Origin: Deroplatys truncata
Taxonomy: Eukaryota; Arthropoda; Insecta; Mantodea; Mantidae
Direction: 5' to 3'
Length of the DNA: 64,000 bases
NCBI GenBank assembly: GCA_030765065.1
Contig: CM060983.1
Coordinates: 51,086,067-51,150,066, forward strand
Positions 1-64,000 of this stretch are shown here, in pieces. The translations under genes were made by a program, and so were the position numbers. Position 1 is the first letter of the stretch, and each line of letters opens with the position of its first letter. Below the pieces are notes generated by a model that searched no databases, was not told the origin of the DNA, and saw only the letters and a list, made by a program, of their open reading frames with translations.

Positions 1-123
1 CTGTCGGAGTATCCTTGGTGTGTGAAACACCAATGTCACGCAGTTCTCTCACTGGAATTAAAGCTACGAGGCGTACCATTAACCTTCTTTATTTATCTTA
101 GAATACACATCAGTCGATACACT

Positions 124-1260
124 GATTGGTTAACGCAATAAAAATAGCAAATGGGGAAACTGTAAGGATGTGATGAAAAAGAAATAGGGAAGGCAATGAG
201 TTGGGGAAGGAAAAGATTTTCAAAAACACAACAACGTTCTTGTAGCGCTGATGTCACTGGAGAACAACAGAAACTTGGATATATACGAGGGTTGGGGCAT
301 AAGTCATGGTAACTATTTTATTTTGCGAGAATACTGGCGCATGTGGAAAATGTGAAATATATTACAGGACAAGGTATGAACTACGTGTATGGACATTAAA
401 CATAATGCCAACATTGTGCTTCACATATTTATTAAGGTAGTTGACATGACAGTACTGGATTTATATTTCACACTCATTACAGCACAGAGCACGTAACCAT
501 TCTAAAGGCTCTTAAAGTAATCTCCTGCAATGTTCAAAACATGTTGCCAATGATGTGAGAGGCACTGAATAGCACTTTCCTCCCTATGAGAGAATTTGAT
601 CATCTGTTATTGCACAGCATTTGTAATGTCCTCACTTGTTGAAAACTCCTACCACGTAATGGTTCCTTTACCTTGTATATGAGGTCGAAGTCACATGGAA
701 ACAGGTCAGGAGATTATGGTGGATGCTCCAATTCTTTCTATACCCAATGCTGTAGTAGCCTTCTGACAATACCTTATGTGGTCTTGTGATGTCGTGAAGA
801 ATGACTACTCTCTCCAGCATTATTCCCAATAGCTTCCACCAATTCCCTGTGACATTCTCTGGCAGTTCCCCCATGGAGAAGGACTATATTGATGTACAAG
901 TGCTGCCCAACATGAGTTACATCCATCTTGCACAGCGGTCACTGGACAACTGATTTCACATTGCTCTCTGTACTTGTAGAGACCATCCCAGTGCCATCTG
1001 TTATTGCCAATACACACTAGGACTCTCTTTCCTATGACATAACATTTTGTACTCCAACAACAACTTGTCAGAAAAAAACAAAATAGTTGCCATGACTTAT
1101 GCCCCAACCCTCGTAGAAACGAAGGGAATTTAAGTTGGTACTAAAATGTGTAGATCCATCCTCTTCAAGTGTCACCTTTCTACCTCCCCAGTTGCATAAT
1201 TCTAGCCACCTGATTGACAAATTGTTTACGTCATCCCAAAAGACGTGTGGAGCATAACAC
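124..1260. repeat. Unclassified repeat, split by a mariner
   Basis: Bases about 130-240 resemble 5893-6013, and bases 246-285 plus 1116-1260 resemble 7986-8170. The two halves are adjacent here apart from a mariner at 286-1113, whereas in the other copy a LINE end lies between them. The shared right half includes the TGATGTCA motif and a block ending CATCCCAAAAGA. No coding potential was recognised. It may be LINE 5' UTR, because a LINE ORF1 follows the second copy, but that is inference. Confidence 0.5.
286..1113 (-). mobile_element. Defective mariner (828 bp) with intact TIRs
   Basis: Both ends carry near-perfect terminal inverted repeats starting CGAGGGTTGGGGCATAAGTC, and TA duplications flank them at 284-285 and 1114-1115. 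On the minus strand a degenerate transposase is readable. A segment around 670-830 contains ILHDITRPH, the mutated form of the mariner HDNARPH motif that carries the second catalytic aspartate, followed in other frames by traces of the SPDLAPCD block. Full mariners are about 1.3 kb, so the N-terminal part with the DNA-binding domain and first aspartate is largely deleted. It interrupts the repeat at 124-1260. No working transposase can be made from it. Confidence 0.85.
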
Positions 1261-2095
1261 TGGCTTCGTAACTATCGACCAACTCACCATTGCCAACATT
1301 AGGTGCAAAATCACTGCGCCAGTTTCGCCAACTTGAAGAGTATAGAGAATTGTGCCTGATACACGAACAGGAATTTACTTCTCTTTGAATGAGAACGCGT
1401 AGAGTGAATTGCTTATGTGAAAATGCACACGCACCTTGTTCGCAAATCAAGGAAGGGTTCCTTTGTTGAGATTCCGTCAATGCCACTTATACTTCACGTC
1501 TGTCGCTTTCATCTTCCATGCGCATTAAAATGACTCGCAGCGAAAACACAATCTGTCAGTATCGATATTTGATGTGTCGCTTCTCTCTGATTGTAATCAC
1601 AGCGAACAAAAGAGCAGCTGACAATTTTCACACTATGTGTTGATTGTGTGCGCCGGAGGACATGCTGGTGACAAATGATTGACCAATACTACTTCTGTGC
1701 TTATCGTTTGTCGCGAAATGCGACTATGTGGTTTTGATCTCTCAATCCTTTTTGCTACTGCAGTTCTAAAACTCCATATTAAATTTCAATTTCCCAGCTA
1801 ATTGATTTCAGCCACCGCTCTTCTAGCGTTACTAGGCAACAGAAAAAGTTGCCAATCGACTGTCAGTTGTTTGTGCCAAATAAACTTGTAACACGCGGAA
1901 TAACAGTCGGAATTGCTTCGAAAGTTTAAAATAAAATCTGATATGTGACAGTCACACGACCATCTCTACCCATTATCATTTTTTTTGTACTTGTTATATA
2001 AATGTTTCATAAAAAGCGTTACATTTCCACTTACTTTCCATCATGATAAATGTGCTCCGGAAATAGTTTCATATAGGTTAAAGCAGTAAAATAGT
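1261..2095. other. No gene recognised
   Basis: Moderately AT-rich sequence without a convincing ORF. It follows a block shared with another repeat copy and runs into a SINE. Its first 300 bases may still belong to the repeat interrupted by the mariner. I see no repeat family member that I can name. Confidence 0.4.
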
Positions 2096-2099
2096 TTTA

Positions 2100-2345
2100 T
2101 TTATTGACGCTCTTTAACTGCTGTGGTCCTTAGCGTCCCATTCTATATTGGGAGTGAGGCTCACAGGCCTCTTTATCAGGCTTGAGGTTCTTTTACGTGC
2201 CGTAAATCTACGACACGGGACCACCGTCTTTACCCACCTTCCGAAGGAAGCCATGCTAAGGATTTTTAGGCCCGAAAATGAATTAATCGCCCTCCGCTGG
2301 GTTTGAACCCGCCACCTCAGGAACAAGAGGCCTCCTTAGACGTCA
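2100..2345 (-). mobile_element. SINE-A copy (tRNA-derived), minus strand
   Basis: Reverse-complement copy of the commonest SINE in the window. The B-box-like GGTTTGAACCCG (reverse strand GGGTTCAAACC) lies near 2288-2300. The family body contains the block read on the plus strand as CGTGCCGTAAATCTACGAC. The family tail, read as GACGCTCTTTAACT, lies near 2105. The A-box end near 2330-2345 is degraded. An imperfect duplication of GCAGTAAA may flank it. Confidence 0.8.
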
Positions 2346-2485
2346 GAGGACGACAAAAACAGTAATCTACTTTTGTAACAGGGTAGTTCTTATAAAACGT
2401 GATGCATTACATGCACATGACTTTCTCTTTCCACTATAATTTATATTTCTTGCATAAGAGTATAACCTATTCTTACCAAACCATA

Positions 2486-3180
2486 TTACTTTCTCTACCA
2501 TGTACCTAGTGGGTAGAGAAGATATTGCACTCCCAAAAAAAGTTATATCAAGATTTCCCGGAAATACATATTTTGAGGCCCCTAATCCAATGTTTTTAAA
2601 TTACCCATGTCTGTGTGTGCGGGCTGTCAATAGTATAATCCAAAAACGAATGTACGACAAATACCAAACTTGGTATTTTTGTTGCGTATATTTCAATGAT
2701 GCAAAATAAGGATTTTCAAGAAACTCCCCAGCCCTAAACCAGCTTTACATATAAAGTAATGAAATTTTTTATTTCCTCAAAAATGGCTAAAAAATTTATT
2801 ATACATATATTTAATAAATTTACGTAATAAAATATATATTTTTAAATTTTCTTGGAATAGCCCGAGAGGTCCTCTTCATTTGGAAAGAATTGTGTATAAT
2901 TTTGTATAACTGGGTAGATAAAAACGTACTACAAAAATCCGAGGTATACGTTAATTGGTTTGAACTTTTCAATATTTTATAATTTGAAGTGCTGCGCTGC
3001 TCAGTTGTTTCTCGCGATATGAAGGAAAAGAGGCACATGGCCACTGTTTTCATCTGACTTTCAATTCGGTTTCCTCTATCCTCTATCAAAAGTACCAGCA
3101 GAACTTTATTTTCGATTAAAATGAAGGAGGCAGAAAAATAAGCTTTCGTTACATAAGAATATACAGTAGTGGTTAGAAAA
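2486..3180 (-). mobile_element. HINE-like element, old copy, minus orientation
   Basis: Begins with the 3'-end signature TTACTTTCTCTACCATG and runs through the family landmarks: the TGTGTGTG tract, TACCAAACTTGGTATTT near 2662, the AAAATGGCTAAAAAA block, and the CCCGAGAGGTCCTCTTCATT block. It is clearly diverged from the young set. It is non-coding, and the short open frames over it are chance. Confidence 0.75.
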
Positions 3181-3548
3181 AGCCATTTGAATGTAAACTA
3201 TCAGGGTTTTATTTATATTTGGCTATGTTAATCAGCATAAACGGCTGAGGCGATAATCAAAATTTTAAAAAGTTGGTGACTATATTGTAACTTTGAAATT
3301 CCGTACTCTTCGCATATGACCAGTAGAAAAATATAGTAATGACTACATAATTAACAAAATTTTAAACATATGTGCAGATTCAAACTAGGAACAATATTTT
3401 GTAAATGGATGACATTCAAAAGCTCATTGTATATAATTTGTATGTTTTAACCAGATCACATTTTTCTGTAGTATGATTTATCAATTTCTAATGCTTCCTC
3501 ATTGGAACAACATTATACACAATTCAACCAGAAAGAAAACTTTACATT
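3181..3548. other. No gene recognised
   Basis: AT-rich spacer between an old HINE-like copy and the GTAACTAGTTAC satellite. I see no ORF or named repeat here. Confidence 0.4.
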
Positions 3549-4660
3549 CGGGATGGGCAGAAAATAACGTAACGGTTATTTTGTAGCGGTTATCTAAATG
3601 CAACGGTTACAAAAGTAACGATTACATAACTAGTTACCCAACAAGGGCCATCAAGGTAACAATAAAAGAGTAACTAGTTACCCAATAAAGGCCACCAAGT
3701 AACGATAAACGAGTAACTAGCTACCCAATAACGGTCACCAAGTAACGATTACAAAGTAACTAGTTACCAAATAACGGTCACCAAGTAACGATTACAAAGT
3801 AACTAGTTACCCAATAACGGTCACCAAAATAACGATTACAGACTAACTAGTTACCCAATAACGGTCACTAAAATAACGATTACAAAGTAACTAGCTAGCT
3901 AATAACGGTCACCAAGTAACGATTACAAAGTAACTAGTTAGCTAATACGGTCACCAAAATAACGATTACAAAGTAACTAGTTACCCAATAACGGTTACCA
4001 AAATAACGATTACAAAGTAACTAGTTACCCAATAACGGTCACCAAACTAACGATTACAAAGTAACTAGTTACCCAATAACGGTCACCAAGTAACGATAAA
4101 AGAATAACTAGTTACCCAATTACGGTCGCCAAGTAACGATAAAAGAGTAACTAGTTACCCAATAACGACCAGCAAGTAACGATAAAAGAATAACTAGTTA
4201 CCCAATAACGGCCAGCAAATAACGATAAAAGAGTAACTAGTTAGCTAATAACGGTCAACAAAGCAACAAATACAAAGTAACTAGTTACTCAATAACTGTC
4301 ACTAAAGTAACTATTACACAGTAACTAGTTACCCAATAACGGTCACCAAAGTAACTATTAGAGATTAACTAGTTCCCCAATAACGGTCACCAAAGTAACG
4401 GTCACCAAAGTAACTAGTTACCCAATAATGGTCAACAAAGCAACAAATACAAAGTAACTAGTTACCCAATAACTGTCACTAAAGTAACGATTACAGAGTA
4501 ACTAGTTACCCAATAACGGTCACCAAAGTAACTAATAACCCAATAACGGTTACCAAAGTAATGTATACAAAGTAACTAGTTACCCAATAACGGTTACGAA
4601 AGCAACGAAGACGTCTAGTTATCGTGTTAACGGTTATTGAAGAAACGAAATGGTTACCGA
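3549..4660. repeat. Satellite of about 23 units, 42-44 bp, core GTAACTAGTTAC
   Basis: A direct tandem array whose unit contains the palindrome GTAACTAGTTAC followed by CCAATAACGGTCACCAA and a GTAACGATTACAAA-like segment. I count about 23 palindromes between 3620 and 4580 at a spacing of roughly 42-44 bp. Variants such as GCTAGCTAAT and CGATAAAAGA occur in clusters, which suggests local amplification. The left edge reads GGGATGGGCAGAAAATAACG, a common look for hAT-type ends. The array passes directly into a transposon body that has a relative at 52.0-52.6 kb. Confidence 0.9.
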
Positions 4661-5045
4661 TCCTGGATAACAACATTCACTGTTTGTGCACGTCACTGAT
4701 ATAGCTTATAGGGAATTAGCTACCTCAATTCGTTTACAACTTGAGTCATCCTTGCACGGAATTGCAAGTATATATTTGTTTATTACAGCGTGTTGGCTCT
4801 CGCTTCTAATATAGGTCACAGGCCACAGATGACAGGTCAGTGAGCATTCAGGCAGCAAAGCTGTATGCACTGCATTAAGGTTATTCAAACACGACTATAA
4901 GTGCACGAGGTTTTATACAACGCAGGTAGATAGGTTAAACTCTTAATGCTGTTTAGTAGCATAATATGCACGGGCCGCTAAGCTCAAACATCATTTATAT
5001 TGAAGCGTAGTTACATCTGATTGTTACTGGTAACCCTTAATGAAA
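4661..5045. mobile_element. Body of a hAT-like non-autonomous element
   Basis: This stretch is similar, in reverse complement, to about 52140-52540. Shared blocks include a segment read here as CACAGGCCACAGATGACAG, a TTTGTTTATTACAGCG block and a poly-purine stretch around TAGTAGCATAATATGCACG. Together with the satellite on its left it forms one element whose right terminus appears truncated compared with the 52-kb copy. The hAT assignment rests on the GATGGGCA start and the GTAACG-rich ends, and no transposase is present. Confidence 0.55.
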
Positions 5046-5054
5046 GTATTAAAA

Positions 5055-5532
5055 GGATAAGGAAGAAAATCTTCCCATCCTAAACTACCCTTCAAATGGA
5101 AAAGGTTTCGAAAAAATTTGATTTTCTCAAAAATGGTTCTAACGATTTTTATTAAAGTACCATATGTTAAAAATACTATCAAGGCAAATGAAGTTATTTC
5201 TTGAATTTTCTGGGAATAGTGAAGACCTCTTCATTTGAAAGAAAGTTTGTATAATCTTAAATAACTGATAAACGTGTCGCATCTTTGGAAGATATTGAAT
5301 TTAAATACAAGAGAGTATTTATGCGATTTTTCGTTTTTGAGTTTTGCTCTTCACACACACACACTTAGACATACACACGGACGATTTGCTAAAAATTATT
5401 TTTGTTTGTTTGTTTTGTGTTATTGTTCAGGATCCTCAAAGCATATATTTCCGGTGAAATCTTGACATCGAATTTTTGGTTGGAATACAATACTTGCCCT
5501 ATGTATTATACATACTAGAGGAAGTAAAAATA
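5055..5532 (+). mobile_element. HINE-like element, old copy, 3' half
   Basis: Plus-oriented old copy. Landmarks in order are TTCTCAAAAATGGTTCTAAC, GTGTCGCATCTTTGGAAGAT near 5274, a CACACACA tract near 5352, and the 3' end GGTTGGAATACAATACTTGCC followed by a degenerate hairpin and GAGGAAGTAAAAA. The 5' half is missing. Confidence 0.75.
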
Positions 5533-5892
5533 TGGAGAATGAGATACCTAACGTGCAGTTTAGGAGGCTCGCTTTCAGATGTTTCAAAACCACGAAACTC
5601 AAAAAACCACAACGTCGAGCTGTTTTCAGAAGCTCTATAATAAACGGAGAATGGCGGAAAATTTCCTTTTACGAGTCAGACATAATGCTCAGTTTAAACA
5701 CTCGCATTGCTCTGTTAAATTTGTTTTTCCGTTGTGAAAGATTCGCTTGGATTCCACTTTTACAGCTCACGTTTTTGAGAAGCACATATCTAGACTTCGG
5801 GGGGAAAAAAGAAACGAAAAGGACTTAGATGGAAAGTGAGCATAAAAACGAGAGAGATAAACAACAACGCATTGCGCTTTTATTGGGAACTG
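5533..5892. other. No gene recognised
   Basis: Contains a 98-codon open frame from 5532 that I do not recognise and that has no conserved motif, so it is probably chance. No promoter or repeat identity could be assigned. Confidence 0.35.
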
Positions 5893-6013
5893 AAAATGCT
5901 ATAGCGAATGGGAAACAGTAAAGCTGTTGTGATAAAATAGGAATAGGAAAGCAGTATGTGGGTGCAAAACTACAAACGCCAATATTTTGAAAAAAACAGA
6001 AGAAGGTTCTTAT

Positions 6014-6299
6014 TTGCATTCTATGGTTATTATTATGAGGGTGGAAAGCTCGCAAGATTGCTGATGATGATGGCAGGAGGATTTGCCCATTATGCGGGGA
6101 ACAAGAAGACTGGACGCATATTTTGACAGCATGCGTGCATACGGAGAGTATTAGGAAAAAATTGTTAGCGGAAGTATTTTTGGTTTCCAACAGACGGAGG
6201 GCAGCACGCTGGGACTTGATTCTAAACAGCCAAAACTGGCCAAGCTTGGGCACATACTTAATGGAAGTACGTGTACTAAGAGATAAGGTGTTTATGTAA
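6014..6299 (+). pseudogene. LINE ORF2 C-terminal fragment (CPLC zinc motif)
   Basis: Translating from about 6040 gives a C-terminal segment with CPLCGEQEDWTHILTAC (6084-6134), the C-x2-C-x-H-x-C-like zinc motif that ends many LINE reverse transcriptases. It is followed by RRAARWDLIL and VLRDKVFM and a TAA stop at 6297-6299. Only about 85 codons remain, and an in-frame stop lies just upstream, so this is a 5'-truncated dead copy. The reverse transcriptase and endonuclease are absent. The clade cannot be fixed from the tail alone; R1-, I- or Jockey-like groups carry such tails. Confidence 0.75.
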
Positions 6300-7785
6300 A
6301 TTTTCTTTAAATATATGTGGTGCTTGAGCACTTGTGTGTGTATGTGTGTGTAGATAAGGTGTTTATGTAAATTTTCTTTAAATATATGTGTTGCTTGAGC
6401 ACTTGTGTGTGTATGTGTGTGTAGATAAGGTGTTTATGCAAATTTTCTTTAAATATATGTGGTGCTTGAGCACTTGTGTGTGTGTGTGTGTGTAGATAAG
6501 GTGTTTATGCAAATTTTCTTTAAATATATGTGTTGCTTGAGCACTTGTGTGTGTATGTGTGTGTAGATAAGGTGTTTATGCAAATTTTCTTTAAATATAT
6601 GTGGTGCTTGAGCACTTGTGTGTGTGTGTGTGTGTGTGTGTAGATAAGGTGTTTATGTAAATTTTCTTTAAATATATGTAGTGCTTGAGCACTTGTGTGT
6701 GTATGTGTGTGTAGATAAGGTGTTTATGCAAATTTTCTTTAAATATATGTGTTGCTTGAGCACTTGTGTGTGTATGTGTGTAGATAAGGTGCTTATGTAA
6801 ATTTTCTTTAAATATATGTGGTGCTTGAGCACTTGTGTGTGTATGTATGTGTAGATAAGGTGTTTATGTAAATTTTCTTTAAATATATGTGGTGCTTGAG
6901 CACTTGTGTGTGTGTGTGTGTGTGTAGATAAGGTGTTTATGTAAATTTTCTTTAAATATATGTGGTGCTTGAGCACTTGTGTGTGTGTGTGTGTGTGTGT
7001 AGATAAGGTGTTTATGTACATTTTCTTTAAATATATGTGGTGCTTGAGCACTTGTGTGTGTGTGTGTAGATAAGGTGTTTATGTAAATTTTCTTTATATA
7101 TATATATATATATGTGGTGCTTGAGCACTTGTGTGTGTGTGTAGATAATGTGTTTATGTAAATTTTCTTTATATATATATATATATATATATATGTGGTG
7201 CTTGAGCACTTGTGTGTGTGTGTAGATAAGGTGTTTATGCAAATTTTCTTTATATATATATATATATATGTGGTGCTTGAGCACTTGTGTGTGTGTGTGT
7301 GTAGATAAGGTGTTTATGTAAATTTTCTTTATATATATGTGGTGCTTGAGCACTTGTATATGTGGTGCTTGAGCACTTGTGTATGTGTGTGTGTAGATAA
7401 GGTGTTTATGTACATTTTCTTTAAATATATGTGGTTCTTGAGCACTTGTGTGTGTATGTGTGTGTAGATAAGGTGTTTATGTAAATTTTCTTTAAATATA
7501 TGTGGTTCTTGAGCACTTGTGTGTGTATGTGCGTGTGTGTGTAGATAAGGTGTTTATGTAAATTTTCTTTAAATATATGTGGTTCTTGAGCACTTGTGTG
7601 TGTGTGTGCGTGTGTGTGTGTAGATAAGGTGTTTATGTAAATTTTCTTTAAATATATGTGGTTCTTGAGCACTTGTGTGTGTATGTGCGTGTGTGTGTGT
7701 GTGTAGATAAGGTGTTTATGTAAATTTTCTTTAAATATATGTGGTTCTTGAGCACTTGTGTGTGTTTGTTTGCGTGTGTGATTCA
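6290..7785. repeat. LINE-derived satellite, 21 units of about 70-80 bp
   Basis: Direct tandem repeats in the LINE 3' UTR. The unit includes AGATAAGGTGTTTATGTAA, which is the last LINE codons and stop codon, then ATTTTCTTTAAATATATG, the near-palindrome GTGCTTGAGCAC, and a variable (GT)n tract. I count 21 copies of TTGAGCAC. Units up to about 7380 mostly read GGTGCTTGAGCAC or GTTGCTTGAGCAC. The five after 7430 read GGTTCTTGAGCAC, which indicates stepwise local expansion. Some middle units carry extra (TA)n at 7096-7350. Confidence 0.95.
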
Positions 7786-7977
7786 GAGTGTTTTTCAATT
7801 TTAGATGTATGTATATAATGTGCTGATTATAAAAATACTTGTTTCTGGTCGATTCTATAAGTCACGTATACAGACAAGGTATTTTTCTAGAGAGCATGTA
7901 CGGTCTTATGACCCATGCGACTGTGTTATACAATTAATGTAATACTAAGTACTTAATAAATACCACTACTACTACTA
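7786..7977 (+). mobile_element. LINE 3' UTR end with short-repeat tail
   Basis: Sequence after the satellite leads to a poly(A)-type signal, AATAAA near 7956, and ends in a (CTA)n tail at about 7963-7977. I read this as the 3' terminus of the same LINE. The flanking repeat resumes immediately after it. Confidence 0.6.
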
Positions 7978-8229
7978 TTTCGAACCTGATGTCAATTGAG
8001 AGCAACAGAAAGGTGGACCAAACAGGAAGAGGGGGAGTGAAGTTGGTACTGAAGTATATAGCTCCGCCCTCTCCAAGCGTCACCTTTCTGCCTTCCCTCT
8101 TGCATAATTCTAGCCATTTAAATTGGCAGGTTGCTAACATCATCCCAAAAGATGGGCGAGGCATTACACTATTAATAAGCTGTTCAGGTTCTTGCTACGA
8201 GTCGCCTCATAGCCATTCCAGAGTCAATA

Positions 8230-9241
8230 TGAAAGGAAAGAAGAGAAGAGGTGCCGCAGCAGTAAATCCTCCAACGGAGGAACGTTTAACACCAGCGCCA
8301 CTGCCTCCCAACAACGCAGCCACCACCGTAAAAAGCACCGCTCTCTCCTACATCACTTGAGCTGGTCATCGTAGCTACAGAGACACCGCCACTCTGCAAC
8401 CGGAGAGCCAGTCGCTCAGCCTACCATCGCCCTACAGAACGATATCACGCTGCCGCACTTTAGCGCTGTAGTGCGCGGAGTTTACCAGAAGCTACCAGAC
8501 TTGCTCATCTACCGCTCCGCCCTTCATCGCTGGCCCTCGCTGACCAGAGCCATGCACATTTACACTGCAAGAGGGCCTTCGCCGCTGTTCTTGGACAGGT
8601 AGTCAAGGCGAAGCATCCGCCACACCCCTGTCGACGCTGCTTCCAATACGGCCACTCCGCCGATACCTGTACAGTGGCCGCCCGCTGCCGCTACTGTAGC
8701 ACCGGATGCCTCAGAGCAGCCTCCACCAGACACAATCTTGCACACCGCCCCGTGTACTGTGCAACATGTGACTCTACGGGCCACTGGACAAGCGGTCTAC
8801 ATCCATGCCGACAGCTACCGCCAGACCTTCATAGCCTATAACTCGCCAACACACAACCATACAGAAGCCGCCACTACCACCGACCGAGCACCAGAATCTC
8901 ACAGCCACAACGCTGAACTTCTGTCACCCACACAAGAACACAACACCTTACTCCATAGCCTCCTCACGAACTTCGCGACATTACCACCTCAGTACAAGAA
9001 CTCCGGGAGTCACAACAACCCGCACTTAACAGCGGCTGCTTCCTCAGTAGACCTCGCTGCAGAGATACTAGAAGTAAGAAGCACACTTCTAGACCTAACG
9101 CGCCGCCTCGCCATCTTTGAAAAAACGCTCCACAACTTAGTTAATACAACCAACACAATAGCAGACACTATAACACCAATACCGGACACGTCAAATCAGC
9201 CACCTCCATCACACCTCCGACAATCTCCAAAATATTGTTGA
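8230..9241 (+). pseudogene. LINE ORF1 (gag-like) with zinc knuckles, broken
   Basis: A basic, proline-rich start (MKGKKRRGAAAVNPP) at 8230 could be the ORF1 N-terminus. A second frame, open from 8464 to the stop at 8839, holds the zinc knuckle CRRCFQYGHSADTC (8629-8670), then CRYC, and then CATCDSTGHW (from 8758), the typical clustered CCHC motifs of Jockey, R1 and I-type LINE ORF1 proteins that bind nucleic acid. A third frame, about 8800-9240, continues with a Ser/Thr/His-rich region and a possible coiled coil (LAAEILEVRSTLLDLTRRLA). The changes of frame and a stop at 8461 show it is dead. Its GC-rich, CC-heavy codon use contrasts with the AT-rich surroundings. Confidence 0.7.
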
Positions 9242-9869
9242 CTACAACAATGAGACCACCAGGGCATCACTGGAACATCAGTGTGTTCTTGTACGATCTG
9301 CTTGATATGCCTCAAGCAGATGGAGGACCAGCTGACCTCTGCAAGAAGGTCAGCCACTCCCGAGCTTCGCAAGCCCAAAAGATCTCTCAACCTACCTGGT
9401 CCGTCTAGGCATACCAGCACAACCATGAGGTACTAGCCTAGAAGATTGCCACACATCAGTGTCATATCATTTGACACAATCCACACCCACCTCCACGGAG
9501 GTGAATGTCAGGGCCCCTGGTCATGCCATTAGACCTTCAAGCACACCACGTTCGGCTGTACCATCCTATTAATATATGTCCACAATCACCAGGTGTTTCA
9601 TGCGATACCGGACACAACTGAATAAGATTCTTCAACTCACATCCCCCTCCCTACCCAACACGCCTTATTGTTTTTTCCAATACTTTTTCCTGTTTCTCCC
9701 CCCCCCCAAAAAACAATATATGCACTGTATATACAATGAAATTTAGGATATAACCTCTAAATTAACAATTGTTTATACTTAAAATCTGCAACCTATGACG
9801 AAAAACAATGTTTGACAGTCCCCGATAGTCCCATATCAGAGTTTTAGTTTCTCAAAAGCAATGTTTAGG
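9242..9869. other. GC-moderate LINE-flanking sequence, no gene
   Basis: The base composition of the preceding ORF1 persists to about 9650, with no long open frame. It ends in a pyrimidine and poly-C tract near 9699-9708, after which the sequence becomes AT-rich. It could be remaining LINE sequence, but I recognise no reverse transcriptase motif. Confidence 0.35.
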
Positions 9870-10140
9870 GACCTGGTTTAAAATATTACAACTTCAGGAT
9901 GTCTGCATTACAAATAAAATTTGTGTCTTGAATTTTCTGTTGAACTCCTGTGAAGTGATCTTCATTCCGAATTAATTTTTTATGCTTTTGTATAACCGAT
10001 AAATCATAAAAGGTGGACAAAATTTGGTACACAAAAATCACATTTAAGCACACTATTTATTCTAATAGCCCTTATGCCATTAACTATTTAGAGGTATACG
10101 TTACAATGGTTAGACTTTTATATATACCTTGTGCTAGTGA
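9870..10140 (-). mobile_element. HINE-like element, old fragment
   Basis: Recognisable blocks are TCTTGAATTTTCTGTTGAAC, GTGATCTTCATTCCGAA, and CTTTTGTATAACCGATAAA followed by GGTACACAAAAAT. It is diverged and incomplete, and it ends upstream of a solo LTR. Confidence 0.55.
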
Positions 10141-10308
10141 TGGGACGATACCGCTATTTCTCGATATTCACTTTATAGAAAACTGTGAACGCTATAGCTT
10201 GCTCAATGAATTATGTTCTTATGAGCAGTTTTCTGTGTATAAACGCCGCTCTGCTACCATTTGCACTGGTGTGTGCATGCTTTGGATCGATTGTTAAGAT
10301 CTAAAGTG

Positions 10309-11328
10309 TGAAGTTGATGTATTGTTTCGTTATTTTTACGTTGTTATTTATAATCCCCACGCTTTGGGGGCCAATTTGAACTTGTTTTGTTGCTGCTACA
10401 TATGGTAAAAAGTTTGAAGATGTATTATATTTCCACTGTTGGAGAGCGAACTTGAAGTAGTTGCAACCGCACGTATGATACGCGGTAGCCTTCGTCAAAA
10501 AAAATATAAATAAATAAAAATATTAACTTTGGAATTTGACTGTTTCTTTAAATATTATATATTTATGTTTGCCTCGGCTGCGTCAGTATTACTGTAAGAG
10601 GCATGGATTTCTTCGCAAGGCGTGGTGCGGTTGAAGAATGTAGGCTTACACAGATTATAATTTTTACTTCACTACACTTATTAATGCTTAACAATAACAC
10701 TTCATTGATATAGAGAGCTGTAAGATTCTTTTATTAAACATTTGCTCTTTTTAAACACGTAAACTATTTTCTCACACAAAATACGTATTCAATTTCTCGA
10801 GGACACATCTCGTGTCCGGTTAGGAACACTGTCTGCAAGCAACGCGTCCAGTTATTAGCGCTGTCTACAAGCAACTGACGATTTCTACCGCCTAAATTTG
10901 TAAATTTCTGTATCTCAAGTCTCTGATTGGCTATTCCTAATCCAATAGAATACTTCTATTTAACTAAAGCTTTCTTCTGGTTGTTGATTGGTATTTTATA
11001 AACTGTCACAAAATTTACATTATTGCTTCCAAGAATTACAAACAGTGTTGTTAAACTTTCAAATTCATTATTGTCTCAAGGTTACCGCATTGTTACCTCA
11101 TTGTTAGCAACTTTTGACCTATTTCTCACAGCTCCTACATTATTAAATTACGTAATACATTCACATAACATTATTGAACATGTATACTATAATATGAACA
11201 TATACAACGACTATTACATACATTTTACAAATTATTACATACACATATTGCTTTAAGGCGGGCTGTTATTGAATTTATATATTATATAGTTAGACTAAAA
11301 TCATTTAAGTGTTAAAAATACTGCTTCA
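10309..11328 (-). mobile_element. Solo LTR (fossil retroelement), 1,020 bp
   Basis: Ends are TG...CA on either strand, and a perfect 4-bp duplication AGTG flanks it at 10305-10308 and 11329-11332. On the minus strand it begins TGAAGCAGTATTTTTAAC, and it is closely related to the LTR at 27782-28787. Shared parts include TTGCTAACA, TTGCATTCTTGGAAGCA-like and CTGACGCAGCCGAGGCAAA blocks. No internal region is attached. The 4-bp duplication fits a Ty3/gypsy-like or BEL-like origin. By eye it is old, well diverged from its relative. Confidence 0.85.
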
Positions 11329-12084
11329 AGTGGATGTGTCTTTCAAGATGGAATTTGCGTGCTGGGCCCTTTTTAACATTTAATTACACACACACACTCT
11401 TTAGGAGCGAAATACCGTAGTAGCAGGCATATGTTTAAGGAAAGAAAGCTTCAACATTTACACAAAAATAAAAAGATCAATGCTTTTGTAGCTGAACAAT
11501 TATTAAATATATATTCTGAAACCTGCATTAAGTTTCACAAAGAAGTTAACCACAGTAAACTAAATAAAGTCTGTTATCGTTTCTTCTTGTACAAATACAG
11601 TGGCTTTTGTCCATTACAATTAACAAATTCTTGTATTACCAACTCGCTGTATATGGCCCCCATTATAAAGCCACGCCACACGACTGGATCTGCTAAATTT
11701 AGAAAGTTACTCACAAATAAAATTTTGTGCTAGATCGAAATTGCGTGTGGACGACGCCGCTTCCCAAACCACCGAGCTACGCTGGCTTCTCCGGTGATAA
11801 ATCAATCCTCAACTATTACATCTGTACAAAACGAGAAGGAATCTGAGGCGGAGCTAGATAATGCTGGTGAGAGTCACTCAGCCAGTAGTACTAGAGCGAG
11901 GTTACATAGTTCAAATGCCGCGCGGTCTCACTGTAGGCTTAGGTTTCTACTTTTCAATTGCGCTATTAAAATTTGTTATCATTTAAAGCATTATAGTTGC
12001 GCAGGGCTTATATTTTTGAATCAGAGTGTTCAAAAACCGTGTCTCTACGATGTTTGGTTCTTTAGTTGTGTGTCTAAGCAGATA
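11329..12084. other. No gene; possible tRNA-like SINE head near 11750
   Basis: A 100-codon open frame at 11431 has no recognisable domain. Near 11757-11785 the reverse strand reads GCGTAGCTCGGTGGTTT, close to a pol III A box, so a degraded SINE head may be present. Nothing else could be assigned. Confidence 0.3.
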
Positions 12085-12240
12085 TTTATGAGGGTTGCTG
12101 AAAGACCTTGACCGTCATCAGCAGAGTTGTGTTTACGTTCGATCTACTTACAAGAGCTTAGAGCAGTTCAGTTCCGAGATTAGCGAAGTGAACACGTGTC
12201 AACTTCGGTGGTATTGAGGGTGTTAACCATGAAAGATGAA
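12085..12240 (+). mobile_element. Possible mariner end fragment
   Basis: TATGAGGGTTGCTGAAAG at 12088 resembles mariner-type termini and is followed by sequence like a mariner 5' UTR. No partner terminus or transposase was found nearby, so the call is weak. Confidence 0.3.
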
Positions 12241-12947
12241 TGAATATTGGCCCGCGGGGCTCCCCACACACTTGCTTGCAATTTACCTTTTAGACAAGGT
12301 ATTTAAACGCGAAAGTATTCTTTATATAAGCTTAAAGCTTCAAAGTTAATGGTTTTAATGAAGTGTTTAACAACGATGAAAGCATGCACGCTGGACTCCG
12401 CGCCAAGTGATCGGAGTGAATATGTATGCTACACTGGTCGTATCTTGAAGACGCTGTGTGTCTCGTCCCTCTCTCTCTCTCTCTCTCTGCTCTATTTCTG
12501 TCTCTGTCATGCTCACAAACCATCTGCCAACGCAGCGCTCCTGCTGGCGCTCCAATGGCTTACTTCAGATTCCTTCTGTTTCGTATGGATAATAACCCCT
12601 CTTCTTCACGTCGAAAGCTGCGTGGCCTCCCACCTGCGGAGTATACCACGTGACACGTCTTCGCCACCAGCTCCCTCTAGCGAGCTACCAGGCCGGCCTG
12701 TATAAGTGAAGAAGCAGACTATTTCTAGACGGCTCAACCGGCGGTCACCGCGGGTTGCATACTCCAAAGCTCAGGCGAATAACTGATGGTATCGAGCCTG
12801 ATGGCGACGTATGACTTTTATCGCCTCCCGCTTGTAGATACGATGATAGTCTAGGAGGGGAACCGAATATGGCTCAACACGTGTAACCAATTTTCTATTC
12901 TATGGTAATTCCGAAATTGTTCCTGTTTAGCATTCTCCAATTGGCAG
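12241..12947. other. No gene; (CT)n tract
   Basis: Includes a (CT)n run at about 12469-12488. Several overlapping short open frames on both strands, up to 118 codons from 12349, share no conserved domain and look like chance frames over a region of moderate GC. Confidence 0.4.
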
Positions 12948-13735
12948 CAATTTTTACTTTCTCCACTACGTATAGTAAGTAGGGGAAGTATTGTATTCCA
13001 CCCAAAAATTCGATACCGAGATTTCACCGGAAATATATGTTTTGAGACCCCCTGAATCCAAAAAATAAGTATTTTTGGAAACATGTCCGTGTGTGTGTGT
13101 CTGTGAACAGCATAACTCAGAAACGAACAGTCAGATAAACACCAAACTTGGTATTTAGGTTCAGTATCTTCCAGAGATGTGACACGAAGGTTTTCAAGAA
13201 AGTCTCCCCACCCCAGGTAATCCTTTACATGGAACATTTTTCCAAAATTTTCTCAAAAATAGCTCTAACGATTTTCATTAAAATATCATATATTTAATAT
13301 ACCTTCATGACAAATAAAATGTATATCTTGAATTTTCTGGGAATGTCTCCAAAAGTATTCTTCATTGTGAACCATAACAGATAGACAAAATTTTACTACA
13401 CAAAATTGTAGATCGCGTTAAAATACATAATTTATGTCATTACATTTTTTTTGAGTGAACCATTTTCGAGATATTGCTTGTTATTCGCTTAAATTTTCCA
13501 ATACTTATAATTTTTCTCAAATTCGTTATTCATCTTTTTTGTCCTGGTAATGCAAAGAGAATGGAATCCTCCACATAGCAACCAGCTCTTAAACGCTTAA
13601 ACCCAATTCCCCTTGCAATTACAAGAAAGCTAGCAATAAGATTAACATGAAGCATATGGAGAATAAGCGTTTGTAAAAATAGGTTGTACAAGAGTAGAGA
13701 AAGTCATGTGAGTGTAACATCAGAAATTTTTTTGG
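12948..13735 (-). mobile_element. HINE-like element, young copy, minus orientation
   Basis: Starts TTTTTACTTTCTCCACTACG, contains the family hairpin, the GTGTGTGTGTCTGTGAACAG tract, GGTATTTAGGTTCAGTATCT, and ends GTCATGTGAGTGTAACATCA. It lacks one internal block that full copies have. Non-coding. Confidence 0.85.
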
Positions 13736-13848
13736 ATTCAGGTGGTCTCAAAACATATATTTCCAGTGAAATCTCGGTATCCAAATTTTTGGGTGGAATA
13801 CAATACTTCCCCTACTTACTATACGTAGTAGAGGAAGTAAAAATTTAA
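13736..13848 (+). mobile_element. HINE-like 3' end fragment in inverted orientation
   Basis: TTGGATTCAGGTGGTCTC to GTAGTAGAGGAAGTAAAAA is the 3' terminal 110 bp of the same family in the opposite orientation, directly abutting the copy at 12948-13735. The pair could be mistaken for one element with long inverted repeats. Other copies show that the family has no such repeats, so I call it a second fragment. Confidence 0.75.
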
Positions 13849-15410
13849 AAGTATCGAAAACGTATTGAATGCTTATCTCAGAGTATTAGACATATTTCGA
13901 TACCACCGTGTATCCAGAGTATAAACAGTATCAAGGGCCCATCCCTATATTATACTTTTTAAATAGTAAGTCGTCATTCTTTTGTTTCCCGTGATGTCAG
14001 CAAAAGAGCATGGAATTCTATAGGCAGCATATTGTGTCCCGCTTACATTTGACTGTCGCCTTATTCTCCTGTATCCTCTTTACTGCGAAATGTCCTTTGG
14101 AAAGGACAACGCTCTCTGTCTCCTTTATTTTTTATAATATTAATATAAATTTTGAGAGCTCACATGATCAGGAATGCAGCGGCAGAGAAGGGTATACCTA
14201 TGTATTTAACGCAGTAATAACGCGAATGGAGCCGTGGGTCCTGCCAATTTAGGCAGAACATATACAACATTCCCGTCCTAATCTTAATTGTTACAGATGT
14301 GTACAGGGGATTAGCGTAGCGTAACCTGGAGGCCGCAGTTGGCTTAGACACAACATAGGAAAACAATAGTCACCTTAGGTATCGCATTCCTTATCAACAT
14401 GTAAACTAACCGGGGGTACCTAAGGGTTGGCAATACTGTTTGTACGATAAACACTTACTGCCATACACGGTCCGCTCCGGCGTGGAGTGTATGTAATTAC
14501 CGTACAGTCACGCAACCCCACGCACACTGCAGCGCTTTACCGCAGTGCTTTACGTCTGCATGTCACGTTACACGCCTGGCACATGCTGGACACAAAGTAA
14601 ACCACGCTCTTAACCTAAACCTGAGACAGATAACAAAGTGAATGGGAAGAAATTATTTTCTATAATCCTTCCGGCCCGAGAATGGGTCCTAAGATAAACA
14701 ATGCACGTGGTATCACTCCGCGATTTCACGAACTAATGGTGAGCCTTCCTCTGTCTTGCCTTCCTCATCAATTGTTCAGCTATTTTCTTTTGGGAGCTCA
14801 AGGAATTACCATCGTTGGCAATAATTGTATATACAGAGAGAGGGAGAGAGAGTCAAAAAACTACGAACCGGCTGCGTGGTGATTTTCCTGTCCGCGTCCT
14901 CGGCGCTCGTTGCCGTCCTACCAACTTTATGAAAGGAGATGTTGAAACTGGCCACCGTCGTTGTCTATACATTTTTGGCATCTCTTTAGGAAACTATCCA
15001 TCACTCGCCGTAGTTAACGTTGAGAAATGTTGGCAATTTGCTGGTGATGTTTTGTTTTAATTCTTCCAGGGTGTGTGAGTTTGTCTTGTACACTTTATTT
15101 TAACCTACCCCAGAGATAGAAATAGCAGGAAGTTAGGTCGGGAGACAGAGGGGCCACAAATCTGTACTAATAATTCTGCCCTCAAACACACTTTCATAAA
15201 GTAGTTCAGTAAAGCCTTTAAAAGTAGTTTTAAAAATGTCCGCGCCTTTCTATGATAGCTGCAGACGGCAACGAGCGCCGGGGACGCGGACAGGAAAAAC
15301 ACCAGGCAACCGGTTCGTAGTCTTTTGGTTCTTCCTATATATATTGCTGTATTTCACTGCACCAGCACTGAGTATTAAAGAAATACATATCCCTATACTT
15401 GCTAAAACCA
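13849..15410. other. No gene recognised
   Basis: Mixed composition without a convincing ORF. Open frames of 60-82 codons show no domain. A short GA-rich tract lies near 14835-14855. No SINE boxes or transposon ends were recognised. Confidence 0.4.
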
Positions 15411-15640
15411 AGCAGGATGGTTCAGGCGACGTCTATGGCCGGTATTTGGGAGGTCCTAGGTTCGATCCCCGACGACTGCCCACTCTGACCAATGAGTTTT
15501 TACGTGGTTTCTCCGGGTCGATGAGTGGTTTCTTTTCTACCACGATTTCCCGTCCGTCGTTTCCCTTTCATTCCGTTTCCCTTTCATCTTTCACGTGTGC
15601 TTCTAGGTCTGATGATGTATGGCGGTGCCAGACAGATGGC
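15411..15640 (+). mobile_element. SINE-B copy (tRNA-derived)
   Basis: The head reads AGGATGGTTCAGGCGAC, then the B box GGTTCGATCCC at 15459-15469 matches the pol III consensus GGTTCRANNCC. Downstream, a GGTTTCTCCGGGTCGATGAG block and a pyrimidine-rich stretch ending CTTTCATCTTTCACG are shared with the copy at 40640. The A box is degraded. Confidence 0.75.
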
Positions 15641-15849
15641 GCTGAATGTACGTTCACCGGAAAGAATACTCCCCGTGGGCACCAGAGGGCTGACCGACTG
15701 TTGGGTCTTTCATTGCCCTCTCTCGGCAGCGAGCTTGGAAATGTTAATAACTTCCGCGCGTCCCTGTGGCCTGTCTGCCTACGGCATTTAACCTCTTATG
15801 TGCTACTTTCACTTCATCCCTTCCTTCTGGGTGGTGAAGGAAATCTCTC

Positions 15850-16340
15850 TACAATAGATCTATGTACGCTGCGGTGCCGAGAAGTCCCACTCTGTTGAAG
15901 AACCTATACCGTATCCAGATGTATTTTCTGAAGCGAATTCTGCAAATGGGGGAATTACCAAATGAAAATTGTGGGATTCTTAAATAATTCGGCTTATACA
16001 ATGAAATCATACATCTAAAAGTAAGGGCAGTTAAACACTGGTTACTCATAGTACGGGGAGATCGACCACCTGTACGCGCAGTGTGTTTCAGGAGCAAGTA
16101 CAGGAAGGGTGGGATACGTGTTGGGAAACGAAATTGCGCAGGGGCTTAGGAGTTGGAATGGTACTTTTGGCTACAGGGGAGGGACATAGGACTTAGCGGA
16201 TAGAAGATAATTCAGAGACGACTACGGATATTGACGACAGAATTAGAATCACAATTTACGGTTCGATCGAGAGAAGGTCGCCCAGGTTTACCTGAGTGGG
16301 ATGTTAATCGCCACAATTCCTAGCCACAAATGTGGCTTTA
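15850..16340 (+). pseudogene. LINE ORF2 thumb-region fragment
   Basis: The plus-strand reading LLKNLYRIQMYFLKRILQMG and, after an in-frame stop, VRAVKHWLLIVRGD matches the thumb region after the reverse transcriptase palm of many LINEs. There the RRFLRRILG and RAIKYWLKI type motifs occur. Further on, a QRRLRILTTELESQF-like reading appears in another frame. With the CPLC end at 16784 it is the 3' coding half of one LINE, broken by stops and by an unrelated block between 16345 and 16660. Confidence 0.6.
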
Positions 16341-16399
16341 CCTGTGCGATATAGAAGGTAAATAAAAATTTCGCTAGCTTATATGTTTGTGGTCAATGG

Positions 16400-16510
16400 G
16401 TGGGTTTAGCTTGGTGTACTGTCATTGGCTGGGCCTTGGCGAACCCACCTGGGCCGGCACGCGTCCAAGTGGTGATCAAGCCCAATACTGCTTAACTTTG
16501 GCGGCCACTT
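16400..16510 (-). repeat. 5S rRNA-like fragment
   Basis: CGTCCAAGTGGTGATCAAGC and CCAATACTGCTTAACTTTGG line up with the reverse complement of the 5S rRNA internal region, whose usual form contains CATCCAAGTACT and TGCTTAACTTCGG. About 60 bp are comparable. It sits in a block that interrupts the LINE coding remnant, so it may be the head of a 5S-derived SINE rather than a 5S gene. A functional 5S gene is excluded by the missing remainder. Confidence 0.4.
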
Positions 16511-16659
16511 GCTTGGTCGTCAAATTAAGCAGGTCGGCATGGCAGCGAAGCAGGATGGAATTTGGGTTAGGGTTTGAGGAATATCCAAGGTAGCAGGCGG
16601 GCGAGTCACCGCTAGACTAAATACGGCTAAAATTTCACTAAACCGACAGTGTCAAATAA

Positions 16660-16937
16660 CGCGGGGCTGAAGGAGAGAGGCCTATTTAAATAACTGTACC
16701 GAGAGGAAAGAAGTGGTTTGGCGTGGCTAGGATTGGGCGCCTAGAGAGGCAACAAACTAACTGATGTTACCAGAGTGAGAACATGTCCACTCTGTGCTGA
16801 AAGAGAAACATGGAATCCTATTCTGGCTCAGTGCAGAGAAACAGAATTGCTAAGAAAACAATATTTACCACCAAGGTTTTTGGAGTCCAATAGGAAAATG
16901 GAGGCTTGCTCGGATGTAATGTTAGACACTGGGTTCC
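16660..16937 (+). pseudogene. LINE ORF2 C-terminus (CPLC motif)
   Basis: The reading from 16775, MRTCPLCAERETWNPILAQC, is the CPLC zinc motif of the LINE C-terminus, preceded in frame by RGNKLTDVTRV. It continues with RETELLRKQYLPPRFLESN until a HINE-like element cuts it at about 16938. It is the same kind of tail as at 6084 but a different sequence, so two LINE subfamilies are represented. Confidence 0.7.
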
Positions 16938-17792
16938 TTTTACTTTCTCTACTACGTAAAGTAAGTAGGGGAAGTATTGTATTGCACCCAAAAATTCGAT
17001 ACCGAGATTTAACCGGAAATACATGTTTTGAGACCCCCTGAATTCAAAAAAAGCATTTTTGGAAACATGTCCGTGTAGGTGTGTGTCTGTGTGCGTGTCT
17101 GTGAACAGCATAACTCAGAAACGAACAGTCGGCTAAACACCAAACTTGGTATTTAGGTTCAGTATTTTCCAGAGATGCGACACACAGGTTTTCAAGAAAA
17201 TCCCCCCAACCCAGATTACCCTTTACATGGAACATTTTCGAAAATTTTAATTTTCTCAAAAATGACCATAACAATTTTGATTAAAATATCCTATGTTTAA
17301 TATATTTTTATGACAAATGAAATGTATATCTCGAATTTTCTGGGAATGTCTCCAAAAGTATTCTTCATTGTGAACGACTTTTGCATAATTGGTAAACCAT
17401 AAGAGATAGACAAAATTTTACTACACAAAAATGTAGATCGCGTTAAAATACACAATTTATGTCATATACGTTTGTTTTGTTGGGTGAACCATTTTCGAGA
17501 TATTGCTTGTCATTCCCTTATAGTTTCCAATACTTATACTTTTTCTCAAATTCGTTATTAATTTTTTTTTGTCTTGGTAATGCAAAGAGAATGGAATACC
17601 CCACATTGCAACCACCTCTTAAAATATTTGACTATCGCTTAAAGCCTACCAATTCCCCTTGCATCTACAAGAAAATTAGCAATAAGATTAACATCTCGAT
17701 TAATATGAAGCATATGGAGAACAAGCGTTTGTAAAAATAGTTTTGTACAAGAGTAGGGAAAGTCATGTGAGTGTAACACATCAGATTTTTTT
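16938..17792 (-). mobile_element. HINE-like element, young full copy
   Basis: Complete copy from TTTTACTTTCTCTACTACG to GTGAGTGTAACACATCAGAT. It contains the 3' hairpin region, the GT tract near 17076, the CAAACTTGGTATTTAGGTTC block at 17141, TTACTACACAAAAATGTAGA and the 5' subterminal motif AGTAGGGAAAGTC. It is inserted in or at the end of the LINE coding remnant. Confidence 0.9.
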
Positions 17793-18653
17793 ATGAAAAT
17801 TGTCGATAAATTTCTCCGTTTTTCAAATGGGTACATAAATAATGGTAGTTAATACAAGAAGCTTTTTAAAAATTTAGCTTTTTTATGATTATAGTCCCAT
17901 TAGAGGACTTACCAATAATTCTAAACGTTATTTCTACCAAATATTAAGTATATGCTAGATTTACGGTCGTGTCTATGTTTGTTTTAAACATGGCTACTTG
18001 AAACGTTGGAGTGCCTTTTAGGAGAAGGGGTTAGCTATATACTTAAGCACTTTTATCTTAATATTTCAATACAGTCATCTTCATTATTAATATAGGTAGG
18101 TGGTGATTAAGGAAAGAAATGCTGAGATTTCCAAATACAAAATTCTTGTACGATTCTCTCTTTTTCTTTGGCTCTATCATTATTCTAATGGTTTTCTTTT
18201 GAAGAAGCACAGAAATTAATGAATGAAAAGGAACTTTGCTAAGGACGGACTGAAGAGGAAGCTTCGAAGAAGATAATTAATTTTTTAGCTCGTCTGTTAC
18301 GTTTAGCTGAACTTTTCTTTCTTGTTTATCCCGTGCTCGGGCCAGTATTTAAAATCGATGCAAATGAAAAGTCAAAGAGAGCCGCTTTGGGGTTTTCGGA
18401 TGAAGGCTGATTTTTCAGTTCATCAAGCAGAAAGGGAGAAAAAACCACACAAAGCAATGGAAACTCCACGTATCGAAATGCTAATGTGTGAAGCGAATCT
18501 CTTAGCTCCTTTTCCATTTATCTTCAGTTGTGTTACGTGCAAATACTACAACAACCCTTCAATGTTTTTGAGAGTTGTAACATTCATATGAGTATCTCTA
18601 GCAGTTGCCATTTATTTTAGTAGCTTTGCTACAGCTTATTCAAATAAAAATAT
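17793..18653. other. No gene recognised
   Basis: AT-rich, with no domain in an 89-codon frame at 18322 and no repeat structure that I can name. Confidence 0.4.
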
Positions 18654-18767
18654 TTACTTTCTCTATCATCAACCTACAGCAAGTAGAGAAAGTATTGCAC
18701 TCCACTCAACAATTCAATACCTAGATTGTACCAGAAATATAGAGCTTTGAGGCCCCTAAATAAAAAA
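18654..18767 (-). mobile_element. HINE-like 3' end, old copy, interrupted
   Basis: TTTACTTTCTCTATCATC to GAGGCCCCTAAATAAAA is the 3' terminal 110 bp of an old minus-oriented copy. It breaks in an A-run exactly where a young plus-oriented copy begins. Confidence 0.7.
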
Positions 18768-19512
18768 TCTGATGTGTTACACTCACATGACTTTCTCTAC
18801 TCTTGTACAAACTATTTTTACAAACGCTTATTCTCCATATGCTTCATGTTAATCGAGATGTTAATCTTATTGCTAATTTTCTTGTAGATGCAAGGGGAAT
18901 ATGGTAGGCTTTAAGCGATAATCAAATATTTTAAGAGCTGGTTGCTATGTGGAGTATTCCATTCACTTTCCATTACCAGGACATAAAAAATGAATAACGA
19001 ATTCGCATTTGAGAAAAAGTATAAGTATTGGAAAATTTAAGGGAATAACAAGCACCTAACAAAAAAAATTATATACATAAATAGTGTATTTTAACGCGAT
19101 GTACATTTTTTGTGTAGTAAAATTTTGTCTATCTCTTATGGTTTACCAGTCATGCAAAAGTCGTTCACAATGAAGAATACTTTTGGAGACATCCGCAGAA
19201 AATTCGAGATATGCATTTCATTTGTCATGAAAATATCTTAAACATATGATATTTTAATCAAAAACGTTAGTCATTTTTGAGAAAATTAAAATTTTCGAAA
19301 AATGTTCCATGTAAAGGGTAATCTGCGGTAGGGGGATTTTCTTGAAAACGTTCGTGTCGCATCTCTGGAAGATACTGAACCTAAATGCCAAGTTTGGTGT
19401 TTATCCGACTGTTGGTTTCTGAGTTATGCTGTTCACAGACACACAGGTACACACACGGAAATGTTTATAAAAATGCTTTTTTGGATTCAGGGGGTCTCAA
19501 AACATGTATTTT
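18768..19512 (+). mobile_element. HINE-like element, young copy, 3' truncated
   Basis: Begins AAAATCTGATGTGTTACAC and follows the family through CTTGTAGATGCAAGGGGAAT, GGTTTACCAGTCATGCAAAA and CGTGTCGCATCTCTGGAAGA. It stops at CTCAAAACATGTATTTTGAA, without the terminal hairpin. A Penelope-like fragment follows immediately. Confidence 0.9.
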
Positions 19513-19680
19513 GAATCAGACTCCGACCACCGCAGACACTGAATCACTTCACCCTGAAGATGCCAAGCGCTGTACTTGGCGAAACGTCGGTATCTACGAT
19601 ACCTTCTACACCACGGCCTACAAGCCCGGATAGTTGTAATTCAGCCGTGAAAGCCTCAGTATGACTATATCACGTTTACA
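19513..19680 (+). mobile_element. Penelope-like terminal fragment with hammerhead-like motif
   Basis: CTGAAGA at 19554-19560 is followed by a perfect 6-bp stem (GCCAAG/CTTGGC, 19562-19567 with 19575-19580) and GAAACGTC at 19581-19588. This order, CUGANGA, stem II, GAAA and a GUC site with almost no stem III, is how minimal hammerhead ribozymes in Penelope-like elements look. A second, stem-less example lies at 43646. No reverse transcriptase or GIY-YIG domain remains, so the family call is inference. Confidence 0.5.
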
Positions 19681-21160
19681 ATAGACCATTCACGCCTAAC
19701 CCATTCCTTCTTACTCGCCAAAGAAAATGCTCTTCATCACCATCGAACACATTACTAAATGCAGAAGTTATACCATGTAGAAGAAGACATAACATCCCTG
19801 AAGATATATTTTTAGCTTTAAACAACCCTACTCATTTCAAAAACATTAATTTTTTCTTTAAAGACATCAAACTGCTTAAAATAACGCATCAAATAAAAAT
19901 GTATAATAGGTAATAAATAAAGAAAAAAACAACAAAATTTCAATTCCGAAAGTGCAGTATTTCCCGTAAGAGTTGAAAATTTAAAAGGGCTCTACCCTAA
20001 AATATGCTTAATTTGTACCGATTTCAACCAAATTTGAATGTATCAAGGAATTTTATTGAATATTCTATGTATACAATTATAATTCCATACGTGCAGCGGT
20101 TGGTGAGTTAGTTCAAGCTAACAAAGGGCAAAGTGGCGCTAATAGAAGCCCCGCTTTAGTGCTTTAAGTAACTTTTGATTACGGCTATATAACATTTATA
20201 CATGGACATAAGTTTGAAATAGCTACTGTTGGATTAGGCAGTGTTAGGGGAACATTAAAGATTTAAAAGGAAGCGAATACTGAAGTTCCAGACGCTACGC
20301 TGAAGGCGCTTTGGTTTATGACCACACTTCCCTTTTATCATCCAAAAACTGCGTTTTCAAAGATAACTTCCTTAAAGGTTCACCTAACTTCTGTCCTTCC
20401 GCTCTGAAGGAATGAATGGTCGCGAATAAAAGGATTAGAAAAGAAAAATCGCACGCTATGGTCGAACTTGAGCACAAGTTCACGTCACCTTTTCAATCTG
20501 CACTATACAGAAACAAGTGAGAAATGATACAATCTGACGCATCTCTACGCCTGCCTAATCTGCAGCTCCGTATTGACATGCATTCGATCCTATTGATGCG
20601 GGCGCAAACTTGAATTCTAATTTCGTATACTATGCATGAAAGCGATTTATGTTTGAGATTTCTTAGTGCTGTTATGACAGCCATGCATTATGCATTTATT
20701 TTAATATGTTGTTGCACGCATCCTATGTCATTTAAATGCATAACATGCTCTGTAATAAACAGATCTTAAACGCTAATGCAAATTTGGGTTATTGCATACG
20801 AAAACGGGCATGACGGTACAAACCTGAAACGTATCTGAGGTTACTTTATTCTGCAGATGTTCAGAAGATTTGCAGACTTTCTCTACATTTCACAGATTCA
20901 CATATTATACACCGTACATAACACAGTACCCATATAAAAACTGATTCGGAGATACTTTCGGCCATGTAACGTGAGAGACGCGAGACATTTTCCAAGTCCA
21001 AAGGTTTTCCAATGCGCATGTGCAAGCAGACGAAATGACCGACGACTAATAGTTTTATTGCCTTTCACATAGCAGCCAACATATGGTTCATTTGTAACAA
21101 CCCTAGCCAACCTCTGAAAAAAATCCCTCACATGTGCACAAGACTCTGGAAGCGAGTGGT
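19681..21160. other. No gene recognised
   Basis: About 1.5 kb without convincing coding sequence, and the open frames (63-82 codons) lack motifs. No SINE boxes or HINE-like landmarks were found. This is one of the longest repeat-poor stretches of the window by eye. Confidence 0.4.
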
Positions 21161-21222
21161 CATCTTCCGTGGTGTAGTGGTTACCATACTAGCCACTAGC
21201 CTCTGGTTCCTGAGGTTGCGGG

Positions 21223-22164
21223 TGACGCAGTATTTTATATCACAACACTGTGAATGCCTGAAAGATTGTAGTGTAAATTAGCATTATTGTATGCCAATGA
21301 TTTGAGATGTTTGTTAATTATAAGCATTGTTAGGAAATAAGTTTACACGACCTCACTGAAACTGACAATAGGAGCGGATAACAATGAGAGAGGGGGTGAG
21401 TTGTTTATTAATTAGAAGAGACAAGCAAATGACGTCAGCTTAGCGCGCTTTTCTTTAGAAATGGAGGGAATATCTTCCCTAGAGCATATGTGTTCGTAAT
21501 TTTGATTGGATATAAAAATAGACGCTAATGTTGGCGCGTTTTATTAACCAATAGCAGCTCTGTTATAATGTTTAGGCATATCGGGGTGAGGGAGTATAAA
21601 TTCCGTGCCAGAGACGGGTAACACACAGTTCAACAGAATCCTTCACAGGTTACACGTCGCACAGTTTAAGAGAATCATTCACGCGTTACACGTCGCACAG
21701 TTCTACATAATCATTCACAAGTTACACATCGCTCAGTTCAACAGAATCATTCGCGGGTTACACGTCACACAGCTCAACAAAATCATTCACGGGTTACACG
21801 TCGCGCAGTACTACAGAATCTCTCGCGTCGTAAACTTAGTTACAAAATGTGAAATACTAGAATTAATAATGTGCGGCAAATAAGTGATTATAGTTACATT
21901 CGAAAATATAACAGTTTCAGTCGGGCGTGTATCAAGAGTAATTATGTGAAATGAATAAAGGTGACGGCAATAAAAGTGTAAAAACAAATTATTTTATCAG
22001 TGTTATATTTTAGTAACAACTTCTTTCCGTTTACACACCCTGTTTAAGAGATTTGCTCGACTGGGTAATAATAGCTAGCCGGAGGACAAAGAACTTAAAA
22101 TTCAAAATAGTAAAAAAATAACAGGCGCTCAACAATTAAGATAACACGACAGAAAACCGCGACA
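21223..22164 (+). mobile_element. Solo LTR (fossil retroelement), 942 bp
   Basis: TG...CA ends with a perfect 4-bp duplication CGGG (21219-21222 and 22165-22168). It begins TGACGCAGTATTTTATATC. A TATA box (TATAAA 21595-21600) and an AATAAA signal (21955-21960) mark U3, R and U5 in normal order. It has relatives at 47598 and 50405. It sits inside a SINE-A. No internal region is attached. A Ty3/gypsy- or BEL-like origin is inferred from the 4-bp duplication. Confidence 0.9.
21626..21841. repeat. 36-bp minisatellite inside the LTR
   Basis: Six imperfect 36-bp units of the type CAGTTCAACAGAATCATTCA plus CGGGTTACACGTCGCA lie between the TATA box and the AATAAA signal. The relative at 47.9 kb has only one or two such units, so the array grew in this copy or its source. 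It also makes an open frame of repeated HVAQFNRIIH-like peptide, which I take as a by-product. Confidence 0.85.
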
Positions 22165-22390
22165 CGGGTTCAAACCCGGTGGAGTGCGATGGATTTTTTC
22201 GGGCGTAAAAATTCTTAGCATGGCTTCCTTTGGAAGGGAAGTAAAGCCGGTGGTCTCGTGTCGTAGATTTACGGCACGTAGAAGAACCTCAAACCTGATA
22301 AAGAGGGCTCTGAGCAAAATTACCGGTCTTTCACGCCCAATATAGAATGGTATGCTAAGGACCATAGAGTTAAAAGAGCGTCCATAAATA

Positions 22391-22985
22391 AAATTAAAAA
22401 AACAATGGAAGCAAGTAGCATTCCGTCAATTTTGAAAAGTCCTGACCATGCTTTCTCTCGGGTTTTATTGTTTTACAGTCACGATCATGCAGTGAAGTAG
22501 AATTTATTGTAGTGCGAGAAGCAAGGTTTGTATGTTCCTGGAGATATTCTTACAAATAATAAAAACTTTTAGAAATGGTTTATCCGATTAATGAGAGGAT
22601 CTGTCGGTTTACCTCAATGATACAGAGAAAACCTATATGCTCACATTTGTCAGTATTTGTGGCATTCTGACACCAAGAATCGTTCAGCAGACCCTTTCCA
22701 ATAACTAATGGGAGACATTAGGCAGGTCTAATTAGTAGTGTAGTGATTAGGTTAGTTAAAGTTAGGCTAGGCGTATTTGAGTTAGTGTTTATTGTACATA
22801 GCTAATCAGCATAATCCAGGAACAATGTATATAATGATATAGTTGGTGTAATTTAGGGACAAAAAAGAGTGTTGACTGCATTGCTTTGAGTGATGCAACA
22901 TGGAGAATTTGGTGCCTTGCATACTTCTATATGTCTACATGACCAGTAAGTAAATAAATAAAATTATAAGGCTTAAATTATGTTA
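22391..22985 (+). other. Unclassified; possible LINE 3' end
   Basis: Ends at 22951-22966 in GTAAATAAATAAAATTATAA, a (TAAA)n-like tail, after a stretch typical of 3' UTRs. No conserved coding motif was recognised upstream, so LINE origin is a guess. Confidence 0.25.
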
Positions 22986-23415
22986 ATAAAACGTTTTCCA
23001 ACAAGAAATCATCCAAATAAATAATTCTAAATAAATATTATACCAAAGAATGTGAAGCTGTACTTCGAAAACATACGCCACAGACGTTGGACGTGGCAAA
23101 AATTGAACAATGTGTGTATTTACAGTAAACATGCAGAATAAACCGCAGATTCTTAGAAACAAGCTCTGCAGAAGGAAACACAAAAAATTCCGATGTGTTA
23201 CATTCACAAGACTGTATACCCACACTCTTATGTTTACATAGATTACATAAGCTATTTTTACGAAAGCTTATTACTTACTCTATCACGTACATAGGAGGCA
23301 GAGAAAGTATTGCATTCTACCAAAAATTCGATAACAAAATTTCACCGAAAATACATGTTTTGAAACCCCTGAAGAAAAAAAAGGTTTTAGAAAATGGTCC
23401 GTATGTCTGTGAACA

Positions 23416-23788
23416 TTCATTCATTATCTGTTTACCCTCCTCTTATGTAGGAATTACACCCCCAGGACTTACAAGCGGGTGCCTGGGGTCAGAGTCCCGT
23501 CGAGGAGTAGACACTCATGGATCAGACAGAGCATCCAGGATGGGTGATCAGCCCGATGCGGAGGAAGGAAGTAGATGAAACGAAATGTTGGTGAAATGGA
23601 TGAAAGGAAAGGTGATGATGGAGCAGTTGGTGGAATGAATGCCGGGGGAAACCGGAGAACCCGGAGAAAACCCGCCCAGACGCCGCTTCGTCCTTCACAA
23701 ATCCCACATGCAGGTCCCTGGGATTGAACCCGGGTCGCCTCGGTGGGAGGCGAGCGGTCTAACCACTCGGCCACGGTGCCGCCTGTTT
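23416..23788 (-). mobile_element. SINE-C copy (tRNA-derived)
   Basis: On the minus strand the head has the A box TGGCCGAGTGG (23763-23773) and the B box GGGTTCAATCC (23721-23731), both excellent pol III matches with a Leu/Ser-tRNA look (GGTTAGACCGCTCGCC follows the A box). The duplication TGTGAACA flanks it at 23408-23415 and 23789-23796. Its 3' part holds a conserved GTTTCCCCCGGCATTC-type block and a CATCCTGGATGCTCTGTC stretch. Confidence 0.9.
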
Positions 23789-24031
23789 TGTGAACAGCAC
23801 AACTCAAAAACGAAAAGTCGGATAACCTTGGTATTTCGCTTCAGTATCTTTCAAGGATGCGACCGATTTTCTAAAAAATGGCTTTAATGATTTTGATTAA
23901 AATAACATATATTAAAGATATTTACATGCTAAAACGTATATCTTGAATTTTCAGGTAATATTCTATGAAGTCCTTTTCATTCGCAAGGAATTTTATATAG
24001 CCTTCTATAATCGGCAAACGCTAACGGATAG

Positions 24032-24298
24032 GCGTCGTCCTCCGTGGTTTAGGGGTACTAGCTTCTGGTTCCCTAAGGTCGCGGGTTCAAATCCAGCGGG
24101 CCCTCCGGAATTTTTTCGGGCGGGAAGTAAAGTGGTGGTCCCATGTCATAGATTTACGGCAGGTAAAAGAACCCCAAGCCCGATAAATAAACCTCTGAAT
24201 CAAATTTCCGATCTTTCACGCCCAAAATATAATGGGACGCTAAGGTCCAGTAGTTAAAGGGCGTCCGTTAACAAAACTCAATTTAATTTATTCTTGTT
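24032..24298 (+). mobile_element. SINE-A copy, full length
   Basis: A box TGGTTTAGGGG at 24045-24055 and B box GGTTCAAATCC at 24084-24094. The body has TTTTTTCGGGCGGGAAGTAAA and TAGATTTACGGCAGGTAAAA, and the tail is GGGCGTCCGTTAACAAAACT. A diverged 10-bp duplication (TAACGGATAG on the left, TTAAGGGGTA on the right) splits the host HINE-like sequence. This is the best copy for defining the family promoter. Confidence 0.9.
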
Positions 24299-24700
24299 AA
24301 GGGGTAAACGAAAACGTACTGCACAAAAAATGTAGATCTCTTTAAAACACGCAATTTATTTCAAATAATTTTTTTGTGGCATCACCCGTTTCCGAAATAT
24401 CCGTTATTAACGGTTCGAATTGTTCAATACTTAGTCATTCTTTTCAAGTCCTGTTGATTTTCAGCTGTTTCTCGTGATATCATGGAAACAGTATGGAATT
24501 TTAAGGCCAGCATATGGCGTCTAGTTCTAAAGCTTACACTATCGCTGTTCCCTTGCATTTATGAAGTTTGTCTGGATTAAAATGAAGTGGATAGAGAAAT
24601 AAGTTTTTGTAAGAATAGCTTTTATACCCATTAATAAACGATAGAGGATAAAGAAAGTCATGTGAATGTAACACATAAGATTGTTTTAATAAAAAACTTA

Positions 24701-25109
24701 AAATAACTGTTATAAAGCTGTTTGATAACGACATTAAGCTAACATATTTCTAAGTTAGCGAAGAAGATGAACATTTCAACCTGTCAGATTGAAAAACGAA
24801 CCACAGTAGCAACGTAATTCATTTATTTTTTCACAAGTTTTAATATTCTAGTTCAGTAAGACTTTTTCGCCGTCACTTTTCACTGCATACACAGTGCCAA
24901 GGAAAAAAAAAAAGACTAACGCTCTCCAACCAATTAGCAGAAAGTAGCGTAGAGAGATTTTTTCACGGTCTGCGGTTAGAACAAGATGAAAAATAGTGCG
25001 ATATCTGTCTAAAAGGGAAAAACGAGCAAGAAAATAGCCACTAAGACCAGAATAAGAGAGGAATGGATGTGTTTGTATTTAGCGTATTACGGGCGTTTCT
25101 CTCTGAATT

Positions 25110-25161
<52 letters not shown>

Positions 25162-25404
25162 TCACACTGGTGCTGGTAAATGTATAAGAAGAAGAATATT
25201 TCACCGAGGTTTTCTGCTCTCACCCACTGGCCGTGCTTAGATCGTATTGATGAAAATGTTAAGCGTTCTTATATAACTTTGTATTTACGTAAAGAAAACT
25301 TTATGAGAATAAAACTCGAACGTGAAATGTACATTTTAGTCTATTTTTGTTGTGGTGCATAAATAAGGGTTTATGATTCCAAAAAGAAATCATATTCCAA
25401 TTTT
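24701..25404. other. No gene; (TA)n microsatellite at 25114-25158
   Basis: AT-rich spacer with a perfect (TA)n tract of about 44 bp. Short flanking open frames have no recognisable content. Confidence 0.6.
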
Positions 25405-25500
25405 AAACTCTAGCGTGTTACATACACATGACTTTCTCCACCCTCTATCCCTTATTAGTGGTTAGACAAATTATTCTTATCAAGGTTTATTTTCCTAACT
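25405..25500 (+). mobile_element. HINE-like 5' end fragment
   Basis: GCGTGTTACATACACATGAC with TTTCTCCACCCTCTATCCCT and ATTATTCTTATCAAGGTTTA is the 5' end of the old subfamily in plus orientation. Confidence 0.6.
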
Positions 25501-26288
25501 ACTTCGTTTTAATTCAGACAAACCTTTTAGCTACGTTTAGAGATGGGACCTCAATACTGTCGATATCTCGATACTTGGTGGTATCGAAGACGTCTGACAT
25601 TTCGGGATGCTTTTCAGTTTTTAAGTTTTGCATCACTGAAAGTTGTTGTGTTTAACTATATGTTAGATAGGGAATTAAAGGTATCGACACTCCACGTGTT
25701 GACTCGCAAGTGTCCCCAAAGAGTTGCTGGACTACATTCTTGATAGACCTTGAGTGCGTTTCTATGCAGCTTTCCACAGACTCTTATGTTAAAATCAAAA
25801 CATGCAAAACAATGAGGAAAGTAGTAGAGATAATCATGTAACACAGGGAGATAACCGAGTTGTGATTGAAGCTGATTTAACTGACGCACTAAATCACGTT
25901 TCTGCAATAGCCTGACTTGGTAACTCACTCTCAGCCATTACATTTATCTACTGCGGTGATTAACATCTGTGAGCAGAGCAGAAACAAATCAGAAGTTAAG
26001 ACGTAGAAATATTTGTTCTTTTCCTCCATCTCTTAATTTATGTTTACACAAGTTCAAACTAACTTTGTATTAAACATGTACATATATACTAATGTATGAG
26101 GGTTGCTATGTTTCTGAGTGTGTCATGGCTAATTACTTATTACCAGATGAAAAACAATATATATGTATACATGCTATGAAGAATAGTGTTGTAAATAGTA
26201 GTAGAATGGTGTAACACACACATTATTTTTAGTTGCTTAATCTTCATATAAAATACATATTAGTTTACGTTATTAAGATTACAGAATA
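25501..26288. other. No gene; single mariner-like end near 26095
   Basis: TATGAGGGTTGCTATGTTTC at 26095 resembles a mariner terminus, but no inverted partner is visible. A 90-codon minus-strand frame at 25656-25928 has no recognised domain. Otherwise unassigned. Confidence 0.3.
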
Positions 26289-27137
26289 AAAAAATCTGAT
26301 GTGTTACACTCACATGACTGTCTCTACTCTTGTACAAACTATTTTTACAAACGCTTATTCTCCATATGCTTCATGTTAATCGAGATGTTAATCTTATTGC
26401 TAATTTTCTTGTAGATGCAAGGGGAACTGCTAGGCTTTAAGCGATAGTCAAATATTTTAAGAGCTGGTTGCTATGTCGAGTATTCCATTCTCTTTGCATT
26501 ACCAGAACAAAAAAAATGAATAACGAATTTGAGAAAAAGTATAGGTATTGCAAAATTTAAGGGAATAACAAGCAATATCTCGAAAATGGTTCACCCAACA
26601 ACAAAAAATGTATATGACATAAATTGTGTATTTTAACGCGATGTACATTTTTGTGTAGTAAAATTTTGTCTATCTCTTATGGTTTACCAGTTATGCAAAA
26701 GTCGTTCACAATGAAGAATACTTTTGGAGACATTCCCAGAAAATTCGAGATATACATTTCATTTGTCATGAAAATATCTTAAACATGTGATATTTGAATC
26801 AAAATCGTTAGAGCCATTTTTGAGAAAATTAAAATTTTCGAAAAATGTTCCATCTAAAGGGTAGCCTGGGGTGGGGGGATTTTCTTGAAAACCATCGTGT
26901 CGCATCTCTGGAAGATACTGAACCTAAATACCAAGTTTTGTTTATCCGACTGTTCGTTTCTGAGTTATGCTGTTCAGAGACAGACAGACACACACACACA
27001 GAGACATGTTTCCAGAAATGCTTTTTTGGATTCAGGGGGTCTCAAAACATGTATTTCCTGTGAAATCTCCGTATCAAATTTGTGGGTGGAATGCAATACT
27101 TCCCCTACTTACTATATGTAGTATAGAAGGTAAAAAT
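26289..27137 (+). mobile_element. HINE-like element, young full copy
   Basis: Runs from AAAATCTGATGTGTTACACT to TATGTAGTATAGAAGGTAAAA. All family blocks are present in order, including AAAATGAATAACGAATTTGA, GACATTCCCAGAAAATTCGA, GGTGGGGGGATTTTCTTGAA, the ACACACACACAGAGACATG tract and GGTGGAATGCAATACTTCCC. It abuts an A-run on each side with no clear duplication. Confidence 0.9.
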
Positions 27138-27228
27138 AATTGCCAGTATTTGTTTTTCTATGTATAGAAAATGCTTTAAAAGAAAGTTTTCAGCACAACA
27201 TATAGCTATATAAAAAGGGGAGCAAATA

Positions 27229-27229
27229 A

Positions 27230-27276
<47 letters not shown>
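27229..27276. repeat. (TTA)n microsatellite
   Basis: About 16 perfect TTA/ATT triplets after GAGCAAATAAATTATTA. Such a tail often marks the 3' end of a retroposon, but none was identified here. Confidence 0.9.
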
Positions 27277-27559
27277 CATCATCCTTGACTAACAATAGGG
27301 ATTATATAACCGTGGCATTATCAGGATAATGAAAATGCTGCCAATTGCAGAAAGTAAAGTAGGAACAATTGGTTGTATACATTTATGCACAGACAAATAC
27401 CAGTAAGAACATAATTCAGTGAAATTCGCCTTTACAGTTTTTTATAAAGTGAGTATCGAATATCGAGTACTGAGAAATAGTGGTATCATACCATCATTAG
27501 CTACATTACACATTTCGTTATCGATACGCAGGGAATGGTTAAATGTTTAAGAAAACATA

Positions 27560-28976
27560 AGCTGCCCTTAAATTCCATACTCTTCTATGACATCGCTTGA
27601 AATAGCTGAAAATCGACAGGATTTTTCTTTCGAATGAAATGCACTTTACAGGCTATTCCAAGAAAACTCAACATAGAAATTTTATTTGCCATGTAAGTAT
27701 TTTTAATATATGATATTTAACTCAAACTCTTTAGTAATTTTCATAAACATCAATACATTTCTTTTAAATATTTATGTCTGGTGAGGCAGTGCTTTAACAC
27801 TTAAATGATTTCAGTCAAATTATATAACATGTAAATTCAATAACAGGCCGCCTTGAAGCAATATGTGTATGTAACAATATATAAAAAGTGTATATTACAG
27901 TCATTGTATATGTTTATATTATTGTATCCATGTGTAATAAATATATTACGTAATTTAATAATGTAGGAGCTGTGATAATAATAAGTTAAACGTTGCTAAC
28001 AAAAATGTAACAATGAGGTAACCTTTAGGCAATAATGAGTTTGAGAGTTTAAATGTTATTTGCATTCTTGGAAGCATTAATGTAATTTTAGTAACAGTTT
28101 ATAAAAAATAGCCAATTAACAACCAGAAAAAGCTTTAGTTAAATGCAGGCATTCTATTGGAGTAAAAATAGCCAATCATGGACTTTAAATACAGAAATTT
28201 ACAAGTTTAAACAGTTAAAATCTAGTCAGTTGCCTACAGACAGTGATAGTAACCGGATGCAAGATGCGTTCTCGAGAGAAACATAAATTCGTGCGAAACG
28301 AAAATAGTATACGTATTAAAAAGTGCAAGTATTAAATAAAAGAATCTCACAGCTCTCGATATCAGTGAAGTGCTATTTAATTTGTGTCAAGGATTAATAA
28401 AAAGGAGTGAATTAAAACTTAAAATCTGTGTAAGCCTACATTCTTAGTCACACCACAACCCTGCCCAAGAGAAACGTGTCTCTAACAAATACTGACGCAG
28501 CCGAGGCAAAAATATATAACATTTAAAGAAACAGTTAAATTACAAAGCTAATATTTTTGTTAAAAAGATCTTGTAGCAAAAACACCTGAAAGTACATTTG
28601 GGGCGAAGGCTACCGAAAGCGGGTACCATAACTGTGGTTGCAACTTCTACAAGTTCGGCTCGCCAACAGTTGAAATAGAATACAAACTACTTCAAATTGA
28701 CGGCCAAAGCGTGTTGCAAATAATAAATAACCCAACAAATCATCTTTCTGAAATTGGCTTCCATACGTGGTGCAAATAACTTTTACACTGGCAACTTGAA
28801 ATTTTTGACTTGACTTATGTCTTAACATTTTTAAATGTCTTTGATAAATGTTCCCTGCAATGGTTAGTTTGAGATGGGTAATTTTTTTATTCATGTCGCA
28901 TTCTTGGTAGGTACTGAACTTAAATACCAAGTTTGGTATTTATTCGACACACAGACGCGCGCACACGGGCATTTTT
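27560..28976 (+). mobile_element. HINE-like element, old copy split by a solo LTR
   Basis: Left part 27560-27781 carries GACATCGCTTGAAATAGCTG, CAGGCTATTCCAAGAAAAC and TTTATTTGCCATGTAAGTAT. The right part, 28792-28976, resumes with GTCGCATTCTTGGTAGGTAC, CTTAAATACCAAGTTTGGTA and ends in TTTTTCTAAAAA, where a young copy starts. Confidence 0.65.
27782..28787 (+). mobile_element. Solo LTR (fossil retroelement), 1,006 bp
   Basis: TG...CA ends and a perfect 4-bp duplication CTGG (27778-27781 and 28788-28791). It begins TGAGGCAGTGCTTTAACAC. It is the plus-strand relative of the LTR at 10309-11328 and a more distant cousin of those at 21223, 47598 and 50405, with which it shares the start TGnnGCAGT and an AAATTGG...CGTGG motif near the right end. 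An AATAAA-type signal lies near 28336. No internal region is attached. Confidence 0.85.
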
Positions 28977-29260
28977 CTAAAAATCTGATGTGTTACACTC
29001 ACATGACTTTCTCTACTCTTGTACAAACTATATTTACAAACGCTTATTCTCCATCTACTACATGTTAATCGAGATAAACGTTTGCAGACTCCATGTTATT
29101 GCTAATTTTCTTGTAGATATAAGGGGAATGTATATTTACAAGGGCAATATAGAAATACAGTAGCCTTTAAGCATAGACATTACTCTTAATAGTTGGTGCT
29201 ATGTGCAGCACCATTCTCTTTGCCACAGATTAATACTCTTTGCATATCCAAGACAAAAAA
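28977..29260 (+). mobile_element. HINE-like element, 5' piece of a young variant
   Basis: Starts AAAATCTGATGTGTTACACT in the A-run of an older copy and carries a subfamily-specific insert (TACAAGGGCAATATAGAAAT). It stops in the A-run at 29255-29262, where the next copy starts. The remainder does not reappear beyond that copy. Confidence 0.8.
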
Positions 29261-30152
29261 AATCTGATGTGTTACACTCACCTGACTTTCTCTACTCTTG
29301 TACAAGCTATTTTTACAAACGCTTATTCTCCATCTACTTCATGTTAATCGAGATAAACATTTGCAGACTCTATCTTATTGCTAAGTTTCTTGTAGATGTA
29401 AGGGGAATATATATTTACAAGAGCAATATAGAAATACAGTAGCTGTTAAGCACACACATATCTCTTAATAGCTGGTTGCTAGGTGCAGCACCATTCCCTT
29501 TGCCACAGAGTAATACTCTTTGCATATCAAAGACAAAAAAATGAATAACGAATTCCCATTTGAGAAAATAAGTATTGAAAAATTTAAGAGAATAACAAGT
29601 AATATCTCGAAAATGGTTCACTCAACAAAAAAATGTATATGACAAATTGTGTATTGTAACGCGATCTACATTTTTTGTGTAGTAAAATGTTGTCTGTCTC
29701 GTATGGTTTACCAGTTATGCAAAAGTCGTTCACAATGAAGAATACTTTTGGAGATATTCCCAGAAAATTCAAGATATACATTTTATTTGCCATGAAAATA
29801 TCTTAAACATATGATATTTTAATCAAAATCATTAGAGCCATTATTGAGAAAATTAAAATTTTCCAAAAATCTTCCATGTAAAGGGTAGTCTGTGGTGGGG
29901 AGATTTTCTTGAAAAGCTTTGTGTCGCATCTCTGGAAGATACTGAGCCTGAATATCAAGTTTGGTGTTTATCCGACTGTTCCTTTCTGAGTTATGCTGTT
30001 CACAGACAGACACACATACGACATGTTTCTAAAAATGCTTTTTTTTGGTTTCAGGCACTCTCAAAACATGTATTTCGGTGAAATCTCAATATCGAATTTT
30101 TGGAAGGAATGCAATAATTTTTCTACCCATTATGTATTAGGTAAAAAAGTAC
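29261..30152 (+). mobile_element. HINE-like element, young variant full copy
   Basis: Full-length sister of the preceding piece, sharing the insert TACAAGAGCAATATAGAAAT. It runs through CGTTCACAATGAAGAATAC, AGTCTGTGGTGGGGAGATTT and the weak CA tract at 30006, and ends at GTATTAGGTAAAAAAGT with a degenerate 3' hairpin. Confidence 0.85.
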
Positions 30153-30486
30153 AAATTCTACCTGGAAATTTAACGGATGAAAATTCTCATTTTTAACATG
30201 TAGACACTTAACATTTTAACATTATACACTTTGTGTTTTGCCGTTTTTCAAGATTTTCATTTCTGTCATGTGTGATGTTTGCAAAACTGCTTTATAGACA
30301 TTATAGAAATGTTTTAAGACAGTACTGAATAAAGACGCCGATATTTAATTTAAATATTTCATCAAATAAAGATGATTTTGTGAAGATCAGGAAAACATGG
30401 CTATGGCATTTTTTTCCGGTGAGAGAAAAGAATTTACACCGCAATTTCATGTATTATTCAAAACAATCTGCTTTACTAAATGCATT
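30153..30486. other. No gene recognised
   Basis: AT-rich spacer between two HINE-like copies, with no ORF above chance length. Confidence 0.4.
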
Positions 30487-31610
30487 AAAAGATCTATGTG
30501 TTATTTACACATAACTTTCCCTACTCTCTAGTGGGTATACAAATTATTCTTACTAAAGCTTATTTTTTTTTATCTACTCATTTTAATCTAAACAAACATT
30601 TGCAAAAATAACTACATTACACATTTCGTTATAGATACAAAGAGAACAGCGATAGTCAAAAGTTTAAGAACTGGACGCTATATGCTGGTTTTAAAATTCC
30701 ATACTGTTTCCATGACATCGCGAGAAACAACTGAATGTGGAAAAGGCTTAAATGAATGACCAAGTAATTAACAATTCGTAAAATTAATAACGGAGATTTT
30801 GGACATGGCCGATGGCACATGAAAGCTTATTTCGAATAAATTTTGCGTTTTAAAGAGATCTACATTTCTTGTGTAGTACGTTTTGTCTATCTCTAATGTT
30901 TGCCAGTTGTACAAGATTATTCAAAATTTCTTCCGAAAGAAGAGGGCTTCACAGGCTATTCCCAGAAAATTTAAGATATACATTTTGTCATATAATATCA
31001 CTAATATATGGTATTTTATTCAAAATCGTCAGTCACTTTTTAGGAAATCAAATTTTTTGAAAAAGATCCATAAATTAAAATAGTTTTATTTATGGTCGCT
31101 CTTTAACTACTATGATCCTTAGCGTCCCATTATATACTGGGCGCAAAATACCTACAATTTTGCTCAGGTGCCTTTTATGTGCCGTAAATCTACGACACAG
31201 AACCACAAGCTTTACTTCCCTTTCGAAAGAAGCCATGCTAAGTATTTTTACGCCCGAAAAAAAACCCATCGCCCTCTGCAGGGTTTGAACGCGCGACTTC
31301 GGGAACTAGAGGCTGGAACTACACCACGGAGGACGACGAAAAATGATCCATGTAAAGGGTAGTTGGGGTGGGGGATTTTCTTGAAAATATTCGTGTCGCA
31401 TCCTTGGAAGATACTGAACTTAAATACCAAGTTTGGTACTTATCCGACTTTTCGTTTTTAAATATGCTGTTAACAGACACACACGGACATGCTTCCAAAA
31501 ATGCTTTATTTGAATTCAGGGGGCCTCCAAATATTTATTTCGGTTAAAATCTTTGTATCGATTTTTAGAGTGGAATACAATGCGTTTTCTACCTACTATG
31601 TAGAGAAAAT
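30487..31610 (+). mobile_element. HINE-like element, old full copy with a SINE inside
   Basis: From CTATGTGTTATTTACACATA to CTACCTACTATGTAGAGAAAA. Landmarks are CATGACATCGCGAGAAACAA, GTAGTACGTTTTGTCTATCT, CCAAGTTTGGTACTTATCCG and GAATTCAGGGGGCCTC. A SINE-A fills 31072-31338. It represents the old, roughly 860-bp consensus well. Confidence 0.8.
31072..31338 (-). mobile_element. SINE-A copy, minus strand
   Basis: Tail to head on the plus strand: TTTATGGTCGCTCTTTAACT, CTTTTATGTGCCGTAAATCT, GCCCTCTGCAGGGTTTGAAC (B box reversed) and CACCACGGAGGAC. The duplication AAAAAGATCCAT on the left and AAAAATGATCCAT on the right flanks it, the length expected for LINE-driven retroposition. Confidence 0.85.
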
Positions 31611-32099
31611 AATAAATAATAAATATAATTTTATTAGCAGTACACAGGAAGGATTTAAAAAATGAGAATAGTTTTCAAAAATGTCAAAACTGATAAAATA
31701 AAAAAAAATTTCAAAAGACAAACGGTATAAGCATTAATATCATTTGTACCTTTTACATTTTAAACATTTTAATTTGGCTGTTATCATGTCTTAAGAGATA
31801 CATAGAAAAATTTGACTTCCAAGAATCAATAATTTCTCTATGTAAATTATTAAATGATGGCAAGTAAAACTTAAATTTGTGTACATGTGTACGAAATATC
31901 AGACAAGGACAATTCTAAGGTAAACCTTTATAAAACGTTCTCCAGTCATAGCTTTTCATCTATCCCACAAACTATCTCATGTGTGTTATTCGTAAATATC
32001 TTCTTTCATCTCGATAATAACAGGCTTCTCTTCAACGACGCGACTGACAACTCGTCGCTCCCATGGCACTGCTATGCGCATCCGTTGCCGCAGTAGCGG
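31611..32099. other. No gene recognised
   Basis: AT-rich, with short A-runs and no convincing ORF. A slightly GC-rich patch at 32070-32120 precedes the transposase fragment. Confidence 0.4.
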
Positions 32100-32405
32100 C
32101 GGACCGGCCCGGTATTTCTCCGCTAGATAATGCGAAACAATATGAATATATTACGCTTACGCTTCTTTATACAATGTGTTCGAAGTGATGCCCCTTTGCT
32201 TCTATACCATCCTGGCACCTGTAGAACACACTATTGAACACGCGACAAATTTAATCAGCCGAAATATTAGAAAATCACATGCGATGCTGTCTTTTAATTC
32301 GTTCAGCAGGGGTTTTGTTGCATAAACTTTATCTTTAATCATTCTCCCCACAGATCTACGAGATCTGCATCTAGAGAGTGAGTCAATTATTGTCATGAAA
32401 ACCAC
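32100..32405 (-). pseudogene. C-terminal fragment of a DDE transposase
   Basis: Minus-strand translation from 32405 gives GRMIKDKVYATKPLLNELKD followed by IVCSTGARMV and a stop. This resembles the C-terminal end of a widespread insect transposase group, in which a (F/Y)VKDxVY...LNDLRxRI segment is followed some 30 residues later by RLDICRxTxGAHIE. The catalytic core is absent and an old HINE-like copy follows. The family name is uncertain; Tc1/mariner-superfamily relatives fit. Confidence 0.5.
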
Positions 32406-32465
32406 GTTTGGTACGAGTCAGCAATTTAAATGGACATTTTTCCATGACAGCCTCTATGAATAAAC

Positions 32466-33794
32466 TACCTTTTTACTTACTCTATTACCAACTAATATTC
32501 GATACCAGGATTTTACCGGAAATACACGTTTTGAGACTGCCTGAATAAAAAAAGCACTTTTTAGAAAAAAGACAAGTGTGTGTGTGTGTGTGTGCCTGAA
32601 TAGCATAACTCAAAAACAAATTGTTGGATAAATGCTAAACTTGATATTTAAGTCACAATCTTCTAAGGATACAACATGAAGATTAAAAGAAATGACCCCC
32701 AAACACACTTTAGATGGAACATTTTTCGAAAATTTGATTTTTTCAAAAATGGCTCAAACGAGTGTGGTTAAAATTCCAAGCCTTTAAATATCTTGCGATA
32801 GCCTCTTAAGTCCTATTCATTCTAAAGTACTTTTGCATAATTGGCAAACCGTAAGAAATAGTCAAAATGTTACTACACAAAAAAAATCTGATGTGTTACA
32901 CTCACATGACTTTCTCTACTCTTGTACAAACTATTTTTACAAACGCTTATTCTCCATATGCTTCATGTTAATCGAGATATCGAGATGTCAATCTTATTGA
33001 TAATTTTCTTGTAGATGCAAGGGGAATATGGTAGCTTTTAAGCGATTGTCAAATATTTTAACGCTGGTTGCTATGCGGCGCATTCCATTCTCTTTGCATG
33101 TCCAGGACATAAAAAAATGAATAACGAATTTGAGAAAAAGTATAAGTATTGGAAAATTTAAGGGAATAACAAGCAATATCTCGCAAACGGTTCACTCAAC
33201 AAAAGAAATGTATATGACATAAGTTGTGTATTTTAACGCGATCTACATTTTTTGTGTAGTAAAATTTTGTCTATCTCTTATGGTTTACCAGTTATGCAAA
33301 AGTCGTTCACAATGAAGAATACTTTTGGAAACATTCCCAGAAAATTCGAGATATACATTTCATTTGTCATGACATTATCTTAAACATATGATATTTTCAT
33401 CAAAATCGTTAGAGCCATTTTTGAGAAAATTAAAATTTTCGAAAAATCTTCCATGTAAAGGGTAGTCTGGGGTGGGGGGATTTTCTTGAAAACCTTCGTG
33501 TCGCATCTCTGGAAGATACTGAACCTAAATACCAAGTTTGGTGCTTATCCGACTGTTCGTTTTTGAGTTATGCTGTTCACAGACACACACACAGACACAC
33601 ACACACACAGACACACACACGGACATGTTTCCAAAAATGCTTTTTTTTGGATTCAGGAGGTCTCAAAACATGTATTTCCAGTGAAATCTCGGTATCGAAT
33701 TTTTGGGTGGAATGCAATACTTCCCCTACTTACTATACGTAGTAGAGAAAGCAAAAATGCATACCTTGTTAAAGCACACAGTTTATGTCCTTTT
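32466..33794 (-). mobile_element. HINE-like element, old copy split by a young one
   Basis: The old minus copy runs from TTTTTACTTACTCTATTACC to TTACTACACAAAA. It is interrupted at that A-run by the young copy at 32882-33757 and resumes as AAATGCATACC...TTTATGTCC before being cut off by the next old copy. The interrupted motif, ACTACACAAAAAATGTAGATC in other copies, shows that insertion used the A-run. Confidence 0.8.
32882..33757 (+). mobile_element. HINE-like element, young full copy
   Basis: AAAATCTGATGTGTTACACT to GTAGTAGAGAAAGCAAAAA, with all family landmarks and an expanded CA tract at 33581-33621. Because the host is itself a family member, both boundaries are defined to within the A-run. 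This is the best copy for element termini. Confidence 0.95.
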
Positions 33795-34654
33795 TACTTT
33801 CTCAACCACATACGTAGTAGGTAGAGAAGGTATTGCATTCCACCCAAAAATTCGATACCGATATTTCACCGAAATACATGTTTTGAGGCCCCTTAAATAG
33901 AAAAAATTATTTTTAGAAAAAGTTCCATCTATGTGTGTACAACATAGCTCGAAAACGAAAAGTCGGATAAATACTAAACTAGGTATTTCAAAGACGCGAC
34001 ACGAAGATTTTCAATAACAATCCCTCCCCCCCAAACTACCCTTTATGTACATGGAACGTTTTTAGAATTTTTTTTATTTTCTTTAAAATGGCTCTAGCAA
34101 TTTTTGATTAAAATATCATATATTAGAGATATTTACATGCCAAATAAAATTTTATTTTGAAATTTCTGGGTATAGTCTGTGAATTCCTCTTTATTAGGAA
34201 GGAATTTTGCGTAATCTTGCGTTAAGGGATAGACCAAAACGTACCACACAGAAAATTCTCTCTTTAAAACACACAATTTTTCACATACCTTTTTTGTGGC
34301 ATCAGCCATTTTCGAGGTATCCGTTATTAATGGTTCGAGTTGTTCAATACTTTGTCATTCTTTTAGAGTCCCATCGATTTTCAGTTGTTTCTCGTGATTC
34401 CATGGAAACATTATGGAATTTTAAGACCAGCGTATAGCGTCCAGTTCTTAAAACATTTGACTATCGCTGTTCCCTTTGTTTCTATAACGAAATGTTTAAT
34501 GTAGCTGTTTCTGCAAAGGTTTACTTGTATTAAAGTGTAGTACTTAGATAGAAAAATAAGCTTTAGTAAGAATAGTTTGTATACGTACTAATATACATAG
34601 GGAATACATGTGAATGCATCACACGTCAGTTTTTTTTTTTTTTTTTTTTTTTTT
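33795..34654 (-). mobile_element. HINE-like element, old full copy with poly-T end
   Basis: Starts TTTTTACTTTCTCAACCACA, has GTACAACATAGCTCGAAAAC, GGCTCTAGCAATTTTTGAT and CAGTTGTTTCTCGTGATTCC, and ends GTGAATGCATCACACGTCAG. A 25-bp T-run at 34630-34654 follows. Confidence 0.8.
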
Positions 34655-35774
34655 ACTACTACTACTTATGTTTTTCTCTTACGAAAAGTCATGCAAAGAG
34701 CCTGTAATGAATAATAAGCGTTTATAATAATAGTTCGAACAAGAGTGAGCAGAGAACGTCGTGTGAATGCAACACATAGCAATTTTTGTTCCAGAGGACC
34801 TAGAAAATACTATTGCTCTTTAAAGCTGTAGGTATATAAATGGTGGTCCAAGCAGCATATTTCTTTCACCCTCAGATCTCTACGAGTCAAAGCAAAAATA
34901 GGTTAAAACTTCAGGAGGATATGAAGTCCTGGTTATAACCCATATCGTTTGCTTTTTTTCTTCTTCTTCTTCTTTTTTGTTTTAACTTGCTGTAAACATC
35001 CTGACGTATTTCCTGTAAAATTAAAAGTTTCCTCGAGAAGAGGAAGAAAGATCGAGTCTGGGCACACAAAGAATGAAAGCAGCAGGTAAACAAATGCCGT
35101 CTGCCAAGCAATTCCGGCTTCTTGATTTTCGGATGTTGATGTTTTCCCTTTTCTTTGGAGCCTGTTATTTTTCCTGCCCTGAGTGTAAGTAAATTGCTTT
35201 CAAATTACCTTTCACAACCTTTCCTTTATTTTTTTTCCCAAACACGACCCTAAACTCTCGCCCTCGACCCTGCCTTCACATTTTTTTCTCTCTCTCTCTC
35301 TCTCCCCTCGACACCATAACAGGTAAAGATAAAAACATCTGCACAGCGCGCGGAGAGATTCGTTCCAAGTGTTCTTATCGGGAGAGCTAGCGAGGTGGGG
35401 GACGTGACAACGAAGATGTGCGGTCACTGAATTTATTGTCGTGGATGGCTAACGTTTAGCCTGAAGCCATCATGAATCTTCTCCGAAGTTTGTTTTAATG
35501 CAATTAAAGCTTTTCGTGTTCTTTGCTTCGTTTTTTGTATGATTTATTATTTGTGTAACCTTTTTAAAAACATTGTAATGGACTAGGGATGGTAAAATTT
35601 CGCTGACATCGCGTTATTAGAGCGGCATTTCGAAACGTATCAGTTCTATTACGTGGAGATGTAATCATATTAGTCCGTAAGCATTATCGAGAGTTCAGTT
35701 CTTGATTGTGTTCTAGTAATGCCTATTATTGTCTAGCTGTCTAACTCAGCATTGCACGGATGACCTAACATCTG
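34655..35774. other. No gene; (CT)n tract
   Basis: Contains a TTC-rich stretch near 34956-34975 and a (CT)n run at about 35288-35304. Open frames of 65-71 codons show no domains. Nothing else could be assigned. Confidence 0.4.
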
Positions 35775-35857
35775 CCTAGTATGTAGAGGAAGTATTGTTG
35801 GTGTTTGATATTCCGATAAAAATGTTTTGAGGTTCCTTGGATCTAAAAGTAAGCTTT
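35775..35857 (-). mobile_element. HINE-like 3' end fragment, old
   Basis: AGTATGTAGAGGAAGTATTG to GAGGTTCCTTGGATCTAAAA is the 3' end of an old minus copy, cut by the young copy that begins in its T/A-rich stretch. Confidence 0.6.
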
Positions 35858-36729
35858 TTACTTTCTCTACTACTATATTAAGTAGGGGAAGTATTGTATT
35901 CCACCCAAAAATTCGATACCGTGATTTCACCGGAAATATATATTTTGAGACACCCTGAAACCAAAAAAAGCATTTTTGGAAACATGTCCGTGTGTGTGTC
36001 TGTGTGTGTGTCTTGTGTGTGTGTCTGTGAACAGCATAACTCAGAAACGAACAGTCGGATAAACACTAAACTTGTTATTTAGGTTCAGTATCTTCCAAGG
36101 ATGCGACACGAAGGTTTTCAAGAAAATCCCCCCACCCCAGAGGACCCTTTACATGGAAGATTTTTCGAAAATTTTAATTTTCTCAAAAATGGCTGTAACG
36201 ATTTTGATTAAAATATCATATGTTTAAGATATTTTTATGACAAATAAAATGTATATCTTGAATTTCCTGGGAATGTCTCCAAAAGTATTCTTTATTGTGA
36301 ACGACTTTTGCATAACTGGTAAACCATAAGAGATAGACTAAATTTTACTACACAAAAAATTTAGATAGCGTTAAAATACACAATTTATGTCATATACATT
36401 TTTTTACTTGAGTGAACCATTTTCGAGATATTGCTTGTTATTTCCTTAAATTTTCCAATACTTATACTTTTTCTCAAATTCGTTATTCAATTTTTATGTC
36501 CTGGATATGCAAACAGAATAGAATGCGCCACATAGCAACCAGCGCTTAAAAGATTTGACTATCGCTTATAACCTACCATGTTCCCCTTGCATCTACAAGA
36601 AAATTAGCAATAAGATTGACATTTTGATATCTCGATTAACATGAAGCATATGGAGAATAAACGTTTGTAAAAATAGTTTGTACAAGAGTAGAGAAAGTCA
36701 TGTGAGTGTAGCACATCAGATTTTTTTAC
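35858..36729 (-). mobile_element. HINE-like element, young full copy
   Basis: From TTTTTACTTTCTCTACTACT to GTGAGTGTAGCACATCAGAT, with the GT tract at 35989-36026, CAAGAAAATCCCCCCACCCC and CTTGCATCTACAAGAAAATT. It sits between fragments of old copies in the same orientation. Confidence 0.9.
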
Positions 36730-38250
36730 TTCTGTAACACTTACCTATAGTAAGCAGAGGAAGTAGATTGCATTCCACCCAAAATTTCGGTATCGATATT
36801 TCACTGGAAGTACACGTTTTGAGCCTCTCTGGCATTTTTATCTTCTCTACCGCATACACAGTGGTTGCGAAGTTATTCTATTCCACCCAAAACTTCGATA
36901 CCGAGATTTCACAGGAAATACATGTTTTGAGGCACCCTGATTCCAAATAAGGCATTTTGGAAAAACATCCGTGTGTGTCTGTGAACATCCTAACTCAAAA
37001 ATAAGAAGTTGGATAAATACCAAACTTGGTATTTAGATTTTCTAAAAAATGGCTCAAACGATTTTGATTAAAATCTCGTACATTCATATATGAAGGATAA
37101 TTACATGACATATAAAATGTATATTTTGAATTTTCGGGGAATAACCTATGAAGTCCTTTTCATTTGTAAGCACCTTTGTATAATCTTGCTTAAGTGGTAA
37201 ACATTAAGCGATAGACGAAAACGTACTGCACAGAAAAATGCAGATTTCTTTAAAATACACCATTTATTTAAAACAAGTTTGTTGTTGTTGCACGGGTCGT
37301 TTCTGAGATATCCCTTAGTAAAGGTCCGAATTGTTGATTTCATCGTCATTCTCTTAAAAGTCCTTTCAAGGTTCAGTTGTTTCTCGCGATTGTATGGAAA
37401 CAGTATGGAATTTTAAGATCAGCGTATAGCGTCCAGTTCTTAAACATTTCTCTGTCGCTGTTGTATCTATAACGAAATGATAATTTAACTTTTTCTGCAA
37501 AGCTTTATTTGATAAAGAAAATAAGCTCGAGTAGGCTAATTTGCATACCCACTAATAAACAATATAGGTTAGAGAAAGTCATGTGAATGTATTATATTAA
37601 TGTTTTTACTTTCTATGCTACTTCATATAGTAAGCAGAAGAAATATGCACTTCACACAAAAATTTGACATCGACACTTCACCGGAAATATACGTTTTGAC
37701 GCCCCAGCAACCCGAAAAAAAACTTTTAGAAAAAGGTCCGTGTGTGTGTCTGTGTCCGCGCACCGTGCCTGAGAACTTAAAACGAAAAGTCGATTAAATA
37801 CCAAACTTGGTATAGTTCAGCATTTTCTAGGAATAACACATGAACGTTTTCAAGAAAATGTTCCTAACAATTTGATTAAAACACAATATGCTTAAAATTT
37901 TGCACAACAAATGTTTGCCTTGCTTTTTCTATGTGTAACCTGTGAAGATCTTTTCACTCTGGTTAACTTTTATATCATTTGTAAACATTAAGTCTTTTAC
38001 AACACAATAGATGGTAGATTTTATTAAAGCACACAATTTATCTTAGATAAACTTTATGTAGTATTAAGTATTTCCGAGATATTCTTTGTTATTGGTTTGA
38101 ATTTTCAGGTGATAAGTCGCAATTCGCTTTTTAAAAATCTGACTAGTGTATGCTTCTTAATTTACAACGAACTTTGTAACGAAAGTTTACCTCGATTAAG
38201 AAGAAGTAGATACAAGGATAAGCTTTAGATACCATAATTATTGACAGGAA
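36730..38250 (-). mobile_element. Series of three old HINE-like copies
   Basis: New 3'-end signatures appear at about 36729 (a short one), 36833 (ATCTTCTCTACCGCATACAC) and 37606 (TTTTTACTTTCTATGCTACT). The middle copy reaches its 5' end at about 37585 (GAGAAAGTCATGTGAATGTA). The last one decays near 38215. All are in the same orientation, as if the T-rich border of one copy served as the target of the next. Confidence 0.7.
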
Positions 38251-39130
38251 GATATAAATAATTAAATGAAGAACTGATAGTAAGATAAAGAAATAATTGC
38301 AATAAATAATTTTCTTATGTTAAACCAATGTAGAATGTAACAAGCCTGAGTTGAAAGATCTGTCCGGGAGGAAAAAGAAAAGGTAATTAGCAAGTCATGC
38401 TAGAAAAAAGTCATTAGCGATAAGCGAACGCGCTAGGAATAGAGATTCCTGGAATGAAGTTAAGGGGTGAATTCAGTACGTTTGAAACTGCACGGAGCCG
38501 TTCGGAAAAATTGAGAAGGTGAAAGAATTCTGAAAATTTGGTTAAAAAATTAAAAGTTGTGTCTCAGAAGCGTAAGATTGGGCAACGTATACTGTAGGAA
38601 GTTTGGTGGGGTAGTTCTAAAGTAGTCGGAGCTTAAGTAATAAAAGAGCGTGTATTGTTAAAATTAGAGTCTTACCTTTATTTTCTTCGTGTACAGCCTT
38701 AGGGGTTTACAGTCTTTTACGGTAATCGGCACTTCGCAGCGCCTAAGACCGAGCTGGGTTATCAGGTAGCCGAGAGGGCTTTTGCCGTTAAGCATTTTAG
38801 CGACTCACAGCAAGTTACGCTTCTAGTTTCTTGTATTGCGAAAACAATATTTAAATCCCATTAAATTTCTCAGTCAATTTAAACTGATTAAAATCCTTCA
38901 GGTTACTCTCACCGTACCCTAAGAAAGATGTCATAGCTCTATAACTAGCGCAAAACTTCTGGAATCGTGACCTTGATTGCCACCCCAGTTGCCGAGCCTA
39001 GGAATGGTTTATGTTTAGCTTAATCAACGAAAGTGATATAACACCTTTGCTTACTCACAGTGCGTAGCACATACAGTCTGCATAGAAAGTGTCCGCATCT
39101 TGTAATTTTAAAGAGAGCAGTACGTAAATA
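38251..39130. other. Unclassified, no gene
   Basis: Two AATAAA-type sites near 38300 and 38640 and a moderately GC-rich middle (38690-38800). I looked for an LTR here because of a TGTAACAAGCC start at 38339 but found no matching terminus or duplication. It lies upstream of the transposase remnant and may contain its 5' end. Confidence 0.3.
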
Positions 39131-39147
39131 GTGCTTATTTTATATTT

Positions 39148-40190
39148 GTGATATTTATAACCATGGCTTCTACGTTTTCAAAGTTAAATGGTAAGGTATT
39201 ACGTATTCAAAAAAGGAAAATAATTGCAAATGTCCTCGACTTCATGAAGCAAGAAGCAGAGATGAAGGAAGAAAATATATGTTTACCCGAGTTCCACAAA
39301 AACCTTAAGAGAGTGAAAGAAAGAGTAGCCAAAGCAACTGGTGTTTCACTGAGTTCCGTTTCCAGAGTTCTCAAAGATAAGAAAAACCATATGGATGAAA
39401 GAGTACCATTTGACACACCTGTGAAGAAACATAAGGTCCCTAAACGTATTACAGAAATAAACGATTTCCACAAATGCGTCATTCGGCGCACCATTCACAA
39501 TTTCTATGTAGAAGAAAAAACTGTGCCAACAATAAGCAGATTGCTCATCAATCTGAAAGATGTCATAAATGTTCAAGGTGGTGCTACAAGTCTCAAATCC
39601 CGGCTATAGCACTGAATTTTGCAGTCTGATTCTCAGAAAAATTAAAAAAGATGTTGACCACGTTGATACCTGCCTGTTGGGTCTATTCTGGTTATCGACA
39701 ATGCTTCACAATGTGGCAACACTCAAATTGACAAACAACCTACCTCAAATTCCTTGAAAGAACAAATGAAAACCTGGTTGCTTAGGCATAATATAGCTTT
39801 TGATGAAAGCATGAGTAAAACAAATATAACTTAGTTAAAGCCAACAAATCCCTTCAGAAGTCATAACTCATAATTAATCTGGGCTGATGTCAAAAACTGG
39901 GTGGCCTGCAGAAATATCGCTTTTAAACTAAAACATGTGGAGCAGTTATGTCGCCAGCGATTTTCAGAAATTGGAAGGTCAGAATGGGAAAATGTATGTC
40001 GATATGTTGAATAAATTGAGAATCATTATTTCAAAAAATACGGAATTGCAGATCAATTAGAAAAAATTCTCACCCAGGATAATGGTGCAGAAAGTAGCGA
40101 CAGCAGTGATGGCGGCAATGATGTGAGTGATTCCGCAGAAGAGGAAGGGCTGTCAGGTGTGGAAGAACTGGAGGCAGATGGTTGACAGTG
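39148..40190 (+). pseudogene. IS630/Tc1-mariner-type transposase remnant
   Basis: The N-terminal part, from MASTFSKLNGKVLRIQ (Met near 39163), gives about 145 codons with a helix-turn-helix core (RVAKATGVSLSSVSRV) and then VIRRTIHNFYVEEKTVPTIS. This matches a transposase group common in insects (start MASSSKLNGKVxxIQ, and HEFYxxEKTVPT). The frame stops at 39607. Downstream, other frames give VIDNASQCGNTQIDK with the second catalytic Asp, TSNSLKEQMKTWLL, and then LIWADVKNWVACRN. It closes with an acidic tail (AESSDSSDGGNDVSDSAEEE) ending TGA at 40183. The segment with the first catalytic Asp is deleted. Terminal repeats were not found. Confidence 0.75.
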
Positions 40191-40639
40191 TTTTTATATT
40201 AAGGGCATTTTACAGCAGGGGATTTAAATATACTGTATATAACTATAAGTTTATCGTGTAGTGCAGTGCATAACCGGTGTGCGGAAATTTGACAATGACT
40301 GTCCCACGCACTCCTGCAGCATGCAGACGACCGGTCACCTCTTGATCTGGTATGTAACTCGCTTCATAGCTGTCATTAAGATTTTCACGTGTCTAGAACT
40401 GTTGCGCCAGTTATACCACTGGAGCAGCTGGCTACGAGATAACATCAGAAGCACGTAAAGTATGCAGCTTTAAAATTGAAAAAAATTCAATTAACGTAGT
40501 GGGTTATCACATTTTTAAGAATGATTGTTAGGAGTGTGATCGGGATTTCTGAGCTTGTGATCTAAGGCACGATAGGAGTAGCTAACCTATCAAAATTAAG
40601 GATCGCAGGATCGAATACCGGTAAAGTGAATATTAACCG
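40191..40639. other. No gene; 3' flank of the transposase remnant
   Basis: Probably still transposon UTR at its left. A GTGCGGAAATTTGACAATG stretch near 40278 could belong to its terminus, but no inverted partner was matched with confidence. Confidence 0.3.
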
Positions 40640-41155
40640 AGCAGGACGACTCAGGCGGTAGTGTCTGTGGCCCGCATTCGTGAGGTCGTGGAATCGATTC
40701 CTGTGGCCGACCCTTGACCCATGGGTTTTTTCGAGGGGTTTCCCCAAATCGCTAGGCGAATACTGGGAAGGGTCATTAAGTCCCCCTAATTTCCTGTCCC
40801 TCCATTTCACCTCCATTCTCATTTCAGTTCACGTTTCACTCGCTTGGTCTCTTTCAGGGTTGTACGTGGCTTGGCAGAGGAAAAGGACGCTCTATGGAAA
40901 TCTTCGTCCCCGGAATGGTGGCGGTCCCCCAGGGAATATGTAAGCCCACAGTGGAAGGAAAAACCGGCTGCACCAGCGCCCATGCGGGAGTTTAAATCTG
41001 TAAATGGTAGGGACACTGCCCTTTGCCTGTCGTGCCCCCTGGTCCGACCGCCCTCTGTCTCCTCTCATCCTATCCCTCCCTGCCGATGCTGCCCGTCCGG
41101 AGCACAGGTACGAAAGATCTATGTAGGCCGACCTGCTAAGTTCCACTCCGCATTG
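40640..41155 (+). mobile_element. SINE-B copy with long body
   Basis: The head reads GCAGGACGACTCAGGCGGTA and a B-box-like GAATCGATTCC at 40691-40701. The body has GGGTTTTTTCGAGGGGTTTC and CATTTCACCTCCATTCTCAT, then CGTACGTGGCTTGGCAGAGG-like sequence and a GC-rich 3' part up to about 41150. It is followed by a short HINE-like 5' end (AGAGTGAGTAGAGAAAGTCT, about 41166). Confidence 0.65.
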
Positions 41156-41440
41156 AAATCTAATCCTAATAGAGTGAGTAGAGAAAGTCTTGTAAATGCA
41201 ACAAAGTGTTTTTTTCTGTTTACTCATAATCATTTGCCAGTAATGGTTTAATATAGTTTTTGGACGGCCACACTATAATACACTGATTGTTTGTGACGTA
41301 ACTGAGATCAGTATTATGGTCAGCGACTCATTATGATCCTACTCGGCGGCGCAACCTGCTCGCCTATACCGTTTTACACTTTCAAAGCAGCAATCCACTG
41401 GGATCCGTTATCCAGATAAATAATGAAACATGGTATTGAA

Positions 41441-41770
41441 AATAAAATAAATATATTTCAATATAATCAGCTGAAAAATTCAATACTAAAGCCGGGGTTT
41501 GAACACGTTTCTTCCGCTCTCCTTGCAGTTGCTCTAACCATTGCGCTACTGTGGGACATCGAATTCCCCAAATGTTGTTTCCCAGATAGAGCACCAAAGC
41601 ATCTCACTAGAGATGACAATCTCATTGGCGAGCTGCCATCTTAAGTACTTTATTACTGGGTGCTTATAGGTCTCTTAAGGTTTTCTTGTTAATTATATAT
41701 ATAATTAATTGAAATTAATTATACTTTTTAAAGACCTTAGCCTGGTCTTGGCATGTTTTTTATATTTTCT
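41441..41770 (-). mobile_element. SINE-D copy (tRNA-derived), dimer-like
   Basis: On the minus strand the A box is TAGCGCAATGG (41538-41548) and the B box is GTTCAAACCCC (41494-41504). To the right, ATCTCACTAGAGATGACAAT, TCTCTTAAGGTTTTC and AAAGACCTTAGCCTGGTCTT are shared with the 63.5-kb element. The last block belongs to a SINE tail in the opposite sense, so this copy too looks like two head-sharing units joined. Confidence 0.7.
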
Positions 41771-42555
41771 TTATTGAAATTTTAATATCCTAATAAATTG
41801 AGTTTATTTCCTTTGCTTCAATGTGTGTTGCTTTCACGTTACCTGCAAAAAACCAATAAATACGGCGTGGACTCCATAATAATGCCATCTGTAGAATTAC
41901 TCGCAAACATGGTGATAGTCCTGTGAGCATTGACTTACAGACAATTAGCAAGGTAATATCTTTTTGTAAATACTTAACGTTTTGAAATTATAGTGTGGTC
42001 GACCAAAAACGTTGTAGGCAGCTTGACTATAATGGTAATAAATACGCTCGTATGATAATCGCTCGTTTCATAAAATACTCGAGTCTTAATTACTACCATT
42101 TATAGTCTCGTCAATCAATACGCTATAATATCACGGTTTGTCCTCTGAGAGTGAAAACAAGCAAGTCGATGTAGTTATATTAATCATGATTTTACAAGCG
42201 CAATAAGAAATAAAGTAAGTAAACGCTAACACTATGGTCTGCAACGCTCCACAGCGACATTGGCATTCCAGAACTTGTTAAGAATATTACTGCATGACAA
42301 AAAACAGCGATGATGTTTACGTCACTTCCAGGTTAGTGATACAGAAATGCAAACACACCAGCACTGGACCCACGACGAGGTCAGTACGCCTGACTGCTTT
42401 GTCATTATAGGTTAATGCTGATAAAAGTTCATAATAGTAGACTTTTAGCTGAAAACTGCTCTGTTAATATAAATATGAAATGATTTTATAGGTTTATTTA
42501 AAATAACCGAAAGTAGGAAATGTTGGGGAGGGTAAATTACGCGTACCTATGCTTA
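41771..42555. other. No gene recognised
   Basis: AT-rich spacer without ORFs. A weak GGCCACACTATAATACACTG block at 41262 recurs near 51980 (CCGCACTATAATACGCTAAT), suggesting an unnamed repeat around SINE-D copies. Confidence 0.35.
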
Positions 42556-42556
42556 C

Positions 42557-42850
42557 CAGTGAGGTGGCGCCGCGGTAATGTTGTATGACTCGCATTCGGG
42601 AGGTCCCGAGTTCGATCTGGCGGCCACCCACTCCGAAACATGTTTTTTTTTTGTTTCCTCGAGTCGGCAGATACTAGGGTGGTCTCTTGTCTACCACACC
42701 TCTCCTGCCCCCTCATATCCTGTACCCATCATCTTCCTTGTCATCTGTTTCAGGGTTGTAGTACAAGGCGGCGGTGTTCGGCGGGTTGAGCGGTGGCTGT
42801 GCGCTCTGCAGACGTTTCTTCCTGATGTCATTCTAGGGACATGTTGAACG
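42557..42850 (+). mobile_element. SINE-B-like copy
   Basis: The head reads GAGGTGGCGCCGCGGTAATG and the B-box-like segment is GAGTTCGATCTGG (about 42608-42620). Then come GTTTCCTCGAGTCGGCAG and CATCTGTTTCAGGGTTGTAG, comparable to the SINE-B body at 40640 (CTCTTTCAGGGTTGTACG). Confidence 0.55.
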
Positions 42851-42859
42851 AAGGTCTAC

Positions 42860-43590
42860 CAGGGCAGAGCCTTAGCCCAAGCCCCTCTGCTGTAACCAGG
42901 ATTAGCGCCAGCCGAGTGGCTCTCCAACCGTGAGGGTTTCCCTTTGGGCCAATACCTCGAGTCTAAAAATCCTCCCCGCTTGCGTGAGGATGGAAGTGGT
43001 TACGCCACATAAGCGCGACATCCCCAAAGGGCGACTACCGAAAACCTCGGTGCGGCCGACAGCAATCTAGCATGCCGTCTACTGGCTCTCCAGGGCGGCA
43101 CCGGAGGACATTGAGGCGTCTCACAACCCCTCCTGCATGGAAACCCATACAGACGTATCCAATCTCCCACGGTTCTCGGGAACCACTGCCCCGCCGAGTC
43201 CAACCCAATCCGAACGTTCGGCCTGACGTACTTCTAGTAACGTCAGAAGCACCACGAGTGCTCAGGGTCCGCAGCGCCCGCACCACGGCAGCTAAAGGGG
43301 TCGGTGACCTTCCACTACGAGGTCGTTCTAGGGACAGCTTGGTTAGGATCAACCTCCGGGTGCTTTCAGGGAACCCCGGAGGCTAAGGACCTATGGATAG
43401 GCCAGCCCGGGCTGTGTTGCATCCGTTCAGTTGGAAACATTAAGGATCTCGTCCATGCTTGCGTAAGACCTCATCCGGATTCCTCCCTCCCAGGGGTCAC
43501 GGTAGAAGTACAAGGTGCCGGATGACCTGCGTGTGGTGCTCTGCCCCACTTTCGGCGGCCCCTAAGTTCGTCAGTAACTTTACCTTTCAC
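42860..43590. repeat. GC-rich unclassified repeat, copy 1
   Basis: A distinctly GC-rich block with no usable ORF beyond about 105 codons. Its part 42960-43215 is similar to the reverse complement of 60725-61010, with shared strings CTCTCCAGG, CGGCACCGGAGGA, CGTCTCA and GAGTCCAACCCAATCCGAA. The family is unknown. The Penelope-like motif directly after it suggests a retroelement end, but that link is conjecture. Confidence 0.55.
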
Positions 43591-43599
43591 CCCTATGTT

Positions 43600-43690
43600 T
43601 TGGGACTTGATGGCCGTGATCCAGGTGCATGCCAGCAGTTGAGCTCTGAAGATGCGAAACGTCGGAATCTTTTCTTAGTTGCTATATCAT
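43600..43690 (+). mobile_element. Penelope-like hammerhead motif, reduced
   Basis: CTGAAGA at 43646-43652, then only TG before CGAAACGTCGG (43655-43665): the same conserved boxes as at 19554 but with stem II lost. The match of both boxes and the downstream CGG supports a common source. It could not cleave without stem II. Confidence 0.45.
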
Positions 43691-43850
43691 AAACACCCAT
43701 GTATTTATATTGCTTACAATAGAGGTCTGCAGAAGCCGAAATTTTCGGCCCAGCCCGACTAGGCCAGGGCGGAACGAACATGAGTCCGGCCCCGAGCAGG
43801 TTAAACTACCATCCGGTCGGGGTCCGATTGTCTAATGTTATTTTAAATGA

Positions 43851-43897
<47 letters not shown>

Positions 43898-44335
43898 CAC
43901 GAAATTATAGAGGGAGTCTTATAGCATGTGTCCAGCGATTTTCAAAGTTTGTAGTTTACTCTACATTACTCTGTGATTACTCTATGTCTGAGGTAGGACA
44001 TTCTACTTCCGGTAGTTCCAGCTATACAGTTCTAAAATAATAAGTGTTACAACTTTGCTTTAACGCGGTCGTTCCAGGATTTTTATAACCGACTCCAAAA
44101 TGATGCTCTGATCGTAGAGAATACATAGCGTTACAATAGAACTATTACAAGTATGTCATACAAGAACTTGGAACCGTCTCTTCTTCAATAGAGGGCAAAT
44201 GTACACTAGAACATTATCAGGCATTCAACTTGAATTATGCTATTGCCTTTTTGTGATACCCCTGGGAAAGCAACTGCTGTTTTGGAACATGCAATAAGGT
44301 AAAGTAATGAATAATGGTATAACTTTAGGGGATAG
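43691..44335. other. No gene; (TTA)n at 43854-43896
   Basis: A (TTA)n microsatellite of about 14 units and otherwise unassigned AT-rich sequence. No domain was found in the 86-codon frame that runs over the microsatellite. Confidence 0.5.
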
Positions 44336-44790
44336 GCTTAGAAGTGGAGGGAGATTTCAGTACTGCGGCCGATATTAGGCCTATTGCGCATAATAAATCT
44401 CCGGTAGGACGGGATGAGGCGAGAGAATACCAAGGATGACCAGATAAATAATGGCAGCAGGCGTAGCGGAGTCCCTAACGTTTCTATATTGAGGATCCCC
44501 GGATGCCCCTGTGATGTCCTCACACAGCTCCGGGAAGACAGAATTCACTTATTAAAGCATGTTCACCGCAGAAGATGCACATCACCGTCAATCGCCCCTG
44601 GCCCTGCAACCTTCAAAGATGAAATAAAATTAAATGAGGGGCAATGATAGAAAAATTTGTGGGTTTATAATTCATCCCAGCATTTACTACCGATTTGGGA
44701 AATCCGGGATAAAACCCAAAGTCAGGGTGGCCAGTCCAACGGGAATCGAACCGGTTACCGTTTGAGCCATCCTGCTCGGTGGTCGGAACT
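44336..44790 (-). mobile_element. SINE-B-like copy, minus strand
   Basis: On the minus strand the head is GAGCAGGATGGCTCAAACGG and the B box is GGTTCGATTCC (about 44740-44752). The next block, TTTGGGTTTTATCCCGGATT (plus strand reversed, 44695-44722), is the usual SINE-B segment. The remainder to about 44400 may be its 3' part or another repeat. Confidence 0.6.
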
Positions 44791-44796
44791 GTTACT

Positions 44797-45015
44797 CAAA
44801 AACGTATGTGTTAGTTCACATAAGTTTCTCTACCTACTATCGTTTATTTTATATAATTTCTATAGACTATTCTTATAAAACGTATTTTCGGAGATACTTC
44901 ATGTCAATCGAGATAAATAATTGCAGAAATAATGTCATAACATATTTCATTATAAGTAAAAGAGGGGCAGACGAAACCGAATCGATGGTCAGATGTTTAA
45001 AAGCACTGTCGAGCA
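44797..45015 (+). mobile_element. HINE-like 5' fragment, old
   Basis: AACGTATGTGTTAGTTCACA, GTTTCTCTACCTACTATCG, TCATGTCAATCGAGATAAAT and GATGTTTAAAAGCACTGTCG follow the old family order from the 5' end. Confidence 0.65.
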
Positions 45016-45019
45016 ATTA

Positions 45020-46190
45020 AACATCTTATCCTGTCAAGGAGCAAGCAAACTCTAGGTCATAGCATATCGAGGATGGGTGATCTGCCCAATGTCTGGTGTG
45101 GCGATGAAGAAGAAGGAAATGAAATGTGGTGATGAAAGATCTGATAGGAAAATTCGTGGATCAAATTACCCAGCCCAGCATTCACCTAGGACGAGGAAAA
45201 TTGCAAAAGAAACCTTCGGCATAGTGGTCTGTCCCCTTGGGTTTTGGAGGTGAGACCTCCCAAATGCCAGCCACAAGATGTTACCGCCTGAGATATGAGG
45301 TGTGATCAAAAAGTTTCCGGAATGGCCTCACAACAATGCTGACGCTGAGATTTCTTTAGTTCTCATCCAGACTGTACATGCAGCGTTTCTTCCCGATAAA
45401 AATGAGAGTTCACGTGACTTCCTGTGACCAGCAGTGACAAAGTAGACGCTCTGAAGTGAACACGTGTTTTGCATGTGCTGCGATTTTTCTGCGTAGCAAA
45501 AATGTCAGATTACGAAGAACAAAGAACGAACATCAAATTTTGCTTTAAACTCGGTAAAACTGCAACAGAAGCCTATAAAATGTTAAGAACAGCTGATGGG
45601 GAGGAAGTTATGGGCAAACTCAAGCATTTAAGTGGTTTTCGAAATTTAAAAGTGGTGTGACATCAGTTAAAGATGCGAACCTGTTCCAGCAAAACTATGA
45701 ATATAGGTAAATGGTCTTAAATGACAGGCACATTTCAATAAGAGAACTTTCTGACCCATTAGGACTCTCCTTTGGAAGTGTTCAAAGCATTTTGAAAGAC
45801 AATTTGGACATGTTCCTGCATCATGACAATGCGCCCGCGCACAAAACCCTTTCTGTTAGCCAATTCTCCAGATTTGGCACCAGCGGACTTTTTTTCTTTT
45901 CTGCGACTTAAAATGCGGCTCCGAGGACACCGTTTTGACGACATTGATGTCATCCATCGCGAATCGCAGAAGGCTCTGAACATGTTGAAAGAAGAGGACT
46001 TCTAGAGGTGCTTACAGCAGTGGCAGAAGCGCTGACACAAGTGTATCAACTCCCAAGCAGACGACTTCGAGGGTGACAGTTCAGATTAGACAAAACAAAC
46101 TGTTGTGTAGTATTTATGGCGTCATTCCGGAAACTTTTTGATCATACCTCGTATTCCGTTCCGCCACAGATTTAACTTTGACTCTATTTA
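45020..46190 (-). mobile_element. SINE-B/C-like copy hit by a mariner
   Basis: 45025-45293 contains CGAGGATGGGTGATCTGCCC, which recurs in SINE-C near 23533, and, on the minus strand at its end, TCTCAGGCGGTAACATCTTG and GCATTTGGGAGGTC like SINE-B heads. The mariner at 45296-46151 entered at a TA in the head. The flank resumes at 46152 with TATTCCGTTCC. Confidence 0.5.
45296..46151 (+). mobile_element. Defective mariner (856 bp) with intact TIRs
   Basis: Terminal inverted repeats TGAGGTGTGATCAAAAAGTT on the left and the reverse complement of CGAGGTATGATCAAAAAGTT on the right are flanked by TA. The N-terminus (45499, MSDYEEQRTNIKFCFKLGKT) is the helix-turn-helix start of the GVQW-like mariner group. 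The second Asp (MFLHHDNAPAH, about 45810) and third Asp (NSPDLAPADFF, about 45863) are present in other frames. The first Asp and its surroundings are deleted between SILKDNL and MFLHHD. Full members are about 1.3 kb. Confidence 0.9.
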
Positions 46191-46284
46191 CGCATAGGCA
46201 CACACAAATTGTTGTATTACGTTTAATTAATAAGTATAGAATTGTCTCCATGCATCAGCTTCAATAACAGTGTTGAACTTTTAT

Positions 46285-47075
46285 TTTCTACCTATAGTAA
46301 GTAAGGAACCACTGTATTTCTCTAAAAAAATTGATATCCAGATTTCACCACAAACTCGTGTCTTGAGGCCCCATGATTAATAAACTCCACGAGCGTGTGT
46401 ATGTCTGCATGTGTCTGAACAGAATAACAAAAACGAAATGTCAGATAGATACCAAACTTGGTATCTATGTTCAGTATCCTTCAATGATTTAACACGAAGA
46501 TTTACAAGAAAATCTCTCACCCCAAAGTACCACTTAGATGGAACACTTTTCGCATTCTTTTATTTTCTCAAAACTAGCCCTAGCGAATTTGATTAAGGTA
46601 CTATATATTAAAGATACTTATATAACAAATAAAATGTATAACTTAAATTTTCTGGGAATAGCCCTTGAAGTCCCCTTCATTCGGAAGGATTGTTCTATAA
46701 TCTTGTATAACTGGTAAACGTTAAGCGATAGACGAAAACGTACTGCATAGAGAATGTTGATGTCTTTAAAACACACAATTAATTGAAATAAGCCTTTTTG
46801 TGGCATGCCAATTCCAGAATATGCATTATTCATATTTCAAATTGTCAGTACTTTGTCATTGTTTTCAACTCATATCGATTTCAGCTGTTTCTCGCGATTA
46901 CAGGGAAACAGTACGGAATTTTAAGGCCAACCAGGGTCCAGTTCTTAAACATTTGACTATCGCTGTTCCGTTTGTATCTATAACGACATGTGTAATGTAG
47001 CTATTTCTGAAAAATTTTCGTACGAATAGTTAATAAACGACAGAGAAGATTATATGAAAGTAGAACACCAGATTT
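46285..47075 (-). mobile_element. HINE-like element, old copy
   Basis: Starts near 46284 with TATTTTCTACCTATAGTAAG and ends with AGATTATATGAAAGTAGAAC near 47065. It includes CGTGTGTATGTCTGCATGTG, ACCAAACTTGGTATCTATGT and GCCCTTGAAGTCCCCTTCAT. Confidence 0.75.
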
Positions 47076-47076
47076 A

Positions 47077-48530
47077 TACTTTCTCTACTACGTGTAGTAA
47101 TTGGGGGAAGTACTGCATTCCAAAAAAGCATTTTTGGAAACACGCCCATGTGTCTGTATGAGTTTAGTATCTTCCAAGGATGCGACACGAAGGTTTTCAA
47201 GAAAATTCCCCACCCCAGACTATCCTTTAAATGAAACGTTTTTGGAAATTTTCGATTTTTTCAAAAATGGCTCTAACGATTTTGATTAAAATATCATACG
47301 TTTAAGATATTTTCATGCCAAATGAACTGTATATCTTGAATTTTCTGGGAATGTCCCCAAAGTCCTCTGCATTTTGAATGACTTTCGCATATGTTATAAA
47401 CTGTAAGAGAACGGCAAAATTGTACTACACAAATAATGTATACGTCGTTAAAATACACAATTTATGTCACACAAAACTTTTTGTGGAGTGAACCACTTCC
47501 GAGATATTCCTTGTTATTTGTTTGGATTTTTCAATACTTATACTTTTTCTCAAATGAGAATTCGTTATTCGTTTTTTTATGTCCTGGACATTCAAAGTGT
47601 CGCGGTCTTCGTGTTATCTTATTGCTGAGCGCCTGTTATTGTATTACTATTTTTAAATTTGGGTTCTTTGTCCTCCGGCTAGCTATTACTTCTCAGTCGA
47701 ACATATCTCTTAAACAGGGTGTGTAAACGGAAAGGAGTTTTTACTGAAAGATAACACTGATAAAGAATTTGTTTTTACACTTTTATTGCCGTCACACTTT
47801 ATTCATTTCACATAATTACTCTTGATACACACCGGACTGAAACTGTTATATTTTAGAATGTAACTATAACCACTTGTTTGCCGCACATATTAATTTGCGT
47901 ATTTCACATCTTTTAACTAACTTTACGACGCGAGAGATTCTGTTGGACTGAACGACGTGTAATGCGTGAATGATCCTGTTGAACTGGGCAATACTTGTCT
48001 CAGGCTTTAGCTTTTTATACTCCCTCACCCGATATGCCTAAAGATTATAATCCAGCTACTATTGGTTAATAAAACGCGCCAACATTAGCGTCTATTTTTA
48101 TATCCAATCAAAATTATGAACACATATGCTCTAGGGAAGAAATTCCCTCCATTTTTAAAGAAATGCGCGCTACTCTGACGTCATTTGCTTGCCTCTTCTA
48201 ATTAATAAACAACTCACCCCCTCGCTACATTGTTGCCCGCTCTTATTGCCAGTTTCAGTGAGGCCGTGTAAACTTATTTCCTAACAATGCTTATAATTAA
48301 CAAACATCTCAAATCAATGTCATACAATAATGCTTATTTACACTACAATCACTCTGACATTTACATTGTTGTGATATAAAATACTGCCACAAAAGAGAAT
48401 GGAATGCTTCACATAGCAACTAGCTCTTAAAAGATTCGATTGACAAGAAGTATACCGAGAATAAGGATTTGCAAAAATAGTTTGTGCAAGAGTAGAGAAA
48501 GTAATGTTAGTACAATACAGATTTATTTTT
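47077..48530 (-). mobile_element. HINE-like element split by a solo LTR
   Basis: The copy begins TTTCTCTACTACGTGTAGTA, breaks at GGACATTCAAAG (47597), resumes at AAAGAGAATGGAATGCTTCA (48392) and ends GTAGAGAAAGTAATGTTAGT. Removing the LTR and one AAAG restores the family order exactly. Confidence 0.85.
47598..48391 (-). mobile_element. Solo LTR (fossil retroelement), 794 bp
   Basis: TG...CA with a perfect 4-bp duplication AAAG (47594-47597 and 48392-48395). On the minus strand it begins TGTGGCAGTATTTTATATC. It is the closest relative of the LTR at 21223, sharing the TCATTTGCTTG, GGCGCGTTTTATTA-type promoter region and ATAGCTAGCCGGAGGACAAA near the end. It has only one or two of the 36-bp units that are expanded there. 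It is inserted in a HINE-like copy, and no internal region is attached. Confidence 0.9.
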
Positions 48531-49069
48531 CTTTGCGTAACTGAATTCCCACACCAAGAATATTCCCTATGAACGTTGAGTTCAAAGCAGCCCACGTCAA
48601 CAGGAACGCGCCGCCCCTTGAGTGAAAAAGGACTCCTTCTGGAATTAGTGTAGTCGATTGACAATCTCTGTGTCGAAGCCCGGCCCGGCAGCTATTAGCA
48701 TCATGCTGCTGCATTCCGTTGCATCTGTGTTCCCTTTGTATGTGTTAACACAGCATTACTTGTGTGCTTATGCCAAATGGCATCAGTACAAACACAATAT
48801 GACAGTATATCAGGCTCTCAATTAGTGGGAACACCTGTCTGCTGCTTAACTATATATTATACCCTTGCTGTACACAGTTCAGTGGCGAAATGTCAACATC
48901 CCCTCCCCGTGTTTGTACATCTTTTTATCGCCGTGGTAATAATTACTTTTTGTTCATGCTGCGCCGCGTAGCACAGTCTAAATGATACTATCAGCTCACG
49001 AAACTTTCACATGATGACAGAAGCATTCAAAAGGAACTAATATGACAAATGTTGACATTATTTTATATA
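48531..49069. other. No gene recognised
   Basis: Open frames of 63-108 codons in this stretch are not conserved in any way that I can see. No SINE or HINE-like landmarks. Confidence 0.35.
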
Positions 49070-49071
49070 TA

Positions 49072-49953
49072 CACACTGCCGTTTGTGAAAAGGTACCGGT
49101 TGCTGTTCAAAGTGTCCTCAATTCGCAGGAGGCGAGATCGGTTGTTGTAACCAATAGCGCCCCAAACCATCGCACCTGGTGTTTGTCGGCTATACCGCTC
49201 AACAATGCAGCCCTCCAGGTTGCGCTCACCACGTTACCGCCGGACGCGTATGCGGCCATCACTGTAGGGCACGTTGAAGCGGGACTCGTCCAAAAAGACT
49301 ACATTTTGCCGCTCAGCACGCCAGTGACGGCGTTCACGTGCCCATTGCAGTCGGAGGAGCTTGTAGTTTCTGGACAATTGAAGCCGACGTAATGGCAGGC
49401 ATGCAACCAGTCCGACCTGCAGCAGACGGCGACGAACCTTTGATGCAGACAAGTTCACACGTGTTGCAGTGCTCCAGCGTCGAGCCAACACTGTCGATGA
49501 AACTGTGCGGTCCGTTATGGCCATGCGGACAAGATGACGGTCATCCCCGCTCTTTGCTGCGTACGACCTTTATCTATTCACTGCTTCCACACACGGATCA
49601 CTGTCTTAGCAGCATCCCCTGTACGAGCCGAAATGTCACGGTATCTTCCCGGAGACCGCTCATTCTGCCCTCTTTGAACCCATTCACATGCCGATATGGC
49701 TCCCTTTGACGTCGACGAGGCATACTGGCATTCACTTTGTTTCCACCTTGTTTGACAGCTCTGCACTGACTACACTGGGCGCAACACTGACCTTGTCGGA
49801 CCGACACGAGAGGGCTCTACTCGGCCTACGTGTACCCCATCTCTCTGCAAACCTAATCACTTATTGCTTGCACACTCTTCTACACTTTCCCAAGTTTGGA
49901 GTTATTCGGGAAATTCTTTCTTGGTGTTGCAATTTTCACAAACGGCAGTGTAG
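49072..49953 (-). mobile_element. Defective Tc1-like element (882 bp) with TIRs
   Basis: Inverted termini share CACTGCCGTTTGTGAAAA and sit next to TA at both ends. On the minus strand the N-terminal helix-turn-helix region is readable (ANGFKEGRMSGLRED-like, 49598-49807). It is followed by RRLLQVGLVACLPLRRLQLS and NVVFLDESRFNVPYSDGRIR at 49234-49524, with the first catalytic Asp in FLDESRF. The frame continues as TPGAMVWGAIGYNNRSRLLR and LNSNRY and then joins the terminus directly. The second Asp and the Glu were therefore lost in one deletion. At least one frame change separates the N-terminal parts. Confidence 0.9.
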
Positions 49954-50069
49954 TAATCAGCAGGGACCATAATCTGATGACATGCTCTGTTTTATTTGTC
50001 GCATCGTAGGCATTGCATAAATCTTTATCAGGATCCTAGATTATGAAAATACATATTTATTAGGGCATA

Positions 50070-51880
50070 TTTACTTTCTTTACTACCTGCATAGTAGGTA
50101 GAGAAGGTATTGTATTCCACCCAAAGTTTTTATACGGATATTTCACCGGGAATACATGTCCATAAATCAAAAAATAATTAATGACGTCCTAGTGTGTCTG
50201 TGAGCAGCATTAACTCCAAAATGAAAAGCCACATAATTAGCAAACTTGAAATTTGAGTTCAGTATCTTTCAAGGATGCAACACGAAGAATTTTCAAGAAA
50301 ATTCCCCGCCCCAACATTTTCTTAAAAATGGCTGTAACGATTTTGTTTAAACTACAATATATTAAAGATATTTAGATGACAAACAAAATGTATATCTTGA
50401 ATTTTGATGCAGTAATTTGTATCACAAATTACTTTAATGTAAATAATGATTGTAATATGAATATGCATTTTTATGTGACATTGATTTGAGATGTTTCTTG
50501 ACTGTAATTATTGTTGATAAGTAAGTTTATACGACCTTACTGAAACTGTCAATAATAGCGCAATAATGCAGAGAGGGGGGTGAGCTGTTTATCATTATTG
50601 GAAACGAGGAAGTTACGTAATGTTGGCGCGTTTTTCCGTTTAGAACCTTCTGGAATGTTTCCCTAGAGCATATGTATTCATAATTTTCATTGGATATAAA
50701 AATAGACGCTAATGTTGGCGCGTTTTATTAGCCAATTGCAGTTCAGTTATAATCTTTAGGCGTATCTGGATGAAGGAGTATAAATAGGGTAGGTTAGAGG
50801 TAGCGTCATGTCAGTTCATCAAAAATCTGTGTACACTACACGTCGTCTTCAGTCAGTCAGTTCGTCATACATCGGATATAGATTCACAAGTTACGCGCAG
50901 CAGAATTATGAAAGATCTAAAATATGGTAAAGTTAATTATACAAAAGGTTGAAGTACGTTGATTAAAAGTGATCAGTAAGAAGTTATTATAACAGTTTTC
51001 AGTTTGGCGAGTGTTAAGATCAATGTATAAATGTGATAGTTAACGTGTTCGACAATAAATGTGTAAAACAAATTTCTTCATCAGTGTTATATTTGGATAA
51101 AAGATTCCTTTCCGTTTACACAACCCTGATCAAGAGACATGTTCGACTGATAAATAATAGCTAGCCGGAGGACAGTAAACAAAACTTAAAATTCTTTCAA
51201 ACAAAACTAATACTGCCGCAAATTGCTAACACCAGATGGAGCTACGAACCTAACAAAGAATGACGTCACAAGATGGTTTCACATGAAGTAAACACACATA
51301 CACAAACATTACAAGTAATAACATTATAAAGATTACACTCACAAATTGGCTACCACAACGTGGGGCTACAATTAATGTTAAATAAATATAACATTAATAC
51401 ACTCGCAATTTTCGGGGAGTAATTCTGGGAAGTCCTCTTCTTTGGATAGGAATTGTATACACTCTTGTACAAATGGTATGCGATAAGCGATAGACGAAAA
51501 CGTACCACACAAAAAAGTAGATCTTTTAAAACAAACAATTTATTTCAAATAAGTTTCTTTGTGGCATAAGCCGTTTCTGAGATATACGTTATCAAAGGTT
51601 CAAGTTGTTCGATACTTGGCGTTCTATTTTCAGTTGTTTCTCGCGATGTAATGGAAACAGTATGGAATTTTAAGGCCAGTATATGGCGTCCAGTTCTTAA
51701 GCATTTGGCTATCGCTGTTATCTTTGTATCCATAACGAAACTTGTAATGTAGCTATTTCTGCAAAGGCTTATTTGGATAAAAATGTAGTAGATAGAAAAT
51801 AAGCTCAGTAACAATAGCTTATATACCCTATAATAAACGATAGAAGGTAGAGAAATTCATGTGTGTGTATCATCAGAATG
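50070..51880 (-). mobile_element. HINE-like element, old copy split by a solo LTR
   Basis: Starts TTTACTTTCTTTACTACCTG with the 3' hairpin, passes GTGTGTCTGTGAGCAGCATT, and breaks at TATATCTTGAATTT (50404). It resumes at ATTTTCGGGGAGTAATTCTG (51408) and ends GAAATTCATGTGTGTGTATC near 51868. Confidence 0.85.
50405..51407 (+). mobile_element. Solo LTR (fossil retroelement), 1,003 bp
   Basis: TG...CA with a perfect 4-bp duplication ATTT (50401-50404 and 51408-51411). It begins TGATGCAGTAATTTGTATC. TATAAA (50779-50784) and AATAAA (51054-51059) are in the expected order. It shares ATAGCTAGCCGGAGGACA with the LTRs at 21223 and 47598 and, near its right end, an AAATTGGC...ACGTGGGGC motif with those at 10309 and 27782. 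It therefore links the two subgroups. No internal region is attached. Confidence 0.9.
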
Positions 51881-52042
51881 TTTGTAATTTTGAACCATTT
51901 TCTGGTTATGGACATTTTTTTTAATATTCCTTAATTATTTTCAAATTTTCTTGCACTTACTTGAAGTAAGTAAGAATTGTTTTGGTCAACCGCACTATAA
52001 TACGCTAATTACATGTGATGTAACTGAACCGTTATGGCATCC

Positions 52043-52610
52043 ACAGTAGGAATGTAACAAATAGTTACTTTCGAGTAACGGTTACAACTGTCCCAGTTGC
52101 AGTGCGTTAACGGTTACACATAACGGCTACAAGTAACGATTAGCTGTAATTACGTTTTAATATGAACGATGTCGTTGTTTGAGCTTAACATCCCACGTAT
52201 ATTTTGCTACTAAACAGTATTAAATGTTTATTTATACCTATCCACCCGCGAAGCATAAAACTGCGTGCATCTATAATCGTATGTGAATAACCGTATTAAT
52301 GCAATGCAGTGATGACTGATCTGTCATCTGTGGTCTGTGACCTATATTCTAAGCGATAAGCAACAGTAATAAACAACTATGTACTTGCAACCTCGTTGAG
52401 GATGACTAAAGTTGTCAACGAATATTGAGGTAACGAGTTACCGATAAGATACACAAATTGCCGCGCAATTGCAGTGAATGATGTCATTTAGGCTTGGAAG
52501 CGTCTCGGTTCTTCAATAACCGTTAACGCGATAACCAATAGTCTTCTTTATTTGCTAACCCTTATAGCGTAAGTCGCTACTTTGTATTCGTTACCTTGGT
52601 AACCGTTAAC
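52043..52610. mobile_element. hAT-like non-autonomous element, compact copy
   Basis: The left end is GTAACAAATAGTTACTTTCG plus AGTAACGGTTAC repeats, and the right end is TAACCGTTAACGCG and GTTACCTTGGTAACCGTTAA. The central part is the reverse complement of about 4660-5040 (for example CTGTCATCTGTGGTCTGTGA). Only a few GTAAC units flank it, whereas the 3.5-kb copy has an array of about 23. Confidence 0.65.
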
Positions 52611-52875
52611 ATTTTGCTAGAGCCTCTAGTTTCCGAGGTGGCGGGTTCAAACCCGGCGAAGGGCGATGGATGTTTTCGGGCGTAAAATCCTAAGCATGGC
52701 TTCTTTCGGAAGGGAAGTAAAGCCGGTGAACCCGCGTGTAGATTTACGGCACGCAAAAGAACCTCAAGCCTGATAAAGAGGCCTCTGAGCAAAATTACCG
52801 GTCCTTCATGTCTAATATAGAGTGGTACGCTAAGAACCACAGCAGTTAAAGAGCGTCCATAAATAAAAACTCAAA
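52611..52875 (+). mobile_element. SINE-A copy, 5' truncated
   Basis: Lacks the A box. Starts GCTAGAGCCTCTAGTTTCCG, with the B box GGTTCAAACCC at about 52645-52655, then GATGTTTTCGGGCGTAAAAT, TAGATTTACGGCACGCAAAA, and the tail GAGCGTCCATAAATAAAAAC. It abuts the hAT-like end directly. Confidence 0.85.
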
Positions 52876-53178
52876 CAAAATAGGCTAGAAAGTGCTCTTT
52901 ATTTGTGCTGAAATTTATATAGTTTAAGAACTCATAAGAGTTAATGCTACAGTTTTATAAGACCTGTATTTCTTAGTTTTCTTTTCAGATTCTTCAAACG
53001 AGAGCATGAACAAATATATTTTAATCAATTTTATGAATTATCCATCATTGTTGTAGCTACTTTTTCTGCTTCTGGAACAGTTATATCCGAGTATAAATCA
53101 ATTTATAACTTTCAGTAAACGTATTTTAATAAATTAAATAAATCTCAGTTTTAGCTAAGATTTTGTAATAATATGCCA

Positions 53179-54590
53179 TTTTTACTTTCTCTACTAAGTA
53201 CAGAATAGGCAGGGAAGGTACATATTGCATTCCACCCAAAAACTAGATAGCGAGATTTCAACACAAATACATGTTTTGAGGCCTCCTGAATAAAAAAAAG
53301 TATTTTTTAGAAAAATGTCCACGTGTGTGTCTGTAAGCCTGCATAACTCAAAAACGAAAATTCGGATAAATACCAATCTTCGGTTTAGGTTTAGTACCTT
53401 CCAAAGATGCCACGTGAAGATTTTCAAGAAAATCCTCCATCCCAAACTATCCTTTAGAAGGAACATTTCTTGATCATTCTCTTGAAGTCCTGTCAGCATT
53501 CAGTTGTTTCTCGCGATTCCGTGGAAACAGTATGGAATTTTAAGGCAGCATATAGCGCCCAGTTGTTAAACATTTGACTATCGCTGTTCCCTTTGTGTCT
53601 ATAACGATATGTGTAATGTAGCTATTTCTGCAAAGTTTATTTGACTTATTAGTATATATAAAAAAAAATCTTGTGTGTTACACACACATGCCTTTCTCTA
53701 CTCTTGTACAAACTATTTTTACAAACGCTTATTCTCCATGATTCATGTTAATCAAGATGTTAATCTTATTGCTAATTTTCTTGTAGATGCAAGGGGAATT
53801 GGCAGGCTTTAAGCTATAGTCAAATATTTTAAGAGCTGGTTGTTATGTGGAGTATTCCATTCTCTTTGCATTACCAGGACAAAAATAAAAAAAATGAATA
53901 ACGAATTTCCATTTGAGAAAAAGTATAAGTATTCGAAAATTTAAAGGAATAACAAGCAATATCTCGGAAATGGTTTACTCAACAAAAAATGTATATGACA
54001 TAAATTGTGTATTTTAACGCGATCTTCATTTTTTGTATAGTAAATTTTTGTCTATCTCTTATGGTTTACCAGTTATGCAAAAGTTGTTCACAATGAAAAA
54101 TACTTTTGGAGACATTCCCAGAAAATTCGAGATATACATTTCATTTGTCATGAAAATATCTTAAACATATGACATTTTATTCAAAACCGTTAGAGCCATT
54201 TTTGAGAAAATAAAAATTTTCGAAAAATGTTCCATGTAAATCTAGGGCGGATGGATTTTCTTGAAAACCTTCGTGTCGCATCTCTGGAAGATACTGAACT
54301 CAAATACCAAGTTTGGTGTTTATTCGACTGTTCGTTTCTGAGTTATGCTGTTCACAGACACACACACACACACGGACATGTTTCCAAAAATGCTTTTATT
54401 TGATTCAGGGGGTCTCAAAACATGTATTTCTGGTGAAATTTTGGTATCGAATTTTTGGGTGGAATACAATACTTGCCCTACTTACTATACGTAGTAGAGA
54501 AAGTAATAAGCTTTAGCAAGAATAGCTTGTATACTCACTAATAAACGATAGAGGGTAGAGAAAGTCATGTGAATGTAACACATCAGCTTT
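53179..54590 (-). mobile_element. HINE-like element, old copy split by a young one
   Basis: The old part starts TTTTTACTTTCTCTACTAAG, has GTGTGTGTCTGTAAGCCTGC and CAGTTGTTTCTCGCGATTCC, and stops at an A-run (about 53662). It resumes at TAATAAGCTTTAGCAAGAAT (54512) and ends GTCATGTGAATGTAACACAT. Internal deletions exist before the break. Confidence 0.8.
53663..54512 (+). mobile_element. HINE-like element, young full copy
   Basis: AAATCTTGTGTGTTACACAC to TACGTAGTAGAGAAAGTAA. Family blocks are complete, with the CA tract at 54358-54373. The 3' hairpin CTACTTACTATACGTAGTAG is perfect at 54478-54497. Confidence 0.9.
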
Positions 54591-55084
54591 TTAGAAAATA
54601 TACTTAAAATACAACTATGGTGAGTATAATTGTGTATATATATTATATATAATTAGAAATAAAATTCCAGTTAATAAGGCTGCATAAAAAGCTAAAATGG
54701 AAGTCACTTTTGGCAATTCTCGCGATTTAGGCTCCCCTTAAGCAATAAGTGCTTAGTTATATAAGAGATGCGAAACAGCTTTGAGATGTTGGAAAGAAAT
54801 GAAAGAAAAAAAGAAAACATCACGTATATCAATCCACGCATATCAATGTGTAAAATTCCAGTATAATGCTGAGCGGTCGTTTTGTGGCCCGGCCATGATC
54901 GCGTGTCTGCTGATTCGCTTGCACTACAGTGAGTTAGGTGTCGTTCCTTTAACTCACTAGCTGTGAATGCAACTGTCAGTTGCTACCTTGTGTTCGTGCT
55001 GTTCTTTATAGTGAATATTCCTCTTAAATTCCTAACGAAAAGTCTGATGTGACACATAACTATACTTTGTTCAAGTGTGAATTT
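54591..55084. other. No gene recognised
   Basis: AT-rich, with a TATATATA stretch near 54635-54655. No conserved feature identified. Confidence 0.4.
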
Positions 55085-55450
55085 TTACTTTATCTACTCG
55101 TATTGTAGCGTTTTTAGAAAAAGGTCCGTGTGTGTATGTGTGTGTGAGTGTCTGCAAAAGGCATAATTTAAAAAGAAAAAAGTTTGATAAATACCAAACT
55201 TTGTGTTTAGGTTCAGCACATTCCAAGGATGCGACATGAAGATTTGCAAAAAAATCCCCCACCCTAAATTATCCTCTAGATGAAACCTTTTTCAATTTTT
55301 TTTATTTTCTAAAAAGATGGCTCTAACGATTTTTATTAAAATATAATATATTAAACATATTTACATGTGAATATGTATATTTTAAATTTCCTGGGAATAG
55401 CCTGTGAAGTCCATTTCAGATGGAATAACCTTTGTATAACACTGTACAAG
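55085..55450 (-). mobile_element. HINE-like element, old fragment
   Basis: TTTTTACTTTATCTACTCGT, GTGTGTGTATGTGTGTGTGA, AAATACCAAACTTTGTGTTT and CCTGTGAAGTCCATTTCAGA. It is cut at about 55450 by the LTR-like block. A possible remainder lies near 57190 (CAGTTATTTCTCGTGAGATC). Confidence 0.65.
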
Positions 55451-55499
55451 TGGCTTAAAATTTCACATGAGTGGCACATACAGGGGACTGTACCAGAAT

Positions 55500-57097
55500 A
55501 GAGTATGCACAACTGTGTGTACGAGCGACGTGTCTCTGATTAAGATGCACGCCTATTTATTGGAGTATACTCGTGGTGGGAGAGTATAACTCGCAGTATG
55601 TCCGATATATTAATATATATGAATTAATATATGAACTATGGTGATACTGATAATTATCTTGTGTTTTAGTTGTTACTCTTAAAGTGTTATTTTTATATCT
55701 TGCCACGGCTGCTGTTATTTCGGATTTTGATAGAGCTTGTTTAACTTTGCAGGGTGTGATACGGGAAGGAAGATAATAAGTAACAACTCTAACAATAGAT
55801 TAAGTCATGAAGAACACTATGCTTTAATGGCACACGCATTTACTGTTTTAGTAAGAAGCTACACAGTTACTTAGTTGGAGCTGTAGAACGGTCGAGCCCC
55901 ACCACGTTCGGGCGCCAAACTTGCGGTCGCTGAGCAATCACGTATGAGTGCTCTAGAAATACTGGTAGTATTTATCACACGTTCCTATGGACATTTAAAT
56001 CGATAACATGTCAACGTTCCTACTACATTATGAGAAGTAACTGATAACACCTGCTTCGGAGAGCTTAAATGAATGTTATTCACATCGCATCACTTTATAC
56101 GCAACCGCCTTGGCTGATGGGGACGCTACAACTAACTTCGCTGCACATAAACATTTTAAACATATTCTTCCTTAAAATTTCATTGTCTGTCTTCGTTCAG
56201 CTTGGAACATTCTAGAAGACTTACCAGGCTATTGTTCGTTGTTTGCAAATATGTGACCTCTCTACAAAAATATGTTGTGCTCGCTTGTCACCTTTTCTAT
56301 TTCACAAAGACTCAAGCTCTGGCTTTTATGACTTTTCCGTACAAGTCCTTTTTGCCTGGGCCCTAATTCTAACACAAAGATATGTTTGTCGGCTTTTAAC
56401 AAGGGTTCCACACCTAAACACTTGCACATACATAAAACTTATGCCTTAACTTCTATTTATATAAGCAGTATTTTGCTTATTAATACCATTTAACATTATA
56501 ATTGACATTACTATATATACATGGTATACATAGCCATAGTTACTGTCTCATTATTAATTTTAGCTGCATATACATATTTTTCTCCCACCAACCTGATTTT
56601 CTACGCGCTGCCAATCTTCAATTCTTACGTGCTCTTACATCTTTGACTGTGTTACTAACTGAAGCTGGCTAAATTTTCAGAACTACAAGTGCCTTTCTCT
56701 TTTCCACAATTCTGCCCACGTGACAGCTAACGTACTGAGCTTATAACCTAACTGAATTCCCGAAATCCTTAAGCTAATGCGTTCCCTACTCTCGGTTGTA
56801 GCTAATGTCTTTAGCTAACCTGACTTCCTAATTACCTTCGTCTTTCCAGAAAAACATTTCAACTCAAACTTGTTACATTACACTCGTACATTGATTTAAT
56901 ACACGGAAATTTATTGCAATTATTTCTCTATCTTACTATCATTTTTATTTAATTATTTTTATGTGCCCGCCTATAATTACGATGTAAACACACACAAGTG
57001 TTCTCTCTTCATAATATTAATATAGATAACATATGATAATACTGTTTGATGGGTATTTTCAGTAAAAGTGTCTGGTAGTTGGAACGTTTACCCTACA
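55500..57097 (-). mobile_element. LTR-like fossil block
   Basis: On the minus strand the right border reads TGTAGGGTAAACGTTCCAAC. A TATA-type promoter (TATATAAATAGAAG) lies near 56455. A TTTGGCGCCCGAACGTGG segment at about 55899-55920 resembles a primer-binding site of tRNA-Lys type or the similar motif near the ends of the five solo LTRs. It interrupts an old HINE-like copy. No coding domains were seen, and the left border and target duplication could not be fixed, so the extent is approximate. Old by appearance. Confidence 0.45.
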
Positions 57098-57619
57098 TAA
57101 AATAATTATATTACAATACTCCCATGATAGATGTATGTTTTTCTTCAGTTTTTGTGTACGCAATCTCGATATTCTATTTGATAAAAGGTCGATCAGTTAT
57201 TTCTCGTGAGATCCTGGCTAATGCATGCACGCTTAATTTGTTTACAGCCAAATACAATTACCTAATGGAAGCTATTTTTTTGTGAATATTTATTGTGAAA
57301 TACACTAAGAGAATAGAAAAGTGTGCTTTTATATAATTAGTACCCACAATTCCTTCCTCCCTGGAATTGCCATAAAACACTAATGGAAGTCAAGTAAATA
57401 TTCGATTTTGGTTGTTTTTCTTTTCGTTTATTTCTTTTTCTCTGCTTTTAGCAGCTTGTTATAATAACCAAATGAATCTGTAGCTCTGCTCGCGGTATTA
57501 CGTCAAATGCAGAGATTCTCCTTTCTCTCTCTCTCTATTTCTCTTATGTATCATTCTCTCTCCTTCCATCGACCTCATCCTTTTCTCAACGTATAAAACT
57601 TCGCCTCTTGAATTAGGCC
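57098..57619. other. No gene; old HINE-like scrap and (CT)n
   Basis: CAGTTATTTCTCGTGAGATC near 57191 belongs to the HINE-like family. A (CT)n run lies at about 57523-57540. The rest is unassigned. Confidence 0.4.
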
Positions 57620-58042
57620 ACTGGGCTGTGGCTTCTAGAGTATGAATCGTACCATCTTTTCCTTGGTCTTACTGGGCTTCTCTGCCCTTTTGGAATATTA
57701 TCTCCAGATATCCTTACAGTTCTATCAGGTACCACTCTTGAAATATGATCATTTCATTCCTCTCTTGTTTTCTCTGTCTATTCCACAATTCTTTATTCTT
57801 CATTTATCCCCAATGTTTCATTCCTGTTTCTATCAGCTTTATTACCCCCACTTATTTTTTAGGTTTTTCATTTCTATTACTTCTATTAATTTCTTTGTCG
57901 TTACAGTATCTGCTCTAGTTTCGGATGAGTATGTTAATGTTAGTCTAATGACAATATTATAAATCCTTACCTTAGGTTCGGTATCTAGATATTTATTTTT
58001 CCATATAACATCGTTCAAGAAACCAACACATAGTTTGCATTT
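57620..58042 (-). pseudogene. LINE ORF2 C-terminal part, minus strand
   Basis: From 58030 downward the minus strand gives VGFLNDVIWKNKYLDTEPKV and RIYNIVIRLTLTYSSETRAD, then TKKLIEVIEMKNL. This is the thumb/connection region of a LINE polymerase (usual form WRNKYMxxExKVRIYKTxxRPxxTYxxET). After decayed frames, PKGQRSPVRPRKRWYDSY appears at about 57650-57735, the GKRxxGRPRKRWxD motif near many LINE C-termini. It lines up with the YADD fragment at 60185-60478 as the same element, separated by a HINE-like copy and a mariner. Confidence 0.75.
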
Positions 58043-58043
58043 A

Positions 58044-58891
58044 TTACTTTCTCTACTACGCATAGTAAGTAGGGGAAGTATTGTATTCCACCAAAAAATT
58101 CGATACCGAGATTTCACAGGAAATATATGTTTTGAGACCCCTGAATCCAAAAAAAAGCATTTTTGGAAACATGTCCGTGTGTGTGTCTGTCTGTGAAGAG
58201 CATAACTCAAAAACGAACAGTCTGATAAACACCAAACTTGGTATTTAGGTTCAGTATCTTCCAGAGATACGACACGAAGGTTTTCAAGAAAATCCCCCAC
58301 CCCAGATTACCCTTTACATGGAACATTTTTCGAAAATTTTAATTTTCTCAAAAATGGCTCTAACGATTTTGATTAAAATATCATATGTTTAAGATATTTT
58401 CATGATAAATGAAATGTATATCTCGAATTTTCTGGGAATGTCTCCAAAAGTATTCTTCATTGCGATCGACTTGTGCATAACTGGTAAACCATAAGAGATA
58501 GACAAAATGTTACTACGCAAAAAATGTAGATCGCGTTAAAATAAGCAATTTATGTCATATACATTTTTGTTTTTGTTGAGTGAGCCATTTTCGAGATATT
58601 GCTTGTTATTCCCTTAAATTTTCCAATACTTATACTTTTTCTCAAATTCGTTATTCATTTTTTTTGTCTGGTAATGCAAAGATAATGGAATACTCCACAT
58701 AGCAACCACGTCTTAAAACATTTGACTATCGCTTAAAGCCTACCATATTCCCCTTGCATCCACAAGAAAATTAGCAATAAGATTAACATCTCGATATCTC
58801 GATTAACATGAAGCATATGGAGAAAGCGTTTGTAAAAATAGTTAGTACAAGAGTAGAAAAAGTCATGTGAGTGCAACAGATCAGATTTTTT
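58044..58891 (-). mobile_element. HINE-like element, young full copy
   Basis: From TTACTTTCTCTACTACGCAT to GTGAGTGCAACAGATCAGAT, with the GT tract at about 58171-58192 and all standard blocks. It lies between the LINE C-terminal part and the mariner 3' end, against an A/T-run. Confidence 0.9.
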
Positions 58892-60125
58892 AAAAACAAA
58901 CAAAACATAGTTGCACGAAAAACTTTATTGGCAACAAGTACAGGCAATGTTTGAGCTATTTTTCGACATAGTCACCACAAGAATTGAGACACTTGTCACA
59001 TCGTGGAGTCAACCTTTGTATTCCTGTGTCGTGAAGTCTGCCGCCTATGAATGGTATGACAGTCGTGTTCAGCTCTTCGTCGTTGTCAAAAGGCTGACCG
59101 GGGGACAAGAATTTCTTGAGGTGCAAGAAAAGATGGAAATTGCTAGGAGCAATATTAGGCTGTATGGTGGATAATCAAACAGCTCCCAGACGAACTCCTG
59201 CAGAACAGTTGTTGCGCACCGAGCCGTATGTGGACGAGCATTGTCATGGAGCAGCACAACATCTGCAGTAAGCATTCCACGTCTCTTGTTTTGAATGGCA
59301 CGTCGAAATTTCCGCAGTGTTTCATAGTAACCGTCCACTGTTTCACTTCTGTGCAGGAAGTCAATGAGCAGAATGCCCTTCCTGTCCCAGAACACCGTGC
59401 ACATCACTTTCTGCACCGACACAGTCTGTTTGAATTTCGTCTTGACCGGTGATCCACTGTGACGTCAATGCATTAACTGCTGCTTGATTTCCGGGGTAAA
59501 GTGCGAAATCCACGTCTCATCGTTCGTGAGGATGCTGTCGAGGAACTCGTCACCGTCATCATGATACCGCTGCAGAAATGTCAGTGCTGCTCCTAAGCGT
59601 TTCGTTTTGTGCTCGGGTGTCAGGCACCCACCTGAACAACAGGTGCTTAGTGGCAATTTCATGCAGCAAGGATCGCGATATCTGCGGAAAATGGCTACTG
59701 AGCGACGGCTCTGCACGATGCGCGGCCGCACCAGCTCAACAAGGTCATCATTGATGAGGGACGGTCGCCCATTGTGCTCTTCAGCATGGACACTTTGACG
59801 ACCTTCGGAAAACTGCCAGCGACGCACCATCTGTTTGCTCATGATGTTTGGCCCGTAGACCTGACAAACCTGACGATCAATTTCAATCGGCGCTATGTTT
59901 TGTGCAGTAAGGAACTTTATCACTAACCGAATCTCGCAGGCGACAGAAGAATGAATAAGAGCCACCATTTCGGGCCACTGCTGCCGCGCTACTGGCACCA
60001 GTCGGGTTCTGTCCAGCCGGCATATTGTTGATACGTCACAGATCTGCTACGCATGCGCAATTTTCCCGGCTAGATAAGTTTACTTGGAAACAAAGTCGCG
60101 AAACTTACTTTCTGGAAGCGCCTCG
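58892..60125 (-). mobile_element. Mariner, cecropia/SETMAR-like, nearly full, broken
   Basis: The right terminus reads, on the minus strand, CGAGGCGCTTCCAGAAAGTA next to TA (60126-60127). The left terminus is missing where the HINE-like copy abuts. The minus-strand ORF 59465-59998 starts with a helix-turn-helix domain (IEIDRQVCQVYGPNIMSKQM, VRRWQFSEGRQSVH) and ends with the first catalytic Asp in TNDETWISHF. After a frame change, 59069-59422 contains VMCTVFWDRKGILLIDFL and the second Asp in LLHDNARPHTA. The third Asp block (usually YSPDLAPCD) has decayed to YPPYSLILLLAIS. At least one frameshift and the lost end make it inactive. Confidence 0.9.
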
Positions 60126-60184
60126 TAGTAGTACTGATTATTTACACTGCTTAATATTTAAAGCTTATTACTTGTTGTATTATA

Positions 60185-60478
60185 CTATTTTCAATTAACA
60201 ATTTTGGTTTCTTACTAATTGTCATTGATTTGGTTTTATTAGCTCAAACTTCCACACCAAAACTATTTCAACTTAAGGATACTTGGTATAGAAGTCTTCG
60301 TAAATTATCCTCATTATCCGAGAGCAATACTATATCATCCGCATAGAAAACTATATTTATCTGTCTAGTTTCCATTTGGTAACCTTGTTTCTATTTCACT
60401 TCTTTCATGTTTTTAAACATAACAATGTTGATAAATAGTGGGCTTAGCGTATCTCCCCCTGCTTCTTCGCGAATACTT
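60185..60478 (-). pseudogene. LINE reverse transcriptase palm fragment (YADD)
   Basis: The minus-strand reading GGDTLSPLFINIVMFKNMKE, then INIVFYADDIVLLSDNEDNL with the catalytic YADD codons at 60335-60346, then RRLLYQ and ANKTKSMTISKK. These are the conserved RT domains with QGDTLSPLLF, YADDIVLLS and NKTKVM. Several stops are present. Following the minus strand, LIENSIIQQVISFKY reaches the mariner border at 60127, and the thumb region continues at 58030. RNase H or endonuclease domains are not visible. Confidence 0.8.
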
Positions 60479-60724
60479 AAAACGTTTAAATAGGTATAAG
60501 AAAAAAGTGAAACAGTACACAAACCTATGCATTTTCCTTATGTTTGTAGTCTGATCGGAACTATATTGTTTCTCATGGTAACTTGTTCACATCCACGATT
60601 AATGGTAACGACAAATTTCTATAACTTCTTAAGCATTCATCTCATCAATTGTTGTAATAATTCATAATACATAATGCTCGTAGTTCCCAAGATCCTAGCA
60701 TGGTACTTCTGCTGTTACCGATCA
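60479..60724. other. No gene recognised
   Basis: May include more upstream LINE sequence, but I find no readable motif. Confidence 0.3.
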
Positions 60725-61010
60725 TCTGAGCCCCTCCCGAAAGGGAGTTATTCGGATTGGGTTGGACTCGGTGGAGCATTGGTTTCCAAAATCCATAGGA
60801 GATCGTTTAAGCCTGGGCGGTGATACCGCGGCGCGGTAATGAGACGTCTCAATCTCCTCCGGTACCAACCTGGAGAGCTGGAAGAGATGGTTTGCTATTT
60901 TACTATTGGCCCTACCGAGGTTTTTTAGTAATCTTCTCTCTGGGGTTGAAGCGCATAAGTGGCGTACCCTGCGGTGGAGGGAGACCTTTTTAGATAACCA
61001 GGTATTAGCC
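60725..61010 (-). repeat. GC-rich unclassified repeat, copy 2
   Basis: The reverse complement matches 42960-43215: TACGCCACTTATGCGCTTC, AAAAACCTCGGTAGGGCC, CTCTCCAGG, TACCGGAGGAGATTGAGACG and CGAGTCCAACCCAATCCGAA. It ends at a TTATTCGGATTGGG edge on the left. With copy 1 it defines a family of unknown class. Confidence 0.55.
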
Positions 61011-61039
61011 TAATGGAAAAACCTACGAAAAATAAATTT

Positions 61040-61313
61040 AAATTGAGTTTTATTTATGGACGCTCTTTAACTACTATGGTCCTTAGCGTCCCATTCTACA
61101 GACCGGTAATTTTGCTCAGAGGCCTCTTTATCAGGCTTGAGGTTCTTTTACGTGCCGTAAATCTACGACACGGGACCACCGGCTTTACTTCTCTTCCGAA
61201 GGAAGCCGTGCTAAGGACTTTTACGCCCGCAAAAATCCATCGCCCCCCGCCGAGTTTGAATCCGCGACCTTGGGAACTAGAGGCTTGCACGGTACCACTA
61301 GTCCACGGAGGAC
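61040..61313 (-). mobile_element. SINE-A copy, full length, minus strand
   Basis: The tail is at the left (GAGTTTTATTTATGGACGCT), CGTGCCGTAAATCTACGACA is at the centre, the reversed B box GAGTTTGAATCCGCG is near 61250-61263, and the reversed A box region CACTAGTCCACGGAGGAC is at 61297-61314. It is one of the best preserved copies. Confidence 0.9.
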
Positions 61314-61324
61314 AGGGCCACTCG

Positions 61325-61525
61325 GTTAAACTAAGTTTTATTTGTGCACACTCTTTAACTACTGTGATCCTTGGAGCGTTCCATTCTATATTGGGCGTGA
61401 AAGAACGGAAAGTTTGTTCAGAGGCCTCTTTATCAGGCTTGAGGTTCTTTTAGGTGCCATAAATCTGTGACGCCGGATCATCGGCTTTAGCTCCCTTTCA
61501 AAGGAAGCCATGCTAAGCATTTGGT
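61325..61525 (-). mobile_element. SINE-A copy, truncated, minus strand
   Basis: A second copy directly upstream of the head of the previous one: TAAGTTTTATTTGTGCACAC, TATTGGGCGTGAAAGAACGG, GGTGCCATAAATCTGTGACG and CATGCTAAGCATTTGG. The promoter half is missing, so two SINE-A units lie in tandem. Confidence 0.8.
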
Positions 61526-62104
61526 TGGCGCCTTTTCCTGGTCATAGGAGGGATAGGATCCTCCAAATGATGATGGAAAATTTAAGCTCTAAACATCAGG
61601 ACGGTATGAGGGATTAAGGGGAAGGAAGAGGCAAAGGGAGAAAACTTTGGTTGAAGGTGTAATGAGTCCAACAAGCAAATACGTTTGTAGAACACCTTTA
61701 ACACTTCGTTTTCATTTCAAAACTAAGCTTTTTCCCCAAAAATGATATTGTGCATGTTAATTTTTATCTGGGAAACGTAGAAACGCCACAGTATGCAAGA
61801 TATCCTGTTGAAATTTATATTCACTTATTACACACAACAACATAATGCTTTTGCCACGTTTCAAAATTCTAGCTTGTGTGATTATTTAAATATTAATTTT
61901 TTATTGTGTGCATTCATCGTTTAAAAAATACTCAACACGATGCATTTTTAAAAACATTCGCATAAAAAATTCAGTTTTTGTAGTAAATGAGTTTACAAAC
62001 TATACATTAATCCTTAAATTATTATTGTAAAATATCCTTTTGTACTCTTCAATGGTTTTGGTATTTGAAAGTTAATACTGCGTTTCACAAAATTGAAGCA
62101 TTAT
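61526..62104. other. No gene recognised
   Basis: AT-rich spacer. A TGGTTGGCGCCTTTTCCTGG segment near 61523 could be another SINE body. No ORF of interest. Confidence 0.35.
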
Positions 62105-62545
62105 TTTTAAAAAAACCTAAACCTTATTTTTCTTTCTACTACATTGTGATTCAAATAAACCTTTGCAGAAATACCTACATTACACATATCGTTATAGATA
62201 CAAAGGGATTGGCGATAGTCAAATGTTTAAGAACTGGACGCTATGTGCTGCTCTTAAAATTCCATACTGTTTCCATGAAATCGTGAGAAACAACTGAATG
62301 TAGAAAGGACTGAAGAGAATGACCAAATAATGAACAATTCGAAATTGTGGCTTACGCCACAAAAACCCTATTTGAAATAAATTGCGTGTTTTAAAAGGGA
62401 TCTACATTTTTGTGTAGTACGTTTTCATCTATCTCTTAATGTTTACCAGTTATGCAAGATTATACAAAATTCCTTCCGAATGAAGAGGACTTCATAGACT
62501 ATTCCTAGAAAATTCAAGATATACATTTTATTTGTAAAGTAAATA

Positions 62546-63345
62546 TAAGGGTCATTCAAATGAAACCGATCACTTGTGTAAAGTAACGGTATCGATTTTA
62601 TTAACTCAAAAATAGTCGCCAAAACTGTTGGCACATTTATCTCATTACGACACCGGCCGGTCGATTCCATATTTGAAGAAGCTAGTAGGCTGCTGACGGA
62701 TCCAGGCCTGGACCCATTCACACACTTCGTCGTCCGTTGTGAATCGATTTCCGCGAATAGCTTGTTTCAGAGGTCCATAAACATGAATGTCACACGGTGA
62801 AAGGTCTGGACTGTACGGTGGAGTTCTAGCGTTTCCCATCGAAACTGCTGCAATGTCGTCTTCACCACATTAGCAGTGTGTGGGCGGGCATTATCATGCA
62901 GGAGAATAACGCTATTGGACAGCATGCCTGGGCGTTTCGACTTGGTGGCTCGTCTAAGGTTCTGTAAAGTGGCTTGATAACGCTGGGCATTGATGGTGGT
63001 TCCCCGTTCCAGGAACTCGACATGCAGTGGGCCCTTGTGGTCAAAAAAGGACATCATGACCTTACCAGAACTGGTGTGCACGGCCTTTGATTTCTTTGGA
63101 GGTGGTGAAGTCGCATGTTTCCACTGCTTGCTCTGACTCAGTCCTCGTTGTTCCTGCTTACTCGCCTTCATGTTCAGTAGCGGACGATAACTTGTGTGAC
63201 CACCTTCTCTTCGGCGTGAAACCACACTGTCGCTATGCAACGTCAAACGTTGCACACGCTGTAGTCGCTCTACCAATAGATGGTGCCACCTTACGTGTAG
63301 TGCAAAGTTAGACGTACTGACCAGGTTTCATTTGAATGCCCCTCA
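62546..63345 (-). mobile_element. Defective mariner (800 bp) with TIRs
   Basis: Inverted termini (left TAAGGGTCATTCAAATGAAA, right, read in reverse, TGAGGGGCATTCAAATGAAA) are flanked by TA at 62544-62545 and 63346-63347. The minus-strand ORF from 63276 holds KVMMSFFDHKGPLHVEFL, the second Asp in ILLHDNARPHTANV and, in another frame at 62645-62839, the third Asp in PPYSPDLSPCDIHVYGPLKQ. The DNA-binding domain and first Asp are missing. Its terminal repeats differ from the other four mariner/Tc1 elements here. Confidence 0.9.
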
Positions 63346-63506
63346 TATCTTTAATGTATAGTATTTTAATCCAAATTTTTAAGAGCTATTTTTTAAAAAG
63401 TCAAAATTTTTGAAAAATGTTTCATGTAAAGGATAGTTGGGGAATTTTCTTGAAAATCCTCGTGTCGTATCTTTGAAAGGTACTAAATCTAAATACCAAG
63501 TTTGGT

Positions 63507-63941
63507 CGTATAGTCAACTGAAAAATTCAATGCCACAGCCTGTATTTAAACACGGTTCTCCCGCTCTCCGTGCAGTTACTCTAACCATTGAGCTACTGTG
63601 ACAACACGGCGGTGCTGGGTGTTTATGGGTTTCTTAAGGTTTTATTATATTATTAAAGTACTTACGATTGCAGGCCGCCACTGAAATTGTCATCTCGAGT
63701 GAGATGCCCTCGTGGTCTGTCTGGGAAAGAACTTGAGTCAGTTGGGGAACTCAATGTCCCACCGGCACGTCACAGTAGCTCAATGGTTAGATCAAACTCA
63801 CGGAGAGCGGGAGAATCCTGTTCAAATCCCGGCTGTGGCATTTATCAGTTGACTCTATATTAAAACTTGCCAAAACAAGGCTAAGGTCTCTAAAATGTAT
63901 AATTAATTTCAACTAGTTATGTATATATAAAAAAAGTAGTT
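63507..63941. mobile_element. SINE-D inverted dimer with one 11-bp target duplication
   Basis: Two tRNA-like heads face outward in opposite senses. The left one is reversed (A box reading TAGCTCAATGG on the minus strand, 63585-63595). The right one is forward (A box TAGCTCAATGG 63776-63786, B box TGTTCAAATCC 63819-63829). A spacer with TCTCGAGTGAGATG separates them. The single duplication CCAAGTTTGGT at 63496-63506 and 63942-63952 bounds the whole, so both units entered as one event. Confidence 0.85.
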
Positions 63942-64000
63942 CCAAGTTTGGTATTTATCCATCTTCTCATTTTTGAGTTGTGCTATTCATAGACACAGAC

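What the first reader, a model, noticed from the sequence alone, without database searches (positions are those of the whole stretch)
12948..58891. A high-copy non-coding family with Helentron-like (HINE/DINE) architecture
Seen: more than twenty copies with the same order of blocks, one end TCTGATGTGTTACACTCACA, the other CTACTTACTATACGTAGTAG followed by AGAAAGTAAAA. A 12-bp motif, ACTTTCTCTACT, lies about 23 nt inside the first end and appears inverted (AGTAGAGAAAGT) overlapping the 3' hairpin at the other. The hairpin can form a 7-bp stem with one bulge. A GT/CA tract lies internally. Insertions fall in A/T runs with no clear duplication. Established: Helentrons and their derivatives (HINEs, Drosophila DINE-1) have asymmetric subterminal inverted repeats, a 3' hairpin, internal short repeats and TT target preference. 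Inference: this is such a family, possibly undescribed in this host, and very successful.
Basis: partly seen in the sequence, partly recalled or inferred. Interest (0 to 1): 0.75.

Follow-up and report, generated by a model that had tools for sequence, protein, structure and literature searches.

The report
Hyper-abundant Helentron family with intact master

Summary
The T-run/ACTTTCTCTACT hairpin end is the left (5') end, the TGTGAGTGTAACACATCAGA end the right (3') end. In that order the element has the published HINE layout. Paralogous empty sites show no duplication beyond Ts.

There are 313,191 left ends at up to 3 mismatches; the family covers about 12% of sampled DNA.

Extras: the family nests in its own T-run at position ~625 (18,329 left and 12,080 right exact junctions), and a chimera with two left ends and one right end was seen at eight different sites. 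It seems scarce on the largest contig, but a fresh sample alone does not reach significance. New member of a known kind.

The parts
16938..17792 (+). Near-complete HINE copy (94.9% to consensus), given in HINE orientation (left T-run end first)
16942..16975 (+). Left subTIR ACTTTCTCTACT (16942-16953) + loop + partial inverted repeat ending AGGGGAAGT: 14-bp left hairpin
17752..17763 (+). Right subTIR (AGTAGGGAAAGT, 1 mismatch to the inverse of the left subTIR)
17765..17785 (+). Right-end hairpin ATGTG-AGTGTAA-CACAT plus CAGA; T-run follows (17786-17792)
12951..13733 (+). Near-complete HINE copy (87.3%)
18762..19511 (-). HINE copy lacking the left end (model 81-851, 92.4%)
26288..27136 (-). Complete HINE copy (95.6%)
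29256..30155 (-). HINE copy with decayed left end (82.7%)
28979..29260 (-). HINE tail (model 624-850) directly after the right end of the previous copy; same arrangement as T-run-625 nesting, though the left half of the outer copy was not found
32880..33757 (-). Complete HINE copy (93.7%) nested in an older relative; empty sites 53986-54105 and 47339-47468
33792..34635 (+). Older complete relative (model 2-850)
35855..36727 (+). Complete HINE copy (92.6%), followed head-to-tail by another left end at ~36728
35990..36029 (.). Internal GT microsatellite of the 35855 copy
46282..47075 (+). Older copy (model 10-848), joined head-to-tail to the next copy
47075..48523 (+). Copy starting directly at the previous right end (model 3-648, then 643-847 from 48392), interrupted between 47599 and 48392
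53662..54509 (-). Complete HINE copy (92.6%) nested in an older relative; empty sites 51702-51872, 34452-34596, 30529-30664
58041..58891 (+). Complete HINE copy (94.2%)
2486..3209 (+). Older complete relative outside the stated interval, probably also nested at a T-run of a relative (weaker alignment)

Best explanation
This is a HINE family: non-autonomous, non-coding derivatives of a Helentron, the endonuclease-bearing kind of rolling-circle transposon. A Helentron of the same genome, about 10 kb long, has one long open frame: tegument-type deubiquitinase, Rep (HUH), PIF1 helicase and a probable endonuclease. SHOWN: the HINE matches the Helentron's left ~650-730 bp and its right terminal ~40 bp, without the coding part; both share their ends; copies sit in T-rich stretches without a visible target duplication beyond Ts; a chimera with a HINE-derived left end and the Helentron right end lies at eight sites whose left border was seen. 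INFERRED: Rep nicks the left T-run/hairpin end, the helicase peels off one strand, replication stops at the right subTIR/hairpin, and the (probably circular) product enters another T-run, perhaps nicked by the endonuclease. HINEs borrow this machinery in trans. Because the element holds T-runs itself, it often inserts into its own copies, above all at position ~625; starting at the outermost left end and stopping at the first right end then yields elements with two left ends and one right end.
For: Layout equal to published DINE-1/HINE once polarity is reversed. Five empty sites for two copies, no TSD beyond Ts. Helentron unit between the family's ends, 99.2% identical over 7,005 bp between two loci with different flanks. 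HINE consensus against that Helentron: 94.2% over 2-648 at the left, 95% over the last 40 bp at the right. Pfam: Helitron_like_N 1.2e-17, PIF1 7e-29, DUF6570 4.9e-17, Herpes_teg_N 2.7e-9, Exo_endo_phos_2 4.1e-5. 11 of 11 examined Helentrons have the same right end and a family left end. 7 of 11 carry one exact junction word between a HINE piece ending at 625 and the Helentron left end, two more (C8:76.4, C13:112.4) carry it with one letter changed upstream, two (C3:172.0, C10:14.4) lack it. Genome counts: left end at up to 3 mismatches 313,191; right-end 20-mer exact 163,192; right-to-left joins 8,424; T625 left 18,329 and right 12,080; reversed-pattern controls 0 in each. Old relatives agree best with the consensus at the two ends (0.82-0.83 over 1-90; 0.88 over 811-852, there only 5-6 old copies).
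Against: The endonuclease match is below Pfam's curated cut-off (23.9 against 27.4 bits) and a PDB sequence search of this part found no endonuclease. The right hairpin is short (5 pairs, about -2.3 kcal/mol) and 2 of 19 right ends gave no hairpin. Left-hairpin covariation is weak (3 of 14 pairs change on both sides; 246 of 500 shuffles reach that), although paired cells exceed shuffles (4 of 500). T-runs at both borders hide the exact ends and any T-only duplication. No transposition was observed; head-to-tail joins can also come from insertion beside an older copy, and two adjacent units of one array are only 87% alike over 673 aligned bases. The excess of left over right T625 junctions (1.5-fold) is modest and the two patterns may differ in sensitivity.
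Confidence: 0.95

Rival explanations
1. A MITE: a DDE-type cut-and-paste element with subterminal inverted repeats, inserting in T-runs with a TT duplication, as DINE-1 was once read.
For: DINE-1 itself was called a MITE with a 2-bp TT duplication (passages of PMC2374699). T-runs make a TT duplication impossible to exclude here.
Against: The long element with these ends encodes Rep/PIF1; no DDE match was reported for its frame. The two ends are asymmetric and share only the 12-mer. Genome-wide DDE genes were not searched.
Confidence: 0.03
2. A canonical Helitron (Helitron1) derivative: TC...CTRR ends, insertion between A and T.
Against: No CTRR end; T-rich target, not AT; subTIRs and a left hairpin; the partner's frame carries extra domains of the Helentron kind.
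Confidence: 0.02
3. Tandem and nested copies arose mainly by segmental duplication and satellite amplification, not by transposition, so the copy number overstates success.
For: Regular arrays exist: monomers spaced ~3,408 bp at the start of C1, each of eight fetched holding a whole HINE. Some listed junctions also repeat at fixed spacings.
Against: Complete copies in the window and in the random loci differ (70-96% to consensus) and have different, T-rich flanks. The ~12% estimate comes from 40 random loci, 14 of which carry copies.
Confidence: 0.05

Closest known systems
DINE-1 / INE-1 (Drosophila)
   Same: subTIR at the left terminus, partial inverted repeat beside it, GTCY-type microsatellite, core, right subTIR followed by a stem-loop, TT/T-rich target (passages of PMC2374699 and PMC4067079).
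   Different: Other sequence (12-mer ACTTTCTCTACT against ATACCCGTTACTC); no central tandem repeat block in the aligned window copies; far more copies than the 355-5,424 of the five visible rows of the DINE-1 table, though counted by another method.
HINE-Mo (mite) and Cg_HINE (oyster)
   Same: Same modules, T-rich target, no TSD (passages of PMC4067079 and PMC7492417).
   Different: HINE-Mo right subTIR lies about 38-60 bp from the end; here 22 bp separate it from the right T-run. No satellite array inside the aligned copies.
Helentrons with a VTD (viral tegument-like) deubiquitinase domain
   Same: VTD-type domain plus RepHel plus C-terminal endonuclease, described in vertebrates, insects, cnidarians, molluscs (passages of PMC9741609).
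   Different: Here a non-autonomous partner family with the same ends is mapped in the same genome; enzymatic activity untested.
FoHeli (Fusarium Helitron2) chimeras
   Same: Chimeras with several 5' ends and one 3' end; model of start at the outermost 5' end and stop at the first 3' end (passages of PMC5148889).
   Different: Fungal elements there lack an endonuclease; the duplicated 5' piece is typically <200 bp there and ~625 bp here; here the chimera lies at eight or more sites.

Membership tests
HINE (non-autonomous Helentron) | 11-15 bp subterminal inverted repeats | tested here: met
   ACTTTCTCTACT left and AGTAGAGAAAGT right; 28 matches against 0.45 expected, alignment
[quoted passage not shown]
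   14-pair left hairpin, 89.3% of cells paired in 18 copies (shuffled mean 87.0, 4 of 500 as high); slid versions 41-51%. Covariation weak.
[quoted passage not shown]
   5-bp ATGTG/CACAT hairpin in the consensus; 17 of 19 right ends gave some hairpin, often weak or differently paired; no covariation count made
HINE (non-autonomous Helentron) | T-rich target, no target-site duplication | tested here: met
   Empty sites for two window copies (five reference sites) share only Ts at the border; T-only duplication cannot be excluded
HINE (non-autonomous Helentron) | No coding capacity, internal microsatellite | tested here: met
   Longest stop-free stretch of the 852-bp consensus 101 codons; microsatellite in the alignment
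HINE (non-autonomous Helentron) | Autonomous Helentron with the same ends in the genome | tested here: met
   (autonomy itself is inferred from the open frame)
Helentron (autonomous) | Rep (HUH) and PIF1-type helicase in one protein | tested here: met
   Helitron_like_N 1.2e-17, PIF1 7e-29; PHEHM, YIIKY, GSAGVGKS seen in the frame (motif roles recalled)
Helentron (autonomous) | C-terminal AP/EEP endonuclease domain | tested here: inconclusive
   Exo_endo_phos_2 E 4.1e-5 over 2-117 of 117, 23.9 bits against cut-off 27.4; GDFN and SDH motifs in the frame (recalled); no PDB endonuclease hit
Canonical Helitron | 5' TC and 3' CTRR, insertion between A and T | tested here: not met
   No CTRR at either border; T-rich borders
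DDE transposon / MITE | Terminal inverted repeats with fixed TSD and a DDE enzyme | tested here: not met
   Asymmetric ends, no non-T duplication, partner encodes Rep/helicase

The most novel reading that the evidence does not exclude
A recently and perhaps still active Helentron with its HINE swarm offers the mechanism in natural records: more than ten thousand self-insertions at one T-run, resolved in the direction that one-ended rolling-circle replication predicts (outermost left start, first right stop). Moreover its insertions are kept off one whole 707-Mb contig (0 of 50 near-complete Helentron-type Rep matches; 0.9% against 14.6% HINE cover), as if transposition happens only in a cell type where that chromosome is closed, for instance a sex chromosome condensed in one germline.
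Probability: 0.15. Interest if true: 0.78.

Novelty: new member of a known kind. Interest (0 to 1): 0.5.

Why it matters
To my knowledge (recall) no animal Helentron has been shown to move; what the endonuclease, the deubiquitinase and the T-run do is inferred. Here natural, near-identical long Helentrons with open frames, their ends, and a huge passenger family sit in one genome, so a donor/helper assay could use unaltered natural copies. The two-left-ends-one-right-end chimeras test the direction of replication. At about 12% of a 4.3-Gb genome (roughly 0.3-0.76 Gb) one HINE family is a large contributor to genome size, and its possible scarcity on one chromosome would give a handle on when and where it jumps.

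Tried and rejected
Host identity: not found. Paper searches for stick insects and for a 4.29-Gb insect (listings only) gave no match; a guess of a stick insect rests on recall and is not used.

Is C16 an ancient insect X? PurA lies on C13, and MUN on C2 and C16, so these markers do not agree. That the genes lie on Drosophila element F is recalled; passages of PMC6894488 speak of element F as an ancient X but name none of them. A third marker (Ephrin) did not complete. Unresolved.

C16 scarcity, told in full: the idea came from the first 20 random loci (6 on C16). The pooled p of 0.00085 includes those loci. The second sample alone has 0 of 10 loci (0 of 15,000 bases) on C16 and 3 of 10 (1,548 of 15,000) elsewhere, one-sided p 0.10. 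Of 150 listed rows (152 matches), 50 have the near-complete Helentron-type range and 43 the Helitron-type range; 57 partial rows stay unclassed, 8 of them on C16, two of which end at 190 as the Helentron type does.

Copies elsewhere: exact 22-23-mers found nothing in viral contigs or genome contigs. Rfam: one tRNA at 63,531-63,602, outside the repeat hits.

Comparison T-runs: T-run 121 has 482 exact self-insertion junctions against 18,329 at T-run 625; T-run ~527 could not be counted. Part of the 625 excess may be copies of chimeras, not separate insertions. The spacer at head-to-tail joins (5 in 57 of the 100 listed, lengths typed by hand) does not separate insertion beside a copy from rolling-circle concatemers, since solo left borders also often have 5 Ts (5 of 10).

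Full report
WHAT IS THERE. A consensus of eight near-complete copies (852 bp) finds 43 stretches covering 18,516 of 64,000 bases (28.9%). 22 reach the left end, 21 the right end, 11 both; 35 of 43 lie inside the stated interval. The reversed consensus finds none. Nine long window copies are 83-96% identical to the consensus; older relatives are about 68-84% identical to one young copy.

POLARITY AND ANATOMY. Read on the other strand the order is: T-run, ACTTTCTCTACT (left subTIR), short loop, AGTAAGTAGGGGAAGT (partial inverted repeat), conserved block, GT/GTCY microsatellite, core, AGTAGAGAAAGT (right subTIR), CATGTGAGTGTAACACATCAGA (5-bp hairpin), T-run. This is the order described for DINE-1 and HINEs: subTIR terminal or nearly so at the 5' end, inverted repeat next to it, GTCY-rich microsatellite, right subTIR clearly internal and followed by a stem-loop, TT or T-rich target (passages of PMC2374699; of PMC4067079; of PMC7492417). 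On the T-rich strand the left hairpin has 14 pairs; in 18 copies 89.3% of cells pair, against 87.0% in shuffles (4 of 500 as high) and 41-51% in slid versions, but true covariation is weak. The right hairpin is short; 2 of 19 right ends gave none. Across older relatives (37 alignments under 80%) agreement with the consensus is highest at the ends (0.82-0.83 at 1-90; 0.88 at 811-852, there only 5-6 old copies), with 0.81 in the core at 181-210. The consensus has no stop-free stretch above 101 codons.

TARGET. Two window copies (53662-54509 and 32880-33757) lie inside older relatives, and undisturbed relatives supply five empty sites. The flanks resume without duplication; only Ts are shared. 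Two further candidates (2486, 23271) gave weaker alignments, the 23271 right side doubtful. This agrees with the published HINE result that T number varies and no TSD is seen.

THE PARTNER. The window lies in a 4,289,915,091-base assembly of 818 contigs, C9:51086067-51150066. Helitron_like_N (PF14214) gives 152 matches there, 150 listed. One group matches positions 8-190 with E about 1e-26 and open frames up to 2,543 codons; 18 listed places have frames of at least 2,100 codons. Two were fetched whole (C9 at 66.07 Mb, C5 at 94.83 Mb). They agree at 99.2% over 7,005 bp and 97% over the left part, then part at a left end and at the right end, where flanks differ. The frame of 2,324 codons (stop to stop) holds Herpes_teg_N (2.7e-9), DUF6570 (4.9e-17), Helitron_like_N (1.2e-17), PIF1 (7e-29) and Exo_endo_phos_2 (4.1e-5, below its curated cut-off). 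VTD-type deubiquitinase domains in Helentrons are known (passages of PMC9741609); the PDB search on this part gives weak hits to a large tegument protein deneddylase (0.0033) and a deubiquitinating enzyme, 8adb (0.018). The HINE consensus matches the Helentron's left part at 94.2% (2-648) and its last 40 bp at 95%, by profile up to model position 732, so the HINE looks like an internal-deletion derivative; for its stretch of about 733-809 no match was found there. Ten Rep-region stretches are 97.7-99.9% identical to these copies, so the element moved recently (inference).

ELEVEN HELENTRONS COMPARED. With nine more pairs of ends, 11 of 11 have the right end ...GTAGAGAAAGTTATGTGAATGTAACACATCAGA plus Ts, and a family left end after two or more Ts. 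In 7 of 11 a HINE piece ending at model 625 is fused to the Helentron by the same exact junction word; C8:76.4 and C13:112.4 have it with one letter changed upstream; C3:172.0 and C10:14.4 lack it. In eight of these nine the chimera's own HINE-derived left end was in the fetched stretch, on different contigs or places and with different flanks; in C8:76.4 it lay beyond it. So the chimera spread as a unit with a HINE-derived left end and the Helentron right end. Four of 11 insertions (C5:94.8, C4:200.7, C3:172.0, C13:112.4) lie in T-run 625 of a HINE with HINE sequence on both sides; C8:76.4 shows this on the right side. A model of exactly this kind, start at the outermost 5' end and stop at the first 3' end, was proposed from Fusarium elements (passages of PMC5148889).

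NUMBERS. Exact right-end 20-mers 163,192; left-end 27-mers at up to 3 mismatches 313,191; right end directly before a left end 8,424; left junctions at T-run 625 18,329, right junctions 12,080, T-run 121 junctions 482. Each reversed-pattern control was 0. Satellite arrays and chimeras are included in these counts. In 40 random loci (110 kb) the family covers 10,349 of 71,000 bases on other contigs and 346 of 39,000 on C16; the length-weighted estimate is 12.3% of the genome (bootstrap 7.0-17.7%) (the first 20 loci alone gave 11.4%). The window (28.9%) is richer than average. The C16 contrast is suggestive only: pooled p 0.00085 includes the loci that raised the idea, the second sample alone gives 0.10, and the Rep-match contrast (0 of 50 against 8 of 43, Fisher 0.0014) leaves 57 of 150 rows unclassed.

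MECHANISM. Shown: shared ends, shared target, no visible TSD beyond Ts, an encoded Rep/helicase, a chimera at many sites. Inferred from the Helitron field: nick at the left, strand displacement, stop at the right hairpin, circle, insertion into a T-run. The excess of left over right T625 junctions points the expected way but is only 1.5-fold and rests on two patterns of similar but not equal sensitivity (8 and 7 flank words, 8 and 9 end words in window plus random loci).

NOVELTY. Features place it as a HINE family with its Helentron: new member of a known kind. The scale, the long-framed partner and the chimera record lift it above routine.

Noticed in passing
G000:C16 (707,006,351 bases); random loci L070-L075, L081-L090: The largest contig seems poor in the family: 1 of 16 loci (346 of 39,000 bases) against 13 of 24 loci (10,349 of 71,000) elsewhere, pooled p 0.00085, but the second sample alone gives p 0.10. 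Near-complete Helentron-type Rep rows: 0 of 50 on C16; Helitron-type rows: 8 of 43; 57 rows unclassed. C16 loci are not more tandem-repetitive (3,666 of 39,000 against 6,373 of 71,000 bases).
   Followed up: partly
L001-L008, G000:C1:19,025-49,309 (listing runs to ~122.8 kb): A satellite-like array with mostly ~3,408-bp spacing near the start of the contig, each of the eight fetched stretches holding a whole HINE copy; three compared stretches are 98.3-99.5% identical.
   Followed up: partly
L009-L028 (G000): A second, mostly decayed group of Helitron_like_N genes (E down to 1.5e-54) unlike the Helentron; ends not examined.
   Followed up: no
window 59069-60046, 62767-63327, 49234-49569: Remnants of mariner (Mos1-like) and Tc1-type transposases.
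   Followed up: no
window 39112-39609: 165-codon frame with a LacI/HTH-like match below the curated cut-off; unassigned, perhaps part of a transposase (guess).
   Followed up: no
window 3602-4608 and 6281-7780: Two tandem-repeat arrays (44/174-bp and 71-148-bp units, the latter GT-rich) without HINE hits.
   Followed up: no
Helentron frame, around a:3,466-4,440 in L039 coordinates: A block of charged ~21-residue repeats (such as KRNKEYMEQAREDEEYKESER) shifts in register between the two copies by multiples of 63 bp; it may explain most differences in frame length.
   Followed up: partly
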